Source of the DNA: Bacteroidales bacterium
GTDB lineage: Bacteria > Bacteroidota > Bacteroidia > Bacteroidales > UBA932
Direction of reading: 5' to 3'
NCBI GenBank assembly: GCA_017550525.1
Contig: JAFZOU010000092.1
Coordinates: 17,753 to 81,752 of the forward strand
DNA length: 64,000 nt
In this document: positions 1 through 64,000 of the stretch, in pieces
Numbering within the stretch: the first letter of the stretch is position 1
Layout of the letters: the number at the start of each line of letters is the position of its first letter
Notes under the pieces: generated by a model
The model's input: only the letters and a program-made list of their open reading frames with translations
Databases searched by the model: none
Told to the model about the DNA's origin: nothing
Program-made: the position numbers and the translations under genes

Positions 1-501
1 TAGTTCTACCGGAAGCATCTTGGGAGTCCAGGACATTCCGCAGATCTGAGAGATACGCATGGCCACCATATTGCGCATAAGCGTTTTGTCGGGATGATTG
101 GCAATGAGGTACCAGTCGCGGTCTGAATTTATCCCCAGAAGGCTGGCTTTTTCGTCCAGTTTGATGCGATACGACTTCTTTTCGCAGGTAAGGGTGGAGT
201 GCCCCCTCCAGCGGATATTCAGCCTTGCATCCACAAGGGGGGTGTCGGAATAGAAGCCGTCGGGGTCGTTGAGAAGCATTCGCCCGCGTACATAGTAGGC
301 CGATTTATCCACGTCTTTTCCGTGCCTGGTGGGGCCCACGATCTCTGCCTCCGTTGTAAGTGAAATGTACGGATAGACTTTAGGGCCGGAAGGTTGATCT
401 ACCGTGTCCTCCCGGGCCGTAGCGGGCTCTTCCGCCTTCTCACAGGAAGGCAGAGCCAGCACCACGGCCACCAGGACAACACAGATAAAGTTTTTATTCA
501 T
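1..501 (-). CDS. CotH-family lipoprotein, N-terminal part (cut by window edge)
   Basis: An open frame of 167 codons starts at 501 and runs off the left edge without a stop. Residues 1-20 form a lipoprotein signal ending in LPSC with Cys20. After a low-complexity linker comes a segment with RWRGHST, KKSYRIKLDEK and DRDWYLIAN, which matches the N-terminal lobe of the CotH protein at 29200-31101 almost motif for motif (RGRGNST, KKPYRIKLDEK, DKDWIVLAN). The CotH family includes secreted atypical protein kinases, and the conserved Arg and Lys lie in the nucleotide-binding part. It is probably the last or a late gene of the region A operon, 66 bp after the fimbrillin-like gene, with a GC-rich hairpin between them. 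The substrate is unknown. The catalytic C-terminal half is outside the window, so activity cannot be judged. Confidence 0.75.
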   Translation of the reverse strand, partial: MNKNFICVVLVAVVLALPSCEKAEEPATAREDTVDQPSGPKVYPYISLTTEAEIVGPTRHGKDVDKSAYYVRGRMLLNDPDGFYSDTPLVDARLNIRWRGHSTLTCEKKSYRIKLDEKASLLGINSDRDWYLIANHPDKTLMRNMVAMRISQICGMSWTPKMLPVEL

Positions 502-518
502 AGTTTGCGTTGCTGGCA

Positions 519-546
519 GGCGGCGTCCCGGTCAGGGGGCGCCGCC
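519..546. other. GC-rich intergenic hairpin
   Basis: Arms GGCGGCG (519-525) and CGCCGCC (540-546) pair perfectly, with inner CCC/GGG pairing, in the 66-bp gap between the fimbrillin-like gene and the CotH-like gene. No T-run follows on the minus strand, so it is not a standard intrinsic terminator. It may stabilise the upstream mRNA end or lower expression of the distal gene. That role is inference. Confidence 0.45.
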
Positions 547-567
547 CGAAAAGCCGGCAGTGAATCA

Positions 568-2133
568 CTACAGAGCCTCGAAGGTGAGGTTCACGTTAAA
601 GATGTCACCGCGATTGATGGTACCGGTTGTCTCGATCTCGTTGCTCTGAGGCTTGGTGGATACCTTTGCGCCCCAATCCCAATCATCCGCCGTCACAGAG
701 TAGCATTCGGCCTTGAAGCCCCATGGCGGAGTATCATAGGCTCCAGTGAGAATAGGAATGTCAAACGTCAGGGATGCGATATCACCTGTGTGCTCAGGAA
801 GCACCATGACACACCATTCGTCCTTAGCGGCAGCCTCAATCACGGGATTCTCATCAAGCGGATTCACGGTTCCCTCGAAGAAGAAGAACGGACGTGCACC
901 GCACTCCAGGAAGACAGTCTTCGCCGCAGCGGGGATGTTCTTCAGCGTTACGCGGATGGTAGCGCCCATATTCTTGAAGGCAATGCTCTTGAGGTATGCA
1001 GAAGAGGTGGGTTCACCAACTGTACCGAAGAGGAATGCACCAGGGGCGAAATTCCACTGGTCATTGGTGTACTTGAGGGAAGTTCCATCAAGTTCGATGC
1101 CGGTGGTAGGAGTGATAGCATATAATGCATTCTCGGGGACATCTCCTTCGAATTCACCTACGGCCACATTACCGCTGGCAACGGTCTTCTCAGTAAGGGT
1201 TGTGCCATCCCAAAGGCCGATCTTTGTACCTGAAAGCCAGGTGAGACCACCTTCGATGGTTGCACTGATACCGGAAGCGGCAGCGCCCTCGAACACTATG
1301 TCGGGGAATACGATAATCTCACCGCGGTTCACGATTCCACCGGTAACGATCTTACCCTTGTGGTTGATGACAGGTTCGGCCTCAAGTTCACCCTTACCAT
1401 ATTCCTGTCCCCAGTCCTTATCACGGAAGAACTTCACTTTGAAGTCCTTGCCGTCTTTCCACTCACCGGGAAGGATAGGAGCATAGATGACAATCTTGGA
1501 GTGATCCTCGGGGAGTTCCACAAAGCACTGCTCTGCGGCTTCTCCGGAGAACTTGGGATACTCATCGTTAAGATTGGCGCTCTCACCGCCCTGGAGGAAC
1601 ATGGATCCGCCGGGAGACTCAAGATATGCATACTTGCAGTCGGCACGGAGGTTCTTGATGGTAATCAGGGCATAGGCGCAAAGATGCTGGAACTTATACT
1701 CGTTGGCGGAATTTGCCTTGGGAGCATACATATGAACTGCATTCTTATAGTCCCACCAGTCCTGGCTGTAATTGGAGGTGTAGACACCATCGGCATAAGT
1801 ATCGGCCTCAGAATAAGGATAGACGGCAAAGTCTATCTCCTTACCTGCAGGAACTTCACCCGTAAACTTGCCGGCAACTGTTCCCACAGAGCTATCATCA
1901 AGCGTGAAGGGGACGAATGCATCGCCAACCCATACGCCAATCACGTCACCCTTTTCCCAAGCGAACTTGCCTACTTCGGAACCGGTGGTGACTTTGGTAG
2001 TGGCATTCTCCAGGGCCGCAGTAACCGTAACGATCCTACTGCCGGGGACAACATCCACTGACTGCTGTTTCGCACATCCGGCAATCAATGCAAGGACTGC
2101 CAGCGCGACAATTGAAAATATATACTTCTTCAT
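568..2133 (-). CDS. Fimbrillin-like surface lipoprotein with two tandem domains
   Basis: A 521-residue lipoprotein with a signal ending in LIAGC (Cys20). Residues about 29-275 and 285-521 look like two copies of one beta-sandwich unit. Each opens with an ATxEG- or TAALENATTK-like strand, then a W-x-KGDVIGVW or LSGTKIGLW motif, a GxFxGxVPE segment and a closing NRGDI/NRGEI strand. This pattern fits the N-terminal region of Bacteroidales fimbrillin-type (Mfa-like) proteins, which are secreted as lipoproteins and may form surface structures. The next gene upstream (2146-3102) is a single-unit relative. In this operon it is most likely a surface glycan-binding or adhesin-like accessory protein. 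No catalytic motif is visible. Confidence 0.6.
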   Translation of the reverse strand: MKKYIFSIVALAVLALIAGCAKQQSVDVVPGSRIVTVTAALENATTKVTTGSEVGKFAWEKGDVIGVWVGDAFVPFTLDDSSVGTVAGKFTGEVPAGKEIDFAVYPYSEADTYADGVYTSNYSQDWWDYKNAVHMYAPKANSANEYKFQHLCAYALITIKNLRADCKYAYLESPGGSMFLQGGESANLNDEYPKFSGEAAEQCFVELPEDHSKIVIYAPILPGEWKDGKDFKVKFFRDKDWGQEYGKGELEAEPVINHKGKIVTGGIVNRGEIIVFPDIVFEGAAASGISATIEGGLTWLSGTKIGLWDGTTLTEKTVASGNVAVGEFEGDVPENALYAITPTTGIELDGTSLKYTNDQWNFAPGAFLFGTVGEPTSSAYLKSIAFKNMGATIRVTLKNIPAAAKTVFLECGARPFFFFEGTVNPLDENPVIEAAAKDEWCVMVLPEHTGDIASLTFDIPILTGAYDTPPWGFKAECYSVTADDWDWGAKVSTKPQSNEIETTGTINRGDIFNVNLTFEAL

Positions 2134-2145
2134 GGTACAATCAGA

Positions 2146-3102
2146 TTAGTTAAGGGAAACAGTCCAGAAGTCATTAGGATCCTGAATGATAACATTGGAA
2201 TCCTCAATACCGTCGTTCACGCCGGTACCGCTGTCATCGGCATTCTTGGCGTTTGCACACTTGATCTCCGGGAAGATGTAATACTCGCCGGCGGCGGTAG
2301 TGAAGCCTACGTCCTCACCAAGGAATCCGGCTGCATCGTCAAATGGTGTACCCCACCAGCCTCCTACGTCAGTGGTCACGATACGGAGTTTGAGACCGCC
2401 CTTACCCCACTGCTGGGCAAAAGTATCCACGGCAATAGGGATGATGAGCGTTGCGTCCGTAGCTCCGGAGTGCTCAGGAAGGGCGTAAATGAGGTTCTCA
2501 TCCTTCGCATAGGTGATGGCGGGAGTAGCGGCGGAGAAATCCAACGTTGCGCCAAGGGCGAAGCAGGGGCCTGCAGACTCTATGAAGAGATGCGTGGCGG
2601 CCTGACGGATGTTGGTAACCTTTACACGGAAGTAAGCGGTGGTATGATGGAAGGTGAAAGTGTATTTCCCATCCTTCTCCTGCGCGCCGTTACCATAAAG
2701 CATATAGTTGGCTGCAGGGATTTCCCATTTGCTTGCTGCGGGGAAAGTATAGGAAGTGGCCGTTGCCTCGGCGCCTTCTGCATAAGGATATACGGCATAG
2801 GAGTTTTCGTTGATGACGCCTCCTTCGGGAAGCTCACCCACGAACTCACCATAACCGAAGTTGTCCCATTCGGGATCCAGGGTAAACTTGGTGATTCCGT
2901 TTCCGGTCCAGATACCTATTTCGTCACCGGCTTTCCAGGTGAAACGGCCGGTGGTGCTACTTACCACCTTGGAGATGGTGGCATCTACGCCCACGGAGAC
3001 CCGGACGGTCCTGCTGACGGCGGGAGCGGAATTCTCGGTCTTGGCGCATCCTGCTAACAGTAATGCGGCGGCTGCAAGAATTGCAACAAATATCTTTTTC
3101 AT
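2146..3102 (-). CDS. Fimbrillin-like surface lipoprotein
   Basis: The lipoprotein signal is MKKIF...LLAGC with Cys19. I chose the start at 3102 because it gives a canonical signal, but an in-frame ATG at 3111 is equally possible. The N-terminal half repeats the RFTWKAGDEIGIW and GEFVGELPEGG motifs of its neighbour at 568-2133, so the two are paralogues. The protein has one unit plus a C-terminal tail ending in NDFWTVSLN. The same FWTV ending closes the otherwise unrelated protein at 3129-4544 (DDGFWTVQ), which suggests a short shared C-terminal element. It lies 12 bp from the downstream gene and 26 bp from the upstream stop, in one operon. Its function is probably surface binding and cannot be assigned more closely. 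Confidence 0.6.
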   Translation of the reverse strand: MKKIFVAILAAAALLLAGCAKTENSAPAVSRTVRVSVGVDATISKVVSSTTGRFTWKAGDEIGIWTGNGITKFTLDPEWDNFGYGEFVGELPEGGVINENSYAVYPYAEGAEATATSYTFPAASKWEIPAANYMLYGNGAQEKDGKYTFTFHHTTAYFRVKVTNIRQAATHLFIESAGPCFALGATLDFSAATPAITYAKDENLIYALPEHSGATDATLIIPIAVDTFAQQWGKGGLKLRIVTTDVGGWWGTPFDDAAGFLGEDVGFTTAAGEYYIFPEIKCANAKNADDSGTGVNDGIEDSNVIIQDPNDFWTVSLN

Positions 3103-3128
3103 ATCATTCATCTGTTAGAGGTTCAACA

Positions 3129-4544
3129 TTACTGAACAGTCCAGAAGCCATCGTCAATAGGGATCACCTCGCCGTGATCGATATTGTCGTCGTGATGCTC
3201 GACGACAACGCCGAACTCGCTCATATCAATAGGCGTTCCGGCATCGTGGGCGGCCTTTGCAGCTGCTGTGAACCTGTCGGCCACAGACTGATCCCAGTCA
3301 AGCATCTGCTTGGGAATGAAGGTCTTGTAACCGGCATCGGCAGCATAACCCATGCTGGAGAAGTACCACTCCCAGGTGTTGGTGGCATCATCTCCGATGA
3401 TCTTGCCGATAAGAAGACGCCAGTCACTCCAAATTTCCTTGTTGCCCTTTTCGGCATTCTCATCAAAGAGTTCATAGCGGACCTGACCCCAGCCCTTTTC
3501 AAAGCCAAGCCAGTGACCTTCCTTGACGCCGCCCACCTTCATCTGGGTCTTGTCACCCTGAGCGGTGCGCTCGGAGTTGAGGATAACGTCAAGGGTTGCA
3601 GGGACGATGTAACCAAGATAAGGGCACTCTGTATCGCCTTCGTAAGGATTCTCACCGGTGAAGGTGCAGTTACGGGCGGTGCTTATAAGAGCAACCTCAA
3701 GGACCTTGGAAGCCCAGATATGAGGCAGTGCGCCATAGAAGTCGGTGTCATCGAAATAGATTTCAGAGAGCATGGGGCTTGCGGCGAAACCATCGGCCAG
3801 GACACCCGTCATCTTTGTGTGGGAGAGGGCGATGTGCTTAAGCTTAGGGGTATCCCATTCCTTCGGGAACAGGGTGCCGGCCAGCCTGCTGTTGCCGTTC
3901 TGACGGATCCTTTCAACGTTGGGAAGCTTCATTACTTCGGGGAATGCCACGAAGGGTGCTTCCTCCTTGATTTCCACAACAGTGATCTTTCCGTTGTCGT
4001 CATTACCGAATACGATTCCGGGGAATGCTGTCAGTTCTGCGTCTTCTGCGGTAACCCAGTCGGAGATGGTAGGAGTATCATCACCAAGGAGCTTACCGGC
4101 CACGATGGCCTGCAGGAACTGGAGGTCGCCTTCGGCAACCTTGGATTCAGGACTTGACTGAACTACAAGGATGTCGTAGATGACTGCCGTGCCCTGGAAG
4201 ACGGCGAAGGAAGCGGAGCGCTCCTTTGCGCCTTCCTCGTTGTTGGCAGAAACCGCGAAAGTAAGGGTGCTCTTACCCTTGCTGCCGCTGGTGGGACTTA
4301 CAGAAATCCACTTGTAGTTTTCGTCAGGAGAGACTGTCCAATCGGCATAAGCCTCAATGTCAGTCGTGAGGGTAGTCGATCCGCCGGGGCCGACCGTGAG
4401 GGTGACTTCCTGCTTGTCAGGAACTGTTACCTCGTCCTGGGGCTTGGTTTTGTCTTCTTCCTTGGGTGCTTCCGGCTTATTGCAGGAGGCAATCACAAAG
4501 AAGGACAGAGCCAATACTCCAAACCATTTGAGATTTAATTCCAT
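3129..4544 (-). CDS. BACON-domain lipoprotein with LRR-like C-terminal region
   Basis: The signal ends in VIASC (Cys21). Residues about 45-135 form a BACON-type module: a strand-rich block with AYADWTVSPDENYKWISVSP, GSKGKSTLTFAVSANNE and a closing VQSS. BACON domains occur in Bacteroidetes surface glycan-processing proteins, usually as spacers or binders. Residues about 150-300 contain short spaced hydrophobic repeats (LKHIALSHTKM, LSEIYFDDTDFYGALP, LEVALISTARNC) resembling leucine-rich repeats. The rest is unassigned and ends in GFWTVQ. It lies between the DUF5007-like gene and two fimbrillin-like genes, so it is probably an outer-surface binding protein of region A. No enzyme motif is seen. 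Confidence 0.6.
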   Translation of the reverse strand: MELNLKWFGVLALSFFVIASCNKPEAPKEEDKTKPQDEVTVPDKQEVTLTVGPGGSTTLTTDIEAYADWTVSPDENYKWISVSPTSGSKGKSTLTFAVSANNEEGAKERSASFAVFQGTAVIYDILVVQSSPESKVAEGDLQFLQAIVAGKLLGDDTPTISDWVTAEDAELTAFPGIVFGNDDNGKITVVEIKEEAPFVAFPEVMKLPNVERIRQNGNSRLAGTLFPKEWDTPKLKHIALSHTKMTGVLADGFAASPMLSEIYFDDTDFYGALPHIWASKVLEVALISTARNCTFTGENPYEGDTECPYLGYIVPATLDVILNSERTAQGDKTQMKVGGVKEGHWLGFEKGWGQVRYELFDENAEKGNKEIWSDWRLLIGKIIGDDATNTWEWYFSSMGYAADAGYKTFIPKQMLDWDQSVADRFTAAAKAAHDAGTPIDMSEFGVVVEHHDDNIDHGEVIPIDDGFWTVQ

Positions 4545-4590
4545 AAGTTTGATAGTTTAAAAGTTAATAAATAGTGTGATTAGTGGTTTC

Positions 4591-5718
4591 CTATTTTGTT
4601 GTAGTGAAAGGCACGGTAATGATAAGTTCATAGGTACCAGGCTCGTAGATACGGATCCTTGTACGGAGACGCACGTACCAGCCCCTGAAATGCGTACTGT
4701 CGAATATGGTTGGTGACCATGACGCAGAAGCTTTGTCGGAATGGGACAGATAGTAGGTGCGAAGTGCATCCGTATCCAGATTGGAAAGGTCTGAATTGTA
4801 CTCTCCCCTCATATAGTAATGCTGGTCCAGAACCGGCCAGGGGGTCATGGGGAAGGAAACTCCCATTCCTTTCTCGGGGTCGTTGACGCGGTCTATACCA
4901 ACATCGAAATAGCTGAGCGTGGTGGTATAATTCGCGTACTTTGAGGGATCGTAGAGCTTGCCGTTCTTGTCCAGGATCTTATACCAAACGGTGACTCCGG
5001 TCTCTGGGGTATCGGAAATCTTGTGGAAGATCATTCCGGACTCCTTGCCGTTATCGGCCACCACATTGGCGCGGCGGGTTTCGAAGTTGGGGTCGCTGTT
5101 GTTGATCTGGTCGTAGAACGGGAAGATGTTCACAACCTGGTTCTCGGTCTCGTCAAAATACTCCACGCAGATGCCGTTCACGAAGTCCTCGATGAAGAAC
5201 TGGTCATTCGACGACCCGGTTGCGAAGGCTATGACGGCGTAGTCGGGGATATCGATGGAGCCCTTGCTGTTGGACATCCTTACATCCACGTTGAAGATGT
5301 CTCCTGCAGTAAGACCGCAATCGGCCGTGGAAGGCATGGTGTATAACTGTCCGTTCACCTCGTTGATCATGATTGGAGAAACGATGGCTTTTCCAAGTTT
5401 TTCCTCAATCAGGGCACGGGTTGTGTCGGTCAGGTGGTCGTAAGGGACATTCCAGACCGTGAGCGGGGCCGTCTTGAAGAATTCCTCCTTGCGCTCGCCA
5501 AACTTGTCACGGATGTTCGTGATCTCAAACTTGACCGGCTTGGTGGAGTTGTCCAGCCACGCTTTCTGAGTGGACACCTGCTGGCCGATAGGGACGATGA
5601 GGGTATCGGAACCCTGAAGGTAGATATTGGTGCCCAGATAGCCCTGCAGCTGTGATTCCTTGAAGCAGGAAGTAAGGCAGGCAAGGGCCAGGATTATTAT
5701 GGGAATATACTTTTTCAT
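4591..5718 (-). CDS. DUF5007-like SusD-associated lipoprotein
   Basis: A 375-residue lipoprotein, signal ending in CLTSC (Cys18). The segment ITNIRDKFGERKEEFFKTAPLTVW followed by an EEKLGKAI-type stretch resembles DUF5007 proteins, which sit beside SusC, SusD and a fasciclin-like lipoprotein in many Bacteroidota. That gene order is exactly what is seen here. The C-terminal third has a conserved-looking WSPTIFDSTHFRGWYVRLRT stretch. No catalytic residues can be named. It is probably a periplasm- or surface-exposed helper of the SusCD complex. The family name is from memory of its motifs and should be taken as likely rather than certain; a DUF4361- or DUF1735-type protein is the alternative. 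Confidence 0.5.
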   Translation of the reverse strand: MKKYIPIIILALACLTSCFKESQLQGYLGTNIYLQGSDTLIVPIGQQVSTQKAWLDNSTKPVKFEITNIRDKFGERKEEFFKTAPLTVWNVPYDHLTDTTRALIEEKLGKAIVSPIMINEVNGQLYTMPSTADCGLTAGDIFNVDVRMSNSKGSIDIPDYAVIAFATGSSNDQFFIEDFVNGICVEYFDETENQVVNIFPFYDQINNSDPNFETRRANVVADNGKESGMIFHKISDTPETGVTVWYKILDKNGKLYDPSKYANYTTTLSYFDVGIDRVNDPEKGMGVSFPMTPWPVLDQHYYMRGEYNSDLSNLDTDALRTYYLSHSDKASASWSPTIFDSTHFRGWYVRLRTRIRIYEPGTYELIITVPFTTTK

Positions 5719-5728
5719 AATCTCTCTG

Positions 5729-6517
5729 CTAATAATCGTCGTTTCTCACTCCATAGAAGAAGAGCGTGTGATACTGATAGCGCTCCGTGTAGGCGTCGTT
5801 GCCCATGACCACGATGTGGACCACACCGTTGGAAGTACGGACATCGGACAGATACATGCGGTAGGCCTGATCACAGTCAGGATTGGCCAGTCCCTTGGCA
5901 TAACGGGCCAGATAAGCGGGCTTCCCGGTGCGCTCGTCCACTTCCCAATCGGTACCGCGCTTGAACACCACGTACACTATCTCAGGGTTGGACATCATGA
6001 AGTTACCGTACTGGTAACCTGCGCCGGCATTACCTTCACCATTCCAGGATGCACCAGGGTCGGCCGATGCCTTTTCAAGGGAGAGGTATATCTCCTGGGT
6101 TCCGTCAAGGGAGGTCAGATACTGCGGTCCCTGCTCCTTGAGAGCCTTGGAATCCCATCGGCCCGGGAAGATGTACATGCCCATCTTGGCCACTTCCTCG
6201 TCTTCTATATCCTCAATCTTGAACTCAGGGGCAGTGCCGTTACGGAAGGCTTTGTTGCGGCGATACACATAACGCATTACGGACCACTTGCTGGGGCCGA
6301 CTATGGTGATGTCATCGCCGTTGATGACGTCCTTGAGGCCGGCTTTTTCGAAGAGCCGGGCTACAACCTCGGTTTCGTCGGTCTGGAGCATCCACTCATA
6401 GGTGGGGATGTCAAGCTGATCGGTAGAGTTGACGCTGCCGCCTATTGAGTCGTCCTTTTTGCAGGAAACTGTCAGGGCTACTGCCGTTGCAATAATTATA
6501 TATACTATTCTTTTCAT
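5729..6517 (-). CDS. Fasciclin-like SusD-associated lipoprotein
   Basis: I set the start at 6517 because an AGGAGG ribosome-binding site lies a few bases upstream and the protein then opens with a normal lipoprotein signal (MKRIVYIII...TVSC, Cys19). The upstream ATG at 6544 would overlap susD. The 262-residue product contains a fasciclin-type pattern: EVVARLFEKAGLKDVING, then DDITIVGPSKWSVMRYVYRRNKAF, in the place of the FTVFAPTNxAF box. The protein sits 14 bp after susD and 10 bp before the DUF5007-like gene. Fasciclin-like lipoproteins are frequent partners in such cassettes, where they may bind glycan or stabilise the transporter. No substrate can be inferred. Confidence 0.55.
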   Translation of the reverse strand: MKRIVYIIIATAVALTVSCKKDDSIGGSVNSTDQLDIPTYEWMLQTDETEVVARLFEKAGLKDVINGDDITIVGPSKWSVMRYVYRRNKAFRNGTAPEFKIEDIEDEEVAKMGMYIFPGRWDSKALKEQGPQYLTSLDGTQEIYLSLEKASADPGASWNGEGNAGAGYQYGNFMMSNPEIVYVVFKRGTDWEVDERTGKPAYLARYAKGLANPDCDQAYRMYLSDVRTSNGVVHIVVMGNDAYTERYQYHTLFFYGVRNDDY

Positions 6518-6531
6518 AACATCCTCCTTTT

Positions 6532-8163
6532 TTACCAGTTGCACTTACCATTCCAGTACGGAGTCTGGTCAATAAGGGTATTTGTGGAGAGAACACTGGA
6601 AGAAACCGGCCAGTAATAACCTTTCTGGCGGTACTTCACGGCACCCATCAGGTGGGCGTTGGGCCAGTAGTTGTTACGCACGAAGTCAAAGTAGAGGTAA
6701 CCCTCACCGAAGAGTTCGCTCACACGCTCCTGCATGATCTCCGAGATGAGGTCTGAGCCAGAGTAATCGGTCAGGCCCGCACGGTTGCGGATATCGTTCA
6801 CGATGGGCAGGGCCTTACCTTCCTCGCCATTCTTGTAGTATGCCTCGGCAAGCAGAAGCATGGCATCGGTGTAGCGGAAAACGGGAATATTGCACTCTGC
6901 GAAGTAGGCTATGTAGGAACCCTGTTCACGCTCCGTGTCCTCCGTGAGCTGAGCCCACTTGGTGAGCCAGGTGACCTTGGTTCGGTCGTTGGTGGATGAA
7001 CCCTGGGTCTCGTTGAAAGGCTCGTTGTAGGTGGAATCCCATGCGCCGAAGAAGAGGTGAGGACGGATGTCGGGACCACCGATGGCGAAATCGTACTCGG
7101 GGTAGAGCTTGGGTTTCTGGCTGTAGGGGATCCAGTCGATACCGGCCGAACGGTCATGGGTGGGGTCATCGTCAAGAGGATTCATCTTGCAGGTGTAGGC
7201 CTGGACGCCAGACCAGTCGGCCCTGTAAGACTCGTTGTTCTCCGTGCCCACATATAGCTCGAAGACTGCCTCTGAAGACTGGCCGTTGAACATAGCCTTG
7301 ACTGCATCGGCACTGCTGTAATCCACATATGAGTATCCGCCGTGATCCCTGAGGTCTTCAAGGGCGGTGATTGCATCGGCCACATAACCCAGCGGATTGG
7401 GCAGACGGTCGCGCCTGGCCAGGAAGTTGGCCCACATGTTAGCATGTGCCAGCAGCTGAAGGGCCGATCCCTTGTTGGCGCGGATGCCCCAGCTGGAACT
7501 GCCGGGAATGCCGTAATCCAGAAGGGCCACGGCCTGCTCTGCATCGGCAAGGACCTGGCTGGCTATTTCAAAGTCAGAGCTGCGGCCGATAAGGATGGGA
7601 GAGTGATCCTTGTTGATCACCTGGCTGGAGGATTCGATTGCATCGGTGATAAGCGGAGCGTCACCCCACACCCTCAGGATGTCGAAATACGTGAGTGCGC
7701 GGAGGAAGTACGCTTCACCAAGCAGGTGGTTATAGTCGTCCTGGCTGCGGAACTGCTTCACATCCATTGCCAGGATCTTGCTGATAACAAGATTGGCCTG
7801 GGCGATCACCTTGTAGAAAGTGCCCCAGTCGCAGGCGCTGTCCATGGAACCCCACATCCTGTCTACGGAAGAGACATCGGAATAGTTGCCCACGGTATAG
7901 TAGTTCCTGTTGGAACCGCCGGACCAGCCGTTTTTCACGAAGCCGCATGTAACATCGGCCCTCTGGTACCAGTTGGCGCCGGAAGACATAAGGCCGCGGT
8001 ATAGGGAATAGATGCCGGTGACACCAACCTCGGCATCGGCCTGGGATTCCCAGAAGGCTTCATTATAGATAAGGTCAATCTGGGTGGGCTCAAGGAATTT
8101 CTTGCAGGAAGAGACGGACACTGCCATCACCGCTGCCATAAGTATTATAATGTACTTTTTCAT
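6532..8163 (-). CDS. SusD/RagB-family glycan-binding lipoprotein (region A)
   Basis: A 543-residue lipoprotein, signal ending in VSSC (Cys20) followed by the typical KKFLEPTQ. SusD features are the N-terminal helical repeats (EAFWESQADAEVGVTGIYSLYRG), the RALTYFDILRVWGDAPLITD helix, and the C-terminal YTDAMLLLAEAYYKNGEEGKALPIVNDIRNRAGL and IMQERVSELFGEGYLYFDFVR segments. SusD proteins cap the SusC barrel on the cell surface and capture the oligosaccharide. Here it follows susC by 19 bp in the same operon. Its length is usual for the family. The ligand cannot be read from the sequence. This pair is unlike the two pairs in region B, which resemble each other. Confidence 0.93.
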   Translation of the reverse strand: MKKYIIILMAAVMAVSVSSCKKFLEPTQIDLIYNEAFWESQADAEVGVTGIYSLYRGLMSSGANWYQRADVTCGFVKNGWSGGSNRNYYTVGNYSDVSSVDRMWGSMDSACDWGTFYKVIAQANLVISKILAMDVKQFRSQDDYNHLLGEAYFLRALTYFDILRVWGDAPLITDAIESSSQVINKDHSPILIGRSSDFEIASQVLADAEQAVALLDYGIPGSSSWGIRANKGSALQLLAHANMWANFLARRDRLPNPLGYVADAITALEDLRDHGGYSYVDYSSADAVKAMFNGQSSEAVFELYVGTENNESYRADWSGVQAYTCKMNPLDDDPTHDRSAGIDWIPYSQKPKLYPEYDFAIGGPDIRPHLFFGAWDSTYNEPFNETQGSSTNDRTKVTWLTKWAQLTEDTEREQGSYIAYFAECNIPVFRYTDAMLLLAEAYYKNGEEGKALPIVNDIRNRAGLTDYSGSDLISEIMQERVSELFGEGYLYFDFVRNNYWPNAHLMGAVKYRQKGYYWPVSSSVLSTNTLIDQTPYWNGKCNW

Positions 8164-8182
8164 ATTACTTTTCCTTTAAGCG

Positions 8183-11100
8183 TTAGAACTGAATCTGAGT
8201 GCCGATGACGAAGGTCTGGGACAGCGGATAACCTTCACCATTGTAGAAGCCGATACGGGAGACCTTGCGGGGATCAAGCACAGAAGAGGCCTTGAACATG
8301 GCTACGTTGCTCACGTTCAGATAGACGTTGATTCCACGGAGGTGGATCTTGCTCATCCATTTGTCCGGCAGGTTGTAGGAGACATTGATATTGTCTATGC
8401 TCCAGTAGTCTCCCCTTTCCAGATACATGCTGGACTTACGGTAGATGCTTGCACCGCCGCCTTCCCAGTAGTTCACATAAAGCATGGGATAGTAGGAGTT
8501 GTCGCCGGGGCCGGACCAGAACTTGGATTCGTCAAACTTGTAGAGGGCATACTGGTAGAAGTCGGACGAATTGTCCAGACGGCTCAGCTGCTCGTAGAGG
8601 GTGGTATTGAAAATCCAGTGGCCGAACGCGAATGAAGTATTGATCCTGAAGGAGAAGTTCTTGTACTTGAAGCCGGTGGACAGACCGCCTGTGATCTTGG
8701 GTTCTGCAGTCTTTCCTTCGATGACCTTCATGTCGCTTTCGTCGTTGCGGAGATAGTAGTCACCGTCAACATCCGTATAGAGGGAACATCCCGGGAAGAT
8801 ACGTCCCTGGAGATTTCTGGCAAGACCCATATCTACCATATAATAGGTAAGAGCCTCACCGGTAAGGGGATTCACGGGGAGGTCGGAGAAGTTATCAAGC
8901 GCGCCCTGATACTCATGCATATAATACTGGAAGGCAGGGGCGCCCTGGATGAACGCATAGTTTTCGTCGGTGTTGATATAGTCCTTACCGCCGTTACCCA
9001 TCTTTGCTATGACCATGTGGTTGTTGCCAAGGTTGAGGGTCCAGTCCCACTGCACCTTGCTGGTACGGGGGAAGAGGTAGGCCGTGAGGGATGCCTCAAA
9101 ACCGTGTCCCACCATATCCACAAGGTTGGAGGAAATCCTGTTGAAGCCGACGTAGGCAGGAAGCTGTGAAGTATAGACCAGGTTGGAGATATATCTGGAG
9201 TAGATATCGAAAGTCATGTTCAGCCTACGGCCGAAGAGTTCCAGGTCCAGACCGTAGTCCACTTCCTTTGACCAGCTCCAGGTGAGGTCCTTATTCGCGA
9301 TCTTGTCAAAGTCGGAGACCAGGGAAAGGTTACCGCCGTATGTCTTGACATCCATCTTGTTGCTGGATGCCCAGAGCACTCCGGAGCCGAAACCGTTGGG
9401 CGCGACCAGGGAGTTGTACTGAAGCAGGGGGTCGTAGTAGATTTCACCGGAGGTACCGTATGAGACACGCAGCTTACCGAAGTCCAGCCAGGCGCCGGTA
9501 ACCGGCTTCAGCCAGGGCTCTTCACTGAATGCCCACTGAGCCTTCACTGAAGGGAAGTTTGCCCAGCGCGTATTGGCACCGAAACGGGAGGAGCCGTCAC
9601 GGCGGTACACACCTTCAATCTTGTAGCGGTTTCCGGCAAAGCCATAGGAAAGCAGGCCGAATACGGAGAACATCCTGGAGGTCACAATATCGGAATAAGC
9701 AAAGGTGTTCTCCTTGGTGTATCCCTGGATAACCTTCAGGTGATCCGACATACCGGACTGGGCCTCGGCCCTCAGGGTATTCAGGTCATTGATGTTAACC
9801 TCTGTTCCCAGCAGGGCGATTACCGTGTGTTTCTTGTCCTTGCCGAAAGATTTGTTGAAGTTCAGCACTGAGTTCACGTTGTACGTTGTGGTCATGCTGG
9901 CATAGGAGTAGGCGATACTCTTGTTATCCGTACGCGCGATGGAAGGAACGGAATAGTCGCGCTTTCCGAAATCCAGCACCATGGAAACCTGATTGTCCAT
10001 AGTGAGCCATTCGGCAAACTTCAGACGCAGGGTCTCACCCACCGTGAGGTTATGGGAAACGTTCTTGTTGTAGGCGTCACCAAGTTCACCAGACATCTGA
10101 TTCAATTCAGTGGGAGTACGGTAGAACAGGGATGAAGGGAGGTTGGTGGGGCTTGTAGGCATGGCCTTCATCACGTCACCCATACCGCCTTCACGGTCTA
10201 CGTAGGAGTAACGCATCACAACCTCATTGTGAATCCATTTGTTCACATCCGTAACCAGTGACATCGAAAGGTTTGTACGGGAAAGGCCATAACCCACCAG
10301 GACACCGGTCTCGTTGTAATGAGCCAGCGACACGCGGTATGAATTGTTCTCGTTACCTCCTTCCATGGAAAGGTCGTAATTGCCGGTCTGGCCGGTCTGA
10401 TAGAACATGTTCTGGAAGTCGTAGGCGTTGTTGAAGTACGGGTTGTACTTATCCGATAGCACGGAAGGATAGGCAATGGCTTCCACGTAGGTTGCGCCGT
10501 TACCGCTTGTACGCTGGTCGTACCACTCGGCCCCCTGGAAAAGGTTGGTCCAGGTTTTCTTGAGGAGGTCGATCTTGGCATCGCGCTCCTCCTGGCCCAC
10601 ATATACCGGAATCTTGGCCGGCTTGACGGTGAAACCGTGGCTTACACGGGCCGTGATACGGGCTTTTCCGGACGTACCCTTTCTGGTGGTGATGATGACA
10701 ACGCCGTTAGCGCCTCGGGAACCGTAGATAGCCGTTGCTGCGGCATCTTTCAGGATGTCGATGCTCTGGATATCCTGCGGGTTCAGCGATGACAGGAAGT
10801 CGTTATCCGTCACGTTGTATCCGGCGAAATCCTGGAGGGACATAGGGACACCGTCAATGATATAAAGCGGGTTGGATATACCCGTGATATCATTGGCCGA
10901 TGACAGGGAGCTGTTGCCTCGGATAACCAGACCGGTGTTAGAGGCACCGGGGACGCCGCTTCGGGTAACGGTCTGCAGACCTGCGGCCTGACCGGCGAGC
11001 ATGGAGGCCAGGGACACTGACTGGTTGTTTTCCAGAGCCTGCATATCCACGCGCTGGACAGCGGCGGAAATGTTCCTCAGGTTCTCTTTGGTGTAACCCA

Positions 11101-11440
11101 CAACAACCAGCTCATCAAGCATCTGGCTCTCCGTCTTCATCTGGACAACCATGTTGGTTGACGCCGTCTGTTCTACGTCGGCATAACCGAGGCTGGTGAA
11201 CACCAGGGTGGCGCCTCTGGGTACCGTGATACTGAATGTACCATTGTCCTTGGCAACACCGCCGTTGTCCTTGTTCCCCTTGACATAGAATACGGCGGCT
11301 GGAACGGGATCACCGTTCTGGTCGATGACCGTTCCCTTTGCCGTAACCGTCCTCTGGGCATCCACCCTTATGGCCGGAGCCAGAAGGAGTAGGACGGTCC
11401 CAAGGAAGAAGGTTCCGATTCTTTGGAGTTTAGTTGACAT
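8183..11440 (-). CDS. SusC-family TonB-dependent outer-membrane transporter (region A)
   Basis: The start at 11440 (MSTKLQRIGTFF...) gives a normal signal peptide ending in VDAQ. The longer frame from 11557 would overlap the upstream gene. Domains in order: signal to about 29; carboxypeptidase-regulatory-like domain at about 32-115 (TVTAKGTVIDQNGDPVPAAVF); plug at about 125-255 with IRGNSSL, PLYIIDGVP and AYGSRGANGVV-type motifs (ATAIYGSRGANGVVIITTRKG split over the plug end); then the beta-barrel, ending in aromatic Phe (TQIQF), the usual barrel-assembly signal. The TonB-box-like region MLDELVVVGYT precedes the plug. It imports the glycan fragments bound by the SusD partner. It lies 16 bp after the HSFAHRTE gene. 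Confidence 0.95.
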   Translation of the reverse strand: MSTKLQRIGTFFLGTVLLLLAPAIRVDAQRTVTAKGTVIDQNGDPVPAAVFYVKGNKDNGGVAKDNGTFSITVPRGATLVFTSLGYADVEQTASTNMVVQMKTESQMLDELVVVGYTKENLRNISAAVQRVDMQALENNQSVSLASMLAGQAAGLQTVTRSGVPGASNTGLVIRGNSSLSSANDITGISNPLYIIDGVPMSLQDFAGYNVTDNDFLSSLNPQDIQSIDILKDAAATAIYGSRGANGVVIITTRKGTSGKARITARVSHGFTVKPAKIPVYVGQEERDAKIDLLKKTWTNLFQGAEWYDQRTSGNGATYVEAIAYPSVLSDKYNPYFNNAYDFQNMFYQTGQTGNYDLSMEGGNENNSYRVSLAHYNETGVLVGYGLSRTNLSMSLVTDVNKWIHNEVVMRYSYVDREGGMGDVMKAMPTSPTNLPSSLFYRTPTELNQMSGELGDAYNKNVSHNLTVGETLRLKFAEWLTMDNQVSMVLDFGKRDYSVPSIARTDNKSIAYSYASMTTTYNVNSVLNFNKSFGKDKKHTVIALLGTEVNINDLNTLRAEAQSGMSDHLKVIQGYTKENTFAYSDIVTSRMFSVFGLLSYGFAGNRYKIEGVYRRDGSSRFGANTRWANFPSVKAQWAFSEEPWLKPVTGAWLDFGKLRVSYGTSGEIYYDPLLQYNSLVAPNGFGSGVLWASSNKMDVKTYGGNLSLVSDFDKIANKDLTWSWSKEVDYGLDLELFGRRLNMTFDIYSRYISNLVYTSQLPAYVGFNRISSNLVDMVGHGFEASLTAYLFPRTSKVQWDWTLNLGNNHMVIAKMGNGGKDYINTDENYAFIQGAPAFQYYMHEYQGALDNFSDLPVNPLTGEALTYYMVDMGLARNLQGRIFPGCSLYTDVDGDYYLRNDESDMKVIEGKTAEPKITGGLSTGFKYKNFSFRINTSFAFGHWIFNTTLYEQLSRLDNSSDFYQYALYKFDESKFWSGPGDNSYYPMLYVNYWEGGGASIYRKSSMYLERGDYWSIDNINVSYNLPDKWMSKIHLRGINVYLNVSNVAMFKASSVLDPRKVSRIGFYNGEGYPLSQTFVIGTQIQF

Positions 11441-11456
11441 AGTGTTATTAAATGGT

Positions 11457-12998
11457 TTATAATAATTCTCTCTGGAGACGCTGTTCATACTCCACGGCCC
11501 CGTAATAATCAAAGAGGTAATACCACCAATTGTTAAGATGGAGGTCGTTGGGGTCATGGGTATTGATACCCTTGAAGTGCGGGATATGTTTGTAGAACCA
11601 TTTCATATACCCATACTGGGTACTGTTCCACTCGGTGCAGTTCACCCTGCGTGCATTTTCAGGGTTATCCTCAATATAAGGGTAGTTATCCCACTCGTCG
11701 GCGTAAGTATAGATGTATGAATACTCATAGTATCCGTAGTTTACGTCCGTATTGCAGGGAGAGTGACAGGTGCCGATATGGGCATACCCCTTGTCGCTTA
11801 CCTTTTCATAGGCGGTGCCGTGGGAGAAGAACTTGTCAAAGGCACGGAGGTCCTTCTTCAGGCCGGAGAAATGGGAATCGTTGGGGAACCAGTGGAAGTT
11901 CTCGTTGTAATACAGGTGGCTCATGATGGACTCCGTCCTATGAGCGAAGCTGTGGAGGGCAAGGTCTACGGTGCGCTCATAGTTGCAGAACATCACGCAC
12001 ACCAGTTTCTTGTTATGGGCGTGATAGCGGTCCTGGCCATAATCAATGGGACCGCTGTTGCACCAGAAGCCTCCCTGGCCCATGAGGCGGGACTCGTTCA
12101 TCCTGCAGGAAGGATGGTTGTAGATCCAGACCTCGTTCACTTCCCCGGCATCTATCATTTCAGATATGCCGAAATGATCCAGCACACCGGGATAGTCGTA
12201 CTCCAGTCCCACTCCGTCAATGTTCTTATGGTCCTTGATGAAGTCGTTGCAGATTTCAACAGGGGTGACATACCTTCTCTCTGAGGTTTCTGTCTCACCT
12301 TCAGAATAATATGAGAACAGGCGGTCGTTTAGTGAGAACTCGTGTACTATCTGGATGTCCACTGCGCCGTGGGAGACCTCCTCGAAGTCACGGGCATATT
12401 CAAGCATCTGGGCATGAGGGTCGTTGTAGGAGAAGATCTCATGGATGCGCTTGCCGTTCCAGGGGTCCGAGGCATTACTTATGTTGGTGTAATATGGATC
12501 TTCATAGATCACTGCCACCTTTACCACCAGCGGATCCTCAACGGGCCCCCAGTCAGGTTTTTCTTCGGCCAGACGGGTAACGGTGAGCTTACGGGTAAAA
12601 GTGGTATACTCCGTATGTGCCACCTCCTTGTAGGGAAGCACGCTCCACCATATATCGGCCGTGGACTCAGATGCTATTCCAAGCTCCTGAAGATAACCGT
12701 CCAGGGTCCTTCCGTCCAGATCCTGAGATGTTTTCCTTATACTCACGGTATAAGGGCTGGACAGATCCTGGCTCTTACTGAACAGGAGTTTGTAGTTGGT
12801 CTGGCCGGGGACGGCCTGCCATGAGAAGGTATAGGTCTTGTCCGCCTCCAGTGCCCATACAGTGGAGTTTTCCGGTTTCTGAAGATCCAGGCTGTAGGTC
12901 TTGGTCTCTTCCTCAACTTCCTCTTCTACGTTGATCTGGGGGCCTGCACAGGCAAGCACCGCAAGAGGGATCAAAGTGTATGCAAGAATTCTTTTCAT
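11457..12998 (-). CDS. Lipoprotein of unknown function, SusE-like N-terminus and HSFAHRTE domain (copy 2)
   Basis: I do not recognise a named function. The signal ends in VLAC (Cys17), then a Glu-rich linker. Residues about 35-145 look like a SusE/SusF-type Ig-like binding module (YTFSWQAVPGQTNYKLLFS). Residues about 155-513 form a domain shared with the next gene: VAVIYEDPYY, GKRIHEI, EVWIYNHPSCRMNESR, GGFWCNS, NKKLVCVMFCNYERTVDLALHSFAHRTESIM (in overlapping pieces), YAHIGTCHSPCNTD and NNWWYYLFDYYGA. His349, His353 and Glu356 form an H-x3-H-R-x-E arrangement that could bind a metal, though it is not the standard HExxH. Several Cys and His are also shared with the paralogue. It is probably a surface hydrolase or binding protein. 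It lies directly upstream of susC. Confidence 0.6.
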   Translation of the reverse strand: MKRILAYTLIPLAVLACAGPQINVEEEVEEETKTYSLDLQKPENSTVWALEADKTYTFSWQAVPGQTNYKLLFSKSQDLSSPYTVSIRKTSQDLDGRTLDGYLQELGIASESTADIWWSVLPYKEVAHTEYTTFTRKLTVTRLAEEKPDWGPVEDPLVVKVAVIYEDPYYTNISNASDPWNGKRIHEIFSYNDPHAQMLEYARDFEEVSHGAVDIQIVHEFSLNDRLFSYYSEGETETSERRYVTPVEICNDFIKDHKNIDGVGLEYDYPGVLDHFGISEMIDAGEVNEVWIYNHPSCRMNESRLMGQGGFWCNSGPIDYGQDRYHAHNKKLVCVMFCNYERTVDLALHSFAHRTESIMSHLYYNENFHWFPNDSHFSGLKKDLRAFDKFFSHGTAYEKVSDKGYAHIGTCHSPCNTDVNYGYYEYSYIYTYADEWDNYPYIEDNPENARRVNCTEWNSTQYGYMKWFYKHIPHFKGINTHDPNDLHLNNWWYYLFDYYGAVEYEQRLQRELL

Positions 12999-13008
12999 AG
13001 ACTCTGTA

Positions 13009-14652
13009 TTACTTTCCTATTTCTGCTCTCAGCTGCGCCTCAAGGTCCAGCGCGCCGTAGTAATCAAAAAGATAGTGCCACCAGTTATTCAGGTGAAGAT
13101 CCCCTTCATCATAGGTGTTGATGCCCTTGAAGTGGGGGACATGGCTGTAGAACCACTTCATATAGCCGTATTGGTAGCCTTTGGGGTGCTGCCATTCCGC
13201 GCAGGTGACCTTGCGGGCATCGGCCTTTATACCGTGGACGTAGGGGTAATTGTCCCATTCGTCGGCAAAGGAATAGATGGAGGCTGTGTCCTCGTACCCG
13301 TAGTTCATGTCAGTGTTGCAGGGAGAATGGCAGCAACCGATGTGGGCATATCCCTTCTCCCCTACCTTTTCATATGCGCTTCCATGGGAGAAGAACATAT
13401 CAAACTTGTTGAGGTCCCGCGTAGTTCCATTGAACCAGTCACGCTCAAACACATATGTAAACACACCGTACTTATTGTAGTCACGCCATGACTTGGTCTT
13501 GGTGTTGTAATTCTGATAGTACAGCTGGCTCATTATGGACTCCGTCCTGTGGGCAAAGCTGTGGAGGGCAAGGTCCACGGTGCGTTCATAGTTGCAGAAC
13601 ATCACGCACACCAGTTTCTTGTTGTGGGCGTAGTTCTTTCCAACGCCATAGTCTATGGGCATGGAATTGCACCAGAACCCTCCCTTTCCCATGAAGCGGG
13701 ACTCGTTCATCTTACAGGCGGGATGGTTGTACACCCAAACCTCGTTGATGGTGCCTGCCTCTACTTTGGCAGAAAGGTCAAAGGCATCCATCATGGCCAC
13801 GTAGTCGTACTCCAGGGTTTTTCCGTCAATATCAATGTGAGCCTTTCCGCTATTGGGATCTGGGTCCAGGTAGCGCTTGTAGAGCAGCACGGGAGTCATG
13901 TATTCCCGGTTGGAGGAACTTGCTGTAGAGGCGGTGTAGCAGAACATCTGTTCAGAATCATGCTCCTCCACTATCTCTATATCCACTGCGCCGTGAGAGA
14001 TTTCCTCAAAGGCCGCAGCATACTCCTGCATCTGGGCCCATGGATTGTTCCAGTGCTCAATCTCATGGATACGCTTTCCGTTGCGGGGGTCTGAAGGATT
14101 GGAGGGATCGTTGTATACAGGGTCCTCGTAGACTACGGCAACCTTAACCTTTACAGGGTCCGTCACAGGCTCGGAAACTCCGTCTTCCTTGAGGGTGGTA
14201 ACCCTCAGACGGCGCACTTTTGGAGTATAAGCCGTCCCTTCCGTCCAGGGAGCAACGCTCCACCAGACATCGGTTGTCTGCGCAGAGCCAAGGCCGATTT
14301 CCTTAAAGGCCTTGTCAAGGTCACGCCAGCTCACGGAGGCCTCCGTGCCGTTGACAACTATGGAAGACACCTTTGCCATATCGGCAGTACTGCTGAAATT
14401 CAGACGGTAGAAATTCTGGCCCTCAAGAGGCTTCCACTCAAAGGCATAGTCCTCATTGTACCATAATTCCAAAGAAAAGCCGTCTGCGGGAGCCACCAGG
14501 GCTATTTCCGGCCCGGTTACATCTGTACCTGGACCCGGCGTCTGATCCTCGGGGGTCTTATCCTCCGGCTTTACCGCTTCTGTTGGCGTGCATGACCCGT
14601 TCATGAGGAAAGGGCATGCAAGAATGAGGAGTATGAGTATTCTTCTTTTCAT
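13009..14652 (-). CDS. Lipoprotein of unknown function, SusE-like N-terminus and HSFAHRTE domain (copy 1)
   Basis: A paralogue of the gene at 11457-12998, 10 bp upstream of it in the same operon. The signal ends in NGSC (Cys21), followed by a Pro/Glu/Thr-rich linker and an Ig-like module at about 55-160 (YAFEWKPLEGQNFYRLNF). The large shared domain follows: VAVVYEDPVY, GKRIHEIEHW, EVWVYNHPACKMNESR, GGFWCNSMPIDYG, NYERTVDLALHSFAHRTESI, YAHIGCCHSPCNTD, NNWWHYLFDYYGA. The candidate metal-binding residues are His364, His368 and Glu371. The strict conservation of this motif between two otherwise drifting copies suggests a catalytic or metal site. The two copies differ most around the motif's downstream loop, which could reflect different substrates. 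No known enzyme family is claimed. Confidence 0.6.
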   Translation of the reverse strand: MKRRILILLILACPFLMNGSCTPTEAVKPEDKTPEDQTPGPGTDVTGPEIALVAPADGFSLELWYNEDYAFEWKPLEGQNFYRLNFSSTADMAKVSSIVVNGTEASVSWRDLDKAFKEIGLGSAQTTDVWWSVAPWTEGTAYTPKVRRLRVTTLKEDGVSEPVTDPVKVKVAVVYEDPVYNDPSNPSDPRNGKRIHEIEHWNNPWAQMQEYAAAFEEISHGAVDIEIVEEHDSEQMFCYTASTASSSNREYMTPVLLYKRYLDPDPNSGKAHIDIDGKTLEYDYVAMMDAFDLSAKVEAGTINEVWVYNHPACKMNESRFMGKGGFWCNSMPIDYGVGKNYAHNKKLVCVMFCNYERTVDLALHSFAHRTESIMSQLYYQNYNTKTKSWRDYNKYGVFTYVFERDWFNGTTRDLNKFDMFFSHGSAYEKVGEKGYAHIGCCHSPCNTDMNYGYEDTASIYSFADEWDNYPYVHGIKADARKVTCAEWQHPKGYQYGYMKWFYSHVPHFKGINTYDEGDLHLNNWWHYLFDYYGALDLEAQLRAEIGK

Positions 14653-14658
14653 CTTCTT

Positions 14659-16667
<2,009 letters not shown>

Positions 16668-16671
<4 letters not shown>

Positions 16672-19565
16672 TTGTTTATTACCAGTTTAGTGTTATTGTA
16701 CAAAGTCAGTATCTGTGTCTTTCCGGCATAAGTGAACGTCAGTTCCTTGGGTTTGCCGGTAGAGGTGAAGTCAAAGGTGAGGGTATCGCCCTCTGCAGTC
16801 ATGTCAAAACCAATCAGATCCTGGCCCATACGGAGACCCCGGACCTTGAGGCTGTCCCAGTCCTGAGGCAGCTGCGGGGCAAGCGTGCATGTGCCGTCAA
16901 CGGCGTTGCAGGTCCAGCCAAGCATTCCGCGGATCACGGGGCCTGTCACACCTGTTTCGGACCAGCACTGGAATGCCGTGATACCTCCGCTTCTATAGGC
17001 GTTCCCCCTTAGGACTTCCGGAACGCGCCCGTGAGTGGAGCCGCTGTAGCACCTGAGGTTACCCATAAGATGGTAATAGGCTGCATCCTTGAATCCGGTG
17101 CAGTATTCGGCCAAAGCCACCGAGCCTGTGAGAAGCGGCCAGATGTTGCTCTCGTCATAGGGACCCACATTCTCTTCGTCGCGGGGGTCTCCCGTCTGAC
17201 GGACGCCCCAGGGCTGGGTGAAATTCTCTCCGGAATACCACTGCACCGTACTGGCAGCCTTAGTGGGGTCTGTCACGCCAAGCCAGATGGGGAATGACTC
17301 CAGGGCAAGGAGGGAAGTGGTGAAAGAGCCGTCATTATATATACCATAATTATAATAGCCCTTTGGATTCCAATAGCGGTCCAGTTCCTTGGTCACAACC
17401 CTTGATTCCTCTGCCCAGGCCTTGGATTTTTCCTCCTCCCCGTAAATAGCGGCAAGCCAGGCGGCGTCCGAAAGCGCCCTGGCCCAGATACCGCAAAGGT
17501 AGAATTCCGTATTATCGGCAAAATAATCCCCTCCTTCCAGCCAGCCGTGCCCCACGTGACGGATCTCTATGAAGTGGTCTCCGTCAGTGTCCGTGGAGAA
17601 GCAGAAGTCCATGGCCTTATAGACGTTGGGCATGTGCTCATTCACAAAACGGGTGTCTCCTGTAGCCCTCAGGTAATCGGCCATCAGAATAACGTAGAGA
17701 GGTGTGGCATCAGATGCGTCAAAATGGTCGGAGCCGCTGGTGGTGAGTTCATGGAAGATGGGGCCGTCCTCTCCCTGGAAGTCTGAGAGCACCTCCAAGG
17801 TGGACCTGACTGCATTGAAATCACCCATTCCAAGGTATGCAAAACCGGCAATTTCAGAGTCACGTCCAAAATACCAGGCGTAACCAGGACGGCCGCTCAC
17901 GCGGTGGCCGCCTCCCCATCCGCGAAGTGAAGAGGCATATCCGGCCATAAGGGCGGAACCAATTCCCGGGGTCTCTGCGATGAACTGGCCGGCCGATACA
18001 GTTGCCCAGCGGTAACCCTCGTTGAATTCGGGATCCGGGGATACCACACTTACCGTGTTTTCAAGGTACTTCTGCCAGTAATCAGTGTTGTTCCCGTATA
18101 CGACGCGGGGGTCTTTCATGGCCTTCTTATATGCCTGCAGTGCTGGCTTCATGCCTTCGCTGCCTGCTGCCATTACGATATCGCAGGCCTGATGGCCGGA
18201 GGCATCCAGAGATATGGATGCATTTAACTGAAGCAGCTGCCCCGCGCGGCCCTCCGTGAGGACTTTCCCGGGAAGGTTGGCGCCAAGAAGCGAAACGAAC
18301 TCCCCGTCGCCCGCGGTAATAGCATATAGTCCGGCATTCTCAGACCATCCGCCAAGGATGGATCCCAGGGCATCGGAATCATACGGCCACATGAAGCGCA
18401 TGTTGGAGGAGAAGGAGACAACAAGGCTGTCAACATCCCCTTTCCACTGATAGTGCGCCACCACGGCAGGGGATTCGGGGTCCGTGGTAAGAATCTCTGT
18501 CAGGCTTACCGGGCCTGCATTGAAATACCTGGAGATACTTCCCGCCCTCAGAGTCACGCTGACGGGATCCCTCAACGGATAGATACTTCCTCCGGAAGCT
18601 ACTGAGACGCCCAGTTCCTTAAGGGACATGATGGGATGGGTCCAGATTTCCTTGATGCCGCCGCGCTCGTCGCAGACGGTCATACATCTGCGTGACGGGA
18701 CAACTATCTCCTGGGCAGAAGGTGCAAAGACAAGGGAATCTACATCTGAGGCCAGAGCCCAGCGGGCGGGAGAGGCAGAAGATACTCCTGAAACAGGAAT
18801 CTGACTTCCTGTCTGGACCTCTGCGGGTGCATATGTCCAGTATCTTTCAGGACTCTGAGTCTTACCCCCTGTGAGCCAGTTCACCACATTAGCTGTGAAT
18901 CGGCCCAGAATCTTGGTATTGTAGTTGGGACGGCCATAGTAGAGGAAACAGCCTATGGAGAGGAGGTGCCCCTTTCCTATTTTCTGCTCCCAGATAACCT
19001 TGTAATCAGGATGATAGAAAATAAGCTCCCAGAGCGTGGCAACTATACGCGTGCCTTCACGCTGCGGGGCATTGTCCCCGGAATAACCAAGGACCCTGCA
19101 TTTATTGTCCTGATGGCCATGCCACACATAGGCGCCGCCGTGCATGCCATCAAAGAGAGGGTGGCTGCGGTAGGAATGGAAACCCACCTTGCGTCCGAAG
19201 CCGTAGTCTTCCGCTGCCCAGGAATTTTCCTCAACCGGGTTTGGCTCAAGGCCCCAGGCATTACCAAGACGCACGGCATCCATGGACAGAACCACATTCC
19301 CACCTTTTTCAATATAGCGGATAAAGGCAGGACCGGCCGATATTTCATCAGGAGTCAATGCCGTTGTATCCGTACGGTTCCACCATACAAGGTCATAGCT
19401 TTCAAGGGGTGACACGGGTGTGATATCCTCACACACATACCCCCGCTCTTCCAGCATGGAACGTAGGCCTTCATCGGAAGAAATAAGGCCGATTTTGACC
19501 GGAGATGAGCAAGCCACGAGCAGAGCCGTGGCTGCAAGTGTGCTGAATAATGTGCGGCAAAGCAT
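16668..19565 (-). CDS. Lipoprotein with amidotransferase-like N-terminus and six-hairpin glycosidase domain
   Basis: The first gene of the region A operon, 965 residues, signal ending in LVAC (Cys19). Residues about 22-235 resemble a class I glutamine-amidotransferase-like (ThuA/DUF4960-type) fold: KIGLISSDEGL, YDLVWWNRTD, FIRYIEKGGNVVLSMDAV, VWHGHQDNKCR, GKGHLLSIGCF. Residues about 240-450 are beta-rich. Residues about 500-890 form an (alpha/alpha)6 six-hairpin domain, with PGYAWYFGRDSEIAGFAYLGMG and GHGWLEGGDYF motifs like those of amylo-alpha-1,6-glucosidase and related families. A short beta domain closes the protein. It is probably an exo-acting glycosidase. The GH family cannot be fixed without a search. 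Its promoter lies 23-30 bp upstream of the start. Confidence 0.65.
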
Positions 19566-19587
19566 AGCTTATGCGGTTAGTTCAACA

Positions 19588-19595
19588 CAAAGGTA
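19588..19595 (-). promoter_or_regulatory. -7 promoter element of the region A operon
   Basis: On the minus strand TACCTTTG fits the Bacteroides -7 consensus TAnnTTTG and lies 22 bp upstream of the 19565 start codon. No clear -33 TTG stands 19-21 nt further upstream. The place where it would be borders the direct repeats at 19621-19661, which would suit an activator-dependent promoter. Confidence 0.6.
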
Positions 19596-19620
19596 TGAAA
19601 CAGTTTTTCAAGCATAATTC

Positions 19621-19661
19621 ACAATTGTGTCAATTTTTTTAACAATTGTTTCAATTTTCTT
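19621..19661. promoter_or_regulatory. 21-bp-spaced direct repeat, candidate operator
   Basis: Two copies of ACAATTGTkTCAATTTTyTT start at 19621 and 19642, exactly 21 bp or two helical turns apart, and differ at two positions. Each carries the palindrome ACAATTGT. Direct repeats on one face of the helix are the usual target shape of AraC-type regulators. The pair sits upstream of the minus-strand -7 element and overlaps the promoter of the AraC-type regulator gene on the plus strand. This layout would allow activation of the operon and autorepression. Confidence 0.6.
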
Positions 19662-19668
19662 ATCTTTG
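19661..19668 (+). promoter_or_regulatory. -7 promoter element of the AraC-type regulator
   Basis: TATCTTTG ends only 6 bp before the ATG at 19675, so the transcript should be leaderless or nearly so. This also rules out the upstream in-frame ATG at 19627, which would lie before the promoter. The second copy of the direct repeat ends at the first base of this element. Confidence 0.65.
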
Positions 19669-19674
19669 CCAAAA

Positions 19675-22392
19675 ATGAGCAGATTTATCATATGGCTGTT
19701 TTCCCTGGTAGCTTTCTTTGCCGGTGATTTGGTGTGGGCCCAGCCATACACTCTCCGCAGCCTGCAGGTAGAGGACGGGCTCTCCCAGAATATGGTATAT
19801 TGCGTCATTCAGGACCACAATGACTATATCTGGATTGGGACGCAGAACGGACTTAACCGCTACGACGGAAACTCATTCAAGGTTTACAAGAAAACAGACG
19901 GCACCGGGCTTTTCAACGACGCAGTATGTTCACTTAACAAAGACCAGGATGGCAACATCTGGGTTGGGACTATCGCCGGCCTTCATATTTTCAATCCATC
20001 CAACGAGACTTTCCGTTTTGTCCCTTTGAGAGACATCTCCGGAAATTCAATAGATGGCCTTGTGCGCGATATTGAATTCGGCCCGGAAGGAGAGGCATAT
20101 GTTGCCATTGCCGACACCTGCCTTATAAGGATCGGCCGTGATTTCACTTCCCGTCAGATCAGTCTGGGAGAGAAGGGACGTGGCATTAACATAAGGGACC
20201 TCCAGACAGACAGCGCCGGGAATCTATGGATAGCCTCATACGCCGGAGGCCTTCTGGAACTTCAGGGAAAAGACCTTGATAAAATAAAGCAGTACCCGTT
20301 CAAGGGCAAATCCGGACAAATGTTCACAAAGGTAAAGCCCTTGGATAACGAGACCCTCCTTGTGGGTTCAGTTGACTACGGCGTACTGAAGTTTCATCTT
20401 AGGAATAAATCCTTCACAAACGTGGACGGGATGGGGGCAGGTGATGTAAACTTTGTTCACGACATACTTGTGGCGTCGGACGGCCGCGTGTGGGTGGGTG
20501 CAGAAAACGGAGTCCATATCAGTGACCCCTCTGGCATCACCAGACTTGTCCACACAGCCGATATTTCCAATCCAATTTCCGACAACGCAGTATTCTGCCT
20601 CACTGAAGATATTGACGGCGGCGTATGGATAGGCACCTACTTTGGCGGGGTTAACTATTACTCCCCCTATTCATCCCTTTTCCAGAGGTTCGTCCCTGTC
20701 CCGGGGGAGAACAGGCTCCGCGGAAAGAACATCAGTGAATTCTGTCTGGCCGGTGACGGAAGCATCTGGATAGGAACGGAAGACGCAGGACTCCACCGTT
20801 TCTATCCCGATGAAGGCCGTTTTGAATCAGGCTTCCTTCCCGCCGGAAACATCCATGCACTTAAGATAATTGACAATAAACTATGGGTGGGGTCTTACGG
20901 GCAGGGGCTCTTTGTACTAAGCCAAAACGACAGGAATTACCGGAAATACAGCCTTGACTCTGAAGGTGGCGGTCCCGGAGGAAACAGCGCCTACTCTATC
21001 TTCAAAGACCTTTCTGGGACCATCTGGATAGGAACGGAAAGAGGGCTCTTTCAGTACAACGCCTCAGCAGACCGGTTTTACAGGGTAGCAGAAGATCTGA
21101 TCTACAGTCACGTCAATGACATCCTTCAGGACTTCTACGGCCGGCTCTGGTTTGCCACTATGGGCCAGGGAGTATTCCGCCTGGATCCAGAAACGGGGAT
21201 TTGGCTTAGCCTGGGCGATATGGATCCATATATAAGCTGCATGCTAGAGGATTCCGCGCACGACATATGGCTGGGGACGGAGGACTCCGGAATCATCTAT
21301 TATAACCATAAAACTGGAGAGTCTGAAAGAAGGTGGACAGAGGAAGACGGGCTTCCCAACAATATGATATACATGCTCCTGGAAGACAATTCCGGAGGGA
21401 TATGGGGAAGTACCAACCACGGACTCTTCCACCTCACACCAAATCGTGACAGGGTGATTCGCTTCGACCACCGGAGCGGTCTTACCGGAGACCAGTTCAA
21501 TTTCAAATCCGGGATGAAGGCCCCCGACGGGACTCTGTATTTTGGCGGCGTAAAGGGCTTCGTGAGCTTCCGGCCTGAATCATTCAATTATCCTCCAAGG
21601 CCGTCCAAAATTGTCTTTAGTCGCTTTAACATCTATAATTCCGAGGTAAAACGATGGCCAAAGGACGCCATCGTCCTGCGTCCGGACCAGAAGATGTTCA
21701 GCATAGGTTTCGCAGACCTGGATTATTCTTCATTCGGCATCAAAACTTACCAGTACAGGCTCCTGGGGCAGGATAAGGACTGGATAAACATAGAACAAAG
21801 CCACCTTATCAGCTTTTCAAACCTGCCCTCAGGACGTTATAGGCTGGAAGTTCGCGCCAATCCTCTTAATGCCGCACCCGGGGACCCCGTAAAAGGCCTT
21901 GACATCAGGATTATGCCCCCGTGGTATAGGAGGGCTCCCGCCATAATAGGAGAAGTGATTATAATCCTGTTCCTCCTATATCTCTTAGGGCGCTTTGTTG
22001 CAAGCAAGATCCGTAAGCTCAATCAGGAAGCCGTCGAGAGGGAACTGGAACGCCGCCGTGCCGCCGCAACTCCTGAGAATCTCAAATTCATGGACCGCGT
22101 TAAGAATTTGATGGAAGAGAATCTCAGCAATCCGTCATTTAACGTGAACACCCTTGTGGACGAACTACATATGAGCAGGTCCACCCTTTACAGGAAGATG
22201 AGGGTGATAACCGATATCCCCGTGAACGACTATATAAAGCAATACCGCCTTAACAAGGCGGCAAAGCTTATTGCAGAAAAGTCCTGGCCTATAGCAGACG
22301 TTGCAAGCATGGTAGGATTCAATTCCCTGTCATACTTCTCACGCTGCTTCCACGCCCAGTTCGGGGTTTCACCTAAGGACTACAAGGCCTGA
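19675..22392 (+). CDS. Membrane-anchored propeller sensor fused directly to an AraC-type DNA-binding domain
   Basis: A 905-residue regulator, start at 19675 chosen from the promoter position and the signal peptide ending in VWAQ. In order: a two-component-regulator propeller region at about 25-650 with many WIGTxxGL / WVGTxxGL repeats (DYIWIGTQNGLNRYDG, GNIWVGTIAGLHIFN); a Y_Y_Y domain at about 655-755; one membrane helix at about 765-785; a short charged linker; and an AraC HTH pair at about 805-905 (MSRSTLYRKM, VASMVGFNSLSYFSRCFHAQFG). Canonical hybrid two-component systems of this group place a histidine kinase and receiver between the membrane helix and the HTH. Both are absent here. It should bind a region A oligosaccharide in the periplasm and control the divergent operon. 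Confidence 0.85.
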   Translation: MSRFIIWLFSLVAFFAGDLVWAQPYTLRSLQVEDGLSQNMVYCVIQDHNDYIWIGTQNGLNRYDGNSFKVYKKTDGTGLFNDAVCSLNKDQDGNIWVGTIAGLHIFNPSNETFRFVPLRDISGNSIDGLVRDIEFGPEGEAYVAIADTCLIRIGRDFTSRQISLGEKGRGINIRDLQTDSAGNLWIASYAGGLLELQGKDLDKIKQYPFKGKSGQMFTKVKPLDNETLLVGSVDYGVLKFHLRNKSFTNVDGMGAGDVNFVHDILVASDGRVWVGAENGVHISDPSGITRLVHTADISNPISDNAVFCLTEDIDGGVWIGTYFGGVNYYSPYSSLFQRFVPVPGENRLRGKNISEFCLAGDGSIWIGTEDAGLHRFYPDEGRFESGFLPAGNIHALKIIDNKLWVGSYGQGLFVLSQNDRNYRKYSLDSEGGGPGGNSAYSIFKDLSGTIWIGTERGLFQYNASADRFYRVAEDLIYSHVNDILQDFYGRLWFATMGQGVFRLDPETGIWLSLGDMDPYISCMLEDSAHDIWLGTEDSGIIYYNHKTGESERRWTEEDGLPNNMIYMLLEDNSGGIWGSTNHGLFHLTPNRDRVIRFDHRSGLTGDQFNFKSGMKAPDGTLYFGGVKGFVSFRPESFNYPPRPSKIVFSRFNIYNSEVKRWPKDAIVLRPDQKMFSIGFADLDYSSFGIKTYQYRLLGQDKDWINIEQSHLISFSNLPSGRYRLEVRANPLNAAPGDPVKGLDIRIMPPWYRRAPAIIGEVIIILFLLYLLGRFVASKIRKLNQEAVERELERRRAAATPENLKFMDRVKNLMEENLSNPSFNVNTLVDELHMSRSTLYRKMRVITDIPVNDYIKQYRLNKAAKLIAEKSWPIADVASMVGFNSLSYFSRCFHAQFGVSPKDYKA

Positions 22393-22393
22393 A

Positions 22394-23554
22394 TTACCTG
22401 AACAACCTTGGGGCAAACAGCAGGAGATACTGGCGCCAGTTGCACCAGAGGTGGCCGCGGGAGGATTCGTGGTACTCGTAGGGGAAGCCAAGGGCGTCAA
22501 GTTCCGCGCGGAAATCCGTATTTACATCATAAAGGAAATCTTCCTTGCCGATAGCAATCCAGAACAGGTTGCAGCCCTTCTTCTGATAGGCCCTGAGCTT
22601 TGCCTCACGGTTTGAATAAACGTCAAGTTCCGATGTAAACTGCGGCACCAGACCGGCGGAGAAAAGGCCCGTCCAGGAGAAGAGGTCCGGATGGTTCAGC
22701 GATATATACAGGGAGTGGAATCCGCCCATGGAAAGGCCAGCGACGGCCCTAGACTGGCGGTTACGGACGGTCTTGTATCGGCCATCAATAAAGGAGACTA
22801 TCTCTCCGAATGAGGCCTCATACGTGCCGTTCTTGTAGTTGCTTGGAATCTGGTTGGACATCACGGGGCGGAAGGCAAGGTTGTCCGGAGTCTCTCCCGG
22901 AGCGGCCTGAGCGCCGATATTTCCGTTAGGCATCACCACAATCATAGGAACGGCCTCTCCCTTTGCGATGAGGTTATCCATAATGCGGGCCGTCTTTCCA
23001 AGCTCCAGCCAGGCGTTCTCATCCCCGCCGCTGCCGTGAAGTAGATACAGCACGGGGAACTTCTTCTTGCCGTCATAGGCCGCAGGAAGGTAAACGCTTA
23101 GACGGCGGTCCTTCCCGGTGGCGCCGGACCGGTACCAGATCTGCTCCACATTGCCGTGAGGGACATCCTGAACCTCATAGTAGGAAGCCTTGTCCCCGTC
23201 CACATAGAAATAGCTGAACGTTGTTCCAACATCCCTCAGGGTAAAGGGATTTCCGGGATCAAGGCCGATAAGCCCGTCTACATAGAACCGATAGGTATAG
23301 AGTTCCGATGGAAGCGGAGCCGTAGTGTATTCCCACACGCCGCCTTCCCCCTCCGTAAGGGGCGATATTCCGTTAACCCAGTCCCCTATCACGGTCACAT
23401 TATGAGCCTTTGGGGCATAAAGGCGGAAAGTGACGGATCCATCCGGGTTCACTTCCGGAGACCGCACTGTCTCTGTCTTATGGCCGATATTCTGCTGGGC
23501 AAAAAGGCTTAAGGGCAAAAGCGCCAGAAGAATAAAAAGTACACGTTTCAGCAT
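22394..23554 (-). CDS. CE1-type secreted esterase with N-terminal E-set domain
   Basis: A 386-residue protein with a type I signal peptide (LFAQQ). Residues about 25-120 are an E-set/CBM48-like Ig domain (VTFRLYAPKAHNVTVIGDW, YTYRFYVDG). Residues about 135-386 are an alpha/beta hydrolase of the esterase D/CE1 group: LLHGSGGDENAW, nucleophile Ser275 in GLSMGG, Asp339 in GKEDFLYD and His368 in SSRGHLWCNWR, a complete triad. CE1 members include feruloyl and acetyl-xylan esterases and the mycolyl-transferring antigen 85 proteins, so the acyl group cannot be assigned. It is the last gene of the lacI-GH97-CE1 unit. It converges on the regulator gene with only 1 bp between the two stops. Confidence 0.85.
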   Translation of the reverse strand: MLKRVLFILLALLPLSLFAQQNIGHKTETVRSPEVNPDGSVTFRLYAPKAHNVTVIGDWVNGISPLTEGEGGVWEYTTAPLPSELYTYRFYVDGLIGLDPGNPFTLRDVGTTFSYFYVDGDKASYYEVQDVPHGNVEQIWYRSGATGKDRRLSVYLPAAYDGKKKFPVLYLLHGSGGDENAWLELGKTARIMDNLIAKGEAVPMIVVMPNGNIGAQAAPGETPDNLAFRPVMSNQIPSNYKNGTYEASFGEIVSFIDGRYKTVRNRQSRAVAGLSMGGFHSLYISLNHPDLFSWTGLFSAGLVPQFTSELDVYSNREAKLRAYQKKGCNLFWIAIGKEDFLYDVNTDFRAELDALGFPYEYHESSRGHLWCNWRQYLLLFAPRLFR

Positions 23555-23582
23555 ATTGTATTCAGTTATTAATTTGCAGATG

Positions 23583-25550
23583 TTATTCCTCCGGGGTCAA
23601 TATCATGGCGCAGCCGCCACCGGAAGCAAGGTGGACGGGGAGTTCATCCTTTGCGCCCACATTGAATTCCTCCACTTCCAGAAGGTTAGGGTCTTCTTCG
23701 CAGAGTGGAACGTCCCTGTAGAGGCGCAGTTTCCATTTGCCGTCACCAAGGAATGAAAGGGGGATAGATACCGTACGCTCTTTTGAATTGTTTATACACC
23801 CCAGATACCACTTCTCTCCGTTTTTCCTGGCAACGGCAACGTATTCGCTGACCCGGGCATCTGGCACCACCGTGTCATCCCAACGGGTGGGAATGGACAT
23901 TATGAAATCAAATCCGGGCTGGCCCCTATATGCATCGGGCTCATCACATACCATGCTCAGATAGCTCTCCATAACTATATACATGGCCAGCATATGAGAT
24001 CGTGTACCCGTCACGAAGGGGCGGGTATACCTGACCCGCCATTTGTCCGGAGGCAGTGAGCGGAATCCGCCAAGATGATAATCGGCCGGACCGGCCAAAA
24101 GACGGGTAAAAGGCATCATTATGTCGTGGTCGGGGCCCATCAGACGGGCTGTATCCCATTTGTAGACTTCATAATTCAGTGTGCCCTCACGCGTGAATTC
24201 ATTGGGCCAGGTGCGCCACAGGCCGGAAGGCTTGCTTGCGCCATGGAACTGGATGAATAATCTGTGCTGGGCTGCTTTTCTTAGGATGGTCTCCTGGATA
24301 CGGATCATCTCCTGGTCGTCACGATCCATGAAATCCACCATCATCCCTTTAACGCCCCAGATATTAAACTGGTCAAAAACCCTGTCTATATCCTTGTAGA
24401 GAGCTGCCCAGTTCAGCCAGACATGGATATCCACGCCACGCGAAGCTGCATATCGGCATACAGCAGGAAAATCAAGCACGGAGGCCGGCCTGGTGAGGTC
24501 TGCGTTGGGCCCTGCCAATCCAAAACCGGGGCCGTCATCCGTATACCAGGGCATATCGGCATACCCATAGACCGAGTGGTACTCCAGATTATGGTCGGCC
24601 GCAAAATCAATGTAGTATTTATTGGTCAGGAAGTTATTCCCTCTCTGGAATGTAGTATCCGGCATGGCTGTGTCATTCCACCAGGGAAAAGTTGTCTTGC
24701 CGGGCTTGAGCCAGGAGGTGTCCTCAACCTTACACGGGTCTGCCAGGCTTGTAAGTACAGTACTTTCAATAAGGGCCCCAGGGCGGTCTGCAACCTGAAA
24801 GACGCGCCAGGGAGTACGTCCATGAGCATCAAGGAGTACACTTACACCCGGGATGTCCAGGCGCGGGGAGAGCCGGCTCTTCAGATTTCCGCCGCCACAC
24901 ACAAGATACATTCCTGCATAATCTACAAGGTTTGCCTCCATGATGGCAAGATATCGGCCGGAAGGATACTCCAGAAGTAGCGGCATGTCTATGAGCCTGT
25001 CCTTCTCCAGCGCAGGCAACGGGACGCGAGTATAAGGGCCTTCATGTGTATTTATGAATCCAGGGACAAACAGGGCAGTGGCAAGAGGGGTCCCCGACGG
25101 CCGGATTTCCATGAGCTCATTCCTGATCTGGAGGGTTTCCGTATTGCAGAACTCATAACGGAAAGCAGCGGCGTCGTTGAACACCTTGATGTGGACGTAC
25201 ATGAAAGGCTCTTTGTCGCCTTTTCCATACACGGGCAAAGATGCATAGTTGTACGACTCCCTTACATGGGATTTCTTTCCAACCGGCAGGACATATTCTT
25301 CAACGGCATAGCCTTTTTCTGTTTGGCCGATCTTCCAATGTGAACAGGGAATATCGGCACTGTCAAAACCAAGGGAGGAGTTTTGAACCAATATCTCCCG
25401 TTGATAACTAAGATTATACTGCAGGGTGCCCTCCGATGGAGAAAGAGTAAAAACAAGATGCCTGTCCGGAGATGTCACACGGACGGATGCAGCAGTGGCG
25501 GATAACGCACAGAAAGCCGCTATCAAACAGAGCAGATATCTGATTCTCAT
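23583..25550 (-). CDS. GH97-family secreted alpha-glycosidase
   Basis: A 655-residue protein with a type I signal peptide. The N-terminal beta-sandwich is at about 22-270, the (beta/alpha)8 barrel at about 275-555 and a C-terminal beta domain follows, the GH97 layout. The barrel carries GVKGMMVDFMDRDDQEM with Asp406 in the position of the nucleophile of retaining members, and Glu455 in TREGTLNYE as candidate acid/base. The presence of the VDF aspartate points to the retaining subgroup (alpha-galactosidase or beta-L-arabinopyranosidase-like) rather than the inverting SusB-like alpha-glucosidases. It begins directly after the lacI stop and precedes the CE1 esterase by 28 bp, so the three form an operon. 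It is probably periplasmic. Confidence 0.85.
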   Translation of the reverse strand: MRIRYLLCLIAAFCALSATAASVRVTSPDRHLVFTLSPSEGTLQYNLSYQREILVQNSSLGFDSADIPCSHWKIGQTEKGYAVEEYVLPVGKKSHVRESYNYASLPVYGKGDKEPFMYVHIKVFNDAAAFRYEFCNTETLQIRNELMEIRPSGTPLATALFVPGFINTHEGPYTRVPLPALEKDRLIDMPLLLEYPSGRYLAIMEANLVDYAGMYLVCGGGNLKSRLSPRLDIPGVSVLLDAHGRTPWRVFQVADRPGALIESTVLTSLADPCKVEDTSWLKPGKTTFPWWNDTAMPDTTFQRGNNFLTNKYYIDFAADHNLEYHSVYGYADMPWYTDDGPGFGLAGPNADLTRPASVLDFPAVCRYAASRGVDIHVWLNWAALYKDIDRVFDQFNIWGVKGMMVDFMDRDDQEMIRIQETILRKAAQHRLFIQFHGASKPSGLWRTWPNEFTREGTLNYEVYKWDTARLMGPDHDIMMPFTRLLAGPADYHLGGFRSLPPDKWRVRYTRPFVTGTRSHMLAMYIVMESYLSMVCDEPDAYRGQPGFDFIMSIPTRWDDTVVPDARVSEYVAVARKNGEKWYLGCINNSKERTVSIPLSFLGDGKWKLRLYRDVPLCEEDPNLLEVEEFNVGAKDELPVHLASGGGCAMILTPEE

Positions 25551-26582
25551 TTATTTGTTTTGTTTCTTCCTGGCCGATGATTCCCGGACAATCAGTTTGC
25601 CGGCAACTTCTATCTGCTGCATCATGCCCTGACCTGACTCCAGCATCTCTACCAGAACGTCCACGCTCTTGCGGGCCATTGTTTCAAGGGGCTGTTCAAA
25701 ATAAGTAAGAGGAGCATAGAAGAAATCAAATACGCTGCCTCCGTCAAAGCCCACCAGGGCGAGGTCGTCGGGGATACGTATATCGCTGTCCTTTATATGC
25801 CTGAGGCACTGGATAGTGATGGCATTAGTGGCACAAAGGAGGGCATCGGCCCCGCCTTCCACAATGCTGCGCACCTCTTTGCGGCAATAGCGGGCAGTAT
25901 CTTCCATGGGGACATTGTGGATAGAGATGAAATCCTCACGGCCGGCATCGCGCATAGCCTGACGGTATCCTTCCTCACGGCCGGCAATGTTCACGAGTTC
26001 TCCCTTGTAACCTACCATGGCTATCTGGGAATAACCCTGCTGGATGAGGTGCATGGTGGCATCATATCCAGCCTTGACATTATCCAGAGTGACATAGTTG
26101 GATTTCAGGTCCGGTATATAACGGTCCAGAAGGACAAAGGGAACGTTCCTTTCCGAGAGACACTCTATTGTGTTCCTTGAGCCGTTGCAGGGAACAAGGA
26201 TAAGTCCGTCCACTTCCTTGGCCAGCATCCTCTCCACCTGCTTTTCCATGGTCTGGGCATTTTCGTCGGAACTGGCGAAAAGAGCCATGTATCCCTTCTC
26301 CTCAGTTGCGGATTCAATATGACGGGCTATATCCGCAAAGAACTGATTGGAAATATCGGAGACAATAACCCCTATGGTCTTTGATGATCCGTCACGCAAG
26401 CTTTTTGCCAGTCCATTGGGCTTATAGTTAAGCTCTTTGGCAATTCTCTTTACTTTTTCCGCGACATCCTTATTGACACGATACTGCTGTTGCTTCCCGT
26501 TCAATACAAAGGACACGAGGGATGTTGAAACGCCTGCAGCAGCGGCGACATCCTTCAAAGACACATTATTCTTCCTAATCAT
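25551..26582 (-). CDS. LacI-family transcriptional regulator
   Basis: The start at 26582 (MIRKNNVSLKDVAAAAGVS) puts the ATG just after a -7 element and gives a standard N-terminus; the frame from 26636 adds a non-conserved stretch upstream of the promoter. Of the 343 residues, 7-30 are the LacI helix-turn-helix (VSLKDVAAAAGVSTSLVSFVLN), followed by the hinge (YKPNGLAKSLR) and a periplasmic-binding-protein-like sensor domain from about 63 (TIGVIVSDISNQFFADIARHIE), including LVGFDG near the C-terminus. LacI regulators of this type sense a sugar or sugar phosphate in the cytoplasm. It is the first gene of a unit with GH97 and CE1. It is the only dedicated regulator seen in region B and may bind the shared near-palindromes at 33.6, 44.1 and 49.2 kb. 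Confidence 0.9.
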   Translation of the reverse strand: MIRKNNVSLKDVAAAAGVSTSLVSFVLNGKQQQYRVNKDVAEKVKRIAKELNYKPNGLAKSLRDGSSKTIGVIVSDISNQFFADIARHIESATEEKGYMALFASSDENAQTMEKQVERMLAKEVDGLILVPCNGSRNTIECLSERNVPFVLLDRYIPDLKSNYVTLDNVKAGYDATMHLIQQGYSQIAMVGYKGELVNIAGREEGYRQAMRDAGREDFISIHNVPMEDTARYCRKEVRSIVEGGADALLCATNAITIQCLRHIKDSDIRIPDDLALVGFDGGSVFDFFYAPLTYFEQPLETMARKSVDVLVEMLESGQGMMQQIEVAGKLIVRESSARKKQNK

Positions 26583-26586
26583 GATG

Positions 26587-26619
26587 CAAATATACAAAAT
26601 ATTAGGGAAAACGGCACAA
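26587..26619 (-). promoter_or_regulatory. lacI promoter with near-leaderless start
   Basis: On the minus strand the -7 element TATATTTG (26594-26587) lies 4 bp before the start codon at 26582, and a TTG at 26619-26617 is a possible -33 with a 22-nt spacer. The expected transcript would have almost no 5' leader. Confidence 0.55.
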
Positions 26620-26639
26620 CAGAGTACTCCAGGCACGGT

Positions 26640-29180
26640 CTAACGCCGTTTGGCCGACTGGTTTTTATAAATTTTTCCGTTGATTATGAACTGTTTAACT
26701 TCAATGTTTCCGCTTACAGTTTCAATAAATGGAATACCGTCTTTGAGACCCACGGTTCCGTAACCGGTTGCGGTGGAAAGGAAGGACCGGAAGTTGTCTC
26801 CAACCTTGGAGTTGATATGGAGGGTCTTCTCTACGGCATCATATCTTGCTCCGGTAAGGGCTTCCAGAAGTGCATAACTTGAAAGGGCGCGTCCATACCA
26901 TGATCCGCATTCATATTCATTGAAAGGATTGCGCAGGGTTCCGTCATAACGGTTTCGGCAGGTGCGGACGATATCAAGCCCTTCTTCCACACATCCTTCC
27001 GCTATGAGATGAGCCGCCACCTGATATTCAATGCCGGTCCAGACCTCGTCACTGTAAACGAAGGGAAGGTTGGGTTTATCTCCATACGGCCAGGAACATA
27101 GAAGGAGTCCTCCTTCATTTCCTAGCGCATAACCCGGACGTTGAGGGTTGGAGTGGTCACGTAAGTCGTGCTTGAGATTGTATTTGTAAACGGATAGGAG
27201 ATGACTTCTGACTTTTTCATGGTCAAGAGGTTCTTCAAGACCCGCGAAAGTTGTCAGGAAACATCCAAGGACGCCGTCAGAGATACATCCCTTTCCATAT
27301 TGGTATTTGGGACCTTCTTCAAGGAGTATCTTCTGGGCCTCGGGGCTGTATGTGCTCTGGAAAGACTGGACTTCCATCGGCGAGGGGGCATTCAGGCCCT
27401 CCCACCTTACCTGCTGGTAGAAGTATTCTCCGTTCCACAGCTCTGTTTCCATGAATCTGACACTCTTTTCAAGGAGCTCTTCATAGAAGTTGATCTCCTT
27501 CTTCTTAAGGGCCTTGAGGTCTTTTGCCATCTTTACAAAGCAATTGAGCGCAGATGTGTATATGCTGGTACACATTCCGTCCGGCCCCCAGAACTCAATG
27601 TCGTAAGTATTGTGATGAGGCTCCTCCAGAGCACCCACATGACGTGGATCCCAGGTACGGATACAATAATCCATACTCTGCCTGATCTGGGGAAACATAT
27701 CGGCAATCCACTTATTGTCTCCGCTGATGCGCCACTCGCGGTAAGCCTTTATTATACCGCCCAGCTGGCCGTCAGAGGCAGCATGGAAGTCATGGCGCAG
27801 GGGGCGGATAGGAAGATTAGCGCGGAATGCCTGATGACCTTCCGTGTTCTGGTCAATATAATACTCTGTCTCTCTGAGGGAACGCTCCAGACGGGGGAAG
27901 AGATGGGGCACGGCCTGAGCATAGTTCCACACATGCTCACAGGAGCCGTGGCAACTGCCCCAGTTGTCTCCACTGCCTTCCCAAACCCAGTATTTGCCGT
28001 CGTGCTGACGCATGACAGTGGTGGATTTAAGTATGGTAAGATTGGCACTTACAGCCTCAAGGACTTCCGCTGGCAGGGTACTGTCAAAGAATGTCTCCGA
28101 GAACTTCTGACTTGCATCTTTCAGCCTGTCATAGTTGGCGTCCCAGTATTCAGTCACTTCTTCCAGATTTTTGAAACGGCGGCTGTAATAGGGCTCATAG
28201 CGCTCCGGAAGATCCTTGAAATTGTCGGGATTGTAGCAGGAGCCATAATCCTCGGGGCAATTGGGCTCTGGGCCGATACGATGGAATGAGGTAGGGAAAT
28301 ACCAGGCCATACGGAGCTTGACTGTCTTGCTCTCACCGGGCTTAAGGCTAAGTGGCACATAGAGGGAACCTCCAGGGGCGCCGTCTCCTGTTCCATTGGG
28401 GACTATTTCTCCGCTTGCCGCCTTGTTCCAGGCCATTGTGAGGGGATCAAACCATCCGCCGCGGAACCAGCAGTAGTCACATTCTGTGGAATCATCGTCC
28501 GTGTAGATGGCAAAGCGCCCTTCCCACTCGGGATTCCTGGGGGTAGGATCCTGACGCAGGACAAACCCGTTTTTCATCTCCTCAACGCAGGAAAGAGCCT
28601 CATGCGATGTAAAGACAAAGTTTCTTGTATTGAAAGAGAACACAGCCTCTACGGGCTTGCTAGAACTATTGGTGAAAGTGTACTCAAATCCCGCCACAGG
28701 GAGTCCTGATTCATCCTCATCGTTTGGAATGAAAGGATTCCAGACAGTTATTGAGACCTTAAGCGGAAGATCCTTATCCCAGAGCTCGAGAGTTGCAAAG
28801 GGGAAATGAGGGGTGAATATTCCATTGTCAAAACGCGGGAGCCCCCAGGTGGTACCACCAACTCCCATACCACCCTCCAATCGGCCGAATTTCTTATAGT
28901 CCGGGACGTTGGCCTCAAGGACTTTGGTGCCGTTCTCAAGCCCTTTCACGCAAATGGCCGCAAAGGTGCACGGCTCATGGAAAAGCTGAGGATAATGGCG
29001 GAGCGACATGTTTGATATGGCTCCGGTTCCTTCGAAGCAAAACATTCCTGTGCCGATTCCCCCGACAGGGAAAGCGATATGATCAAGCTCATGACCGGTG
29101 TATGACCCGTTGTAATTGTGTGCCGATATCAACGATGTAGAGACACAGAGAATCAGCAGGGAGGAGAGTAGTTTCTTCAT
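26640..29180 (-). CDS. GH116-family secreted glycoside hydrolase
   Basis: An 846-residue protein with a type I signal peptide (LISA). The N-terminal beta-sandwich at about 30-330 has HIAFPVGGIGTGMFCFEG, the typical opening of GH116/DUF608 proteins. The (alpha/alpha)6 catalytic domain follows, with DPRHVGALEEPHHNTYDIEFWG (the GALE glutamate, Glu519, is the candidate nucleophile) and SDEVWTGIEYQVAAHLIAEG (Asp711 candidate acid/base). Known GH116 enzymes act on beta-glucosides, beta-xylosides or glucosylceramide, so its part in arabinan breakdown is unproven. It is the third gene of a unit with the DUF4185-like chimera and the CotH protein, 19 bp after CotH. It converges towards nothing; the lacI promoter lies in the gap just downstream. 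Confidence 0.85.
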   Translation of the reverse strand: MKKLLSSLLILCVSTSLISAHNYNGSYTGHELDHIAFPVGGIGTGMFCFEGTGAISNMSLRHYPQLFHEPCTFAAICVKGLENGTKVLEANVPDYKKFGRLEGGMGVGGTTWGLPRFDNGIFTPHFPFATLELWDKDLPLKVSITVWNPFIPNDEDESGLPVAGFEYTFTNSSSKPVEAVFSFNTRNFVFTSHEALSCVEEMKNGFVLRQDPTPRNPEWEGRFAIYTDDDSTECDYCWFRGGWFDPLTMAWNKAASGEIVPNGTGDGAPGGSLYVPLSLKPGESKTVKLRMAWYFPTSFHRIGPEPNCPEDYGSCYNPDNFKDLPERYEPYYSRRFKNLEEVTEYWDANYDRLKDASQKFSETFFDSTLPAEVLEAVSANLTILKSTTVMRQHDGKYWVWEGSGDNWGSCHGSCEHVWNYAQAVPHLFPRLERSLRETEYYIDQNTEGHQAFRANLPIRPLRHDFHAASDGQLGGIIKAYREWRISGDNKWIADMFPQIRQSMDYCIRTWDPRHVGALEEPHHNTYDIEFWGPDGMCTSIYTSALNCFVKMAKDLKALKKKEINFYEELLEKSVRFMETELWNGEYFYQQVRWEGLNAPSPMEVQSFQSTYSPEAQKILLEEGPKYQYGKGCISDGVLGCFLTTFAGLEEPLDHEKVRSHLLSVYKYNLKHDLRDHSNPQRPGYALGNEGGLLLCSWPYGDKPNLPFVYSDEVWTGIEYQVAAHLIAEGCVEEGLDIVRTCRNRYDGTLRNPFNEYECGSWYGRALSSYALLEALTGARYDAVEKTLHINSKVGDNFRSFLSTATGYGTVGLKDGIPFIETVSGNIEVKQFIINGKIYKNQSAKRR

Positions 29181-29199
29181 ATGATGCCGTTATGTTAGT

Positions 29200-31101
29200 T
29201 TACCATTTATTTATTTCCTTGTCAAGCCATCTCAGGCGTTTTGTGTAAAAGTCTTTCAAATAAGCTATTTCCCCCTCATATGAGCCTGTGACAACCACCT
29301 GTGACCAAACATTGGTTCCCAGAATATTCCACCTCTTGAAATTATTGTATGAAACCTCATCAAGGTAGGCGACTTTTTCATCAATGAAAGCCGGTATTGT
29401 CTGCAACTGGGGCTTTAGCTCGTTCCAGCGATCCTTTACCTTTTTGCGGAAATTGGGGTCCTGGAAAAGACGGTAATACCATCCCCAGCCATACCCCTGG
29501 AAACCGTAGTCCTTTACATAAAAACCTTCCGGACCGTTTCCGCCGGGGATGTTTCCAAAGAAGCTGCAGTTGCCCATGGAAAGGTCGAAATCCCACACAT
29601 GACAGAACTCCAGTTTTCCTCCCTTCTTTTTGGAGAAGAACGTACTTTTATGGAGATTCCCGTCAAAGTTTTTGGTGAGTTCCTGAATTATATAGTTGTC
29701 CACGAAGGATTTTATGTCAATGTAAGCGGCATATCCACGGTATGGATCGGCAAAATAGTCCGACTGCAGAGCCGTTTCAAAAGCCTGGAAGAAACCCTCA
29801 ACCTCCATGCGCACTTCCGTGCTGGGGGTGTCAGGGTCCTTATATGTGAGAGGTACGGACATTGATGTCCAGAAATTGTACGGCTCATCGGGATAGCACT
29901 CAAGCTCAAGATACACGTCCCCGGCGTCCGGGTTTATATTCACTTTACTCTTGCCAACTTCCTTGTGTTCCCCAAAATCGTATACCCCCATATACAGATT
30001 ATTGAAATACAGTTCTACAGGATAGAAGCTTGGAGTCCACGAAAAACCGCATATTCGGGAGAGTTCAAAGGCAACGGCATTGCGCAGAAGAGATTTGTCA
30101 TTGTAATTGGCAAGGACTATCCAGTCTTTGTCAGACTTGAGGCCAAGTACTTCTGACTTTTCATCAAGTTTGATGCGATATGGTTTTTTGGGGAAATAGG
30201 ACCAGGTAGAGTTACCCCTTCCCCTGATTTTCATCCGTGATTGAAAACAAGTTATGTCAGAGTGCTCCCTGAGCGGATCTTCCACCCTGATTGATCCGGG
30301 AATGTAATTCACCTTATCATTTACGGGCCGATTATTATCCGTAGTGATATAAACGGAAGGGAATTTCCCATAGCATTCCAGCGTGACGGTATAAGACACG
30401 GAAGTACCGTCAAACAGCTTAACGTCATAAACTACAGGCTGTGAAAAATCCTGAACAGACTCTCCGCTGATCTGCAGCTCTCCATTTACCGATACACTGC
30501 TGGCGCTTATCTCAAAACGAGGGCGGAAAAGAAGATTGTCAAAGAATTGCGGCCGTGTACCCTTGATTTCCTCATTTGCAATGGTACATATAATATCCTT
30601 TGAAAGGTTTCTGTTGTCGGATGAAAGGATGGAGAAGGACTTGAAAACCTCTTTAGGGTTGCCGCCGCGGGTTATTACAGAACCGTTGCAGAGATAGATT
30701 TTGATACAATCCTTATTATACCAGATACAGATAGGATATGATTCAGAATCCTCCGCAGTCTCAAAATACAGGCCTGTCCTTACAAGGTTATTGAGCCATG
30801 TCCCGCTGTTTTTATCCCGGGTAATCTTAGGCTCATCGAAAATGTTTCCGTCAATGGTCTTTACTTCGTCGTAGGGGATATTTACAACTGTCCCGTCCTC
30901 GAAGAAAACAGCAAGGTAATCACCGAAGTCTTCGGCTTTCTCATACCAGAGTCCGCCTTGGACCGCGTCAATCAGTTTTGTATAATTATATGGTCTTGCA
31001 GAAGGATTGCGACCACTGTCCAATTCATCTTTCCTGACACATGATAGCGCCGCAAGAACCGATAATAAAACTGTCAGTATTTTACGAACAGTACGAAGCA
31101 T
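29200..31101 (-). CDS. CotH-family lipoprotein
   Basis: The start at 31101 gives MLRTVRKILTVLL...AALSC (Cys21). The frame from 31143 would run through the terminator hairpin and is rejected. Of 633 residues, about 30-270 are beta-rich domains and about 275-633 are the CotH kinase-like domain: MKIRGRGNSTWSYFPKKPYR, RIKLDEKSEVLGLKSDKDW, ELTKNFDGNLHKSTFF and CHVWDFDLSMGN, whose DFD aspartates fit the metal-binding motif. CotH proteins of spores phosphorylate other proteins outside the cytoplasm; bacteroidal lipoprotein members are not characterised. Its start codon lies directly after the U-tract of a terminator, so its expression probably depends on read-through. A relative opens region A's far end (1-501). 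Confidence 0.8.
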   Translation of the reverse strand: MLRTVRKILTVLLSVLAALSCVRKDELDSGRNPSARPYNYTKLIDAVQGGLWYEKAEDFGDYLAVFFEDGTVVNIPYDEVKTIDGNIFDEPKITRDKNSGTWLNNLVRTGLYFETAEDSESYPICIWYNKDCIKIYLCNGSVITRGGNPKEVFKSFSILSSDNRNLSKDIICTIANEEIKGTRPQFFDNLLFRPRFEISASSVSVNGELQISGESVQDFSQPVVYDVKLFDGTSVSYTVTLECYGKFPSVYITTDNNRPVNDKVNYIPGSIRVEDPLREHSDITCFQSRMKIRGRGNSTWSYFPKKPYRIKLDEKSEVLGLKSDKDWIVLANYNDKSLLRNAVAFELSRICGFSWTPSFYPVELYFNNLYMGVYDFGEHKEVGKSKVNINPDAGDVYLELECYPDEPYNFWTSMSVPLTYKDPDTPSTEVRMEVEGFFQAFETALQSDYFADPYRGYAAYIDIKSFVDNYIIQELTKNFDGNLHKSTFFSKKKGGKLEFCHVWDFDLSMGNCSFFGNIPGGNGPEGFYVKDYGFQGYGWGWYYRLFQDPNFRKKVKDRWNELKPQLQTIPAFIDEKVAYLDEVSYNNFKRWNILGTNVWSQVVVTGSYEGEIAYLKDFYTKRLRWLDKEINKW

Positions 31102-31103
31102 AA

Positions 31104-31146
31104 ATATAAAAAGTTGCGCAGACGCGCGTATGCGCCTGCGCAACTT
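31104..31146 (-). terminator. Intrinsic terminator between the DUF4185-like gene and the CotH gene
   Basis: Arms AAGTTGCGCAG (31111-31121) and CTGCGCAACTT (31136-31146) pair perfectly over 11 bp, with an inner GCGC/GCGC pair. On the minus strand the stem is followed by TTTTTATATTT, which ends 2 bp before the CotH start codon at 31101. It lies 12 bp after the stop of the upstream gene. Confidence 0.85.
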
Positions 31147-31158
31147 TCCTGATAGTTT

Positions 31159-33456
31159 CTAGAGGATTGAGCCCACAAAGATTACAGACCCATCTTCTTC
31201 AACCTTAAGTACCGAGATGCTTCCGAGAACACCGGTATCTTCATCCTTGGTGAGGAGTTTGGCGCCGGACCAGTTCCACTTACCATCGGCATCGGGACCC
31301 TTGGAATCACGATAAACGATTCCCTCAGCGGCATCGGCACGATAGAACAGCTGGTATACCTCAAACTTGGGATTCCAGATAAGGTCATAGGTTCCGCGGT
31401 CTCCCATAAGGAGATGCTGGTTGAACCTGATTGCCCATTCTCCACCACCGTCTGTCCAGCCGGGGTTCTTGAAATAGTCATAGGCATCGGGGTCTGTGAC
31501 ATCCTTGCCATCTGCAACGCGGGCGGCATAAGATTTACCCCACAGCCAGTTGTCACGTCCTGCATGTGAACCAATCATATAGGTATAACCATCACGGTTT
31601 ACGAATGCAGCGCTGGAGAATTTTCCGTCATTATTGGCTGCCCAGGCACTTGCTGCCCAGGTTTTAGCAGCAGCTTCCCAGGTTTTGCCATTGTCTTCGG
31701 AAACTACGAAGCCCGATTTGTCAGTTTTCCAGTTGAGCGTGAAGTTGGGATCGAAATCAGTCATACCGTAATAGTGCATGTATGTCTTTCCATCCATGAC
31801 AAAGACGTCATCAGGGACTACGGCTATTTCACCTTCCTCTACAGGGAGGATCTCAGAAATGGCACCTTCGCTCTTGTAGAACTTGCTGATTTGGATTGAT
31901 GCGGGATCCGTAGACTCTGTCTCTGCCACTGCGGTAGGAACAAGGGCTCCGTTTATCACAACGTCAGAGAAGGCGAGTTTGACCTTATTGTCAGTATCCA
32001 TCCAGGCCACAATCTTGCCAAGGCCGTCAACCTGATCATAGGTTGCATTGGTAATTGATCCAAGGATTGTTGCTTCCTTGGGAGCAGTTGAGATGCCGCG
32101 GATGTCAAGCTCCTTGGGATAAACCACCACATTGTCATATTCTGACCAGCAGGGAAGGGCGTTGGGATCTCCCCACATGCCAAGGTGTACGAAGCCCCAT
32201 GCCTGGGTAGGATAGTTGGTATCATCAAATACGTAGTGATGCCACTGTTCATCGTTGAAGAACCATCTGCCGTTCTCTACAACATCTTCAGGTGAAGGAG
32301 CCTTTGCGCCTCCGGTAACTTCCCTGTACCAGCAACCTAAATCGTCATTGAAGGAGAATCCGGAATAGAAATCTTTATTGCTGTCTTTTGATACACGGGC
32401 GTCGAATTCAATAACCCACCAGCCAGCGCCAACCTCCGTAGTTTCCCTATAGACTACGGCCTGCTGAAGGTTTGTCATACCATCCGGGCTGGTCCTTTCC
32501 ATACGGAGAGCCTTCGGGGAATTATATCCATCGATTATGGATTCATTGTGATTGAGATTTTCCCATTTCCATCCGTCTCTGGGGTAATCCTCAAATCCAC
32601 CATCTCCGATAAGGTTGAAGTCGGCGGTCTCGAAAGAAGCCTTCATGATGACAGCACCAACAACGTTTGTAGGATTGGGGTTGACGGGCTCGACCCAGTT
32701 AAATGAGCTGAATGTACCGAGGTCTGTAATGGCACCGCTCTTAAGCTCGGCACCGGAAACCTTTACATCGGCATGATAGTCATCCGCAGCAGTTAAGGAA
32801 ACAGTATAACTGGAAACGTTTCCAGGTAATACGGCAGCATAATTAACGCCCTTGATGTCGGTGCCGGTAATTGTGACCTTATTTGCACCTTCACCCACTT
32901 TCTCGCATTTGGGAGTGGCGGCAAGTTCAAGGTTGCAGGTACCGGTAAGGGACTCGTTACCGTCGGCAAAGATAGTTACAGAAACGATTTTCTTATCTGC
33001 AGCAATGTTCATCTTCAGAATTGCCGGCATAAAGGAGAATTTCAGTTCTTCCGTTGCAGAAGCGGCATATGCAACCTGGAAGTTGGCGTTAGCTGCAATC
33101 TTTCCGGCGTCAGGACTCTGGGCGGAAGGAATTGTTACGGACACTTTACCGGATGTGCGCTTGTATTCTGCGTTGTAAGGATAAAGAGCCGCGTATGCCT
33201 CTGCTTTTGCATTGGCCGTTCCCTTGATAGCTGTGGCGGAAGTTGCCGTGAACTTCTGATTGGCCTTACCATCAAAGATGGAGATGGACTCACCTGCGCT
33301 GAAGCCCAGATCCAGGCCATCAATTGATGCAGCCTTCACATTGAAGGTAATCTCCTGATAGTCCGGCGTGGCAGGAGTATTGTCGTTTGCCGGCTTTTGA
33401 CAAGAGACCAGCGGGATGGCGATCGCCGCAAGGATGAAAAGTGTTCTTGTTTTCAT
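31159..33456 (-). CDS. Chimeric lipoprotein: fimbrillin-like, lectin-like and DUF4185-like domains
   Basis: A 765-residue lipoprotein (IPLVSC, Cys19). Residues about 30-265 resemble a fimbrillin-type N-terminal region (DLGFSAGESISIFDG, YAALYPYNAEY, LKMNIAADKKIVSVTIFA). Residues about 275-450 look like a carbohydrate-binding jelly roll (DGGFEDYPRDGWKWEN, GWWVIEFDARVS). Residues about 460-765 align with the DUF4185 propellers at 46358 and 47797: MDGKTYMHYYGMTDF, GFVVSEDNGKTWEA, AFVNRDGYTYMIGSHAGR. The first-blade motifs GTDLG and GDTFG of those proteins are degraded here (VDGLG, SDVV), so it may bind rather than cut. It is the first gene of its unit and is transcribed away from the first susCD pair. 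Confidence 0.6.
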   Translation of the reverse strand: MKTRTLFILAAIAIPLVSCQKPANDNTPATPDYQEITFNVKAASIDGLDLGFSAGESISIFDGKANQKFTATSATAIKGTANAKAEAYAALYPYNAEYKRTSGKVSVTIPSAQSPDAGKIAANANFQVAYAASATEELKFSFMPAILKMNIAADKKIVSVTIFADGNESLTGTCNLELAATPKCEKVGEGANKVTITGTDIKGVNYAAVLPGNVSSYTVSLTAADDYHADVKVSGAELKSGAITDLGTFSSFNWVEPVNPNPTNVVGAVIMKASFETADFNLIGDGGFEDYPRDGWKWENLNHNESIIDGYNSPKALRMERTSPDGMTNLQQAVVYRETTEVGAGWWVIEFDARVSKDSNKDFYSGFSFNDDLGCWYREVTGGAKAPSPEDVVENGRWFFNDEQWHHYVFDDTNYPTQAWGFVHLGMWGDPNALPCWSEYDNVVVYPKELDIRGISTAPKEATILGSITNATYDQVDGLGKIVAWMDTDNKVKLAFSDVVINGALVPTAVAETESTDPASIQISKFYKSEGAISEILPVEEGEIAVVPDDVFVMDGKTYMHYYGMTDFDPNFTLNWKTDKSGFVVSEDNGKTWEAAAKTWAASAWAANNDGKFSSAAFVNRDGYTYMIGSHAGRDNWLWGKSYAARVADGKDVTDPDAYDYFKNPGWTDGGGEWAIRFNQHLLMGDRGTYDLIWNPKFEVYQLFYRADAAEGIVYRDSKGPDADGKWNWSGAKLLTKDEDTGVLGSISVLKVEEDGSVIFVGSIL

Positions 33457-33535
33457 TTTTGTTAGTGTTAGAAATAATGAGTATTTGATTGATTTTCTTG
33501 TTTCAGTAGCACGTTAACAGTATTCCAATTTTCCA

Positions 33536-33566
33536 CAAAGATATAGAATCAAAATCAGATTGCAAA
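33536..33566 (-). promoter_or_regulatory. Promoter of the DUF4185-like/CotH/GH116 unit
   Basis: On the minus strand TATCTTTG (33543-33536) is the -7 element and TTTG (33566-33563) the -33 element, with a 19-nt spacer. The start codon is 80 bp downstream. The -33 element overlaps the candidate operator at 33563-33576. The 329-bp gap 33457-33785 holds this promoter, the opposing susC promoter and two operator-like sites. I see no small gene in it. Confidence 0.75.
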
Positions 33567-33576
33567 ATCATTTTAG
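33563..33576. promoter_or_regulatory. Candidate LacI-type operator, site 1
   Basis: CAAAATCATTTTAG, read on the minus strand as CTAAAATGATTTTG preceded by TTTTG, is a near-palindrome with a central pyrimidine-purine step. It overlaps the -33 element of the leftward promoter. It matches the sites at 33724, 44060 and 49223. Confidence 0.6.
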
Positions 33577-33713
33577 CAAAACTTATATGCACATTATTTA
33601 TTTTTTCTGACAAATTGCGGTTTCCAAAGCTTTAAAAAACGCCTCCAAGAATCCTTTAAACGATGGGTTTTTATTGTTTTTCGATATAAAAACTAATAAA
33701 TAAAAATTATTTC

Positions 33714-33745
33714 TTTGCTTTTGCTAAAACGTTTATATATCTTTG
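33714..33745 (+). promoter_or_regulatory. Promoter of the first region B susCD pair
   Basis: TTTG (33714-33717) and TATCTTTG (33738-33745) are separated by 20 nt, an almost ideal Bacteroides promoter. The start codon is at 33786, about 40 bp downstream. Confidence 0.8.
33724..33737. promoter_or_regulatory. Candidate LacI-type operator, site 2
   Basis: CTAAAACGTTTATA, preceded by TTTTG, fills the end of the spacer and abuts the -7 element of the susC promoter. The central AAACGTTT is an 8-bp palindrome with a CG step, the usual core of LacI-family operators. Binding here would block RNA polymerase. Confidence 0.65.
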
Positions 33746-33785
33746 TTGAAATTCTTATCGGCATGAATTACAAACATTTGTTAGT

Positions 33786-36700
33786 ATGAAAAGATTTAAG
33801 ACGATTACATCAGTACTGTTGACTTTTGCCTGCTGTCTGTCGCTCGTCGCCCAGAACTCCAGCAGAAAAACGGTAACGGTCACAGGACATGTCTATGACG
33901 CCGTAAGCAAGGAACCGCTTGAAGGTGTGGCGGTTATGCAGAAGGCCACCAACATCGGAACCATAACCGACGCCTTCGGTTATTTCGTCCTTGGTGTGAA
34001 CAACGAGGAATGTGAGTTAGTCACATCTTCTATCGGCTTCAAGGAGCAGGTGATCAAGGTCTCCAAGCGCAAAGTCATAGACATCTTTCTTGAAGAGGAT
34101 ACCGCTTCCCTTGAAGACGCTGTAGTAATCGGCTATGGAACGCAGAAGAAGGCTACAATCACCGGAGCCCTTACCACGGTGGACGCAAAAGAGCTCAGAC
34201 ATCAGGCAACGCCCAATCTTTCCAACGCCCTGGGCGGCGTTGTCCCAGGACTAGTCTCCCGCCAGACAAGCGGAGAACCCGGATATGACGGCGCCACGCT
34301 TCTTATCCGCGGTCTTGGAACCTGGCTTTCCGCCTCGCCCCTTGTTCTTGTAGATGGTGTCCAGCGAGACATCAATCTTGTGGATGCAAGCGACATTGAA
34401 TCTTTCTCCGTCCTCAAGGACGCCTCTGCAACGGCTGTATATGGTATGCGCGGTGCTAACGGCGTTATCCTTATCAACACAAGGAAAGGAAGCATGGGTA
34501 AGCCCAAGATCACACTTAGGCTTGAGGCTACAAACCTTCACGGACTCAGATTTGACAATTTCATCAATGCCGGAGATTTTGCCACCCTCATGAACGAGGC
34601 CTGCGCCACGGACGGCAACATCATTCCGTGGTCAGACGAAGAAATAGAGTCTTTCCGTGACGGCTCAGACCCTTACATGTATCCAAACAACGACTGGACC
34701 AATATGATTCTGAAAAAGAATGCGTTCCAGACCATGAACAATCTCTCAGTCTCCGGAGGTAATGAAGTGGTAAGATACTATGTAAACTTTGGTTTCTCCT
34801 CCCAGGACGGTCTGCTCAAGGAAGACCCTCAATACAACTACAGGACAAACTCCCTTTCCCAGCGATACTTCTTCCGCTCCAACGTAGACATCAACGTAAC
34901 AAGGGACATCTCCCTTGCCCTGGGCCTGTCCCAGATAATGGAGCACAGGATTTATCCCGGAACCCCGGCCGGAGACATCTTCAATTCACTTAAGATTACT
35001 TCCCCCCTTGCATATCCCGTTGTAAACCCGGACGGATCACTGGGAGGACGTGCCACCTCATATGAGCAGAGATCTCCCTGGAGCCTTGCCACCAACAACG
35101 GTTATGCCGATCAATTCCGTGTCACCACCCAGGCAAACGCCAGCCTCAACTGGGATCTCAGCAGGCTCATAACTTCCGGCCTGTCCCTGAATGCAAACCT
35201 GTCATTTGACTACTATAATTATAATGAGGCCTTCCGCCGCAAGGTCCCGGACACCAAACAGTTCCTGGGATATGACACTGTCACCGGAGAAGGGAAATAC
35301 AATATCATCTTTGAGGAGCAGCCCATGTCCTTCAGCTTCTCCCAGGTTTCAAACAGGGCTATCTACTACGACGTAAGGCTTAATTACAACAGGACATTCA
35401 ACAAGCATTCCGTAGGAGCGCTTGCCATGTTCAACCGCCGTGATTACGTGGATCTTACCGCCGGCAATTCCACCGCCCGTCTCCCTTACCGCCGCCAGGG
35501 ATTCGCAGGACGTCTCAACTATTCATACGACATGAGATACCTGATAGAGTTCAACTGCGGATACAATGGTTCAGAGAACTTCGCAAAGGGCCTGCGTTAC
35601 GGTTTCTTCCCGGCCATCTCTGCCGGTTGGGTGCCCTCCAGAGAAAAATTCTGGGGCGCCAACAACCCGGTGAACCACCTGAAGATCAGAGGTTCCTACG
35701 GTCTTGTGGGCAATGACGCCAACTCCGCAGAGCGCTTCTACTACATGTCAACGGTCAACATGCACGCCAACCCGTATCTCCTCGGCAACAGCCAGACACC
35801 AACCGGAGGAACGGCAGAGCTTTCAATGGGTTCTCCCAAAGCCACATGGGAGGTTTCCCGCAAGGCCGATGTTGGATTCGACCTTGAAATGTTCAAGGGC
35901 AAGCTCAAATTAAGCGCCGACTACTTCTATGAGTATCGTGACAATATCCTCATCAAGAGAGCCCAGATCCCAAATATCCTTGGTGCACAGTGGGGCGATA
36001 CCCCGTGGGCTAATATCGGCATTATGGAAAACCGCGGATTCGATGCCAACATCGAGTTCTCAAACACCACCGCCGGCGGTTTCTATTACAACCTGCGCGC
36101 CAATATGACCTTCGCCCGCAACAAGGTCATTGAGGACGACACAGCATACCATACCTGGTCTTATCAGGACACCCGCGGGCGCTCTACCGGCATGATTTAC
36201 GGTCTTACCGCCATCGGCCTTTTCCAAACCCAGGAAGAAGTTGACAATGCCCCAAAGCAGGAACTTGACGACAGCTACGGCGTAGGTGATATCAGGTATG
36301 CCGATCTAAACGGCGACAACGTCATCAATGCATATGACTACAGCTTTATCGGCCTTGGACGTATTCCTGAAATCATGTACGGATTTGGCATGACGTTCGC
36401 CTACAAGGGTTTTGACCTTACCCTCAACTTTACGGGCGCCGGCAACACCAACATCCTGCTTGATAGCACGGGAATGTGGCCGTTCTCCCTTGCCTATCCT
36501 TCATACAATATCTACCACGAGTATTTTGACAACCGCTTCATTCCCGGAGCCGACAACACCAATGCGAAGTACCCGGTGGCGCACTCCAACAAGAGCACCA
36601 ACAACTTTACGGTCAACACCCTGTACATGCGCGACGCATCATACCTGAAGCTCAAGACCGCCGAATTAGGCTACAATTTCAGCAAGAAGGTCTGCAGCAA

Positions 36701-36854
36701 GATCCGCGCTGAGAGCCTGCGTATTTTCATTAATGGAAATAACATCTTCTGCATTGACAAAATCAAAATCATAGATCCCGAATTCGGTCATTTAGGCGTA
36801 GCCGCCTACCCCACACAGAGAGCACTGACCGTCGGGGTGCAGCTTGGATTCTAA
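33786..36854 (+). CDS. SusC-family TonB-dependent transporter (region B, first pair)
   Basis: A 1022-residue protein with signal peptide ending in LVAQ (about 23). The carboxypeptidase-regulatory-like domain is at about 30-110 (VTVTGHVYDAVSKEPLEGVAV). The TonB-box-like LEDAVVIGYGTQ is followed by the plug at about 115-235 (SGEPGYDGATLLIRG, SPLVLVDGVQRDI, SATAVYGMRGANGVILI). The barrel ends in TVGVQLGF with the terminal Phe. It is strongly similar over its whole length to the second region B SusC at 49450-52551, including the plug and the last extracellular loops, so the two arose by duplication. It imports glycan fragments with the SusD encoded 18 bp downstream. Two operator-like sites flank its promoter. 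Confidence 0.95.
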   Translation: MKRFKTITSVLLTFACCLSLVAQNSSRKTVTVTGHVYDAVSKEPLEGVAVMQKATNIGTITDAFGYFVLGVNNEECELVTSSIGFKEQVIKVSKRKVIDIFLEEDTASLEDAVVIGYGTQKKATITGALTTVDAKELRHQATPNLSNALGGVVPGLVSRQTSGEPGYDGATLLIRGLGTWLSASPLVLVDGVQRDINLVDASDIESFSVLKDASATAVYGMRGANGVILINTRKGSMGKPKITLRLEATNLHGLRFDNFINAGDFATLMNEACATDGNIIPWSDEEIESFRDGSDPYMYPNNDWTNMILKKNAFQTMNNLSVSGGNEVVRYYVNFGFSSQDGLLKEDPQYNYRTNSLSQRYFFRSNVDINVTRDISLALGLSQIMEHRIYPGTPAGDIFNSLKITSPLAYPVVNPDGSLGGRATSYEQRSPWSLATNNGYADQFRVTTQANASLNWDLSRLITSGLSLNANLSFDYYNYNEAFRRKVPDTKQFLGYDTVTGEGKYNIIFEEQPMSFSFSQVSNRAIYYDVRLNYNRTFNKHSVGALAMFNRRDYVDLTAGNSTARLPYRRQGFAGRLNYSYDMRYLIEFNCGYNGSENFAKGLRYGFFPAISAGWVPSREKFWGANNPVNHLKIRGSYGLVGNDANSAERFYYMSTVNMHANPYLLGNSQTPTGGTAELSMGSPKATWEVSRKADVGFDLEMFKGKLKLSADYFYEYRDNILIKRAQIPNILGAQWGDTPWANIGIMENRGFDANIEFSNTTAGGFYYNLRANMTFARNKVIEDDTAYHTWSYQDTRGRSTGMIYGLTAIGLFQTQEEVDNAPKQELDDSYGVGDIRYADLNGDNVINAYDYSFIGLGRIPEIMYGFGMTFAYKGFDLTLNFTGAGNTNILLDSTGMWPFSLAYPSYNIYHEYFDNRFIPGADNTNAKYPVAHSNKSTNNFTVNTLYMRDASYLKLKTAELGYNFSKKVCSKIRAESLRIFINGNNIFCIDKIKIIDPEFGHLGVAAYPTQRALTVGVQLGF

Positions 36855-36872
36855 TCTTTAAAACAGAGTATC

Positions 36873-38798
36873 ATGCGTAAAATATATATCCTTTCTGCAA
36901 TAGTGATGGCAACGTTGGCAACGTGTGCCTGCGAAGATTTTCTTGACAAGAGCCCGGAAGAGAACCTTACGGTTGACGACATATTCTCCAACAGGGAATA
37001 CACCAAGGACTTCCTCTCCCATGTCTATTCCTGGATTCCCACAGAGGCCAATATGGCCGATGACGGTGGTGCTTGGAGAGATCCCTTTGTGGCCGGATGC
37101 GATGAGATGGAATGCGCATTCGGCGGTGCATATGGCCACAACATCAACAGCGGTGCCTGGAACCCCACCACAATTTCTAAGACCCAGGTCTGGGAAGAGT
37201 CCTACATGGCCCTCCGCAAGACCAACATGTTCCTGGAAAGAGTTGATGGTTCCCCCGCTTCAGAGGAGGAGATACGCCACTGGAAAGGCGAAGCTTATTT
37301 CCTGAGGGCATATTTCCATTTCCTTGCATTCAGGACCCACGGTCCCATCATCCTTGCCGACCACTGCTATGACCCTTCCGAAGACCTTCTCAGCATCAGG
37401 CGGTCTTCTGTAGATGCCTGTGTGGATTTTATGATCCAGGACTGCAAGAGGGCAATAGAACTCCTATATGATGTCCGTGGAACTCAGGGTCAGATAGACA
37501 AATGGGTGGATTCCGACACCGGCCGTGCAACCAGACTTTCCGCCTACGGCCTTATGTCCCGTATCCTTCTCTATGCCGCCTCTCCACTTTACAATGGTAA
37601 CGCCCAGCAGGCCAGCCTGGTGGACCCTGTCACCGGAGAGAATCTCATCAGCCAAACCTATGATCCGGAGAAATGGAAACTTGCGGCCGATGCCGCCAGG
37701 GACTGCATTACGGCTTGTAAGGATGCCGGACGGTCACTGTTCAACAGGTATCCCACGAATCCCGTCAAGAACTACCAGAGCATCTTCACGGAATGCTGGA
37801 ACGAGGAAATCCTGTGGGCAAAGAATATCGGCACATACGATCACTGGCTCAACTGCGCAGACCCCATTTCCTTCAATTGCTACTCTATTCTCAATCCTAC
37901 CCAGAACCAGGTAGACGCCTATGAGACCGCTGAGGGTGTCAACCCCATCACAGGCTACACCAAGGAAACCATAATGATAAATGGCAGCAATGTTGAGGTC
38001 CTCATGCCCATTATCAACCCCGAAGCCATCTATACTGAAACCGGATTTGCAGCTGCGGCCGATAATTCCGGCATGGACCGCTGGCCCGCTGGCGTGAGCA
38101 ACATGTATGTGAATCGTGAACCCAGATTCTATGCTTCCATCAATTTCAACGGTGCAAAATGGAAGTGGAATGCTCCCAACTACAATACCAACGACCCTCA
38201 CTATCTGGAATTCTGGTACACTGGCGTGGACGGAAAGAATAATGCCGGCTCCGACTATTGCAAAACCGGATACCTCATGAAGAAACTGGTATCCCCGGAC
38301 CGCATTCCCTGGAAGTATACTCCCCTCCTTCAGTGGGTTTACATCCGTCTTGGAGAAATCTATCTCAACCTGGCAGAAGCCGTCAATGAGTACAGCGGCC
38401 CCACCCAGGAGTGCTACGACGCCATCAATGCCATCCGTAACCGTGCCGGCCTTCCCAATCTTCCCACGGGCCTCTCAAAGGAGGAAATGCGTGACAGGAT
38501 CAAGCACGAGCGCCGTATTGAGCTGGCCTTCGAGACACATCGATTCTTTGATGTCCGCCGCTGGCTTGATGCCGAGACATCGGAACGCCAACCCGTTTAC
38601 TCCATGAATATCTACGCCGGCACCAATCTGCAGGATCCTGATTTCTATAAGAGAATAAAAATTGAGGACCGCGTATTTGAGGCGCCCAAGCATTATTTCT
38701 TCCCCATAAGCCAGACTGAAATCAACAAGAACCAGAAAGGATATCTGGTCCAGAATCTGGGCTGGATAACTCAGAAAACGGAAGAAAATGAAGAGTAA
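36873..38798 (+). CDS. SusD/RagB-family glycan-binding lipoprotein (region B, first pair)
   Basis: A 641-residue lipoprotein, signal ending in ATCAC with Cys20 and then EDFLDKSPEE. Typical SusD elements are ALRKTNMFLERV, WKGEAYFLRAYFHFLAFRTHGPI, the C-terminal YIRLGEIYLNLAEAVNEY, INAIRNRAGLP and RIKHERRIELAFETHRFFDVRRW. The stretch around ASPLYNGN and VTGENLISQTYDPEKWK is nearly identical in the second SusD (52569-54425). It captures glycan at the cell surface for its SusC partner. The transcript ends at a strong terminator directly after the stop, so this pair forms a two-gene operon. Confidence 0.93.
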   Translation: MRKIYILSAIVMATLATCACEDFLDKSPEENLTVDDIFSNREYTKDFLSHVYSWIPTEANMADDGGAWRDPFVAGCDEMECAFGGAYGHNINSGAWNPTTISKTQVWEESYMALRKTNMFLERVDGSPASEEEIRHWKGEAYFLRAYFHFLAFRTHGPIILADHCYDPSEDLLSIRRSSVDACVDFMIQDCKRAIELLYDVRGTQGQIDKWVDSDTGRATRLSAYGLMSRILLYAASPLYNGNAQQASLVDPVTGENLISQTYDPEKWKLAADAARDCITACKDAGRSLFNRYPTNPVKNYQSIFTECWNEEILWAKNIGTYDHWLNCADPISFNCYSILNPTQNQVDAYETAEGVNPITGYTKETIMINGSNVEVLMPIINPEAIYTETGFAAAADNSGMDRWPAGVSNMYVNREPRFYASINFNGAKWKWNAPNYNTNDPHYLEFWYTGVDGKNNAGSDYCKTGYLMKKLVSPDRIPWKYTPLLQWVYIRLGEIYLNLAEAVNEYSGPTQECYDAINAIRNRAGLPNLPTGLSKEEMRDRIKHERRIELAFETHRFFDVRRWLDAETSERQPVYSMNIYAGTNLQDPDFYKRIKIEDRVFEAPKHYFFPISQTEINKNQKGYLVQNLGWITQKTEENEE

Positions 38799-38803
38799 TG
38801 ATT

Positions 38804-38829
38804 AAAGGGCCGTGAATCCACGGCCCTTT
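38804..38829. terminator. Terminator between convergent susD and GH172 genes
   Basis: AAAGGGCCGTG (38804-38814) pairs with CACGGCCCTTT (38819-38829) around a 4-nt AATC loop, followed by TTTTTT-like sequence on the plus strand. It ends the susCD transcript. The stem lies 4 bp after the stop of the minus-strand GH172 gene and may serve that gene too, with a weaker U-tract. Confidence 0.9.
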
Positions 38830-38832
38830 TTT

Positions 38833-40959
38833 CTACCTTTCCAGAACCACCCGGTCCAAACCGAAGAAGCAGTTTGGAATACCGGGATGAGGCGCGATGG
38901 TCTTTACAGTTATGGTATTCTTGCCCCGCACCACCGGAACAACACCGTAATCTGTCCATCCGGTATGGAGATCGGCATCATAGAAGTCCCGGTTTGTCTC
39001 TATCTTTACGCTGTTGAACCAGATGTCAAAAGTGCCGTAATCCCAGGAGAAGGCATATAACATTTTCAGATTGTAGCTCCCCTCATAAGGACTGTCAAAG
39101 GAGAGAGTCATTTCGGAGCCCGCCGGAGCATTACTCCAGAATACCTGCATGCCGTTACTCCAGTGCTCTCCGAATGCGGTCTGGGCTTCATAGTTGCCGC
39201 CTGTCATCTTCTCAAGCTTCATGTATTCTGCCTCGATATCCATTTTGTCCTCTGTTATCTCAACAAATTCCATAGGAGACAGGACCGTCTTTGCGCTGAC
39301 ATTGGTGATGTCACGCTCATTCCTGACCGTTCCGCCGGGGAGCATATAGAAATAATTGGATATCCCTAAATCCATGGTGGAGTGATTCCAGTGCCACATT
39401 TCCATATCAAAGACAAGCTTTGTGTTGAAAGCGATGCGGTCCAGGCAGCGATGCCGTGAATCAAAGGTGTATCCGGGAGAAAGATTACCCTGACCTGAAG
39501 GCTGTGACGTAAAGGGATGGTCCACTATGGTGTTGGGATGGCACCATGCATAGCCGTAATAATCTTCTGTTCCGGTGCCAAAAATGGAAGGGAAAGTATC
39601 ATCATCTATATAGATCTTTTCATCTCCTTCTCCCCACCATCCGGAAGATGTGTCGAAGAGGCTCATGGAATCTCCCACATACACTCCTTTTCCTTCAAGC
39701 GTAACAAAGTTAAGGTCGTAATGCTCACAGGATTTTCCAGTGACGGGATCTATGCGGGTATCAAGCCGTGGATACATCTTCCAAATTGCGTGGAAATACA
39801 TGGACCGGGCATCAAAATTCCAGCTTGAATACCCAACATGGGCACTTGTGAGGCTCACCTTCTGATTACCGTAGTTGATGATGCGGACATTTGCTTCACG
39901 GCCAAATGGCATAATCCATCTGGCAGTCATAGCATCCTTGGCGTTGGCGTCCACGTACCACATATTGGTGTAAAGACGCATATAACCAATTCCAAAGAAT
40001 TCTCCTACGGGGATAAAGACGGTGCTTCTTCCGTCAAAGGAAATCTCAAGGACGGTTGATCTCAGCGCCTGGTTCATATCCCCGGCCTCCAGCTTCATGG
40101 CAATTTCACGGATAGCTGCAGGACCCTCAAGTTTCACCTCAAAATCCGCTCCGGGGTCAAGCGTGCAGTCAAGCTTGCTTTCCGACTGGAAGGATACCGT
40201 CTGAAGATGGCTGAGGGCGCTGGCCACGGCCTTTGCTTTATCGGCATATTTTGCCGCAGCCTTATCCGAATATGATTCCACCTCCGTTCCGGGAGCATAC
40301 GTACGGTATTCTACGTTGTAGTAGATGCATTCATCGCTGATGATATGCATGTCTCCGTCCGGATTAAGGTTATATGAGCAGTATGTTATCTTGCAGTGCT
40401 TATTATAAGGTATGGGGTAGAACAGGTTATGCCCGCGCTGCTCCACGGGAGTAAGCTGAGACACTGAACTGGCCAATGGGGCAATGGTGACTTTGTTCCC
40501 GCTTAGAATCTGGAACGGGGTGCCGGCTATGACGGGAGTATCGGCCCCGTCTATATATACGCGCAAATACCCCTGGCCTCCTTTGACGCCGGCAAAAGTC
40601 ATCCACCAACGCGTGACGGCGCCAGGGCCATCGGCCTCAAAGAGAACGAATTCTTCCCTGTTTGAAACTGTCTCATGGCGGAGGAACCAGTTGTTGTCTC
40701 CGTTTGCAAACCAGTCCTTGTCCTTGGAGGTGGAGTTGCGGTCATAACTGCTGAATGACGCAGACCTGTACTCCAGCTCCGGATAGCGTGCAACTGCGTC
40801 CCTATCAGTCATTTCATCCAGAAGGGTGCCGATAGTAACCTGAGCCCGGGTGTCATCCGGCCCCACATGCTCCCTGCTCTCAGAGCATGAGGTGAAAGGC
40901 AGCATGCAGAATATGACGCTGCATAAGAAAACGCAAGACGAAAAGATCATTTTTCTCAT
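38833..40959 (-). CDS. GH172 (DUF2961) lipoprotein with C-terminal carbohydrate-binding-like domain
   Basis: I chose the start at 40959 (MRKMIFSSC...) because the ATG at 40980 lies inside the -7 element. Of 708 residues, the signal ends in PFTSC (Cys25). The DUF2961 jelly-roll domains cover about 45-560: DGPGAVTRWWMTFAG, YIPVGEFFGIG-like, SSGWWGEGDEKIYIDDD and FPSIFGTGTEDYYG. In GH172 two glutamates 21 residues apart act as nucleophile and acid/base; here Glu444 (WWGEG) and Glu465 (GTED) have exactly that spacing. Residues about 570-708 look like a CBM6/malectin-type module. Known GH172 enzymes act on alpha-D-fructofuranose, alpha-D-arabinofuranose and D-arabinan. It is a single-gene unit, divergent from GH43. 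Confidence 0.85.
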   Translation of the reverse strand: MRKMIFSSCVFLCSVIFCMLPFTSCSESREHVGPDDTRAQVTIGTLLDEMTDRDAVARYPELEYRSASFSSYDRNSTSKDKDWFANGDNNWFLRHETVSNREEFVLFEADGPGAVTRWWMTFAGVKGGQGYLRVYIDGADTPVIAGTPFQILSGNKVTIAPLASSVSQLTPVEQRGHNLFYPIPYNKHCKITYCSYNLNPDGDMHIISDECIYYNVEYRTYAPGTEVESYSDKAAAKYADKAKAVASALSHLQTVSFQSESKLDCTLDPGADFEVKLEGPAAIREIAMKLEAGDMNQALRSTVLEISFDGRSTVFIPVGEFFGIGYMRLYTNMWYVDANAKDAMTARWIMPFGREANVRIINYGNQKVSLTSAHVGYSSWNFDARSMYFHAIWKMYPRLDTRIDPVTGKSCEHYDLNFVTLEGKGVYVGDSMSLFDTSSGWWGEGDEKIYIDDDTFPSIFGTGTEDYYGYAWCHPNTIVDHPFTSQPSGQGNLSPGYTFDSRHRCLDRIAFNTKLVFDMEMWHWNHSTMDLGISNYFYMLPGGTVRNERDITNVSAKTVLSPMEFVEITEDKMDIEAEYMKLEKMTGGNYEAQTAFGEHWSNGMQVFWSNAPAGSEMTLSFDSPYEGSYNLKMLYAFSWDYGTFDIWFNSVKIETNRDFYDADLHTGWTDYGVVPVVRGKNTITVKTIAPHPGIPNCFFGLDRVVLER

Positions 40960-40979
40960 AGACTTAATACGATTTAGCA

Positions 40980-41028
40980 CAAATATAGTGTATTATTTTA
41001 ATTAATCCCCAATTAATTATTATCTTTG
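40980..41028. promoter_or_regulatory. Divergent promoters of GH172 and GH43-GH2
   Basis: On the minus strand TATATTTG (40987-40980) is the -7 element of the GH172 gene with a TTG at 41012-41010. On the plus strand TATCTTTG (41021-41028) is the -7 element of GH43, 30 bp before its ATG. Between them lies the inverted repeat TAATTAAT (40999-41006) / ATTAATTA (41012-41019), a possible operator unlike the CTAAA sites. Confidence 0.6.
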
Positions 41029-41058
41029 AAAGCATAAGGGATTTTATATAGTCAAAAG

Positions 41059-42150
41059 ATGAAAAGATTTATTACCTTGGCCCTGTTTCTCAGCGCCGCC
41101 TTTGCTTTATGCCCGTTCTCATGCGCCAGTCAGGATAATGGCAGGGAAGCCCCCGCACAAACCCCACAGGAAGAGGGAGAAGAACCGAAAGAAGAACAGA
41201 AAGAGGAGCCAATTGAGAAATACCATAATCCCGTAATTTCTTTCGATTGGCCAGACCCAACCATATGGTATGACGGCAACCGTTTCTATACGGTTTCTAC
41301 CGGCATCGGTTCCATTTTCGCCAGTAAAGACATGGTTCACTGGTACAAGATGAATTCTACTCCCCTGAGCATTGCGGCAAGGAATGAGGCCCGTACGCAC
41401 GGGTCAAATTTCTGGGCTCCGGATGTTGTGAAAGTAGGTTCTAAATGGATGCTTTATCTCACCTGCTACAATTCTGCCGACAACTGCGGGATTGCCGCTT
41501 TTTCATCAGACTCCGCTTCCGGCCCCTTTGAATGGGAAGGGATTATTACGCATAGTACAGATACCGGAATACAGGATACCATAGACCCTGAAGTGGTGTA
41601 TGACCCGGAAAGCTCAAAGCTTTGGCTGTTTTTTGGCAGCATCGGCAGTATCCACCGCGTTTTACTCTCTCAGGACGGATGCCGTGTAGCTTCCGGCGCA
41701 GAATATATAAAGGTTGCCGGGCTCACATACAGCCAGGACAAATCCCGCGAAAAAGTATTCGAGGGCTCTTACCTCTACCGTCACGGCAATTACTGGTATC
41801 TGTTTGTCAGTTCCGGCAATTATGGGAACTCTTCGTACAGGATCAAGGTTGGGCGCAGCACTTCTCTTGAAGGCGAGTTTCTAAGTAAAGACGGGAAAAA
41901 GATGCTTGACGGATTTGCCACAGAAATCCTGACAAGCCAGAGCGGCGACAATTATTACGGCCCCGGGCACAACGGAGAGATATTCACGGACCAGAGAGGC
42001 CAGGAGTACATGTTTTACCATTGCCACGACGCTTCCAGCGGCACCAAAGCCCGCTATACCTTCCTGCAGCGGATATTCTGGGATAAGGACGGCTGGCCTT
42101 ATTTCGATGGAGGCAAGCCTGTTGGAGAAGATTATATGCCAAAATTCTAG
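41059..42150 (+). CDS. GH43-family lipoprotein
   Basis: A 363-residue protein with a signal ending in PFSC (Cys22), then a long Glu/Gln/Pro-rich linker (about 28-52) that would hold the enzyme away from the membrane. The five-bladed propeller follows with the three GH43 acidic residues: Asp66 in WPDPTIW (general base), Asp176 in TIDPEVVYD (pKa modulator) and Glu235 in VFEGSYLY (general acid). GH43 contains arabinofuranosidases, arabinanases, xylosidases and exo-D-galactofuranosidases, so the sugar cannot be fixed. In this locus a galactofuranosidase or arabinofuranosidase is plausible. It leads a two-gene unit with GH2, 19 bp apart. Confidence 0.85.
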   Translation: MKRFITLALFLSAAFALCPFSCASQDNGREAPAQTPQEEGEEPKEEQKEEPIEKYHNPVISFDWPDPTIWYDGNRFYTVSTGIGSIFASKDMVHWYKMNSTPLSIAARNEARTHGSNFWAPDVVKVGSKWMLYLTCYNSADNCGIAAFSSDSASGPFEWEGIITHSTDTGIQDTIDPEVVYDPESSKLWLFFGSIGSIHRVLLSQDGCRVASGAEYIKVAGLTYSQDKSREKVFEGSYLYRHGNYWYLFVSSGNYGNSSYRIKVGRSTSLEGEFLSKDGKKMLDGFATEILTSQSGDNYYGPGHNGEIFTDQRGQEYMFYHCHDASSGTKARYTFLQRIFWDKDGWPYFDGGKPVGEDYMPKF

Positions 42151-42169
42151 AGCAATATAAAAGACAGAT

Positions 42170-44014
42170 ATGAAACAGATTTCAACCATTTTGGCCACCC
42201 TTGCCATACTGCTTATGGGCACTGGCGCAAAGGCACTCCCCAGGGCGGAATATCCCCGTCCTCAATTTGAGCGCACAAGCTGGATCAACCTCAACGGTGA
42301 ATGGGATTATTCAATAGACCCCGCTTCTACCGGATGGGACCGGGGACTGGCCGCCGGAAATTTTTCGGACGGAAAGATACTGGTTCCCTTTGCTCCGGAA
42401 AGCAAACTATCCGGTGTGGAGTATAAGGAATTCATCCCCAGCATCTGGTACAGGAAGGAAATATCAATTCCTGCCAATTGGGCCGGCCAGGACATAGTCC
42501 TTAACTTCGGGGCCGTGTATTACTGCTCGGAGGTTTACATTGACGGGCGATTTGTCTCAAGGCATTTTGGCGGCTCCGACTCCTTTGGCGTAGATATCAC
42601 GCGCTTCGTTACCCCAGGTAACACCCATACTCTTGTCGTCAACGCCACCAGCGACCTTCGCTCCAAACGTCAGACGGCCGGAAAGCAGTCTCTCCGTGCC
42701 GATAACTTCGAGTGCATGTACACACGCACAACCGGAATATGGCAAACGGTGTGGATGGAAGCCGTGGCTCATCAGGGCCTTGACCGTGTAAAGACCACCA
42801 CGGACATAGACCGCTCTGCGGTGAGTTTCCAGACCTGGTTCCGGAACCCATCGGCCACAACCCTTAATATAATGGTATATGCCGATGGCAAACTGGTGGC
42901 CAGACAAAGCGGAGCCGCTGCTGACGGATCCATTTTCACCCTCCCCATAAAGAAGGCCCGGCTTTGGAGCCCCTCCAGCCCCTTCCTCTACGACGTAGTA
43001 TTTGAAGTGGTTGATGCCAACGGACAGGTGGTTGACAAGGTGAAATCCTATTTCGGCATGAGGAAGATACATATTGAGGGAAATCGCATTTTCCTCAATA
43101 ACGAGCCCTTCTACCAGCGCCTTGTCCTGGATCAGGGATTCTATCCCGACGGAATATGGACGGCGCCCTCCGACGAAGCACTCCGTCACGACATAGAAAT
43201 GTCCATGGAAGTGGGATTCAACGGCGCCCGCCTGCACCAGAAAGTGTTTGAGGAGCGTTTTCACTATTGGGCCGATAAACTAGGATATATAACCTGGGGA
43301 GAGTGCCCCAGCTGGGGACTTGACTGCAACGACCCAATTGCCGCCCGAAACTATCTCAGCGAATGGACAAACGTGGTCTCACGTGACATGAACCATCCCT
43401 CAATCGTTACCTGGACCCCTTTCAACGAAGAGTTCTGGCCCGACAACGTCCAGTATCCCAGATTCATTGCCGATGTATACGACATAACCAAGAGCATTGA
43501 CCCCACCCGTCCCATAAACACCGTCAGCGGCGGAGTCATAATAAAGACCGACATCTGGGCCGTACACCACTATGAGCAGGATCCCGCCCGGCTCAAGGAG
43601 ATAATATGGAATGACGGCAAGATGTTCCTCTACAACGGAGAACGCCAGCTTCTTTACCGCGGAAATGTAGGTTACAACCGTCCGGAACTGGATACTCCTT
43701 CCAATTTCCCGGAATATGACGGCAGCGCCCCTTACATTGTGGACGAATTCGGCGGCATACGCTGTATGGAAGTGAATCCTCCGGAAGACGGCGCATGGGG
43801 ATACGGTTCAGCTCCACAGACAAAGGAAGAGTTCTATGCCCGCCTTGAAGGCCAGGTCCGTGCCCTGATAGAACTCAGCGACAGCGTATGGGGTTTTTGC
43901 TATACACAGCTTACCGATGTCCAGCAGGAGCAGAACGGCATCTACTACTTCGACCGAAGAGTCAAATATGATTCTTCGCGCCTGAAAGAGATTTTTGGGA
44001 TGCCTTTACCCTGA
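42170..44014 (+). CDS. GH2-family secreted glycoside hydrolase
   Basis: A 614-residue protein, type I signal peptide to about 22. Sugar-binding jelly roll at about 25-190 (WINLNGEWDYSID, PSIWYRKEISIP, TTGIWQTVWME), Ig-like domain at about 195-290, and the (beta/alpha)8 barrel from about 300. Glu420 in FNEEFWP is the acid/base after the usual Asn and Glu526 in DEFGG is the candidate nucleophile, so both catalytic residues are present. It is short for GH2 because there are no extra C-terminal domains. GH2 covers beta-galactosidases, glucuronidases, mannosidases and some galactofuranosidases. The specificity is open. It shares the unit with GH43 and ends 119 bp before the GH172 operon. Confidence 0.85.
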   Translation: MKQISTILATLAILLMGTGAKALPRAEYPRPQFERTSWINLNGEWDYSIDPASTGWDRGLAAGNFSDGKILVPFAPESKLSGVEYKEFIPSIWYRKEISIPANWAGQDIVLNFGAVYYCSEVYIDGRFVSRHFGGSDSFGVDITRFVTPGNTHTLVVNATSDLRSKRQTAGKQSLRADNFECMYTRTTGIWQTVWMEAVAHQGLDRVKTTTDIDRSAVSFQTWFRNPSATTLNIMVYADGKLVARQSGAAADGSIFTLPIKKARLWSPSSPFLYDVVFEVVDANGQVVDKVKSYFGMRKIHIEGNRIFLNNEPFYQRLVLDQGFYPDGIWTAPSDEALRHDIEMSMEVGFNGARLHQKVFEERFHYWADKLGYITWGECPSWGLDCNDPIAARNYLSEWTNVVSRDMNHPSIVTWTPFNEEFWPDNVQYPRFIADVYDITKSIDPTRPINTVSGGVIIKTDIWAVHHYEQDPARLKEIIWNDGKMFLYNGERQLLYRGNVGYNRPELDTPSNFPEYDGSAPYIVDEFGGIRCMEVNPPEDGAWGYGSAPQTKEEFYARLEGQVRALIELSDSVWGFCYTQLTDVQQEQNGIYYFDRRVKYDSSRLKEIFGMPLP

Positions 44015-44050
44015 TTTATACCATCTTTTGTCAATTTTTAATCACCGCTC

Positions 44051-44081
44051 TTGCAAATGCTAAATCAATTTAGTAATTTTG
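44051..44081 (+). promoter_or_regulatory. Promoter of the GH172-DUF4185 operon
   Basis: TTG (44051-44053) and TAATTTTG (44074-44081) are 20 nt apart. Transcription would start near 44088, giving a leader of about 45 nt. The leader holds TTGCCA (44101-44106) and TGGCAA (44127-44132), a hairpin that ends 1 bp before the ATG. Confidence 0.75.
44060..44073. promoter_or_regulatory. Candidate LacI-type operator, site 3
   Basis: CTAAATCAATTTAG has perfect 6-bp arms around CA and abuts the -7 element, exactly the position held by site 2 in the first susC promoter. It is preceded by TG, giving the shared TGCTAAA half-site. Confidence 0.7.
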
Positions 44082-44133
44082 CACGTCGGGTTTTTCCATG
44101 TTGCCAATCATTTGATAAATAATAAATGGCAAT

Positions 44134-45294
44134 ATGAAAAAAGGTATTATTCTCTCTGCGTTAACCGTGTTTTTAGCGGTTACTGTTTCTTATGCCCAGA
44201 AGTTCAACGGACTTGACATGAACATGGGTAACCTCTCCAGGCTTTCAGACGCAAAATCCCGCTCTATCTCCCCGGAAAATTTCACCGGTGAAAAGGGAAA
44301 GGGCGGAATGGCCGATGTAGCCCTTCCCAACACACGGAACGTCAATAACGCATCCTGGGCCGCCCGTGACCTTGGCAAAGGCTGGAAGGTCAATCCATAC
44401 ATCAGGATCGCCTCCGGAGAAACCGTCACCATAGCGGAAATAGAGGGTCCCGGTGCCATCCAGCACATCTGGATGACTCCTACAGGTGTCTGGCGCTGGA
44501 CCATTATCCGCATCTATTGGGACGACGAAACCACTCCTTCTGTGGAATGCCCCATAGCGGACTTCTTCTGCATGGGCTGGAACGAGTATGCCCCTCTGGT
44601 ATCACTGCCAGTGTGCGTTAATCCCGGCAGCGCCTTCAACTGCTACTGGCAGATGCCTTTCCGCAAGAAGTGCAAGATTACCATGGAGAACGTCAATGAC
44701 CGCGACGAAATGACCCTCTATTATCAGATAGACTACACTCTCACGGAGGTCCCGGAAGACGCCGGTTATTTCCACGCCCAGTTCAGAAGGACCCCCTATA
44801 ACGAGACTTCGGATTTCACCATCATAGACGGAATCAAGGGCAAGGGCCAGTATGTGGGCGTCTATCTTGCCTGGGGCCTGCACAACAACGGCTGGTGGGG
44901 AGAAGGAGAGATCAAGTTCTTCATCGACGACGACAAACAGTTCCCCACCATTTGCAGCACCGGCACGGAAGACTATTTCTGCGGCTCATATAACTTTGAC
45001 CGTAATGGCCGATTCATTGAGTTCTGCACCCCTTACGCCGGACTATGCCAGGTCATACGCCCGGACGGCACATACCGCTCCCAGGAGCGCTTCGGCCTGT
45101 ACCGCTGGCATATAATGGACCCTATCCGCTTTGAGAAAAACCTGAAGGTAACCATCCAGGACCTTGGCTGGAGGCACGATGGCCGATACCTGGCCCAGCA
45201 CTCCGACATATCGGCCACAGTGTTCTGGTACCAGGCCGAGCCTCACGGTAAATTCCCCGCCTTCCCTTCATGGCAGGAACTGGAAGTGAACTAG
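44134..45294 (+). CDS. GH172 (DUF2961) secreted glycoside hydrolase, compact form
   Basis: A 386-residue protein with a type I signal peptide (SYAQ), consisting of little more than the DUF2961 core: EGPGAIQHIWMTPTG, CPIADFFCMGWNEYAPL, GWWGEGEIKFFIDDD, FPTICSTGTEDYFCGSYNF, RWHIMDPIRFEKNL. Glu257 (WWGEG) and Glu279 (GTED) match the catalytic pair of GH172, with one extra residue between them compared with the 708-residue paralogue. Unlike that paralogue it has no binding module and no lipobox, so it should be periplasmic and act on imported oligosaccharides. Exo-alpha-D-arabinofuranosidase is the most likely activity given the neighbours; difructose- or fructofuranoside-type activity is the main alternative. 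First gene of a four-gene operon. Confidence 0.88.
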   Translation: MKKGIILSALTVFLAVTVSYAQKFNGLDMNMGNLSRLSDAKSRSISPENFTGEKGKGGMADVALPNTRNVNNASWAARDLGKGWKVNPYIRIASGETVTIAEIEGPGAIQHIWMTPTGVWRWTIIRIYWDDETTPSVECPIADFFCMGWNEYAPLVSLPVCVNPGSAFNCYWQMPFRKKCKITMENVNDRDEMTLYYQIDYTLTEVPEDAGYFHAQFRRTPYNETSDFTIIDGIKGKGQYVGVYLAWGLHNNGWWGEGEIKFFIDDDKQFPTICSTGTEDYFCGSYNFDRNGRFIEFCTPYAGLCQVIRPDGTYRSQERFGLYRWHIMDPIRFEKNLKVTIQDLGWRHDGRYLAQHSDISATVFWYQAEPHGKFPAFPSWQELEVN

Positions 45295-45296
45295 TT

Positions 45297-46361
45297 ATGA
45301 AAAAGACCGCAACTTTCCTGTGCTCAATCCTATGCTGCACGGCGGCATTTGCACAGATGGTCATAGACGGAGTGCGGCTTGAGCCTCCCCGGCAGGACGG
45401 AATATGGGTCCGTCCTGCCCAGGACACACCGTCCATGGCCGTTTGGGGCTTTGCCGACGGAATAAGGGTGGGCATCAACCCTCCCGGCCGCCCCCGTGGT
45501 CTTCTGGATATCTACGCCCCATATCTTGGAGCCGGCGACATGAATATAATCAATTATATCGCCATGGAGCCAATAGTAGCATCCTCGCAGAACCGGGGCT
45601 ATTCAGAGTTGGAAAGCAGCGCTCTGGATGGAGTTCAGGGAAAGCAGTTTCGCAGCAGCGACACTCCCGAAAGGCCCGCAACCTGGGACAAGCTCCATCC
45701 TGCCCGCGGCACTGTTGCCGTAGAGGACGGGAAACAGACTCTTACCGTATGGATTTTCTGCGAGAAGTTTGACAACGGTGCCGATGTCTACGTCCGCCTG
45801 CGCTTTATCGAGGGCAGTCCATATCAGTTTGAACTCCAGGCTTTCGCTTCCGCCCAATCGGCCCCTCTTGATAAATTCATACTGACCGCCACGATGGGCA
45901 ATAAAATGCGCCTCAGACGCCTTTATGCCGCGGGTGGAGTAACAAAACTCTCCCATGACCTCTGGCCTGATTACAGGGATAAATGGTTTACTCCCTATGA
46001 GTACACCTTCCTTAAGGATATGGTCCGTGACCGCAAGGGTGGAGCCTGGGTGCTTGCCTACCCAACCGAAACAGAAGCGGACTACCAGAACGCCGTATAT
46101 GAGGAAGGCACCTTCAAAGGCTGGGACTATAAAGGCATCCCCGCCACTCAGTATTGGTGCTGCCCCCTTCCCCAGGATGAGATGTACAGTGTAGTGAATG
46201 GCCGATACACCTACTGGGCCATATACAAGACAATCCCCGGTGGCATCGCCTTCGAGAACTTCGAACTTGTGGAGCCTTTCCGCCAGGGAGCCGTATATTA
46301 TTTTGGGATAGACCCGGATAAACCCGCAAAGATTATCAAACGAATAAACAGAATCAAATGA
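45297..46361 (+). CDS. Secreted protein of unknown family
   Basis: I do not recognise this family. The start at 45297 (MKKTATFLCS) lies 2 bp after the GH172 stop and gives a type I signal peptide ending in AFAQ; the in-frame ATG at 45270 lies inside the upstream gene. The 354-residue product looks all-beta: GIWVRPAQDTPSMAVWGF, GVQGKQF, LTVWIFCEKFDNGADVYVRLRF, GSPYQFELQAFA, FILTATMGNKMRLRRL, GGAWVLAYPTE. The repeated Trp/Tyr strands suggest a glycoside-binding or hydrolase beta-sandwich. It overlaps the next gene (DUF4185) by 4 bp, so the two are translationally coupled. Being between GH172 and DUF4185, it is a good candidate for an unrecognised arabinan-active or binding protein. Confidence 0.6.
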   Translation: MKKTATFLCSILCCTAAFAQMVIDGVRLEPPRQDGIWVRPAQDTPSMAVWGFADGIRVGINPPGRPRGLLDIYAPYLGAGDMNIINYIAMEPIVASSQNRGYSELESSALDGVQGKQFRSSDTPERPATWDKLHPARGTVAVEDGKQTLTVWIFCEKFDNGADVYVRLRFIEGSPYQFELQAFASAQSAPLDKFILTATMGNKMRLRRLYAAGGVTKLSHDLWPDYRDKWFTPYEYTFLKDMVRDRKGGAWVLAYPTETEADYQNAVYEEGTFKGWDYKGIPATQYWCCPLPQDEMYSVVNGRYTYWAIYKTIPGGIAFENFELVEPFRQGAVYYFGIDPDKPAKIIKRINRIK

Positions 46362-47800
46362 GAATTAAATATTTAGCCATAGCATTAAGCCTGACAGCAA
46401 TGGCTCTGGCGGCTTGTCAGAAGCCGTCGGCAGAGCCTGAACTGCCTCCAGAGGAGTTGAGCATAACTCCCCTGGAGCAGACCGTCTATCCCGTAAACGG
46501 CAAACTTGCCATATCTATGACCATAAGCGGTCTTGAACAGACAAAGTATATGACCATAGATAAGATCACTTCGGTTGGCGTGCAGAGTATCAACTATTAC
46601 CCGAGAGTTCTCAGCAAGGAGTATACATATAACTACACCATGCTTCCCACGGACGATGCCCAGTTCCGTTTTGAATTCACCCTGGTAGGCATAGACGGCG
46701 CCAAGAGTGAAACTGCTGTGGCTATTGTAGATAATCAGAAGGATACAGAAGGCCGAAAATACTCAAGGCTCATTATCTCCAACCTTCAAATGGTTTCCCG
46801 CGTCACCGGCAAGGAGAACAACGGTCACGACGGTCTTCCAGCCGTGAAATACACCGTAAATAACGGCACCGACACCAAATATAATGTGGGCGGCACAGAC
46901 CTGGGAATAGTGTGGGAAATATCTTCCGGCTACTACGGTCTCTTCTTTGGAGACACTTTCGGGGCCGATTTCAATCCAAATTTCAGCGCTCCTGGTCCTA
47001 ATGGCGGTTCCTGGCGAAGCAACGTGCTGCTATACTCTGACGACACAAACCTTGAAGACGGCCTGAGGATATCCGGCGCGGCTGTGGACCAGGGGGGCAG
47101 AGCAAGGCAGATAATATACAGCGCCCACGTCACCAACGGGTTTGGAGACTACACCTCCATCCCCACATCGGCCGTCCACGCCAACAACCGTGATTACGTC
47201 CATTACTTCAACATCAAAACCTGGGATGGGTGGGTTACAAACTATTCCGGCATGTACCGTTCAATGGACGGCGGCGGCACATGGGACAAGGTTAACGGAA
47301 TCAGCTGGGGCGGCGAGAGTTTCTTCGGCCAGGTTGGATTCTGCAATATCGGCGACGGATACGTCTATATGGTAGGTACTCAGTCCGGAAGGAATTCCAA
47401 GCCCAAGCTCGCCAGAGTCAAGGAATCGGGCATCGAGAGTCAGTCCCAGTATGAGTTCTGGAATGGTGCCGACTGGAAAAAGGGCCAGGAGAAGGAGGCC
47501 ACAACCCTGATTGACGACATAGCAGGTGAACTATCGGTTGAGTATCTCCCGGAATTCGAGAAATGGGTCATACTGTATTTCAACGGGCCCAGGTATGAGA
47601 TTACCATGCGTTATGCCGACAAAATAACCGGCCCCTGGAGCGACCCTCTCACCGTGGCTTCCGGCCTGAGTTATCCACAGCTTTATGGCTCATTCATCCA
47701 CCCCTTGTCCAAGCAGGAAGGCGGGAAGCTGTACTTCATAATGTCCATGTGGCTACCATACAATACCTATCTAATGTCTTTAGACATTAAAGGTTTATGA
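46358..47800 (+). CDS. DUF4185 (GH183-type) lipoprotein, candidate endo-D-arabinanase
   Basis: A 480-residue lipoprotein (ALAAC, Cys20). Residues about 30-145 form an Ig-like domain. Residues about 150-480 are a DUF4185 propeller: VSRVTGKENNGHDGLP, VGGTDLGIVWEI, GLFFGDTFGADF, YVHYFNIKTWDGWVTNYSG, SMDGGGTWDKV, YVYMVGTQSGRNS, and a closing YGSFIHPL...YFIMSMW. DUF4185 proteins from gut Bacteroidota and mycobacteria were founded as family GH183, endo-D-arabinofuranases. The GTDLG and GDTFG motifs of the first blade are intact here. The signal suggests surface or periplasmic display, where it would cut D-arabinan chains before SusC import. It overlaps both neighbours by 4 bp or less. Confidence 0.82.
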   Translation: MRIKYLAIALSLTAMALAACQKPSAEPELPPEELSITPLEQTVYPVNGKLAISMTISGLEQTKYMTIDKITSVGVQSINYYPRVLSKEYTYNYTMLPTDDAQFRFEFTLVGIDGAKSETAVAIVDNQKDTEGRKYSRLIISNLQMVSRVTGKENNGHDGLPAVKYTVNNGTDTKYNVGGTDLGIVWEISSGYYGLFFGDTFGADFNPNFSAPGPNGGSWRSNVLLYSDDTNLEDGLRISGAAVDQGGRARQIIYSAHVTNGFGDYTSIPTSAVHANNRDYVHYFNIKTWDGWVTNYSGMYRSMDGGGTWDKVNGISWGGESFFGQVGFCNIGDGYVYMVGTQSGRNSKPKLARVKESGIESQSQYEFWNGADWKKGQEKEATTLIDDIAGELSVEYLPEFEKWVILYFNGPRYEITMRYADKITGPWSDPLTVASGLSYPQLYGSFIHPLSKQEGGKLYFIMSMWLPYNTYLMSLDIKGL

Positions 47801-49221
47801 TGAAATTCTTTCTTCCTTTCATTACAGTTTTGACCATCTCCGGTTGCAAAACCGTCGGAGAGCAGGCCCCCGTGAACCAGAACCCCGGTTTAAAGGTAGT
47901 GTTCTCGGATAACAGGGCAGTCCCTGACGAAAACGGCCTTGTGAAGGTAGAGGTCACTTTTCTGGGGTTACCTAGTAGTTCATCACTTATTGTAACCCGG
48001 AATGGAGGCGGTTACGGTAATGTAAACAAATACGGTGTAGGCATCCTTTCGGAAAAGTTCATGTTCCAATATGCCATCCACCCCGACGACCCCCAGGAGA
48101 CGGTATTGGAATTCCAGCTGATGGGCAAGGACGGACGGCCCGGCCCGGTAAGCAAGCTTACCATAGACAACACCTCCGGAAAGAAGTTTACCACTCTGAC
48201 ATTCAGCGACTTCAAGGTTGTTTCCCGCGTAACCGGCAAAGAGGACAATGGCCACGACGGCCTGCCAAAGGTGGCGTATGAAGTGTTCAACAACACCCAC
48301 ACACGCTTTGACGTAGGAGGGACAGACCTTGGAATAACATGGGAAATATCCCCGGGTAAATTCGGCATGGTATTCGGCGACACATTCGGCGGAGACTTTG
48401 TCCCCAATCTCACCGCGCCCAACCCTGGCGGGTCAAACTGGAGGGGTAACGTCCTGCTATTCTCCGAGGACACCAGGCTCAGTGACGGCCTGTCCATAAC
48501 AGGCGCGGCCACAGACAGTCAGGGGCGCGCAAGGGAGATCTGCTACAGCGCACACATAACCGACGGCAACAGCGACTATACCTCTATCCCAACCGGAGCC
48601 GTCCACGCAGGCGGGGCCGATTATATCCACTATATGAACATCCGCACCTGGTATGGCTGGGTTTCCAATTTCTCAAGCTACTTTAAATCCACCGACGGAG
48701 CAAGGACATGGAACCGGGTAAGGTCCATCAGTTTTGCATCCAGAAGCAACTTCGGCCAGGTGGGCCTGTTCAATCATGAGGGATATGTATATATGATAGG
48801 AACCGTAACAGGCCGATCCTCAAATCCCCGCCTTGCCAGGGTGGTCGAAGACAGGGTGGAACATCAGGACGAGTATGAGTATTGGAGTGGTCTTGGCTGG
48901 GTAAGGGATAAGGAAACCGTAGCTGCACCCATTTTCGACGACTTCAGCGGAGAACTATCCTTTGCGTGGTTCCCCCAGCACCGCAAATGGGTCATTCTCT
49001 ACATCAACGAGCAGCGCAACGACCAAATAATAATGCGATACGCAGATAATATAATAGGCCCCTGGAGCGAACCCCAGGTACTTACCGACGGAAGATCATT
49101 CTGGCGCCCCTACGGCAGCTTCATACACCCCCTGTCCCTTAAGGAGGGAAATGACCTGTATTTCATAATGTCGGCATGGAATGCATACAATACTTATCTG
49201 ATTCACGGGAAACTAAACTAA
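47797..49221 (+). CDS. DUF4185 (GH183-type) lipoprotein, second candidate endo-D-arabinanase
   Basis: A 474-residue paralogue of the preceding gene, overlapping its stop in an ATGATGA arrangement; either of two adjacent ATGs may be used. Signal ends in TISGC (Cys17). Same order: Ig-like domain, then the propeller with VSRVTGKEDNGHDGLP, VGGTDLGITWEI, GMVFGDTFGGDF, YIHYMNIRTWYGWVSNFS, STDGARTWNRV, YVYMIGTVTGRSS, YGSFIHPL. Active-site-region motifs are conserved between the copies while surface loops differ, which suggests two enzymes with different preferences for arabinan branches or modifications. Last gene of the operon. The operator-like site 4 starts 2 bp after its stop codon. Confidence 0.82.
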   Translation: MMKFFLPFITVLTISGCKTVGEQAPVNQNPGLKVVFSDNRAVPDENGLVKVEVTFLGLPSSSSLIVTRNGGGYGNVNKYGVGILSEKFMFQYAIHPDDPQETVLEFQLMGKDGRPGPVSKLTIDNTSGKKFTTLTFSDFKVVSRVTGKEDNGHDGLPKVAYEVFNNTHTRFDVGGTDLGITWEISPGKFGMVFGDTFGGDFVPNLTAPNPGGSNWRGNVLLFSEDTRLSDGLSITGAATDSQGRAREICYSAHITDGNSDYTSIPTGAVHAGGADYIHYMNIRTWYGWVSNFSSYFKSTDGARTWNRVRSISFASRSNFGQVGLFNHEGYVYMIGTVTGRSSNPRLARVVEDRVEHQDEYEYWSGLGWVRDKETVAAPIFDDFSGELSFAWFPQHRKWVILYINEQRNDQIIMRYADNIIGPWSEPQVLTDGRSFWRPYGSFIHPLSLKEGNDLYFIMSAWNAYNTYLIHGKLN

Positions 49222-49222
49222 A

Positions 49223-49236
49223 CTAAATTGTTTTAG
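49223..49236. promoter_or_regulatory. Candidate LacI-type operator, site 4
   Basis: CTAAATTGTTTTAG followed by CAAAT; on the minus strand it reads TTTG then CTAAAACAATTTAG, which differs from site 3 at one position. It lies 8 bp upstream of the -33 element of the second susC promoter. Confidence 0.65.
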
Positions 49237-49244
49237 CAAATCAC

Positions 49245-49275
49245 TTGTTTTTCCAGAATAAAGTACATATATTTG
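49245..49275 (+). promoter_or_regulatory. Promoter of the second susCD and sugar-catabolism operon
   Basis: TTG (49245-49247) and TATATTTG (49268-49275) are 20 nt apart. The 5' leader would be about 170 nt. It contains GCAACA (49281-49286) / TGTTGC (49308-49313) pairing and, near the start, TATAACG (49407-49413) / CGTTATA (49420-49426), a 7-bp inverted repeat with a 6-nt spacer. These could be RNA structures or a further protein site. Confidence 0.75.
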
Positions 49276-49449
49276 CAACAGCAACATAGAAAAGCCCGAC
49301 ATATTTTTGTTGCCACCATTAACCAAGTTATTGAAACCCAATTAGTAAGGCAGATTTTTAAGTTGTTTACCCTGACATTTTCGGGTTTCTTTTTTGCTTT
49401 AAAAGCTATAACGATTTAGCGTTATACGGAACATTTTATTTAACCTGCT

Positions 49450-52400
49450 ATGTCAATTAAGACACAAATCCGCGGCGTTTCCATAGGGAGTCTGGTCCTG
49501 TTCTCACTCCTTGCTTTGGCAATGCTTGCGCTTCCCTTGAGCGTAAACGCACAGGGGAAAAAATCAATTACTGTATCCGGTACCATAACCGATGCATCAA
49601 CAGGAGAGCCCTCTATTGGAGCTGGAGTCATGCTCAAGGCGTCCAATGTTGGAACAATAACGGATTTGGACGGTACCTACCTTATCAAGGTCAACGACTC
49701 CAAGGGAATTCTGGTAATATCGGCCATAGGCTACAAGACCCGGGAAATCAGGATTGACGGCAGAAGCACCATTGACGTTGCCCTGGAGCCTGACATGGAA
49801 TCCCTTGAAGATGCCGTTGTCATTGGCTACGGCACCCAGAAGAAAGCAACGGTCACGGGAGCCCTTACCGTGGTGAACACGGAGATTGTTGGTAAAGCCA
49901 CCACGCCCACCCTTGCAAATGCGCTGGGCGGCACTGTCCCGGGCATAATCTCCCGCCAGAGATCCGGAGAGCCCGGCTATGACGGCGCCACCCTCCTTAT
50001 CCGTGGAGCGGGAACATGGCTCAATTCCAGTCCGCTTGTCCTTGTGGACGGCATCGAGAGAGATATCAACCTTATCAACACTGATGAAATAGAGTCTTTC
50101 TCAATCCTCAAAGACGCTTCTGCAACCGCAGTTTACGGTATGCGGGGAGCTAACGGCGTTATCCTTATCAACACAAAGAAAGGAACGGCCGGAAAGCCCC
50201 GTGTCTCCTTCAGGTCAGAATCCTCCCTGCTTCACGGCCTTCGCTTCCCCAACTACATCAAAGGCTGGGAGTTTGCCACCCTTATGAATGAAGCCTGCGA
50301 AACAGGTGGAGTTGCCTTGCCATGGTCCGATGAAGAGATTGAACTCTTCAGGGATGGCTCGGACCCCTACAACTATCCCAGCGTAGACTGGACGGATGCC
50401 GTACTCAAGAAGAATGCCTTCCAGACCATAAACACAGTATCCGTAAGCGGCGGTAATGAAATAGTCCGCTATTATGTCAGCGCCGGATTCTCTTCAGAAA
50501 GCGGCCTTTTCAAGGAAGACCCTGCATATAAATACAGGACCAACTCCCTGTCACAGAGATATAACTTCCGCACCAATGTGGACGTGAATGTGACCAAGAA
50601 CTTCACCCTAACCCTTGGCCTTGCGGAAATAGTGGAGAACAGGACATATCCCGGAACACCTGCAGGAGACATATTCTGGTCCCTCAAGGTTGTCAATCCC
50701 ATAACCTATCCCATCCGTAACCCGGACGGCTCCTTTGGTTCATCCAATACATCTTATGAGAAGAACAGTCCGTATGTCCTTACCACCAATAATGGTTTCT
50801 CAAAACAGTTCCGCTCCACAACCCAGGGCACTTTTGGCGCCAAATGGGATCTGGGGACACTGATTACTCCGGGCCTTGTGATTGAAGGCAACTTCGCTTA
50901 TGACCACTATTACAGTGTTGAGGCAACCCGCCGCAAACAACCTGAGCTGAAGAAATACCTGGGGCCTGATCCCATTACGGGTGAAGACCGCTACAATGTG
51001 ATTCAGGAAGAGGGAACCATGGGCTACTATCTGGCCTATAATGTTTCCAACAGGTCCTACTATGCCGATGCCCGAATCAATTATGACCGCGTATTCAATG
51101 GTCATGGAGTATCGGCCCTCCTTATGGCTAACTTAAGGGACTATTCAGACCTTACCGCAGGGAATTCCACCGCCCAGCTGCCTTACAGGCGTCAGGGGTT
51201 CGCCGGCCGACTTGCATACAATTACAGGCAGCGCTACCTCTTTGAAGTCAACGCCGGATACAACGGCTCCGAAAACTTCGCCCCCGGTCATAGATACGGC
51301 TTCTTCCCTGCTGTGTCTGCCGGCTGGGTTCCTTCAGAAGAAAAATGGTGGAACGTCAGTTTCATCGATCACCTTAAGATAAGGGGCTCTTATGGAACTG
51401 TAGGTAACGACGCCCTCAATGCTCAGCGTTTCTTCTACATGTCTACGATCAACAAGAATGCTGCCGGTTACACCTTCAGTTATGATCAGTCCAATGGAAT
51501 TGGAGGCGTGGCCGAATCCCGGATGGGCTCCCCTCTGGCTTCCTGGGAAGTCTCCAATAAGGCCGATGTAGGCCTTGATCTGGAGATGTTTGACCGCAAA
51601 CTGCGTTTGTCAGGAGACTATTTCTATGAGCACCGTACCAATATCCTTCTGGAAAGAGGGTCCGTCCCCAGAACCATAGGTCTTGCGTCAAATCAGCTGG
51701 CGCTTTCCAATATCGGCATAATGGACAATACCGGTTTTGATGCCAACATTGAGTTTACCAACACAACATCCTATGGGCTCTATTACCAGATTCGCGGTAA
51801 TGTGACATACGCACATAACACTGTCATAGAAGACGACACAGCACAGTCCTTATGGAGCTACCAGAACACCCGCGGAAAGTCCATCGGGATCCCTCTTGGA
51901 TATATAGCCCTCGGGCTGTTCCAGTCTCAGGAAGAAATTGACAACAGCCCCAAGCAGGAGCTGGGCACGTATACCGTGGGCGACATAAAATACAAGGATG
52001 TCAACAATGATGGCGTAATCAATCCCTACGACAGAGTATTCATAGGGTACGCCCGTGAGCCGGAGATAATGTATGGATTTGGCTTTACCGTGGCCTGGAA
52101 AGGCTTCGATGTATCGGCCAATTTCACCGGTGCAGCCAACGCATCCATACTTCTGGATGCCGCAGGCATGTGGCCTTTCCAGCTTGATTATCCGGGATAT
52201 AACGTCTACCGTGAATACTATGACAACCGCTTTATCCCCGGGGCCGATAACACCAACGCCCTCTATCCGGTTGTGCACAACGGAACCTCTACCAACAACT
52301 ACCAGATTAACACTCTCTACCTGCACGACTCTTCTTTCCTCAAGTTGAAGACGGCCGAAGTAGGATACTCTTTCCCCAGGAAGATCACATCCAGGATAGG

Positions 52401-52551
52401 GCTTGAGAAACTCCGTTTATTCATCAATGGCAACAACCTTCTTTGCTTCGACGGCCTGAAGGGCATAGTAGACCCCGAGTCCAACCACCTTGGAGCCAGC
52501 ACCTACCCTACCCAGCTGGCGGCTACCATCGGCATTGAAGTAGGATTCTAA
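49450..52551 (+). CDS. SusC-family TonB-dependent transporter (region B, second pair)
   Basis: A 1033-residue protein, signal peptide to about 35 (SVNAQ). Regulatory-like domain at about 38-120 (ITVSGTITDASTGEPSIGAGV), TonB-box-like LEDAVVIGYGTQ, plug at about 130-245 (SGEPGYDGATLLIRGAGTW, SPLVLVDGIERDI, SATAVYGMRGANG), and a barrel ending in TIGIEVGF. It parallels the first region B SusC closely, even in late loops such as FIPGADNTNA and STNN. The long structured leader is a difference. It leads a seven-gene operon that joins import at the outer membrane to inner-membrane transport and sugar phosphorylation, which is unusual compactness for such loci. Confidence 0.95.
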   Translation: MSIKTQIRGVSIGSLVLFSLLALAMLALPLSVNAQGKKSITVSGTITDASTGEPSIGAGVMLKASNVGTITDLDGTYLIKVNDSKGILVISAIGYKTREIRIDGRSTIDVALEPDMESLEDAVVIGYGTQKKATVTGALTVVNTEIVGKATTPTLANALGGTVPGIISRQRSGEPGYDGATLLIRGAGTWLNSSPLVLVDGIERDINLINTDEIESFSILKDASATAVYGMRGANGVILINTKKGTAGKPRVSFRSESSLLHGLRFPNYIKGWEFATLMNEACETGGVALPWSDEEIELFRDGSDPYNYPSVDWTDAVLKKNAFQTINTVSVSGGNEIVRYYVSAGFSSESGLFKEDPAYKYRTNSLSQRYNFRTNVDVNVTKNFTLTLGLAEIVENRTYPGTPAGDIFWSLKVVNPITYPIRNPDGSFGSSNTSYEKNSPYVLTTNNGFSKQFRSTTQGTFGAKWDLGTLITPGLVIEGNFAYDHYYSVEATRRKQPELKKYLGPDPITGEDRYNVIQEEGTMGYYLAYNVSNRSYYADARINYDRVFNGHGVSALLMANLRDYSDLTAGNSTAQLPYRRQGFAGRLAYNYRQRYLFEVNAGYNGSENFAPGHRYGFFPAVSAGWVPSEEKWWNVSFIDHLKIRGSYGTVGNDALNAQRFFYMSTINKNAAGYTFSYDQSNGIGGVAESRMGSPLASWEVSNKADVGLDLEMFDRKLRLSGDYFYEHRTNILLERGSVPRTIGLASNQLALSNIGIMDNTGFDANIEFTNTTSYGLYYQIRGNVTYAHNTVIEDDTAQSLWSYQNTRGKSIGIPLGYIALGLFQSQEEIDNSPKQELGTYTVGDIKYKDVNNDGVINPYDRVFIGYAREPEIMYGFGFTVAWKGFDVSANFTGAANASILLDAAGMWPFQLDYPGYNVYREYYDNRFIPGADNTNALYPVVHNGTSTNNYQINTLYLHDSSFLKLKTAEVGYSFPRKITSRIGLEKLRLFINGNNLLCFDGLKGIVDPESNHLGASTYPTQLAATIGIEVGF

Positions 52552-52568
52552 AGAAAAGGAGGATAATT

Positions 52569-54425
52569 ATGAAAAAGATATTATACATTTTCTCAGCAAC
52601 CGCAGTGATCCTTGCTTGCGCTTCATCATGCGAGAAATTCCTGGACATGTCACCGGATGAGAACCTCACAATTGACGACGTTTTCTCCAACCGCCTGCAA
52701 ACCAGGGCCTTCCTTGCAAATACATATTCTTATCTTCCTTTCCATGCCGATATGGCGTGGGACAACAACTTCACCGGAGCATGCGATGAGATGGAAATCG
52801 CTTTCGGCGGCCACGTCACCCATGCCATGAGCAGTGGCGCATGGGCCCCCATTGACGACTTCGCCGCACACATCTGGAATACCATGTACGAAGCAATCCG
52901 TAAGGCCAACATGGTCATAGAAAACGTAGACAGATGCTCGGAGGCTACGGCCGATGAAATAAGGTGGATGAAAGGTGAAGCCTATTTCCTCAGGGCATTC
53001 TATCATTTTATGATATTCCGCGCTTACGGCCCCATCCCCATTATTGATCATGTTCTTGATATCAATGAAGATATAGCCTCCATAACCAGGGCTCCTGCAG
53101 ACAATGTTGCCAAATTCATATCCGATGACTGCGACATAGCGGCCGAATATCTGATTGACAAGGACTCCTGGGCTTCTGAAGACCAGGCCAGGGCTACCAG
53201 GATTGCTGCGCTTGCCCTCAAGAGCAGAGTCCTGCTGTATATCGCCTCCCCTCTGTACAACGGCAACCCTGACTTTGCAGAGCTCAAGGATCTTGTTACT
53301 GGAGAAAACCTTATTTCCCAGACATATGACCCCGAGAAATGGAAAGCCGCGGCAGATGCGGCAAAGGAGTGCATAGACGCCGCCGAGGCTGCCGGGCATG
53401 GCCTCTATGACAAGGATCTGCCCGCAGACCCTGTGAAAAACTACCAGAACATCTTCAATGACAACTGGAACAAGGAAGTATTATGGGGCCGTAACAACGG
53501 CGCTACAGATCACTGGCTAAACTGTAGCGACCCTACATCCTTTGGCTGCTATTCCATTTTTGACCCCACACAGGAAATGGTTGACGCCTATGAGATGGAA
53601 GATGGCTCCACACCCATAACGGGCTACACCAACAATGGTCTCACTCCTATTATCAATCCCGCTTCAGGATATGTAGAAGCCGGATTCTCCACAGATTCCA
53701 AGGCCGGCAGGTGGGAAGTGGGCGTATCCAATATGTACACCCACAGAGAACCCCGTTTCTATGCCTCCATCAACTTTGCCGGCGGAATATGGAAAACTTC
53801 CCGCGCCAGCAACTGGACGGCTCCACACGTCAACGAATTCTGGTTCACCGGAATTGACGGCAAGAATAACGCCGGATCAGACTACTGCAAGACGGGATAT
53901 CTGATGAAAAAATTCCATTATCCCACGCATATTCCCTGGCAGTATACTCCTAATCAGGTTTGGGTTTATATCCGTCTGGGTGAGATTTATCTGAACTACG
54001 CAGAGGCCCTCAACGAGTATTCCGGTCCTTCAACAACAGTGTATGACTATGTGAATGCCATCCGCACACGCGCAGGCCTTCCCGGCCTTGATGCCGGTCT
54101 TGACAAGGACAAGATGCGTGAGAGGATTCATCATGAGCGCAGGATTGAACTGGCATTTGAAGTTCATCGCTGGTTTGATGTACGCCGATGGAAGACCGTA
54201 GACGGCGAAGGCGGCCCCATCCACTCCATGAACATCTGGGAAGGCACATCTCAGCAGGATCCCGCCTTCTACAAGAGGATATTCGTAGAGAACCGCGTGT
54301 TTGAATCCCCCAAGCACTATTTCTTCCCTATACCCCAGTCTGAGGTTGACAAAAACAATAAACACCTCCTTCTGCAGAATCCAGGTTGGACAACAGTCAC
54401 TGCCGGAGACGGAGGAACTGAGTGA
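52569..54425 (+). CDS. SusD/RagB-family glycan-binding lipoprotein (region B, second pair)
   Basis: A 618-residue lipoprotein, signal ending in CASSC (Cys21) then EKFLDMSPDENL. SusD elements: AIRKANMVIENV, WMKGEAYFLRAFYHFMIFRAYGP, YIRLGEIYLNYAEALNEY, RIHHERRIELAFEVHRWFDVRRW. It is clearly paralogous to the first region B SusD: CDEMEIAFGGH against CDEMECAFGGA, and a shared ASPLYNGN plus VTGENLISQTYDPEKWK core. It lies 17 bp after susC, with an AAAGGAGG ribosome-binding site in the gap, and 13 bp before the kinase gene. Loops near the likely binding site differ from the paralogue, so the two pairs may take different oligosaccharides of one polymer. Confidence 0.93.
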   Translation: MKKILYIFSATAVILACASSCEKFLDMSPDENLTIDDVFSNRLQTRAFLANTYSYLPFHADMAWDNNFTGACDEMEIAFGGHVTHAMSSGAWAPIDDFAAHIWNTMYEAIRKANMVIENVDRCSEATADEIRWMKGEAYFLRAFYHFMIFRAYGPIPIIDHVLDINEDIASITRAPADNVAKFISDDCDIAAEYLIDKDSWASEDQARATRIAALALKSRVLLYIASPLYNGNPDFAELKDLVTGENLISQTYDPEKWKAAADAAKECIDAAEAAGHGLYDKDLPADPVKNYQNIFNDNWNKEVLWGRNNGATDHWLNCSDPTSFGCYSIFDPTQEMVDAYEMEDGSTPITGYTNNGLTPIINPASGYVEAGFSTDSKAGRWEVGVSNMYTHREPRFYASINFAGGIWKTSRASNWTAPHVNEFWFTGIDGKNNAGSDYCKTGYLMKKFHYPTHIPWQYTPNQVWVYIRLGEIYLNYAEALNEYSGPSTTVYDYVNAIRTRAGLPGLDAGLDKDKMRERIHHERRIELAFEVHRWFDVRRWKTVDGEGGPIHSMNIWEGTSQQDPAFYKRIFVENRVFESPKHYFFPIPQSEVDKNNKHLLLQNPGWTTVTAGDGGTE

Positions 54426-54438
54426 TAAATGGAATGTC

Positions 54439-55419
54439 ATGAACAAGAAACCCAAAATACTGGTCGTCGGCAGCTTCATCATGGACCTTGTTGCCACGGC
54501 TGACAGGGTGCCCAATATGGGCGAGACCGTAATTGGCAACTCATTTAAGACTGCTCCCGGAGGCAAAGGAGCCAACCAGGCTGTACAGGCTGCAAGGCTG
54601 GGAGTTGAAACCCATATGGCAGGCTGTGTCGGAGACGACATGTACGGACAGGTTATGCTTCAGGCCCTGAATTCTTCCGGAGTGGATACTCGGCACGTAA
54701 AGATAAGCCATGAGCATCCATCGGGCGTGGGACATATACGCATCCAGACTGGAGAGTCAGGAGTTCAAAACAGCATCATAGTGGTTCCCGGGGCCAATTT
54801 TGACCTTAAACCTGAAGACCTTGGATGGCTTAAGGATGAGATAGGCGGCTATGACATGGTGATAATGCAGCTTGAACTGGAAATGCCCACCATTGAATAC
54901 GTTGCCCGCGTTGCCAAGGACGCAGGCGTTCCGGTCATGCTGAACACTGCCCCGGCAGCTCCACTATCGGCCCAATTACTATCCTGCGTCACTTTCATCT
55001 CTCCCAACGAGACAGAGGCATCGCTCCTGTCCGGCGTAAAGACAGACGGGCAGGGAAGACTCTCTGAGGAGGCGCTGAAGGAAGCAGCATCAATCCTTAT
55101 GGGCAAGGGCGTTCCCAATGTAATCATCACCCTTGGCGACGAAGGTGCAGCCTTATGCATGCCTGAAAGCCTGATTCATGTCCCCTGTGTAAAGATGACC
55201 GATGTAAAGGACCCCACAGCCGCCGGAGACTCCTTTGTTGGAGCTTTCTGCGCAGGATATGTGTGCGGCCTTTCAATTGACAAGGCCATCTTGCTGGCAG
55301 TGCACACTGCTGCAATAACGGTCTGCGGCTTTGGAGCCATACCTTCACTTCCCACAATGGCGCAGGTCAAGGAGCTGCTTGAAGAACGCGGATGTAATCA
55401 ATTGCTAAACTTATTATAA
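54439..55419 (+). CDS. Ribokinase-type PfkB-family sugar kinase, candidate D-arabinose 5-kinase
   Basis: The start at 54439 (MNKKPKILVVGSFIMDLV) is the conserved ribokinase N-terminus; the frame from 54301 lies inside susD. The 326-residue protein has no signal and is cytoplasmic. Ribokinase signatures: GSFIMDL, the sugar-binding GGKGANQ at about 41-47, and DPTAAGDSFVGAF with catalytic Asp264. Ribokinases phosphorylate the 5-OH of D-ribose and some accept D-arabinose. Because the next gene (sharing one base) looks like an arabinose-5-phosphate isomerase and no ribose genes are present, I infer that the substrate is D-arabinose and the product D-arabinose 5-phosphate. D-ribose is the alternative. 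Its position in a susCD operon ties it to the imported glycan. Confidence 0.85.
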   Translation: MNKKPKILVVGSFIMDLVATADRVPNMGETVIGNSFKTAPGGKGANQAVQAARLGVETHMAGCVGDDMYGQVMLQALNSSGVDTRHVKISHEHPSGVGHIRIQTGESGVQNSIIVVPGANFDLKPEDLGWLKDEIGGYDMVIMQLELEMPTIEYVARVAKDAGVPVMLNTAPAAPLSAQLLSCVTFISPNETEASLLSGVKTDGQGRLSEEALKEAASILMGKGVPNVIITLGDEGAALCMPESLIHVPCVKMTDVKDPTAAGDSFVGAFCAGYVCGLSIDKAILLAVHTAAITVCGFGAIPSLPTMAQVKELLEERGCNQLLNLL

Positions 55420-56021
55420 TGATACAGGAAAAGAGCATTAAGGCTACGGAGACCTTCCTCCGTAAGGCAAAGGCAAGTACGGCTGCGTACATAGACGGTT
55501 TCAATCTGGATTCCTGCTGCAAGGCGGCCGATATAATCCTGGATTCCCAGGCCCGGGGCGGAAGGATACATGTGACAGGTATCGGGAAGCCCGCCCATGT
55601 GGCGGCGTATGTGGCTTCCCTGCTGGCATCTACCGGCAACCCGGCCTGTTTTCTCCACGGCACCGAAGCCGTCCACGGATCCTGCGGGCAGCTTGTGGAA
55701 GGAGACGTTGTGATAGCCATTTCCAATTCCGGAGAGACCGCTGAGCTGAAGGCCACAGTAAACGCCATCCATGCCAACGGATGCAAGGTGATAGCTGTAA
55801 CCGGAAATCCCAACAGCTGGCTTTCTGAGCATTCAGAAAGCACCATTCTTGCAGGTGTTGATGAAGAAGGCGGCCCGCTGGGCCGTGCACCCCGCAATTC
55901 CGTGAACGCGGAAATGATAGCCCTCCAGGCACTGAGCGTCCTCCTTCAGGTAGAGAAGGACTGGGACAAGGAAAAATACCACAGATGCCATCCCGGAGGC
56001 AAGTTGGGAGAGATGAAATGA
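55419..56021 (+). CDS. SIS-domain protein, candidate catabolic D-arabinose-5-phosphate isomerase
   Basis: A 200-residue cytoplasmic protein whose start overlaps the kinase stop by 1 bp (TAATG). It is a single SIS domain of the KdsD/KpsF/GutQ type: GRIHVTGIGKPAHVAAYVA, LASTGNPACFLHGTEAVHG, VVIAISNSGETAEL, PLGRAPRNS, CHPGGKLGEM. The four active-site residues of E. coli KdsD (Lys59, Glu111, Glu152, His193) have counterparts at Lys57, Glu106, Glu150 and His191. The two CBS domains of KdsD are absent; CBS-free isomerases are known. KdsD interconverts D-ribulose 5-phosphate and D-arabinose 5-phosphate, normally for KDO synthesis. Here no KDO gene is near, so I infer the reverse, catabolic direction, feeding the pentose phosphate pathway. 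Confidence 0.85.
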   Translation: MIQEKSIKATETFLRKAKASTAAYIDGFNLDSCCKAADIILDSQARGGRIHVTGIGKPAHVAAYVASLLASTGNPACFLHGTEAVHGSCGQLVEGDVVIAISNSGETAELKATVNAIHANGCKVIAVTGNPNSWLSEHSESTILAGVDEEGGPLGRAPRNSVNAEMIALQALSVLLQVEKDWDKEKYHRCHPGGKLGEMK

Positions 56022-56033
56022 ACTACAATAAAA

Positions 56034-57248
56034 ATGAAAAAGGTATTTAAAATTATTGCCCTAGGAGCTGCGCTATGCTGCTTCGCCGGCTGTAACAACA
56101 ATGATTACAAGATGGGTACTTATGGTTATGACGTCGCCTACTTTGCCAAGCACGGCATAGGCATCGTGGAGCTCGTGGACGGTCAATCCAAAGTGATGGT
56201 CATTCCTGCATGGCAGGGTCGCATCCAGACTTCCACCACAGACGGAAATGAAGGCACAAGCTACGGTTGGACCAACTACCGCTTCATTGATGCCGGCAAG
56301 GTCAGCCCCCAGTTCAATCCATTCGGCGGGGAGGAACGTTTCTGGATCGGCCCGGAAGGAGGGCCTTTTTCCTGGTATTTCCGGAAGGGAGAGGAACAGG
56401 TCTATGAAAACTGGAAAGTTCCCTCCTATATAGACACAGATCCCTATGACATCCTGGAGCAAACCCAAAGCAAGGTTGTCCTCTCAAAGGACTTTGATGC
56501 CGTTAATGCTTCAGACAACTGTTTCCGCATCGGAGTTCTCCGCACCGTGTCCCTTGTAGATGCCTCAGAGCTCAAAGACCTCCTTGGAGTAGACATTCCC
56601 AAGGAACTGAAATCCCTGGCCTACAAGACTGAGAACACTCTTACCAACAAGGGTGAATCGGCCTGGACCAAAGAGACGGGTATGCCTTCCGTGTGGCTGC
56701 TTGGCTCTTTTAATCCCACCCCCACAACAACAGTGTTCATCCCCTGCAATCCGGACTTCCAAGGCAGGAAAATAAACGATGAGTATTTTGGCAAGGTTCC
56801 CTCAGAACGTCTGGTCTACGAAGATGGAATGTTCTATTTCAAGATTGACGGAGAATACCGGTCCAAGATCGGCCTTCCTTCGGGAAGCGCCAAGGACATA
56901 TGCGGCAGCTACGACTCCGCCCAGGGCGTTCTGAATATCCTGAAATATAGCGTTCCCGAAGGCGATGTAGATTATGTAAACGGCCAGTGGGGCCACCAGG
57001 ACAATCCTTTTGGCGGTGATGTAATCAATTCCTACAACGACGGTCCCACCGAGACAGGATTCGTCCAGGGCCCTTTCTATGAGATAGAAACGTCCTCACC
57101 CGGTGCCGCCCTGGTCCCCGGAGAGAGCCTCACCCACGTCCAGTATACCATCCACATCCAGGGAGATCCCGCCCTGCTTTCCTCAATAGTTGAGCAAGTC
57201 TTTGGAGTAAGCCTGGACAAGATAGCAAGTGTTTTTTCATCAAAATAG
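56034..57248 (+). CDS. DUF6786-like lipoprotein
   Basis: A 404-residue lipoprotein, signal ending in CFAGC (Cys20), 12 bp after the isomerase gene. The sequence is beta-rich: YFAKHGIGIVELVDGQSKVMV, PAWQGRIQTSTTDG, GWTNYRFIDAG, ERFWIGPEGGPFSWYF, TGMPSVWLLGSFNP. Together these resemble DUF6786 proteins, and the fold is reminiscent of galactose-mutarotase or DUF4380-type sandwiches. A role as an extracytoplasmic aldose-1-epimerase-like or sugar-binding protein is possible, because it sits between the isomerase and the sugar symporter genes. No catalytic His/Glu pair can be named with confidence. The family assignment is from memory of motifs. Confidence 0.5.
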   Translation: MKKVFKIIALGAALCCFAGCNNNDYKMGTYGYDVAYFAKHGIGIVELVDGQSKVMVIPAWQGRIQTSTTDGNEGTSYGWTNYRFIDAGKVSPQFNPFGGEERFWIGPEGGPFSWYFRKGEEQVYENWKVPSYIDTDPYDILEQTQSKVVLSKDFDAVNASDNCFRIGVLRTVSLVDASELKDLLGVDIPKELKSLAYKTENTLTNKGESAWTKETGMPSVWLLGSFNPTPTTTVFIPCNPDFQGRKINDEYFGKVPSERLVYEDGMFYFKIDGEYRSKIGLPSGSAKDICGSYDSAQGVLNILKYSVPEGDVDYVNGQWGHQDNPFGGDVINSYNDGPTETGFVQGPFYEIETSSPGAALVPGESLTHVQYTIHIQGDPALLSSIVEQVFGVSLDKIASVFSSK

Positions 57249-57254
57249 TGTGCA

Positions 57255-58688
57255 ATGGCAGAAAAATCAAGACTTGTTCCTAAAGGCATAGTCTGGCCTT
57301 TTATCCTCCTGACCTGCCTGTTCTTCGCATGGGCTGTCCCCAACAACCTCACGGACACCATGCTTGCCGCCTTCAAGCGGATAATGAGCCTGTCCGACTC
57401 AAAGACAGCCTGGATTCAGGTTGTATGCTACCTGCTGGGATATGGATGCTTCGCAATCCCGGGTGCCATATTCATCAAGAGATATTCATACAAGTCTGGC
57501 GTAATGCTGGGACTTGCACTGTATTCCCTGGGCACTTTCCTGTTCTTTCCTGCTTCCAGGGTGGCTGTAGCAAACAATACCGTGGGCTACATGATGTTCC
57601 TGTTTGCCATACTGGTGCTGTTTGCAGGTCTATCCATCCTTGAGACGGCAACCAACTCTTATGTTCTTGCCCTCGGCCCTGCTGAAACTGCCACTCGCCG
57701 CCTCAACTTCGCCCAGTCTTTCAATCCTTTCGGGGCCATTACCGGAGTCGTAATATCCCAGATATTCATCCTATCACAGCTCAACACACTCACAGCATCG
57801 GCCAGAGCCCAGCTCAGTGAAAGTGAACTGGCCTCCATCCAGATGGGAGAACTGAATGCCGTAACCACTACATACATCATCCTTGGCGTTGTTATGCTGG
57901 CCATTCTCCTGGCCATCTACCTGACCAAGATGCCAAACCTAAAGGAGGAGAGCGGCCCCATGAACCTTAAGGGTTCAGGTAAACGCCTTATCAAGAACAA
58001 GAATTATGTATGGGGCGTGGTGGCTCAGTTCTTTGACATTGGCGCACAGATAGCCGTGTGGTCATATACCATACGCTACGCCATGCAGAACCTGCATTTT
58101 GACGATGTAATCTCTTCACTCGGCCCCGGCGCTTCCACAGAACAGATCATTGGAGCCCTTCGCGGAGTGGAGCCCATTGCGGCCGGGTTCTATAACATCT
58201 GTGACGCCGTTGGGCTGGATGTCCTTCTGCCCCGTACGGCCGAACAAGCCGGCGCAACATATTACATCATGTCACTGGTTCTCTTTGTGATAATGCGCTT
58301 CGTCTGCACATGGCTTATGAAATGGGTGAGCCCCCGCCGTCTGCTCTCTATCATGGCCGGTCTGGGAGTTGCCTTCTGCCTTGGTACAGTGCTTGGTAAC
58401 GGCTTCTTTGGAGTGTACTGCCTCATGTGCATCAGCGGCTGCCTCTCCCTCATGTTCCCCACCATCTACGGTCTGGGTTGCGAGGGCCTTGGTGAAGACA
58501 CCAAGCTTGGAGGATCAGGCATGGTCATGGCCATTGCCGGTGCAAGCGTGCTCACACAGATTGAAGGTATTCTGTCCGACCAATCCGGCAGTATCGCCCT
58601 GGCCTATATAGTCCCGGCAATCGCTTTCGCAGTTATATTCTACTATGCCGCCGTCTTCTGCCGCAAGCAAGAAAAGCTCAGAGTATAA
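57255..58688 (+). CDS. FucP-type MFS sugar/proton symporter, candidate D-arabinose importer
   Basis: A 477-residue inner-membrane protein with about 12 hydrophobic helices. The first reads WPFILLTCLFFAWAVPNNLTD. FucP of E. coli needs Asp46 (NLND) and Glu135 (ETAANP); the counterparts here are Asp34 in NNLTD and Glu130 in LETATN, so the proton/sugar-coupling residues are kept. A hydrophilic insert at about 275-325 between two helices is longer than in FucP. FucP carries L-fucose and also D-arabinose and L-galactose, which share the same ring stereochemistry. No fucose isomerase, kinase or aldolase gene is present, but a pentose kinase and isomerase are. I therefore infer D-arabinose as the natural cargo. 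Confidence 0.88.
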   Translation: MAEKSRLVPKGIVWPFILLTCLFFAWAVPNNLTDTMLAAFKRIMSLSDSKTAWIQVVCYLLGYGCFAIPGAIFIKRYSYKSGVMLGLALYSLGTFLFFPASRVAVANNTVGYMMFLFAILVLFAGLSILETATNSYVLALGPAETATRRLNFAQSFNPFGAITGVVISQIFILSQLNTLTASARAQLSESELASIQMGELNAVTTTYIILGVVMLAILLAIYLTKMPNLKEESGPMNLKGSGKRLIKNKNYVWGVVAQFFDIGAQIAVWSYTIRYAMQNLHFDDVISSLGPGASTEQIIGALRGVEPIAAGFYNICDAVGLDVLLPRTAEQAGATYYIMSLVLFVIMRFVCTWLMKWVSPRRLLSIMAGLGVAFCLGTVLGNGFFGVYCLMCISGCLSLMFPTIYGLGCEGLGEDTKLGGSGMVMAIAGASVLTQIEGILSDQSGSIALAYIVPAIAFAVIFYYAAVFCRKQEKLRV

Positions 58689-58691
58689 TCA

Positions 58692-59636
58692 TTGCGAAAA
58701 CTATCAATAATACTTCTGTTACTCCCGCTGGCTGCCATGGTAGTCAGCGGGCAGCCTTTGGGGCAGATGAATCTGGCCGATCCTTTCATTTATCTGGAAG
58801 GGGACACCTATTATGCCTTTGGAACCGAATCCAACGATGGTTTTCGCTGTTACCGCTCGGAAGACCTTGAGCACTGGGTGCAGGTAAAAGGGAAAGCCAA
58901 ATCCGGGTTTGTACTGCACCGTGAAGACTCTTCTGGAAGCAAAGGATTCTGGGCCCCGGAAGTGTATTTCCTGGATGGCCGATACTTCATGCTATATACG
59001 GCCGATGAGAAGCCATGCATAGCCGTTGCCGATGATATATCCGGCCCGTTCAGGCCTTATGGCCATGGCATCATGACAGAGGACCCGAACGGCATAGACA
59101 ACACTCTTTTCATAGACAAGGACGGCTCTGTGTACATGTACTGGGTCCGATGGGGGCTTGGCAGGGGAAACGAGATCCGGGGTGCAAGACTATCTCACAA
59201 AATGCAGTCTGTGGGAAAGCAGGTACGATGTATCTGGGCCGCGGAACCCTGGGAACTTATCTTTGGCCGCGTTACGGAAGCCCCTACGGTCATGCGGATA
59301 GGAGACACGTACTACATGACTTATTCTGCCAACGACTTCAGGAGTCAGGATTATGCCGTAGGACTTGCCACAGCATCCTCTCCGCTGGGTCCCTGGACCA
59401 AATACGGTGGAAATCCAATCATGAGAAAGCCGGGAGAGCTATACGGCACCGGCCATAGCAGTGTCTTCCGGAACAAGGAAGGAAAGCTCATGATGGTCTT
59501 CCACGCCCATGCATCGGCATCATCAATTGGGCCGCGGCGAATGTATATCACATCGCTTGAGGAAGTGATAGAAGACGGACAATTGATACTTAAACCCAGC
59601 TCCGAATACCTCACACCGCACTTGTATTCAAGGTAA
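58692..59636 (+). CDS. GH43-family secreted glycoside hydrolase with TTG start
   Basis: A 314-residue protein with a type I signal peptide (VVSGQ). The start is TTG at 58692, 3 bp after the symporter stop; no ATG near it would keep the signal peptide. It is a single propeller domain with the GH43 acidic trio: Asp30 in LADPFIY, Asp136 in GIDNTLF and Glu196 in VTEAPTVM. The compact form without accessory domains suggests a periplasmic exo-enzyme. It shares only the family with the lipoprotein GH43 at 41059. Arabinofuranosidase, galactofuranosidase or xylosidase activity are all possible. It is the last gene of the operon and ends just before a bidirectional terminator. Confidence 0.85.
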   Translation: MRKLSIILLLLPLAAMVVSGQPLGQMNLADPFIYLEGDTYYAFGTESNDGFRCYRSEDLEHWVQVKGKAKSGFVLHREDSSGSKGFWAPEVYFLDGRYFMLYTADEKPCIAVADDISGPFRPYGHGIMTEDPNGIDNTLFIDKDGSVYMYWVRWGLGRGNEIRGARLSHKMQSVGKQVRCIWAAEPWELIFGRVTEAPTVMRIGDTYYMTYSANDFRSQDYAVGLATASSPLGPWTKYGGNPIMRKPGELYGTGHSSVFRNKEGKLMMVFHAHASASSIGPRRMYITSLEEVIEDGQLILKPSSEYLTPHLYSR

Positions 59637-59645
59637 GAGGCAAAT

Positions 59646-59679
59646 AAAAAGTCCGGCTCCACCTGGAACCGGACTTTTT
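59646..59679. terminator. Bidirectional terminator between region B and the ribosomal operon
   Basis: AAAAAGTCCGG (59646-59656) pairs with CCGGACTTTTT (59669-59679) over 11 bp with a 12-nt loop. T-runs occur on both strands, so it can end both the GH43 transcript and the rplQ transcript, whose stops face it at 59636 and 59695. Confidence 0.92.
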
Positions 59680-59694
59680 GCCGAAAAGTGTTTC

Positions 59695-60192
59695 TTACTC
59701 TGCTGCGGGAGCTTCTGCTGCAGGAGCTTCAGCTGCTGCGGGGGCCTCTTCTGCGGGAGCGGCTTCGGCCTTCTTTGCGCGGCTGCGGCGGGTGGTCTTC
59801 TTGGCCTCTTTCTTGCCGGAAGCAAGGGCGGCCTCGTTGAAGTCCACAAACTCTACAAGTACCATCTCTGCTGCGTCACCGCTGCGGAAACCGGTGTGGA
59901 GGATACGGAGGTATCCACCGGGACGATCGGCCACCTTGGGAGCGATGGTGCGGAAGAGTTCTGCAGTTGCCTCTTTGTCCTTCAGATAGCTGAAGACAAC
60001 GCGGCGGGAGTGAGTTGTATCTTCTTTTGACTTGGTCACGAGGGGTTCAAGGTAGGGCTTGAGGGCCTTTGCCTTGGCCTCGGTGGTGGTGATCCTCTTC
60101 TTCAGGATGAGGGAGGATGCCATATTTGCGAGCATGGCCTTGCGATGACCGCTCTGACGACCAAGATGATTGACTGCTCTATTGTGTCTCAT
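59695..60192 (-). CDS. rplQ: 50S ribosomal protein L17
   Basis: A 165-residue protein beginning [21 protein letters not shown], the L17 signature, followed by [17 protein letters not shown] and [13 protein letters not shown]17 binds 23S rRNA near the exit-tunnel side of the large subunit. The core is about 125 residues, as in E. coli. The last 40 or so are a low-complexity tail of Lys/Arg, then Ala/Pro/Glu repeats, seen in several Bacteroidota. It is the final gene of the alpha operon, 2 bp after rpoA. Confidence 0.97.
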
Positions 60193-60194
60193 TG

Positions 60195-61202
60195 TTAAAC
60201 GATCTTTTTCTTAGGTTCAATATTGTACTTGGTGACATCCATACCGAAGGAAAGTTTCATCTTCTCTACCAGGAGGTCAATTTCGTTGAGGGACTTGCGG
60301 CCGAAGTTGCGGAACTTCATGAGTTCAGCGCGGCTGTAGGACACAAGGTCTGCGAAAGTGTCGATATCGGCAGCCTTCAGGCAGTTGAATGCGCGAACGC
60401 TGAGGCCCATATCGGAGAGTTTGGTAAGGAGGAGATGACGCATCCTCAGTGACTCCTCGTCAAGCTCCTTGCTGTCAGTTTCCACTGCAGACTCGATGGC
60501 GATCTTCTTGTCATCTGTGAAGAGCTTGAAATGATAGATGAGGATATTTGCTGCATCCTGCAGGGCAGCCTCCGGGGAAATGGAACCGTCGGTTACAATC
60601 TCGAGGTTGAGTTTCTCGTAGTCGGTCTTCTGCTCCACGCGGTAGTTCTCCACGGTCCAGTTGACTTTACGGATAGGGGTGTAGATGGCGTCCACGGGAA
60701 TTGTGCCGATGGGCGTGTTCTCATCCCTCTCCTCCTCTGCGGGCACGAATCCACGGCCCTTGGTGACTGTAAGGGAAATGACGATCTTTACGGAAGGCTC
60801 CAGCGAGCAGATGTGAAGCTCAGGATTCAACACCTTGAAAGAAGACAATCCTTTGGAGATGTCCTCAGCGGTGAATTCGGATTTTCCGCTGATTGTGATG
60901 TTTGCCACTTCTGAGTCTACGGTGTCAACCATCCTGCGCAGGCGGACCTGCTTGAGGTTAAGGATGATTTCCTGCATACCCTCGATCACGCCGGGGATGG
61001 TCTGGAATTCATCCTGGACACCCTCGATCTTGATCTGAGAAATGGCGAATCCCTCCAATGAGGCGAGGAGAATGCGGCGGAGGGCGTTGCCGATGGTCTG
61101 TCCGTAGCCAGGCTCAAGAGGTCTGAACTCGAAACGACCCACGGTGTCGGTGCCTTCGAGCATAATCACCTTGTCGGGTTTCTGAAAAGCTAAGATTGCC
61201 AT
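60195..61202 (-). CDS. rpoA: DNA-directed RNA polymerase alpha subunit
   Basis: A 335-residue protein. The N-terminal dimerisation domain at about 1-235 has [29 protein letters not shown], and the C-terminal domain at about 255-325 has [23 protein letters not shown] and [12 protein letters not shown], the helix-hairpin-helix that contacts UP elements and activators. The length is usual. It lies 23 bp after rpsD in the conserved alpha-operon order. Confidence 0.98.
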
Positions 61203-61225
61203 AAGTTTTACGGTGTTAAATTCTA

Positions 61226-61828
61226 TTACTTGGAGTAGAGGTCAACGATGAGCTGTTCGTTAATGGTCTCGGGAATTTCTTCGCGGGCGGGAACATTGAG
61301 GAACTTGCCGGAAAGAGCGTTCATATCGGCCTCAAGCCAGGAGTACTTGGTAGCGGAAGCTACGGAAGCCTGGATAACCTCGAGGCTCTTGGAACGCTCG
61401 CGGACTGCGATCACCTGGCCGGGCTTAACCTGGCATGACGGGATGTTGCAGACTGCGCCGTCCAGGGTGATATGACGGTGGAGGACAAGCTGACGGGCAG
61501 CGGGGCGTGAAGGAGCGAAGCCAAGACGGTACACGAGGTTGTCAAGGCGGCTCTCAAGCAGGAGGATGAGGTTCTCACCGGTCTGACCCTTCATGCGGGC
61601 AGCGCGGGCGTAAGTGTTACGGAACTGACGCTCCAGAACACCGTACATGTACTTGACTTTCTGCTTCTCCTTAAGCTGGGTGCCGTATTCTTTCTGCTTC
61701 TTGCGCTTTGCAGCCAGACCGTGCTGTCCGGGAGGAGTGTTTCTCTTCTCAAATGCCTTGTCCGGGCCATAGATGGGTTCGCCGAATTTACGGGCGATAC
61801 GAGTGGTAGGACCAGTATATCTTGCCAT
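61226..61828 (-). CDS. rpsD: 30S ribosomal protein S4
   Basis: A 200-residue protein beginning [21 protein letters not shown], with NTPPGQHG and the S4 RNA-binding domain at about 92-155 ([28 protein letters not shown]). S4 nucleates assembly of the 30S body and often represses its own operon in bacteria. No zinc-binding Cys cluster is present, so it is the Cys-free type. It is located between rpsK and rpoA. Confidence 0.98.
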
Positions 61829-61848
61829 AATTCTTCTTCGATTAATAA

Positions 61849-62238
61849 TTAAACTTTACGGCGACCCTTGGGACGGCAACCATTGTGCGGCATAGGGGTT
61901 ACGTCGATAATCTCAGTTACCACGATACCTGCGTTATTGATGGTGCGGATGGCGGACTCACGTCCTGCACCCGGGCCCTTTACATAGCACTTAACCTTGC
62001 GAAGACCGGCATCGAAAGCGGTCTTGGCGGCATCTTCTGCTGCCATCTGGGCGGCGTACGGAGTGTTCTTCTTGGAACCACGGAAACCGCACTTGCCGGC
62101 AGAAGACCAGCTGATCACCTGGCCCTGAGCATTGGTCAGGGACACGATCACGTTGTTGAAAGTGGAGGAGATATGGGCCTGGCCATAAGCCTCTACCTTC
62201 ACAACTCTTTTCTTGGTAGTTGTTGTTTTCTTTGCCAT
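61849..62238 (-). CDS. rpsK: 30S ribosomal protein S11
   Basis: A 129-residue protein with [38 protein letters not shown] and the C-terminal [15 protein letters not shown] signature of S11, which lines the mRNA path on the 30S platform. The N-terminus is Lys/Thr-rich. It is 20 bp from rpsD and 11 bp from rpsM. Confidence 0.98.
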
Positions 62239-62249
62239 AGCTAGTCAGA

Positions 62250-62627
62250 TTACTTGGTTGCTTTCTTCTTGTTGGCAACGGTCTTCTTCTTACCTTTACG
62301 GGTACGGGCGTTGTTCTTGGTGCTCTGGCCGCGTACAGGGAGACCTGCACGGTGGCGGATACCACGGTAGCAACCGATATCCATAAGGCGCTTGATGTCC
62401 ATCTGGACTGAGGAACGGAGCTCACCCTCGATCTTGAACTCTTCGTTGATGAGGGTACGGATAGCGGCGATCTGATCGTCGTTCCAGTCTCCGACTTTGA
62501 TAGTAGGGTCGATGCCACAAGTGCTCAGAATCTTCTGGGCGCTGCTGCGGCCGATTCCGTAGATATAGGTGAGACCTATAACTCCGTGTTTGTTGTTCGG
62601 TAAATCAACACCGGCTATTCTTGCCAT
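62250..62627 (-). CDS. rpsM: 30S ribosomal protein S13
   Basis: A 125-residue protein with [34 protein letters not shown] (helix-hairpin-helix) and the C-terminal [24 protein letters not shown] motif of S13, which bridges the 30S head to the 50S subunit and contacts P-site tRNA. It lies downstream of rpmJ in the usual order. Confidence 0.98.
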
Positions 62628-62658
62628 ATTCTATCTGTACTTTTATTAGTTACACTTA

Positions 62659-62775
62659 TTAACCCTGGCGCATCTTGAACTTGGGGTTCTTCTTGCAGAT
62701 AACGTACAGGCGGCCTTTACGCCGGACAATCTTGCAGTCTTCGCTGCGTTTCTTGATGGAGGTCTTGACTTTCAT
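62659..62775 (-). CDS. rpmJ: 50S ribosomal protein L36
   Basis: A 38-residue gene: [20 protein letters not shown], then [18 protein letters not shown]. It matches L36 in length and in the KIVRRKG and KMRQG motifs. The zinc-ribbon form has Cys11, Cys14, Cys27 and His33. Here Cys14 and Cys27 remain, but positions 11 and 33 are Ser and Phe, so it probably no longer binds zinc. It lies between infA and rpsM. Confidence 0.95.
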
Positions 62776-62788
62776 CGTTATCTAGTTT

Positions 62789-63007
62789 TTATTTGTATCT
62801 GAAAGAAATTCTTCCTTTGGTTAAATCGTAAGGTGAGATCTCAACCTTTACCCGGTCACCGAGAAGGATATGGATAAAGTTCATCCTCATCTTACCTGAA
62901 ATGTTGCAGAGGAGGACGTGACCATTCTCCAATTCCACGCGAAACATTGCGTTGGGAAGGGTCTCAATCACAGTACCATCCTGCTCGATAGCTACTTGTT
63001 TGGACAT
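62789..63007 (-). CDS. infA: Translation initiation factor IF-1
   Basis: A 72-residue S1/OB-fold protein: [56 protein letters not shown]-1 occupies the ribosomal A site during initiation. The length and order (map, infA, rpmJ, rpsM) are those of other Bacteroidota. Confidence 0.98.
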
Positions 63008-63024
63008 AGGCGGAACGTTTTTCC

Positions 63025-63828
63025 TTAAAATTTAATCAAACCATCTTTCTCAATGTAATCGAATGTCGACAGCTGCTCGGCCCGGCCTTTCCGGATAACA
63101 ACCGTAAGCTCGTAATGTGCCGCGTTCCTGTGATCGGCGGTGTGTACTGCCCAACCATTTTTTGCAAGATACACACCTCTGCCGCCTGCACAGATCATAG
63201 GCTCAATACATATAACCATTCCGTCGATGAGGCGGGCGCCGTGACCCCTTCTCCCGTAATTGGGAACTCCGGGTTCCTCGTGCATTTCCCTGCCAAGGCC
63301 GTGTCCTTCAAGTTCGCGGACAACGGAAAAACCGAATGATTCTGCGTACGACTGCACCGCGTATCCGATATCGCCCGTGCGATTGCCTGCCACGGCGGCC
63401 TCGATGCCCTTGTACAGAGATGCCTTGGTAACATCCAGGAGCTTCCGGGTTTCGGCGTCCACCTCCCCGACCGGGAAGGTGTAGGCCGAATCTCCGTTGT
63501 ACCCCTTGTACAGGGTTCCGCAGTCTACAGAAAGGATATCTCCTTCCTTGAGAACGTAATCTGACGGAAAACCGTGGACTACGACATCATTCACAGACAT
63601 GCAGAGCGCTGCCGGGAAGCCCTCGAAACCCTTGAAGGAAGGTTCTGCTCCGTGATCGCGGATAAAGGTCTCGGCCACCTCATTCAACCTCTCGGTTGTC
63701 ACACCTGGGGCGACCATTTTGCCGACCTCCGCCAGAGTACGGGACACAAGGTCTCCGTTGATCCTGAGCAGCTCGATTTCTTCACTGGTTTTGGGCCTTA
63801 CCATATCGAAAATCGATAGTACATTCAT
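63025..63828 (-). CDS. map: Type I methionine aminopeptidase
   Basis: A 267-residue cytoplasmic enzyme that removes the N-terminal Met of new proteins. The five metal ligands are all visible: the two Asp in [18 protein letters not shown], the His in [12 protein letters not shown], the Glu in CIEPM and the Glu in AHYELTVV. The usual His after that last Glu is Leu here. A second ATG ([14 protein letters not shown]) 8 codons in is the start homologues would suggest. It starts 3 bp after the secY stop. Confidence 0.96.
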
Positions 63829-63831
63829 TAA

Positions 63832-64000
63832 TTACATTCCGGACCTGCCAGTGAGGCGACCGGTTTTCATAAGTCCGTCGTAGTGGCGCATGAGCAGATA
63901 GCTTTCAATCTGCTGGAGGGTGTCCAGGATAACGCCCACCATGATCAGCAGCGAGGTGCCGCCGAAGAAGGAAGCGAACTGGTTGTTCACACCCATTACA
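63832..64000 (-). CDS. secY: Preprotein translocase subunit SecY, C-terminal end (cut by window edge)
   Basis: The minus strand reads [20 protein letters not shown], then [20 protein letters not shown] and [12 protein letters not shown] before a TAA at 63834-63832. This is the last transmembrane helix and cytoplasmic tail of SecY, the protein-conducting channel. The rest is beyond the right edge. It fits the spc-operon order secY-map-infA. Confidence 0.95.

Follow-up and report, generated by a model that had tools for sequence, protein, structure and literature searches.

The gene cluster at 22394-59636 of the 64,000-nucleotide stretch analyzed here (the window) raises the question of which glycan it degrades and how the released sugar is used. 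D-arabinan holds the cell walls of mycobacteria and their relatives together, and the enzymes cleaving it received their family assignments only in 2023. D-arabinan had been proposed as the substrate in a sequence-only reading, from an inventory of two GH172, two full GH183 and a third DUF4185 protein, two SusC/SusD pairs, two GH43, GH2, GH116, GH97 and a CE1-like esterase. Our assignment of families by Pfam profile search agreed with this inventory, position by position for the GH172, GH183 and DUF4185 genes. The five DUF2961/DUF4185 genes together span 18 kb (31159-49221), and one cluster thus holds a SusC/SusD pair, GH172 and GH183 (Pfam/NCBIfam), the combination that marks a D-arabinan polysaccharide utilization locus (PUL) in Bacteroidota. 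At E ≤ 1e-50, a sample of 393 genomes from the order contained four with DUF4185 and a sample of 395 from the phylum contained one; the genome studied here is among the positives in both. Such rarity indicates that the clustering is more than chance. The independent MAG contig L005 matched the window at 97.7% over 36348-57801, which argues against an assembly artefact for this compared part.

The description of the organism as gut-type fits the origin of its relatives: near-identical contigs bear RUG isolate names, and the relatives from goats derive from the rumen, omasum and abomasum. We infer that the source is a rumen organism. A GH127-bearing locus adjoins at 568-22392. Beyond the earlier inventory, the locus holds genes for a kinase, an SIS isomerase, FucP, a LacI-type regulator, DUF6786 and CotH proteins, and a 363-residue protein (unk363) (Table 1). 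The kinase, the SIS isomerase and FucP are its most telling genes.

Table 1. Genes and operator-like sites of the locus, with positions in the window and supporting matches
Feature	Position	Strand	Match or remark
Secreted esterase with CBM48 (CE1-like)	22394..23554	-	PF00756 E 4.6e-27, PF02922; last gene of minus-strand run
GH97	23583..25550	-	PF10566 E 3.1e-84
LacI-family regulator, probable locus regulator	25551..26636	-	PF00356/PF13377
GH116, predicted periplasmic exo-beta-D-arabinofuranosidase	26640..29180	-	PDB 8ic6 match
CotH-domain protein	29200..31143	-	PF08757 E 7.1e-46
Lipoprotein with degenerate DUF4185 C-terminal domain	31159..33456	-	PF13810 partial, E 4.1e-26; lipobox Cys19
Operator-like palindrome, divergent promoter region	33560..33579	.	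1 mismatch
SusC 1	33786..36854	+	TIGR04056
SusD 1	36873..38798	+	PF07980
GH172 long form, 715 aa	38833..40980	-	PF11175 (DUF2961) E 1.6e-56
GH43, endo-arabinanase-like	41059..42150	+	PF04616; 1wl7 E 7.6e-29
GH2	42170..44014	+	Pfam/NCBIfam
Operator-like palindrome ahead of GH172 operon	44057..44076	.	2 mismatches
GH172, predicted periplasmic exo-alpha-D-arabinofuranosidase	44134..45294	+	DUF2961 E 1.2e-96; PDB 8ic8 E 2.9e-111
unk363, secreted protein without Pfam family	45270..46361	+	neighbours GH172/GH183 in relatives
GH183 lipoprotein, predicted surface endo-D-arabinanase	46358..47800	+	PF13810 E 5.6e-89
GH183 lipoprotein, predicted surface endo-D-arabinanase	47797..49221	+	PF13810 E 4.3e-85
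Operator-like palindrome ahead of SusC 2 operon	49220..49239	.	3 mismatches
SusC 2	49450..52551	+	TIGR04056
SusD 2	52569..54425	+	PF07980
Ribokinase-like kinase, predicted D-arabinose 5-kinase	54439..55419	+	PF00294 E 1.9e-65
KdsD/KpsF-like SIS isomerase without CBS, predicted catabolic D-arabinose-5-phosphate isomerase	55419..56021	+	
DUF6786 lipoprotein	56034..57248	+	PF20583 E 2.5e-146
FucP-type H+ symporter, predicted D-arabinose importer	57255..58688	+	TIGR00885
GH43	58692..59636	+	PF04616; 3kst E 2.4e-58

Both full GH183 proteins matched PF13810 over its full extent, with 298.8 bits (46358) and 286.1 bits (47797) at a curated cut-off of 39.5, and the former matched EndoMA1 (PDB 8hhv) with E 4e-57. 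The catalytic set of EndoMA1, consisting of the nucleophile Asp, the acid/base Asp and a third Glu (D33, D51 and E243 in EndoMA1 numbering), was kept in both proteins and throughout the 20 GH183 rows aligned. Both are predicted to be surface lipoprotein endo-D-arabinanases. The earlier statement that the catalytic motifs are intact held for these two proteins and for both GH172 proteins; the third DUF4185 protein (31159) is the exception. Its PF13810 match covers only profile positions 54-263 of 309, and its catalytic columns are occupied by Gly, Asp and Thr, so that the nucleophile and the Glu are gone and the acid/base Asp remains. None of eight proteins of this type carried all three residues; the Glu was present in five, and an Asp stood in the nucleophile column in two. 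The N-terminal part of this alignment is uncertain. A catalytic role is unlikely with two of the three acids lost, and the protein is probably a surface glycan-binding lipoprotein with a degenerate GH183 domain. The CotH gene adjoins the degenerate DUF4185 gene in five of the seven relatives that have the latter whole.

The GH172 and GH116 enzymes were compared with solved structures, and both GH172 (44134) and GH116 matched crystallized Microbacterium D-arabinofuranosidases far better than their other solved relatives. GH172 at 44134 sided with the exo-alpha-D-arabinofuranosidase ExoMA1 (8ic8; 375 bits) over the difructose-dianhydride enzyme 7v1v (156 bits), and a fructan substrate was rejected on these PDB scores, which concern 44134 only. 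Both GH172 proteins (38833 and 44134) matched PF11175 and kept both catalytic Glu motifs. GH116 (26640) matched ExoMA2 (PDB 8ic6) with E 2.3e-115, compared with 2.4e-7 for beta-glucosidases. It keeps the counterparts of ExoMA2 residues E431 and D557, described as the nucleophile and acid/base pair, and of H446 and R483, described as recognizing D-Araf (PMC10509167; the 8ic6 chain numbering appears to be offset by 4 from the published one). GH172 at 44134 is predicted to be a periplasmic exo-alpha-D-arabinofuranosidase, and GH116 a periplasmic exo-beta-D-arabinofuranosidase. The gene for unk363 is conserved beside GH172/GH183 in relatives, and its second in-frame ATG (45297) fits a signal peptide better. 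No Pfam family and no convincing PDB relative was found for unk363 in single-sequence or profile searches. An assignment as GH127-like was rejected, because the weak PDB hit (E 0.45) depended on a non-conserved YWCC motif and was absent from the profile search.

D-arabinan as the substrate is thus well supported, with the GH116 residues, the ExoMA1-like GH172 and the D-arabinose catabolic genes as evidence beyond the earlier inventory. It is highly improbable that the locus targets another furanoside, such as a fructan or difructose anhydride or plant L-arabinan. This reading could draw on the alpha-fructofuranosidase 7v1v within GH172, on the adjacent GH127-bearing locus and on the GH43 protein at 41059, which is nearest to endo-1,5-alpha-L-arabinanases (1wl7, E 7.6e-29). 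It conflicts with the co-occurrence of GH172, GH183 and GH116 with D-Araf-type best matches or residues, and an isomerase of the arabinose-5-phosphate type would be ill-suited to L-arabinose or fructose catabolism. D-arabinan remains the best-supported substrate, and the L-arabinanase-like GH43, superfluous in a pure D-arabinan locus, counts against it. Galactofuran removal, earlier ascribed to GH43 and GH2, found no positive evidence in the NCBIfam and PDB comparisons: the second GH43 (58692) is nearest to 3kst (E 2.4e-58), and GH2 matched beta-glucuronidase/galactosidase models far under their cut-offs. The best NCBIfam model of GH97 was a retaining alpha-galactosidase, at 414.7 bits and below the cut-off of 800. 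Actinobacterial walls, suggested earlier as the food, are one possible source of the substrate; D-Araf is also described from the pili of P. aeruginosa PA7 and from a few LPS (PMC10115798).

Three operator-like palindromes lie in front of the main operons, where 0.15 would be expected; none of 100 shuffles reached three. The palindrome at 44057 occupies the same place in relatives, and LacI genes recur across related loci. The shared palindrome is probably the LacI operator, through which the LacI-type repressor would co-regulate these operons.

The kinase stop codon and the isomerase gene overlap by one base, on the same strand as SusC2-SusD2 and FucP; the kinase start (54439) was chosen from the sequence. 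Like RbsK, the kinase has a PfkB fold, an AAGD motif with the catalytic Asp, and the sugar contacts D16, G42, K43, N46 and E143. In contrast to RbsK, it carries Gly in place of Ala98 and a hydrophobic residue in place of Asn14. The latter exchange was seen in all 11 isomerase-paired kinases aligned, and position 98 was Gly in 11/11 of them and Ala in 18/18 ribokinases. These 11 kinases form one clade and three are near-identical, so that Gly98 may reflect a single ancestral change and not eleven. An A98G exchange in E. coli ribokinase raised kcat on D-arabinose 15-fold, with KM still at 310 mM (PMC9604405), which indicates that Gly98 alone is insufficient for a good D-arabinose kinase. D-arabinose 5-phosphate has been made from D-arabinose with human ribokinase (PMC11591822). 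Against the ribokinase equivalog model TIGR02152 (cut-off 299.65), the locus kinase scored 287.6-288 bits, whereas a separate, typical ribokinase elsewhere in the genome scored 363 bits.

The isomerase consists of 200 residues with an SIS domain and no CBS pair (Pfam); KpsF-like chains of ~200 aa exist in the PDB. Its best NCBIfam model, TIGR00393, was matched with 125 bits (cut-off 203.7) over positions 1-151 of 268, and its PDB matches were 5uqi, 3etn and 2xhz. In an alignment with 12 long copies from the order, the motifs TGIGK, ETAEL, EEGGP and HPGG are kept, and the protein is 37-41% identical to the five long copies that score best in the order. We take these motifs to supply the active-site Lys, two Glu and His of the KdsD type; papers on the KdsD active site were not found in our literature searches. 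Thus, the SIS fold and the signature residues are shared with KdsD/KpsF/GutQ isomerases, from which the protein differs by its missing CBS pair, its coupling to a kinase, the absence of a detected KdsA in the genome and its predicted catabolic direction. The equilibrium of E. coli isomerases favours D-arabinose 5-phosphate (Keq ~0.5; PMC11591822), so catabolic flux would need downstream pull. FucP matched TIGR00885 with 410.9 bits (cut-off 280.4), and the DUF6786 gene adjoins FucP in related loci showing both. The FucP of E. coli also transports D-arabinose.

We propose that D-arabinose is converted to D-arabinose 5-phosphate and then to D-ribulose 5-phosphate, a route that would replace the FucI and FGGY kinase present in other D-arabinan loci. 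In the own assembly (91% complete), no FucI and no KdsA over the cut-off was found, and the sole KpsF-type gene found is that of the locus, which makes a role of the isomerase in Kdo synthesis unlikely; a housekeeping isomerase was rejected on the same grounds. The part of the genome not covered by this assembly could still encode FucI or KdsA. FucI was found in 0/9 other pair-bearing genomes (two of them near-identical to the window here) and in 4/4 remaining genomes of that search, one of which (G370) also has a kinase-isomerase pair, located away from its D-arabinan locus. In UBA7258, FucI stands at the place held by the pair in the window. The SIS part was matched at E ≤ 1e-20 in 11 of 200 genus genomes: eight of the locus type (own included), one full-length and sharing its contig with KdsA, and two distant. 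Among the matches listed, the weaker ones fell on the CBS part or on other fragments.

It is improbable, in our estimate, that the organism degrades D-arabinan but burns D-arabinose isomerase-first or excretes it, with an ordinary ribokinase and an isomerase serving Kdo or another sugar. During growth of D. gadei on D-arabinan, fucose isomerase is reported as the most abundant carbohydrate-active enzyme, and the supernatant on arabinogalactan as containing free arabinose (PMC10115798); FucI and FGGY kinase also lie in or beside three related loci. This reading is opposed by the missing FucI in the own assembly and the nine other pair-bearing genomes, by the missing sign of Kdo use, and, for the kinase, by the higher-scoring separate ribokinase and a position 98 unlike that of all 18 ribokinases aligned. 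The kinase-first order is likely to be a dedicated natural route, in which a ribokinase homologue adapted to D-arabinose works together with a KdsD homologue lacking CBS domains; most members of the genus seem to be without Kdo synthesis. An isomerase of LPS precursor synthesis would thereby have been reversed to catabolism, as part of a plug-in module for D-arabinan and candidate Kdo-scavenging loci that replaces FucI and FGGY kinase. No natural kinase-first D-arabinose route appeared in titles or abstract openings among the matches listed, in a search with most subscription journals outside its coverage.

In four genomes, the pair occurs apart from any observed GH183 locus; like G370, these genomes count against the main reading. 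A Kdo lyase releases D-arabinose and pyruvate, and the pair may have evolved for Kdo scavenging and entered D-arabinan loci later; we regard this origin, which is compatible with the main reading, as rather unlikely. In four genus genomes, the pair lies near genes for LacI, a DHDPS-family lyase and an SSF symporter, in two of them with a sialidase-like BNR protein (one match weak, under the cut-off). NAL-type lyases are reported to be able to form Kdo from D-arabinose and pyruvate, at ~1% of the ManNAc rate (PMC4016182), the only relevant chemistry found in our searches for Kdo aldolases and hydrolases. However, the best solved match of the lyase is filed as dihydrodipicolinate synthase (4xky), no Kdo hydrolase was identified, and the pair occurs in four D-arabinan locus types at two different positions, so that it may have spread in either direction.

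Compared by description, the locus resembles PUL42 of Dysgonomonas gadei, a Bacteroidota PUL with GH172 and two GH183 genes, for which endo- and exo-D-arabinofuranosidase activity has been shown (PMC10115798) and in which a putative GH116 is noted (PMC10509167). PUL42 encodes a fucose isomerase (PMC10115798), whereas none was found in the window genome, which has the kinase-isomerase pair instead. Among solved structures, enzymes from the cluster of Microbacterium arabinogalactanolyticum matched the window GH183, GH172 and GH116 proteins best; this cluster differs, as described, in its actinobacterial host, its ABC transporter and its exo-enzymes without signal sequence, and holds a 'putative isomerase and kinase' (PMC10509167). 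The loci with FucI and FGGY kinase (UBA7258, G750 and Bacteroides oleiciplenus) share GH172, GH183, FucP, DUF6786 and LacI with the window, but their D-arabinose is predicted to be isomerized first and phosphorylated second. The G750 locus (L125/L126) resembles the description of PUL42.

Taken together, the region likely represents a D-arabinan utilization locus that includes a module of its own for D-arabinose catabolism. The two GH183 surface lipoproteins would cut D-arabinan internally, and the resulting fragments would be taken up by SusC2/SusD2. Once these are in the periplasm, GH172 would split off alpha-D-Araf while GH116 would act on terminal beta-D-Araf units, and D-arabinose would enter the cell via FucP. 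The ribokinase-like kinase and the KdsD-like isomerase would then deliver D-ribulose 5-phosphate to the pentose phosphate pathway, under the control of the LacI-type repressor.

The locus supplies further candidate D-arabinan enzymes, including the conserved secreted unk363 that accompanies them. It also encodes what is probably a binding protein of the cell surface, derived from a degenerate GH183 domain. Its kinase naturally bears the substitution that was engineered into E. coli ribokinase for higher D-arabinose activity, and with this natural Gly98 it is a candidate for use as a catalyst in arabinoside synthesis. For the organism itself, the catabolic genes suggest a different way of using D-arabinose.

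The window comes from contig C106 (81,752 bases) of a 2.38-Mb assembly that is 91% complete. The locus is bordered on the left by a convergent gene for a two-component-type regulator (HTCS) and on the right by a terminator-like hairpin ahead of rplQ. Its putative operons, drawn from strand and spacing, are listed in the table. At the locus, the contig of MAG Tb.RUG.384 (L005) is near-identical to the window (97.7% over 21.5 kb), and that of MAG RUG722 (L006) is about 99% identical over 16.4 kb, two pieces being lower, at 92% and 96%. L006 lacks two segments of the window and carries an extra GH2 (815 aa) next to the long GH172; across most of what the two share, identity is about 99%. The separate left-hand locus encodes SusC, SusD, SusE-like, BACON, GH127 and HTCS regulator proteins; one of its proteins has weak GH116/rhamnosidase matches, under the cut-off.

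Features of the window and of loci in related genomes (L, contig stretch; G, genome)
Feature	Position	Strand	Remark
Locus	22394-59636		
Degenerate DUF4185 lipoprotein, CotH, GH116, LacI, GH97, esterase		minus	close-packed run
Degenerate DUF4185 and CotH genes	29200-33456	minus	
Third DUF4185 protein	31159	minus	
SusC1-SusD1		plus	
Hairpin with T run	38807-38832		GC-rich, terminator-like; between convergent SusD1 and long GH172
Long GH172	38833	minus	stands alone
GH43-GH2		plus	
GH172-unk363-GH183-GH183		plus	
GH172	44134	plus	
unk363	45270-46361	plus	
First GH183	46358	plus	
Second GH183	47797	plus	
Segment absent from L006	47805-49216		almost exactly second GH183
SusC2-SusD2-kinase-isomerase-DUF6786-FucP-GH43		plus	
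Kinase	54439-55419	plus	
SIS isomerase	55419-56021	plus	
Segment absent from L006	58904-59550		most of last GH43
Palindrome sites	33560, 44057, 49220		
Separate left-hand locus	568-22392		
G370 pair	L142:7824-9473		
Second-context loci	L116:9632-13608; L117:2865-6820; L119:108-4063		
Second-context locus	L144 with L118		G361

GH183, GH172 and GH116 proteins of the locus were compared with solved D-arabinan enzymes of Microbacterium. The first GH183 aligned with EndoMA1 (PDB 8hhv; E 4e-57), and the three essential acidic residues, whose roles are described in PMC10509167, were kept in both GH183 proteins and in 20 of 20 GH183 alignment rows. The GH172 at 44134 matched the exo-alpha-D-arabinofuranosidase ExoMA1 with E 2.9e-111 (375 bits), compared to 156 bits for the difructose dianhydride enzyme and 124 bits for the D. 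gadei enzyme 8ah3. Both GH172 proteins retain the two catalytic Glu motifs. GH116 matched the exo-beta-D-arabinofuranosidase ExoMA2 with E 2.3e-115, compared to 2.4e-7 at best for beta-glucosidases. Its nucleophile, acid/base, His and Arg were retained in the alignment (with an inferred numbering offset of 4), and His and Arg are the key difference between ExoMA2 and beta-glucosidase, according to PMC10509167. By a simple motif scan rather than a trained predictor, the GH183 N-termini are lipoprotein-like, and those of GH172 (44134) and GH116 resemble ordinary signal peptides.

Three catabolic genes were not in the inventory of the sequence-only reading: a PfkB kinase, a SIS isomerase and FucP. 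The kinase starts at the in-frame ATG 54439; the longer listed frame would overlap susD. Its stop overlaps the start of the SIS gene by one base, and DUF6786 and then FucP follow the SIS gene on its 3' side. The FucP score exceeds the curated cut-off. The 200-aa SIS protein groups with KpsF/GutQ/KdsD and has no CBS domains. In an alignment that included 12 long copies from the order, it retains the active-site Lys and His and both Glu residues of this group. Kinase and isomerase, hereafter the pair, are predicted to convert D-arabinose via D-arabinose 5-phosphate to D-ribulose 5-phosphate.

D-arabinose is a poor substrate of E. coli ribokinase; in this enzyme, the A98G mutation raises kcat 15-fold and cuts KM by a factor of 1.5, which leaves it very high at 310 mM (PMC9604405). 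We aligned 11 isomerase-paired kinases (those of the window, L005 and L006 being near-identical, and duplicates from overlapping loci removed) with K-12 RbsK and 17 ribokinases of the order. The latter were all that remained of 18 matches at E<=1e-60 in 149 genomes, one being the locus kinase. Residue 98 was Gly in 11/11 paired kinases vs Ala in 18/18 ribokinases, and residue 14 was Ile, Met or Val in the former vs Asn in 18/18 of the latter. The catalytic Asp was present in all sequences except one ribokinase, which is truncated there. The paired kinases form a single group (support 100/100); therefore, this difference counts as one evolutionary change kept in all of them. A typical ribokinase, separate from the locus, lies on contig C107 of the window's genome.

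The SIS isomerase is probably not a housekeeping enzyme, because its gene is the sole KpsF-type gene found in the window's assembly (91% complete), where fucI was not found and KdsA gave no match over the cut-off. The two weak KdsA matches there are pieces of one 366-aa frame, taken for a DAHP-synthase relative. At E<=1e-20, 11 of 200 genus genomes matched the SIS part: eight of the locus type, one full-length KpsF (G371, with KdsA on the same contig) and two distant. Full-length KpsF exceeded the cut-off in 1/200 genus genomes and KdsA in 1/41; the KdsA match of G423 was intermediate (121 bits vs a cut-off of 314). The genus may thus mostly make no Kdo. Some match to the SIS protein occurs in 354 of 393 genomes of the order; among the matches listed, the best five from other genomes share 37-41% identity with it and sit in frames of 322-341 aa, as long as full-length enzymes.

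GH172/GH183 come together with FucP and DUF6786 in the window, L005, L006, L008/L074-75, L009/L072-73, L011/L076, L014, L081, L125 and L145; L007 ends in DUF6786. The pair is carried by the window type, L007/L123, L008/L074 and L009/L072. In UBA7258 (L011/L076), FucI lies between SusD2 and DUF6786, the slot of the pair in the window type. Further FucI-bearing loci occur in G750 (L126) and B. oleiciplenus (L145), and an FGGY kinase lies in or beside each of the three FucI loci. Neither FucI nor FGGY was found in the window, L005-L009, L072-075, L123 or L124. This comparison leaves out L010 and L014 (both MAG RGIG3455) and L081, whose stretches do not show that part. In whole genomes, FucI was found in 0/9 pair-bearing genomes, two of which (G509 and that of L005) have a locus near-identical to the window's, and in 4/4 others (G278, G750, G370, B. 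oleiciplenus). An exception is G370, whose genome has FucI and also a pair; the isomerase of this pair is 64% identical, and glutamine and glutamate synthase genes lie alongside the pair. This pair is more distant and outside any glycan locus seen.

GH183 alone is no marker of this locus type, because the stretches covered of L013, L078, L079/L080, L082 (sole kinase match weak, 38 bits), L084 and L085, and of the order genomes G856 and G582 (L127-L130), have GH183 but neither FucP nor FucI nor the pair. L078, L079/L080 and L082 represent a second kind of GH183 locus within the genus. They have a different SusCD and several divergent copies of GH183, alongside an HTCS regulator.

The palindrome TTGCTAAA-N4-TTTAGCAA occurs, with <=3 mismatches, at three sites in 64 kb (expected 0.15; three reached in 0/100 shuffles), all in promoter regions, the last overlapping the GH183 gene end by two bases. 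These statistics are partly circular because the pattern was first derived from the window's own intergenic regions, and relatives are the better check. It precedes GH172 and SusC2 in L123, L074/L075 and L072, and GH172, SusC2, LacI and the FGGY kinase in UBA7258. At the same stringency, none was found in L010, L012, L073, L081, L084, L116, L118, L125, L126, L142, L144 or L146. The CG centre of several copies fits LacI-family operators.

The third DUF4185 protein, a lipoprotein by its lipobox, matches only profile positions 54-263. With the N-terminal alignment uncertain, it has Gly in the nucleophile column, Asp in the acid/base column and Thr in the Glu column; under the same uncertainty, none of eight degenerate DUF4185 proteins keeps all three catalytic residues (Glu in 5/8, nucleophile-column Asp in 2/8, acid/base-column Asp in 3/8). 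It is predicted to be a binding protein. Its gene adjoins a CotH-domain gene, as in L010, L021, L075, L081 and L084; CotH is not beside it in L073 and L076. The secreted 363-aa protein unk363 is 72-98% identical to its counterparts in five relatives. It adjoins GH172/GH183 in three lineages, namely its own genus, G750 and B. oleiciplenus. It was not seen in UBA7258, L014 or L081. Conserved and of no known family, unk363 is a candidate new D-arabinan-active protein.

The pair also occurs in a second context, with LacI, a DHDPS-family lyase and an SSF symporter in its neighbourhood. These genes adjoin the pair in G421, G510 and G405 (contig of only 5.4 kb); in G361 they lie no more than about 20 kb away. 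G421 and G361 add SusCD, DUF5017 and a sialidase-like BNR protein, the BNR match of G421 being weak (26.9 bits, cut-off 31.4). The best solved match of the lyase is 4xky, filed as a dihydrodipicolinate synthase. NAL-type lyases can join D-arabinose and pyruvate to give Kdo, although with a rate about 1% of that with ManNAc (PMC4016182). As a lead, these loci may serve Kdo scavenging, in which the lyase step would again yield D-arabinose.
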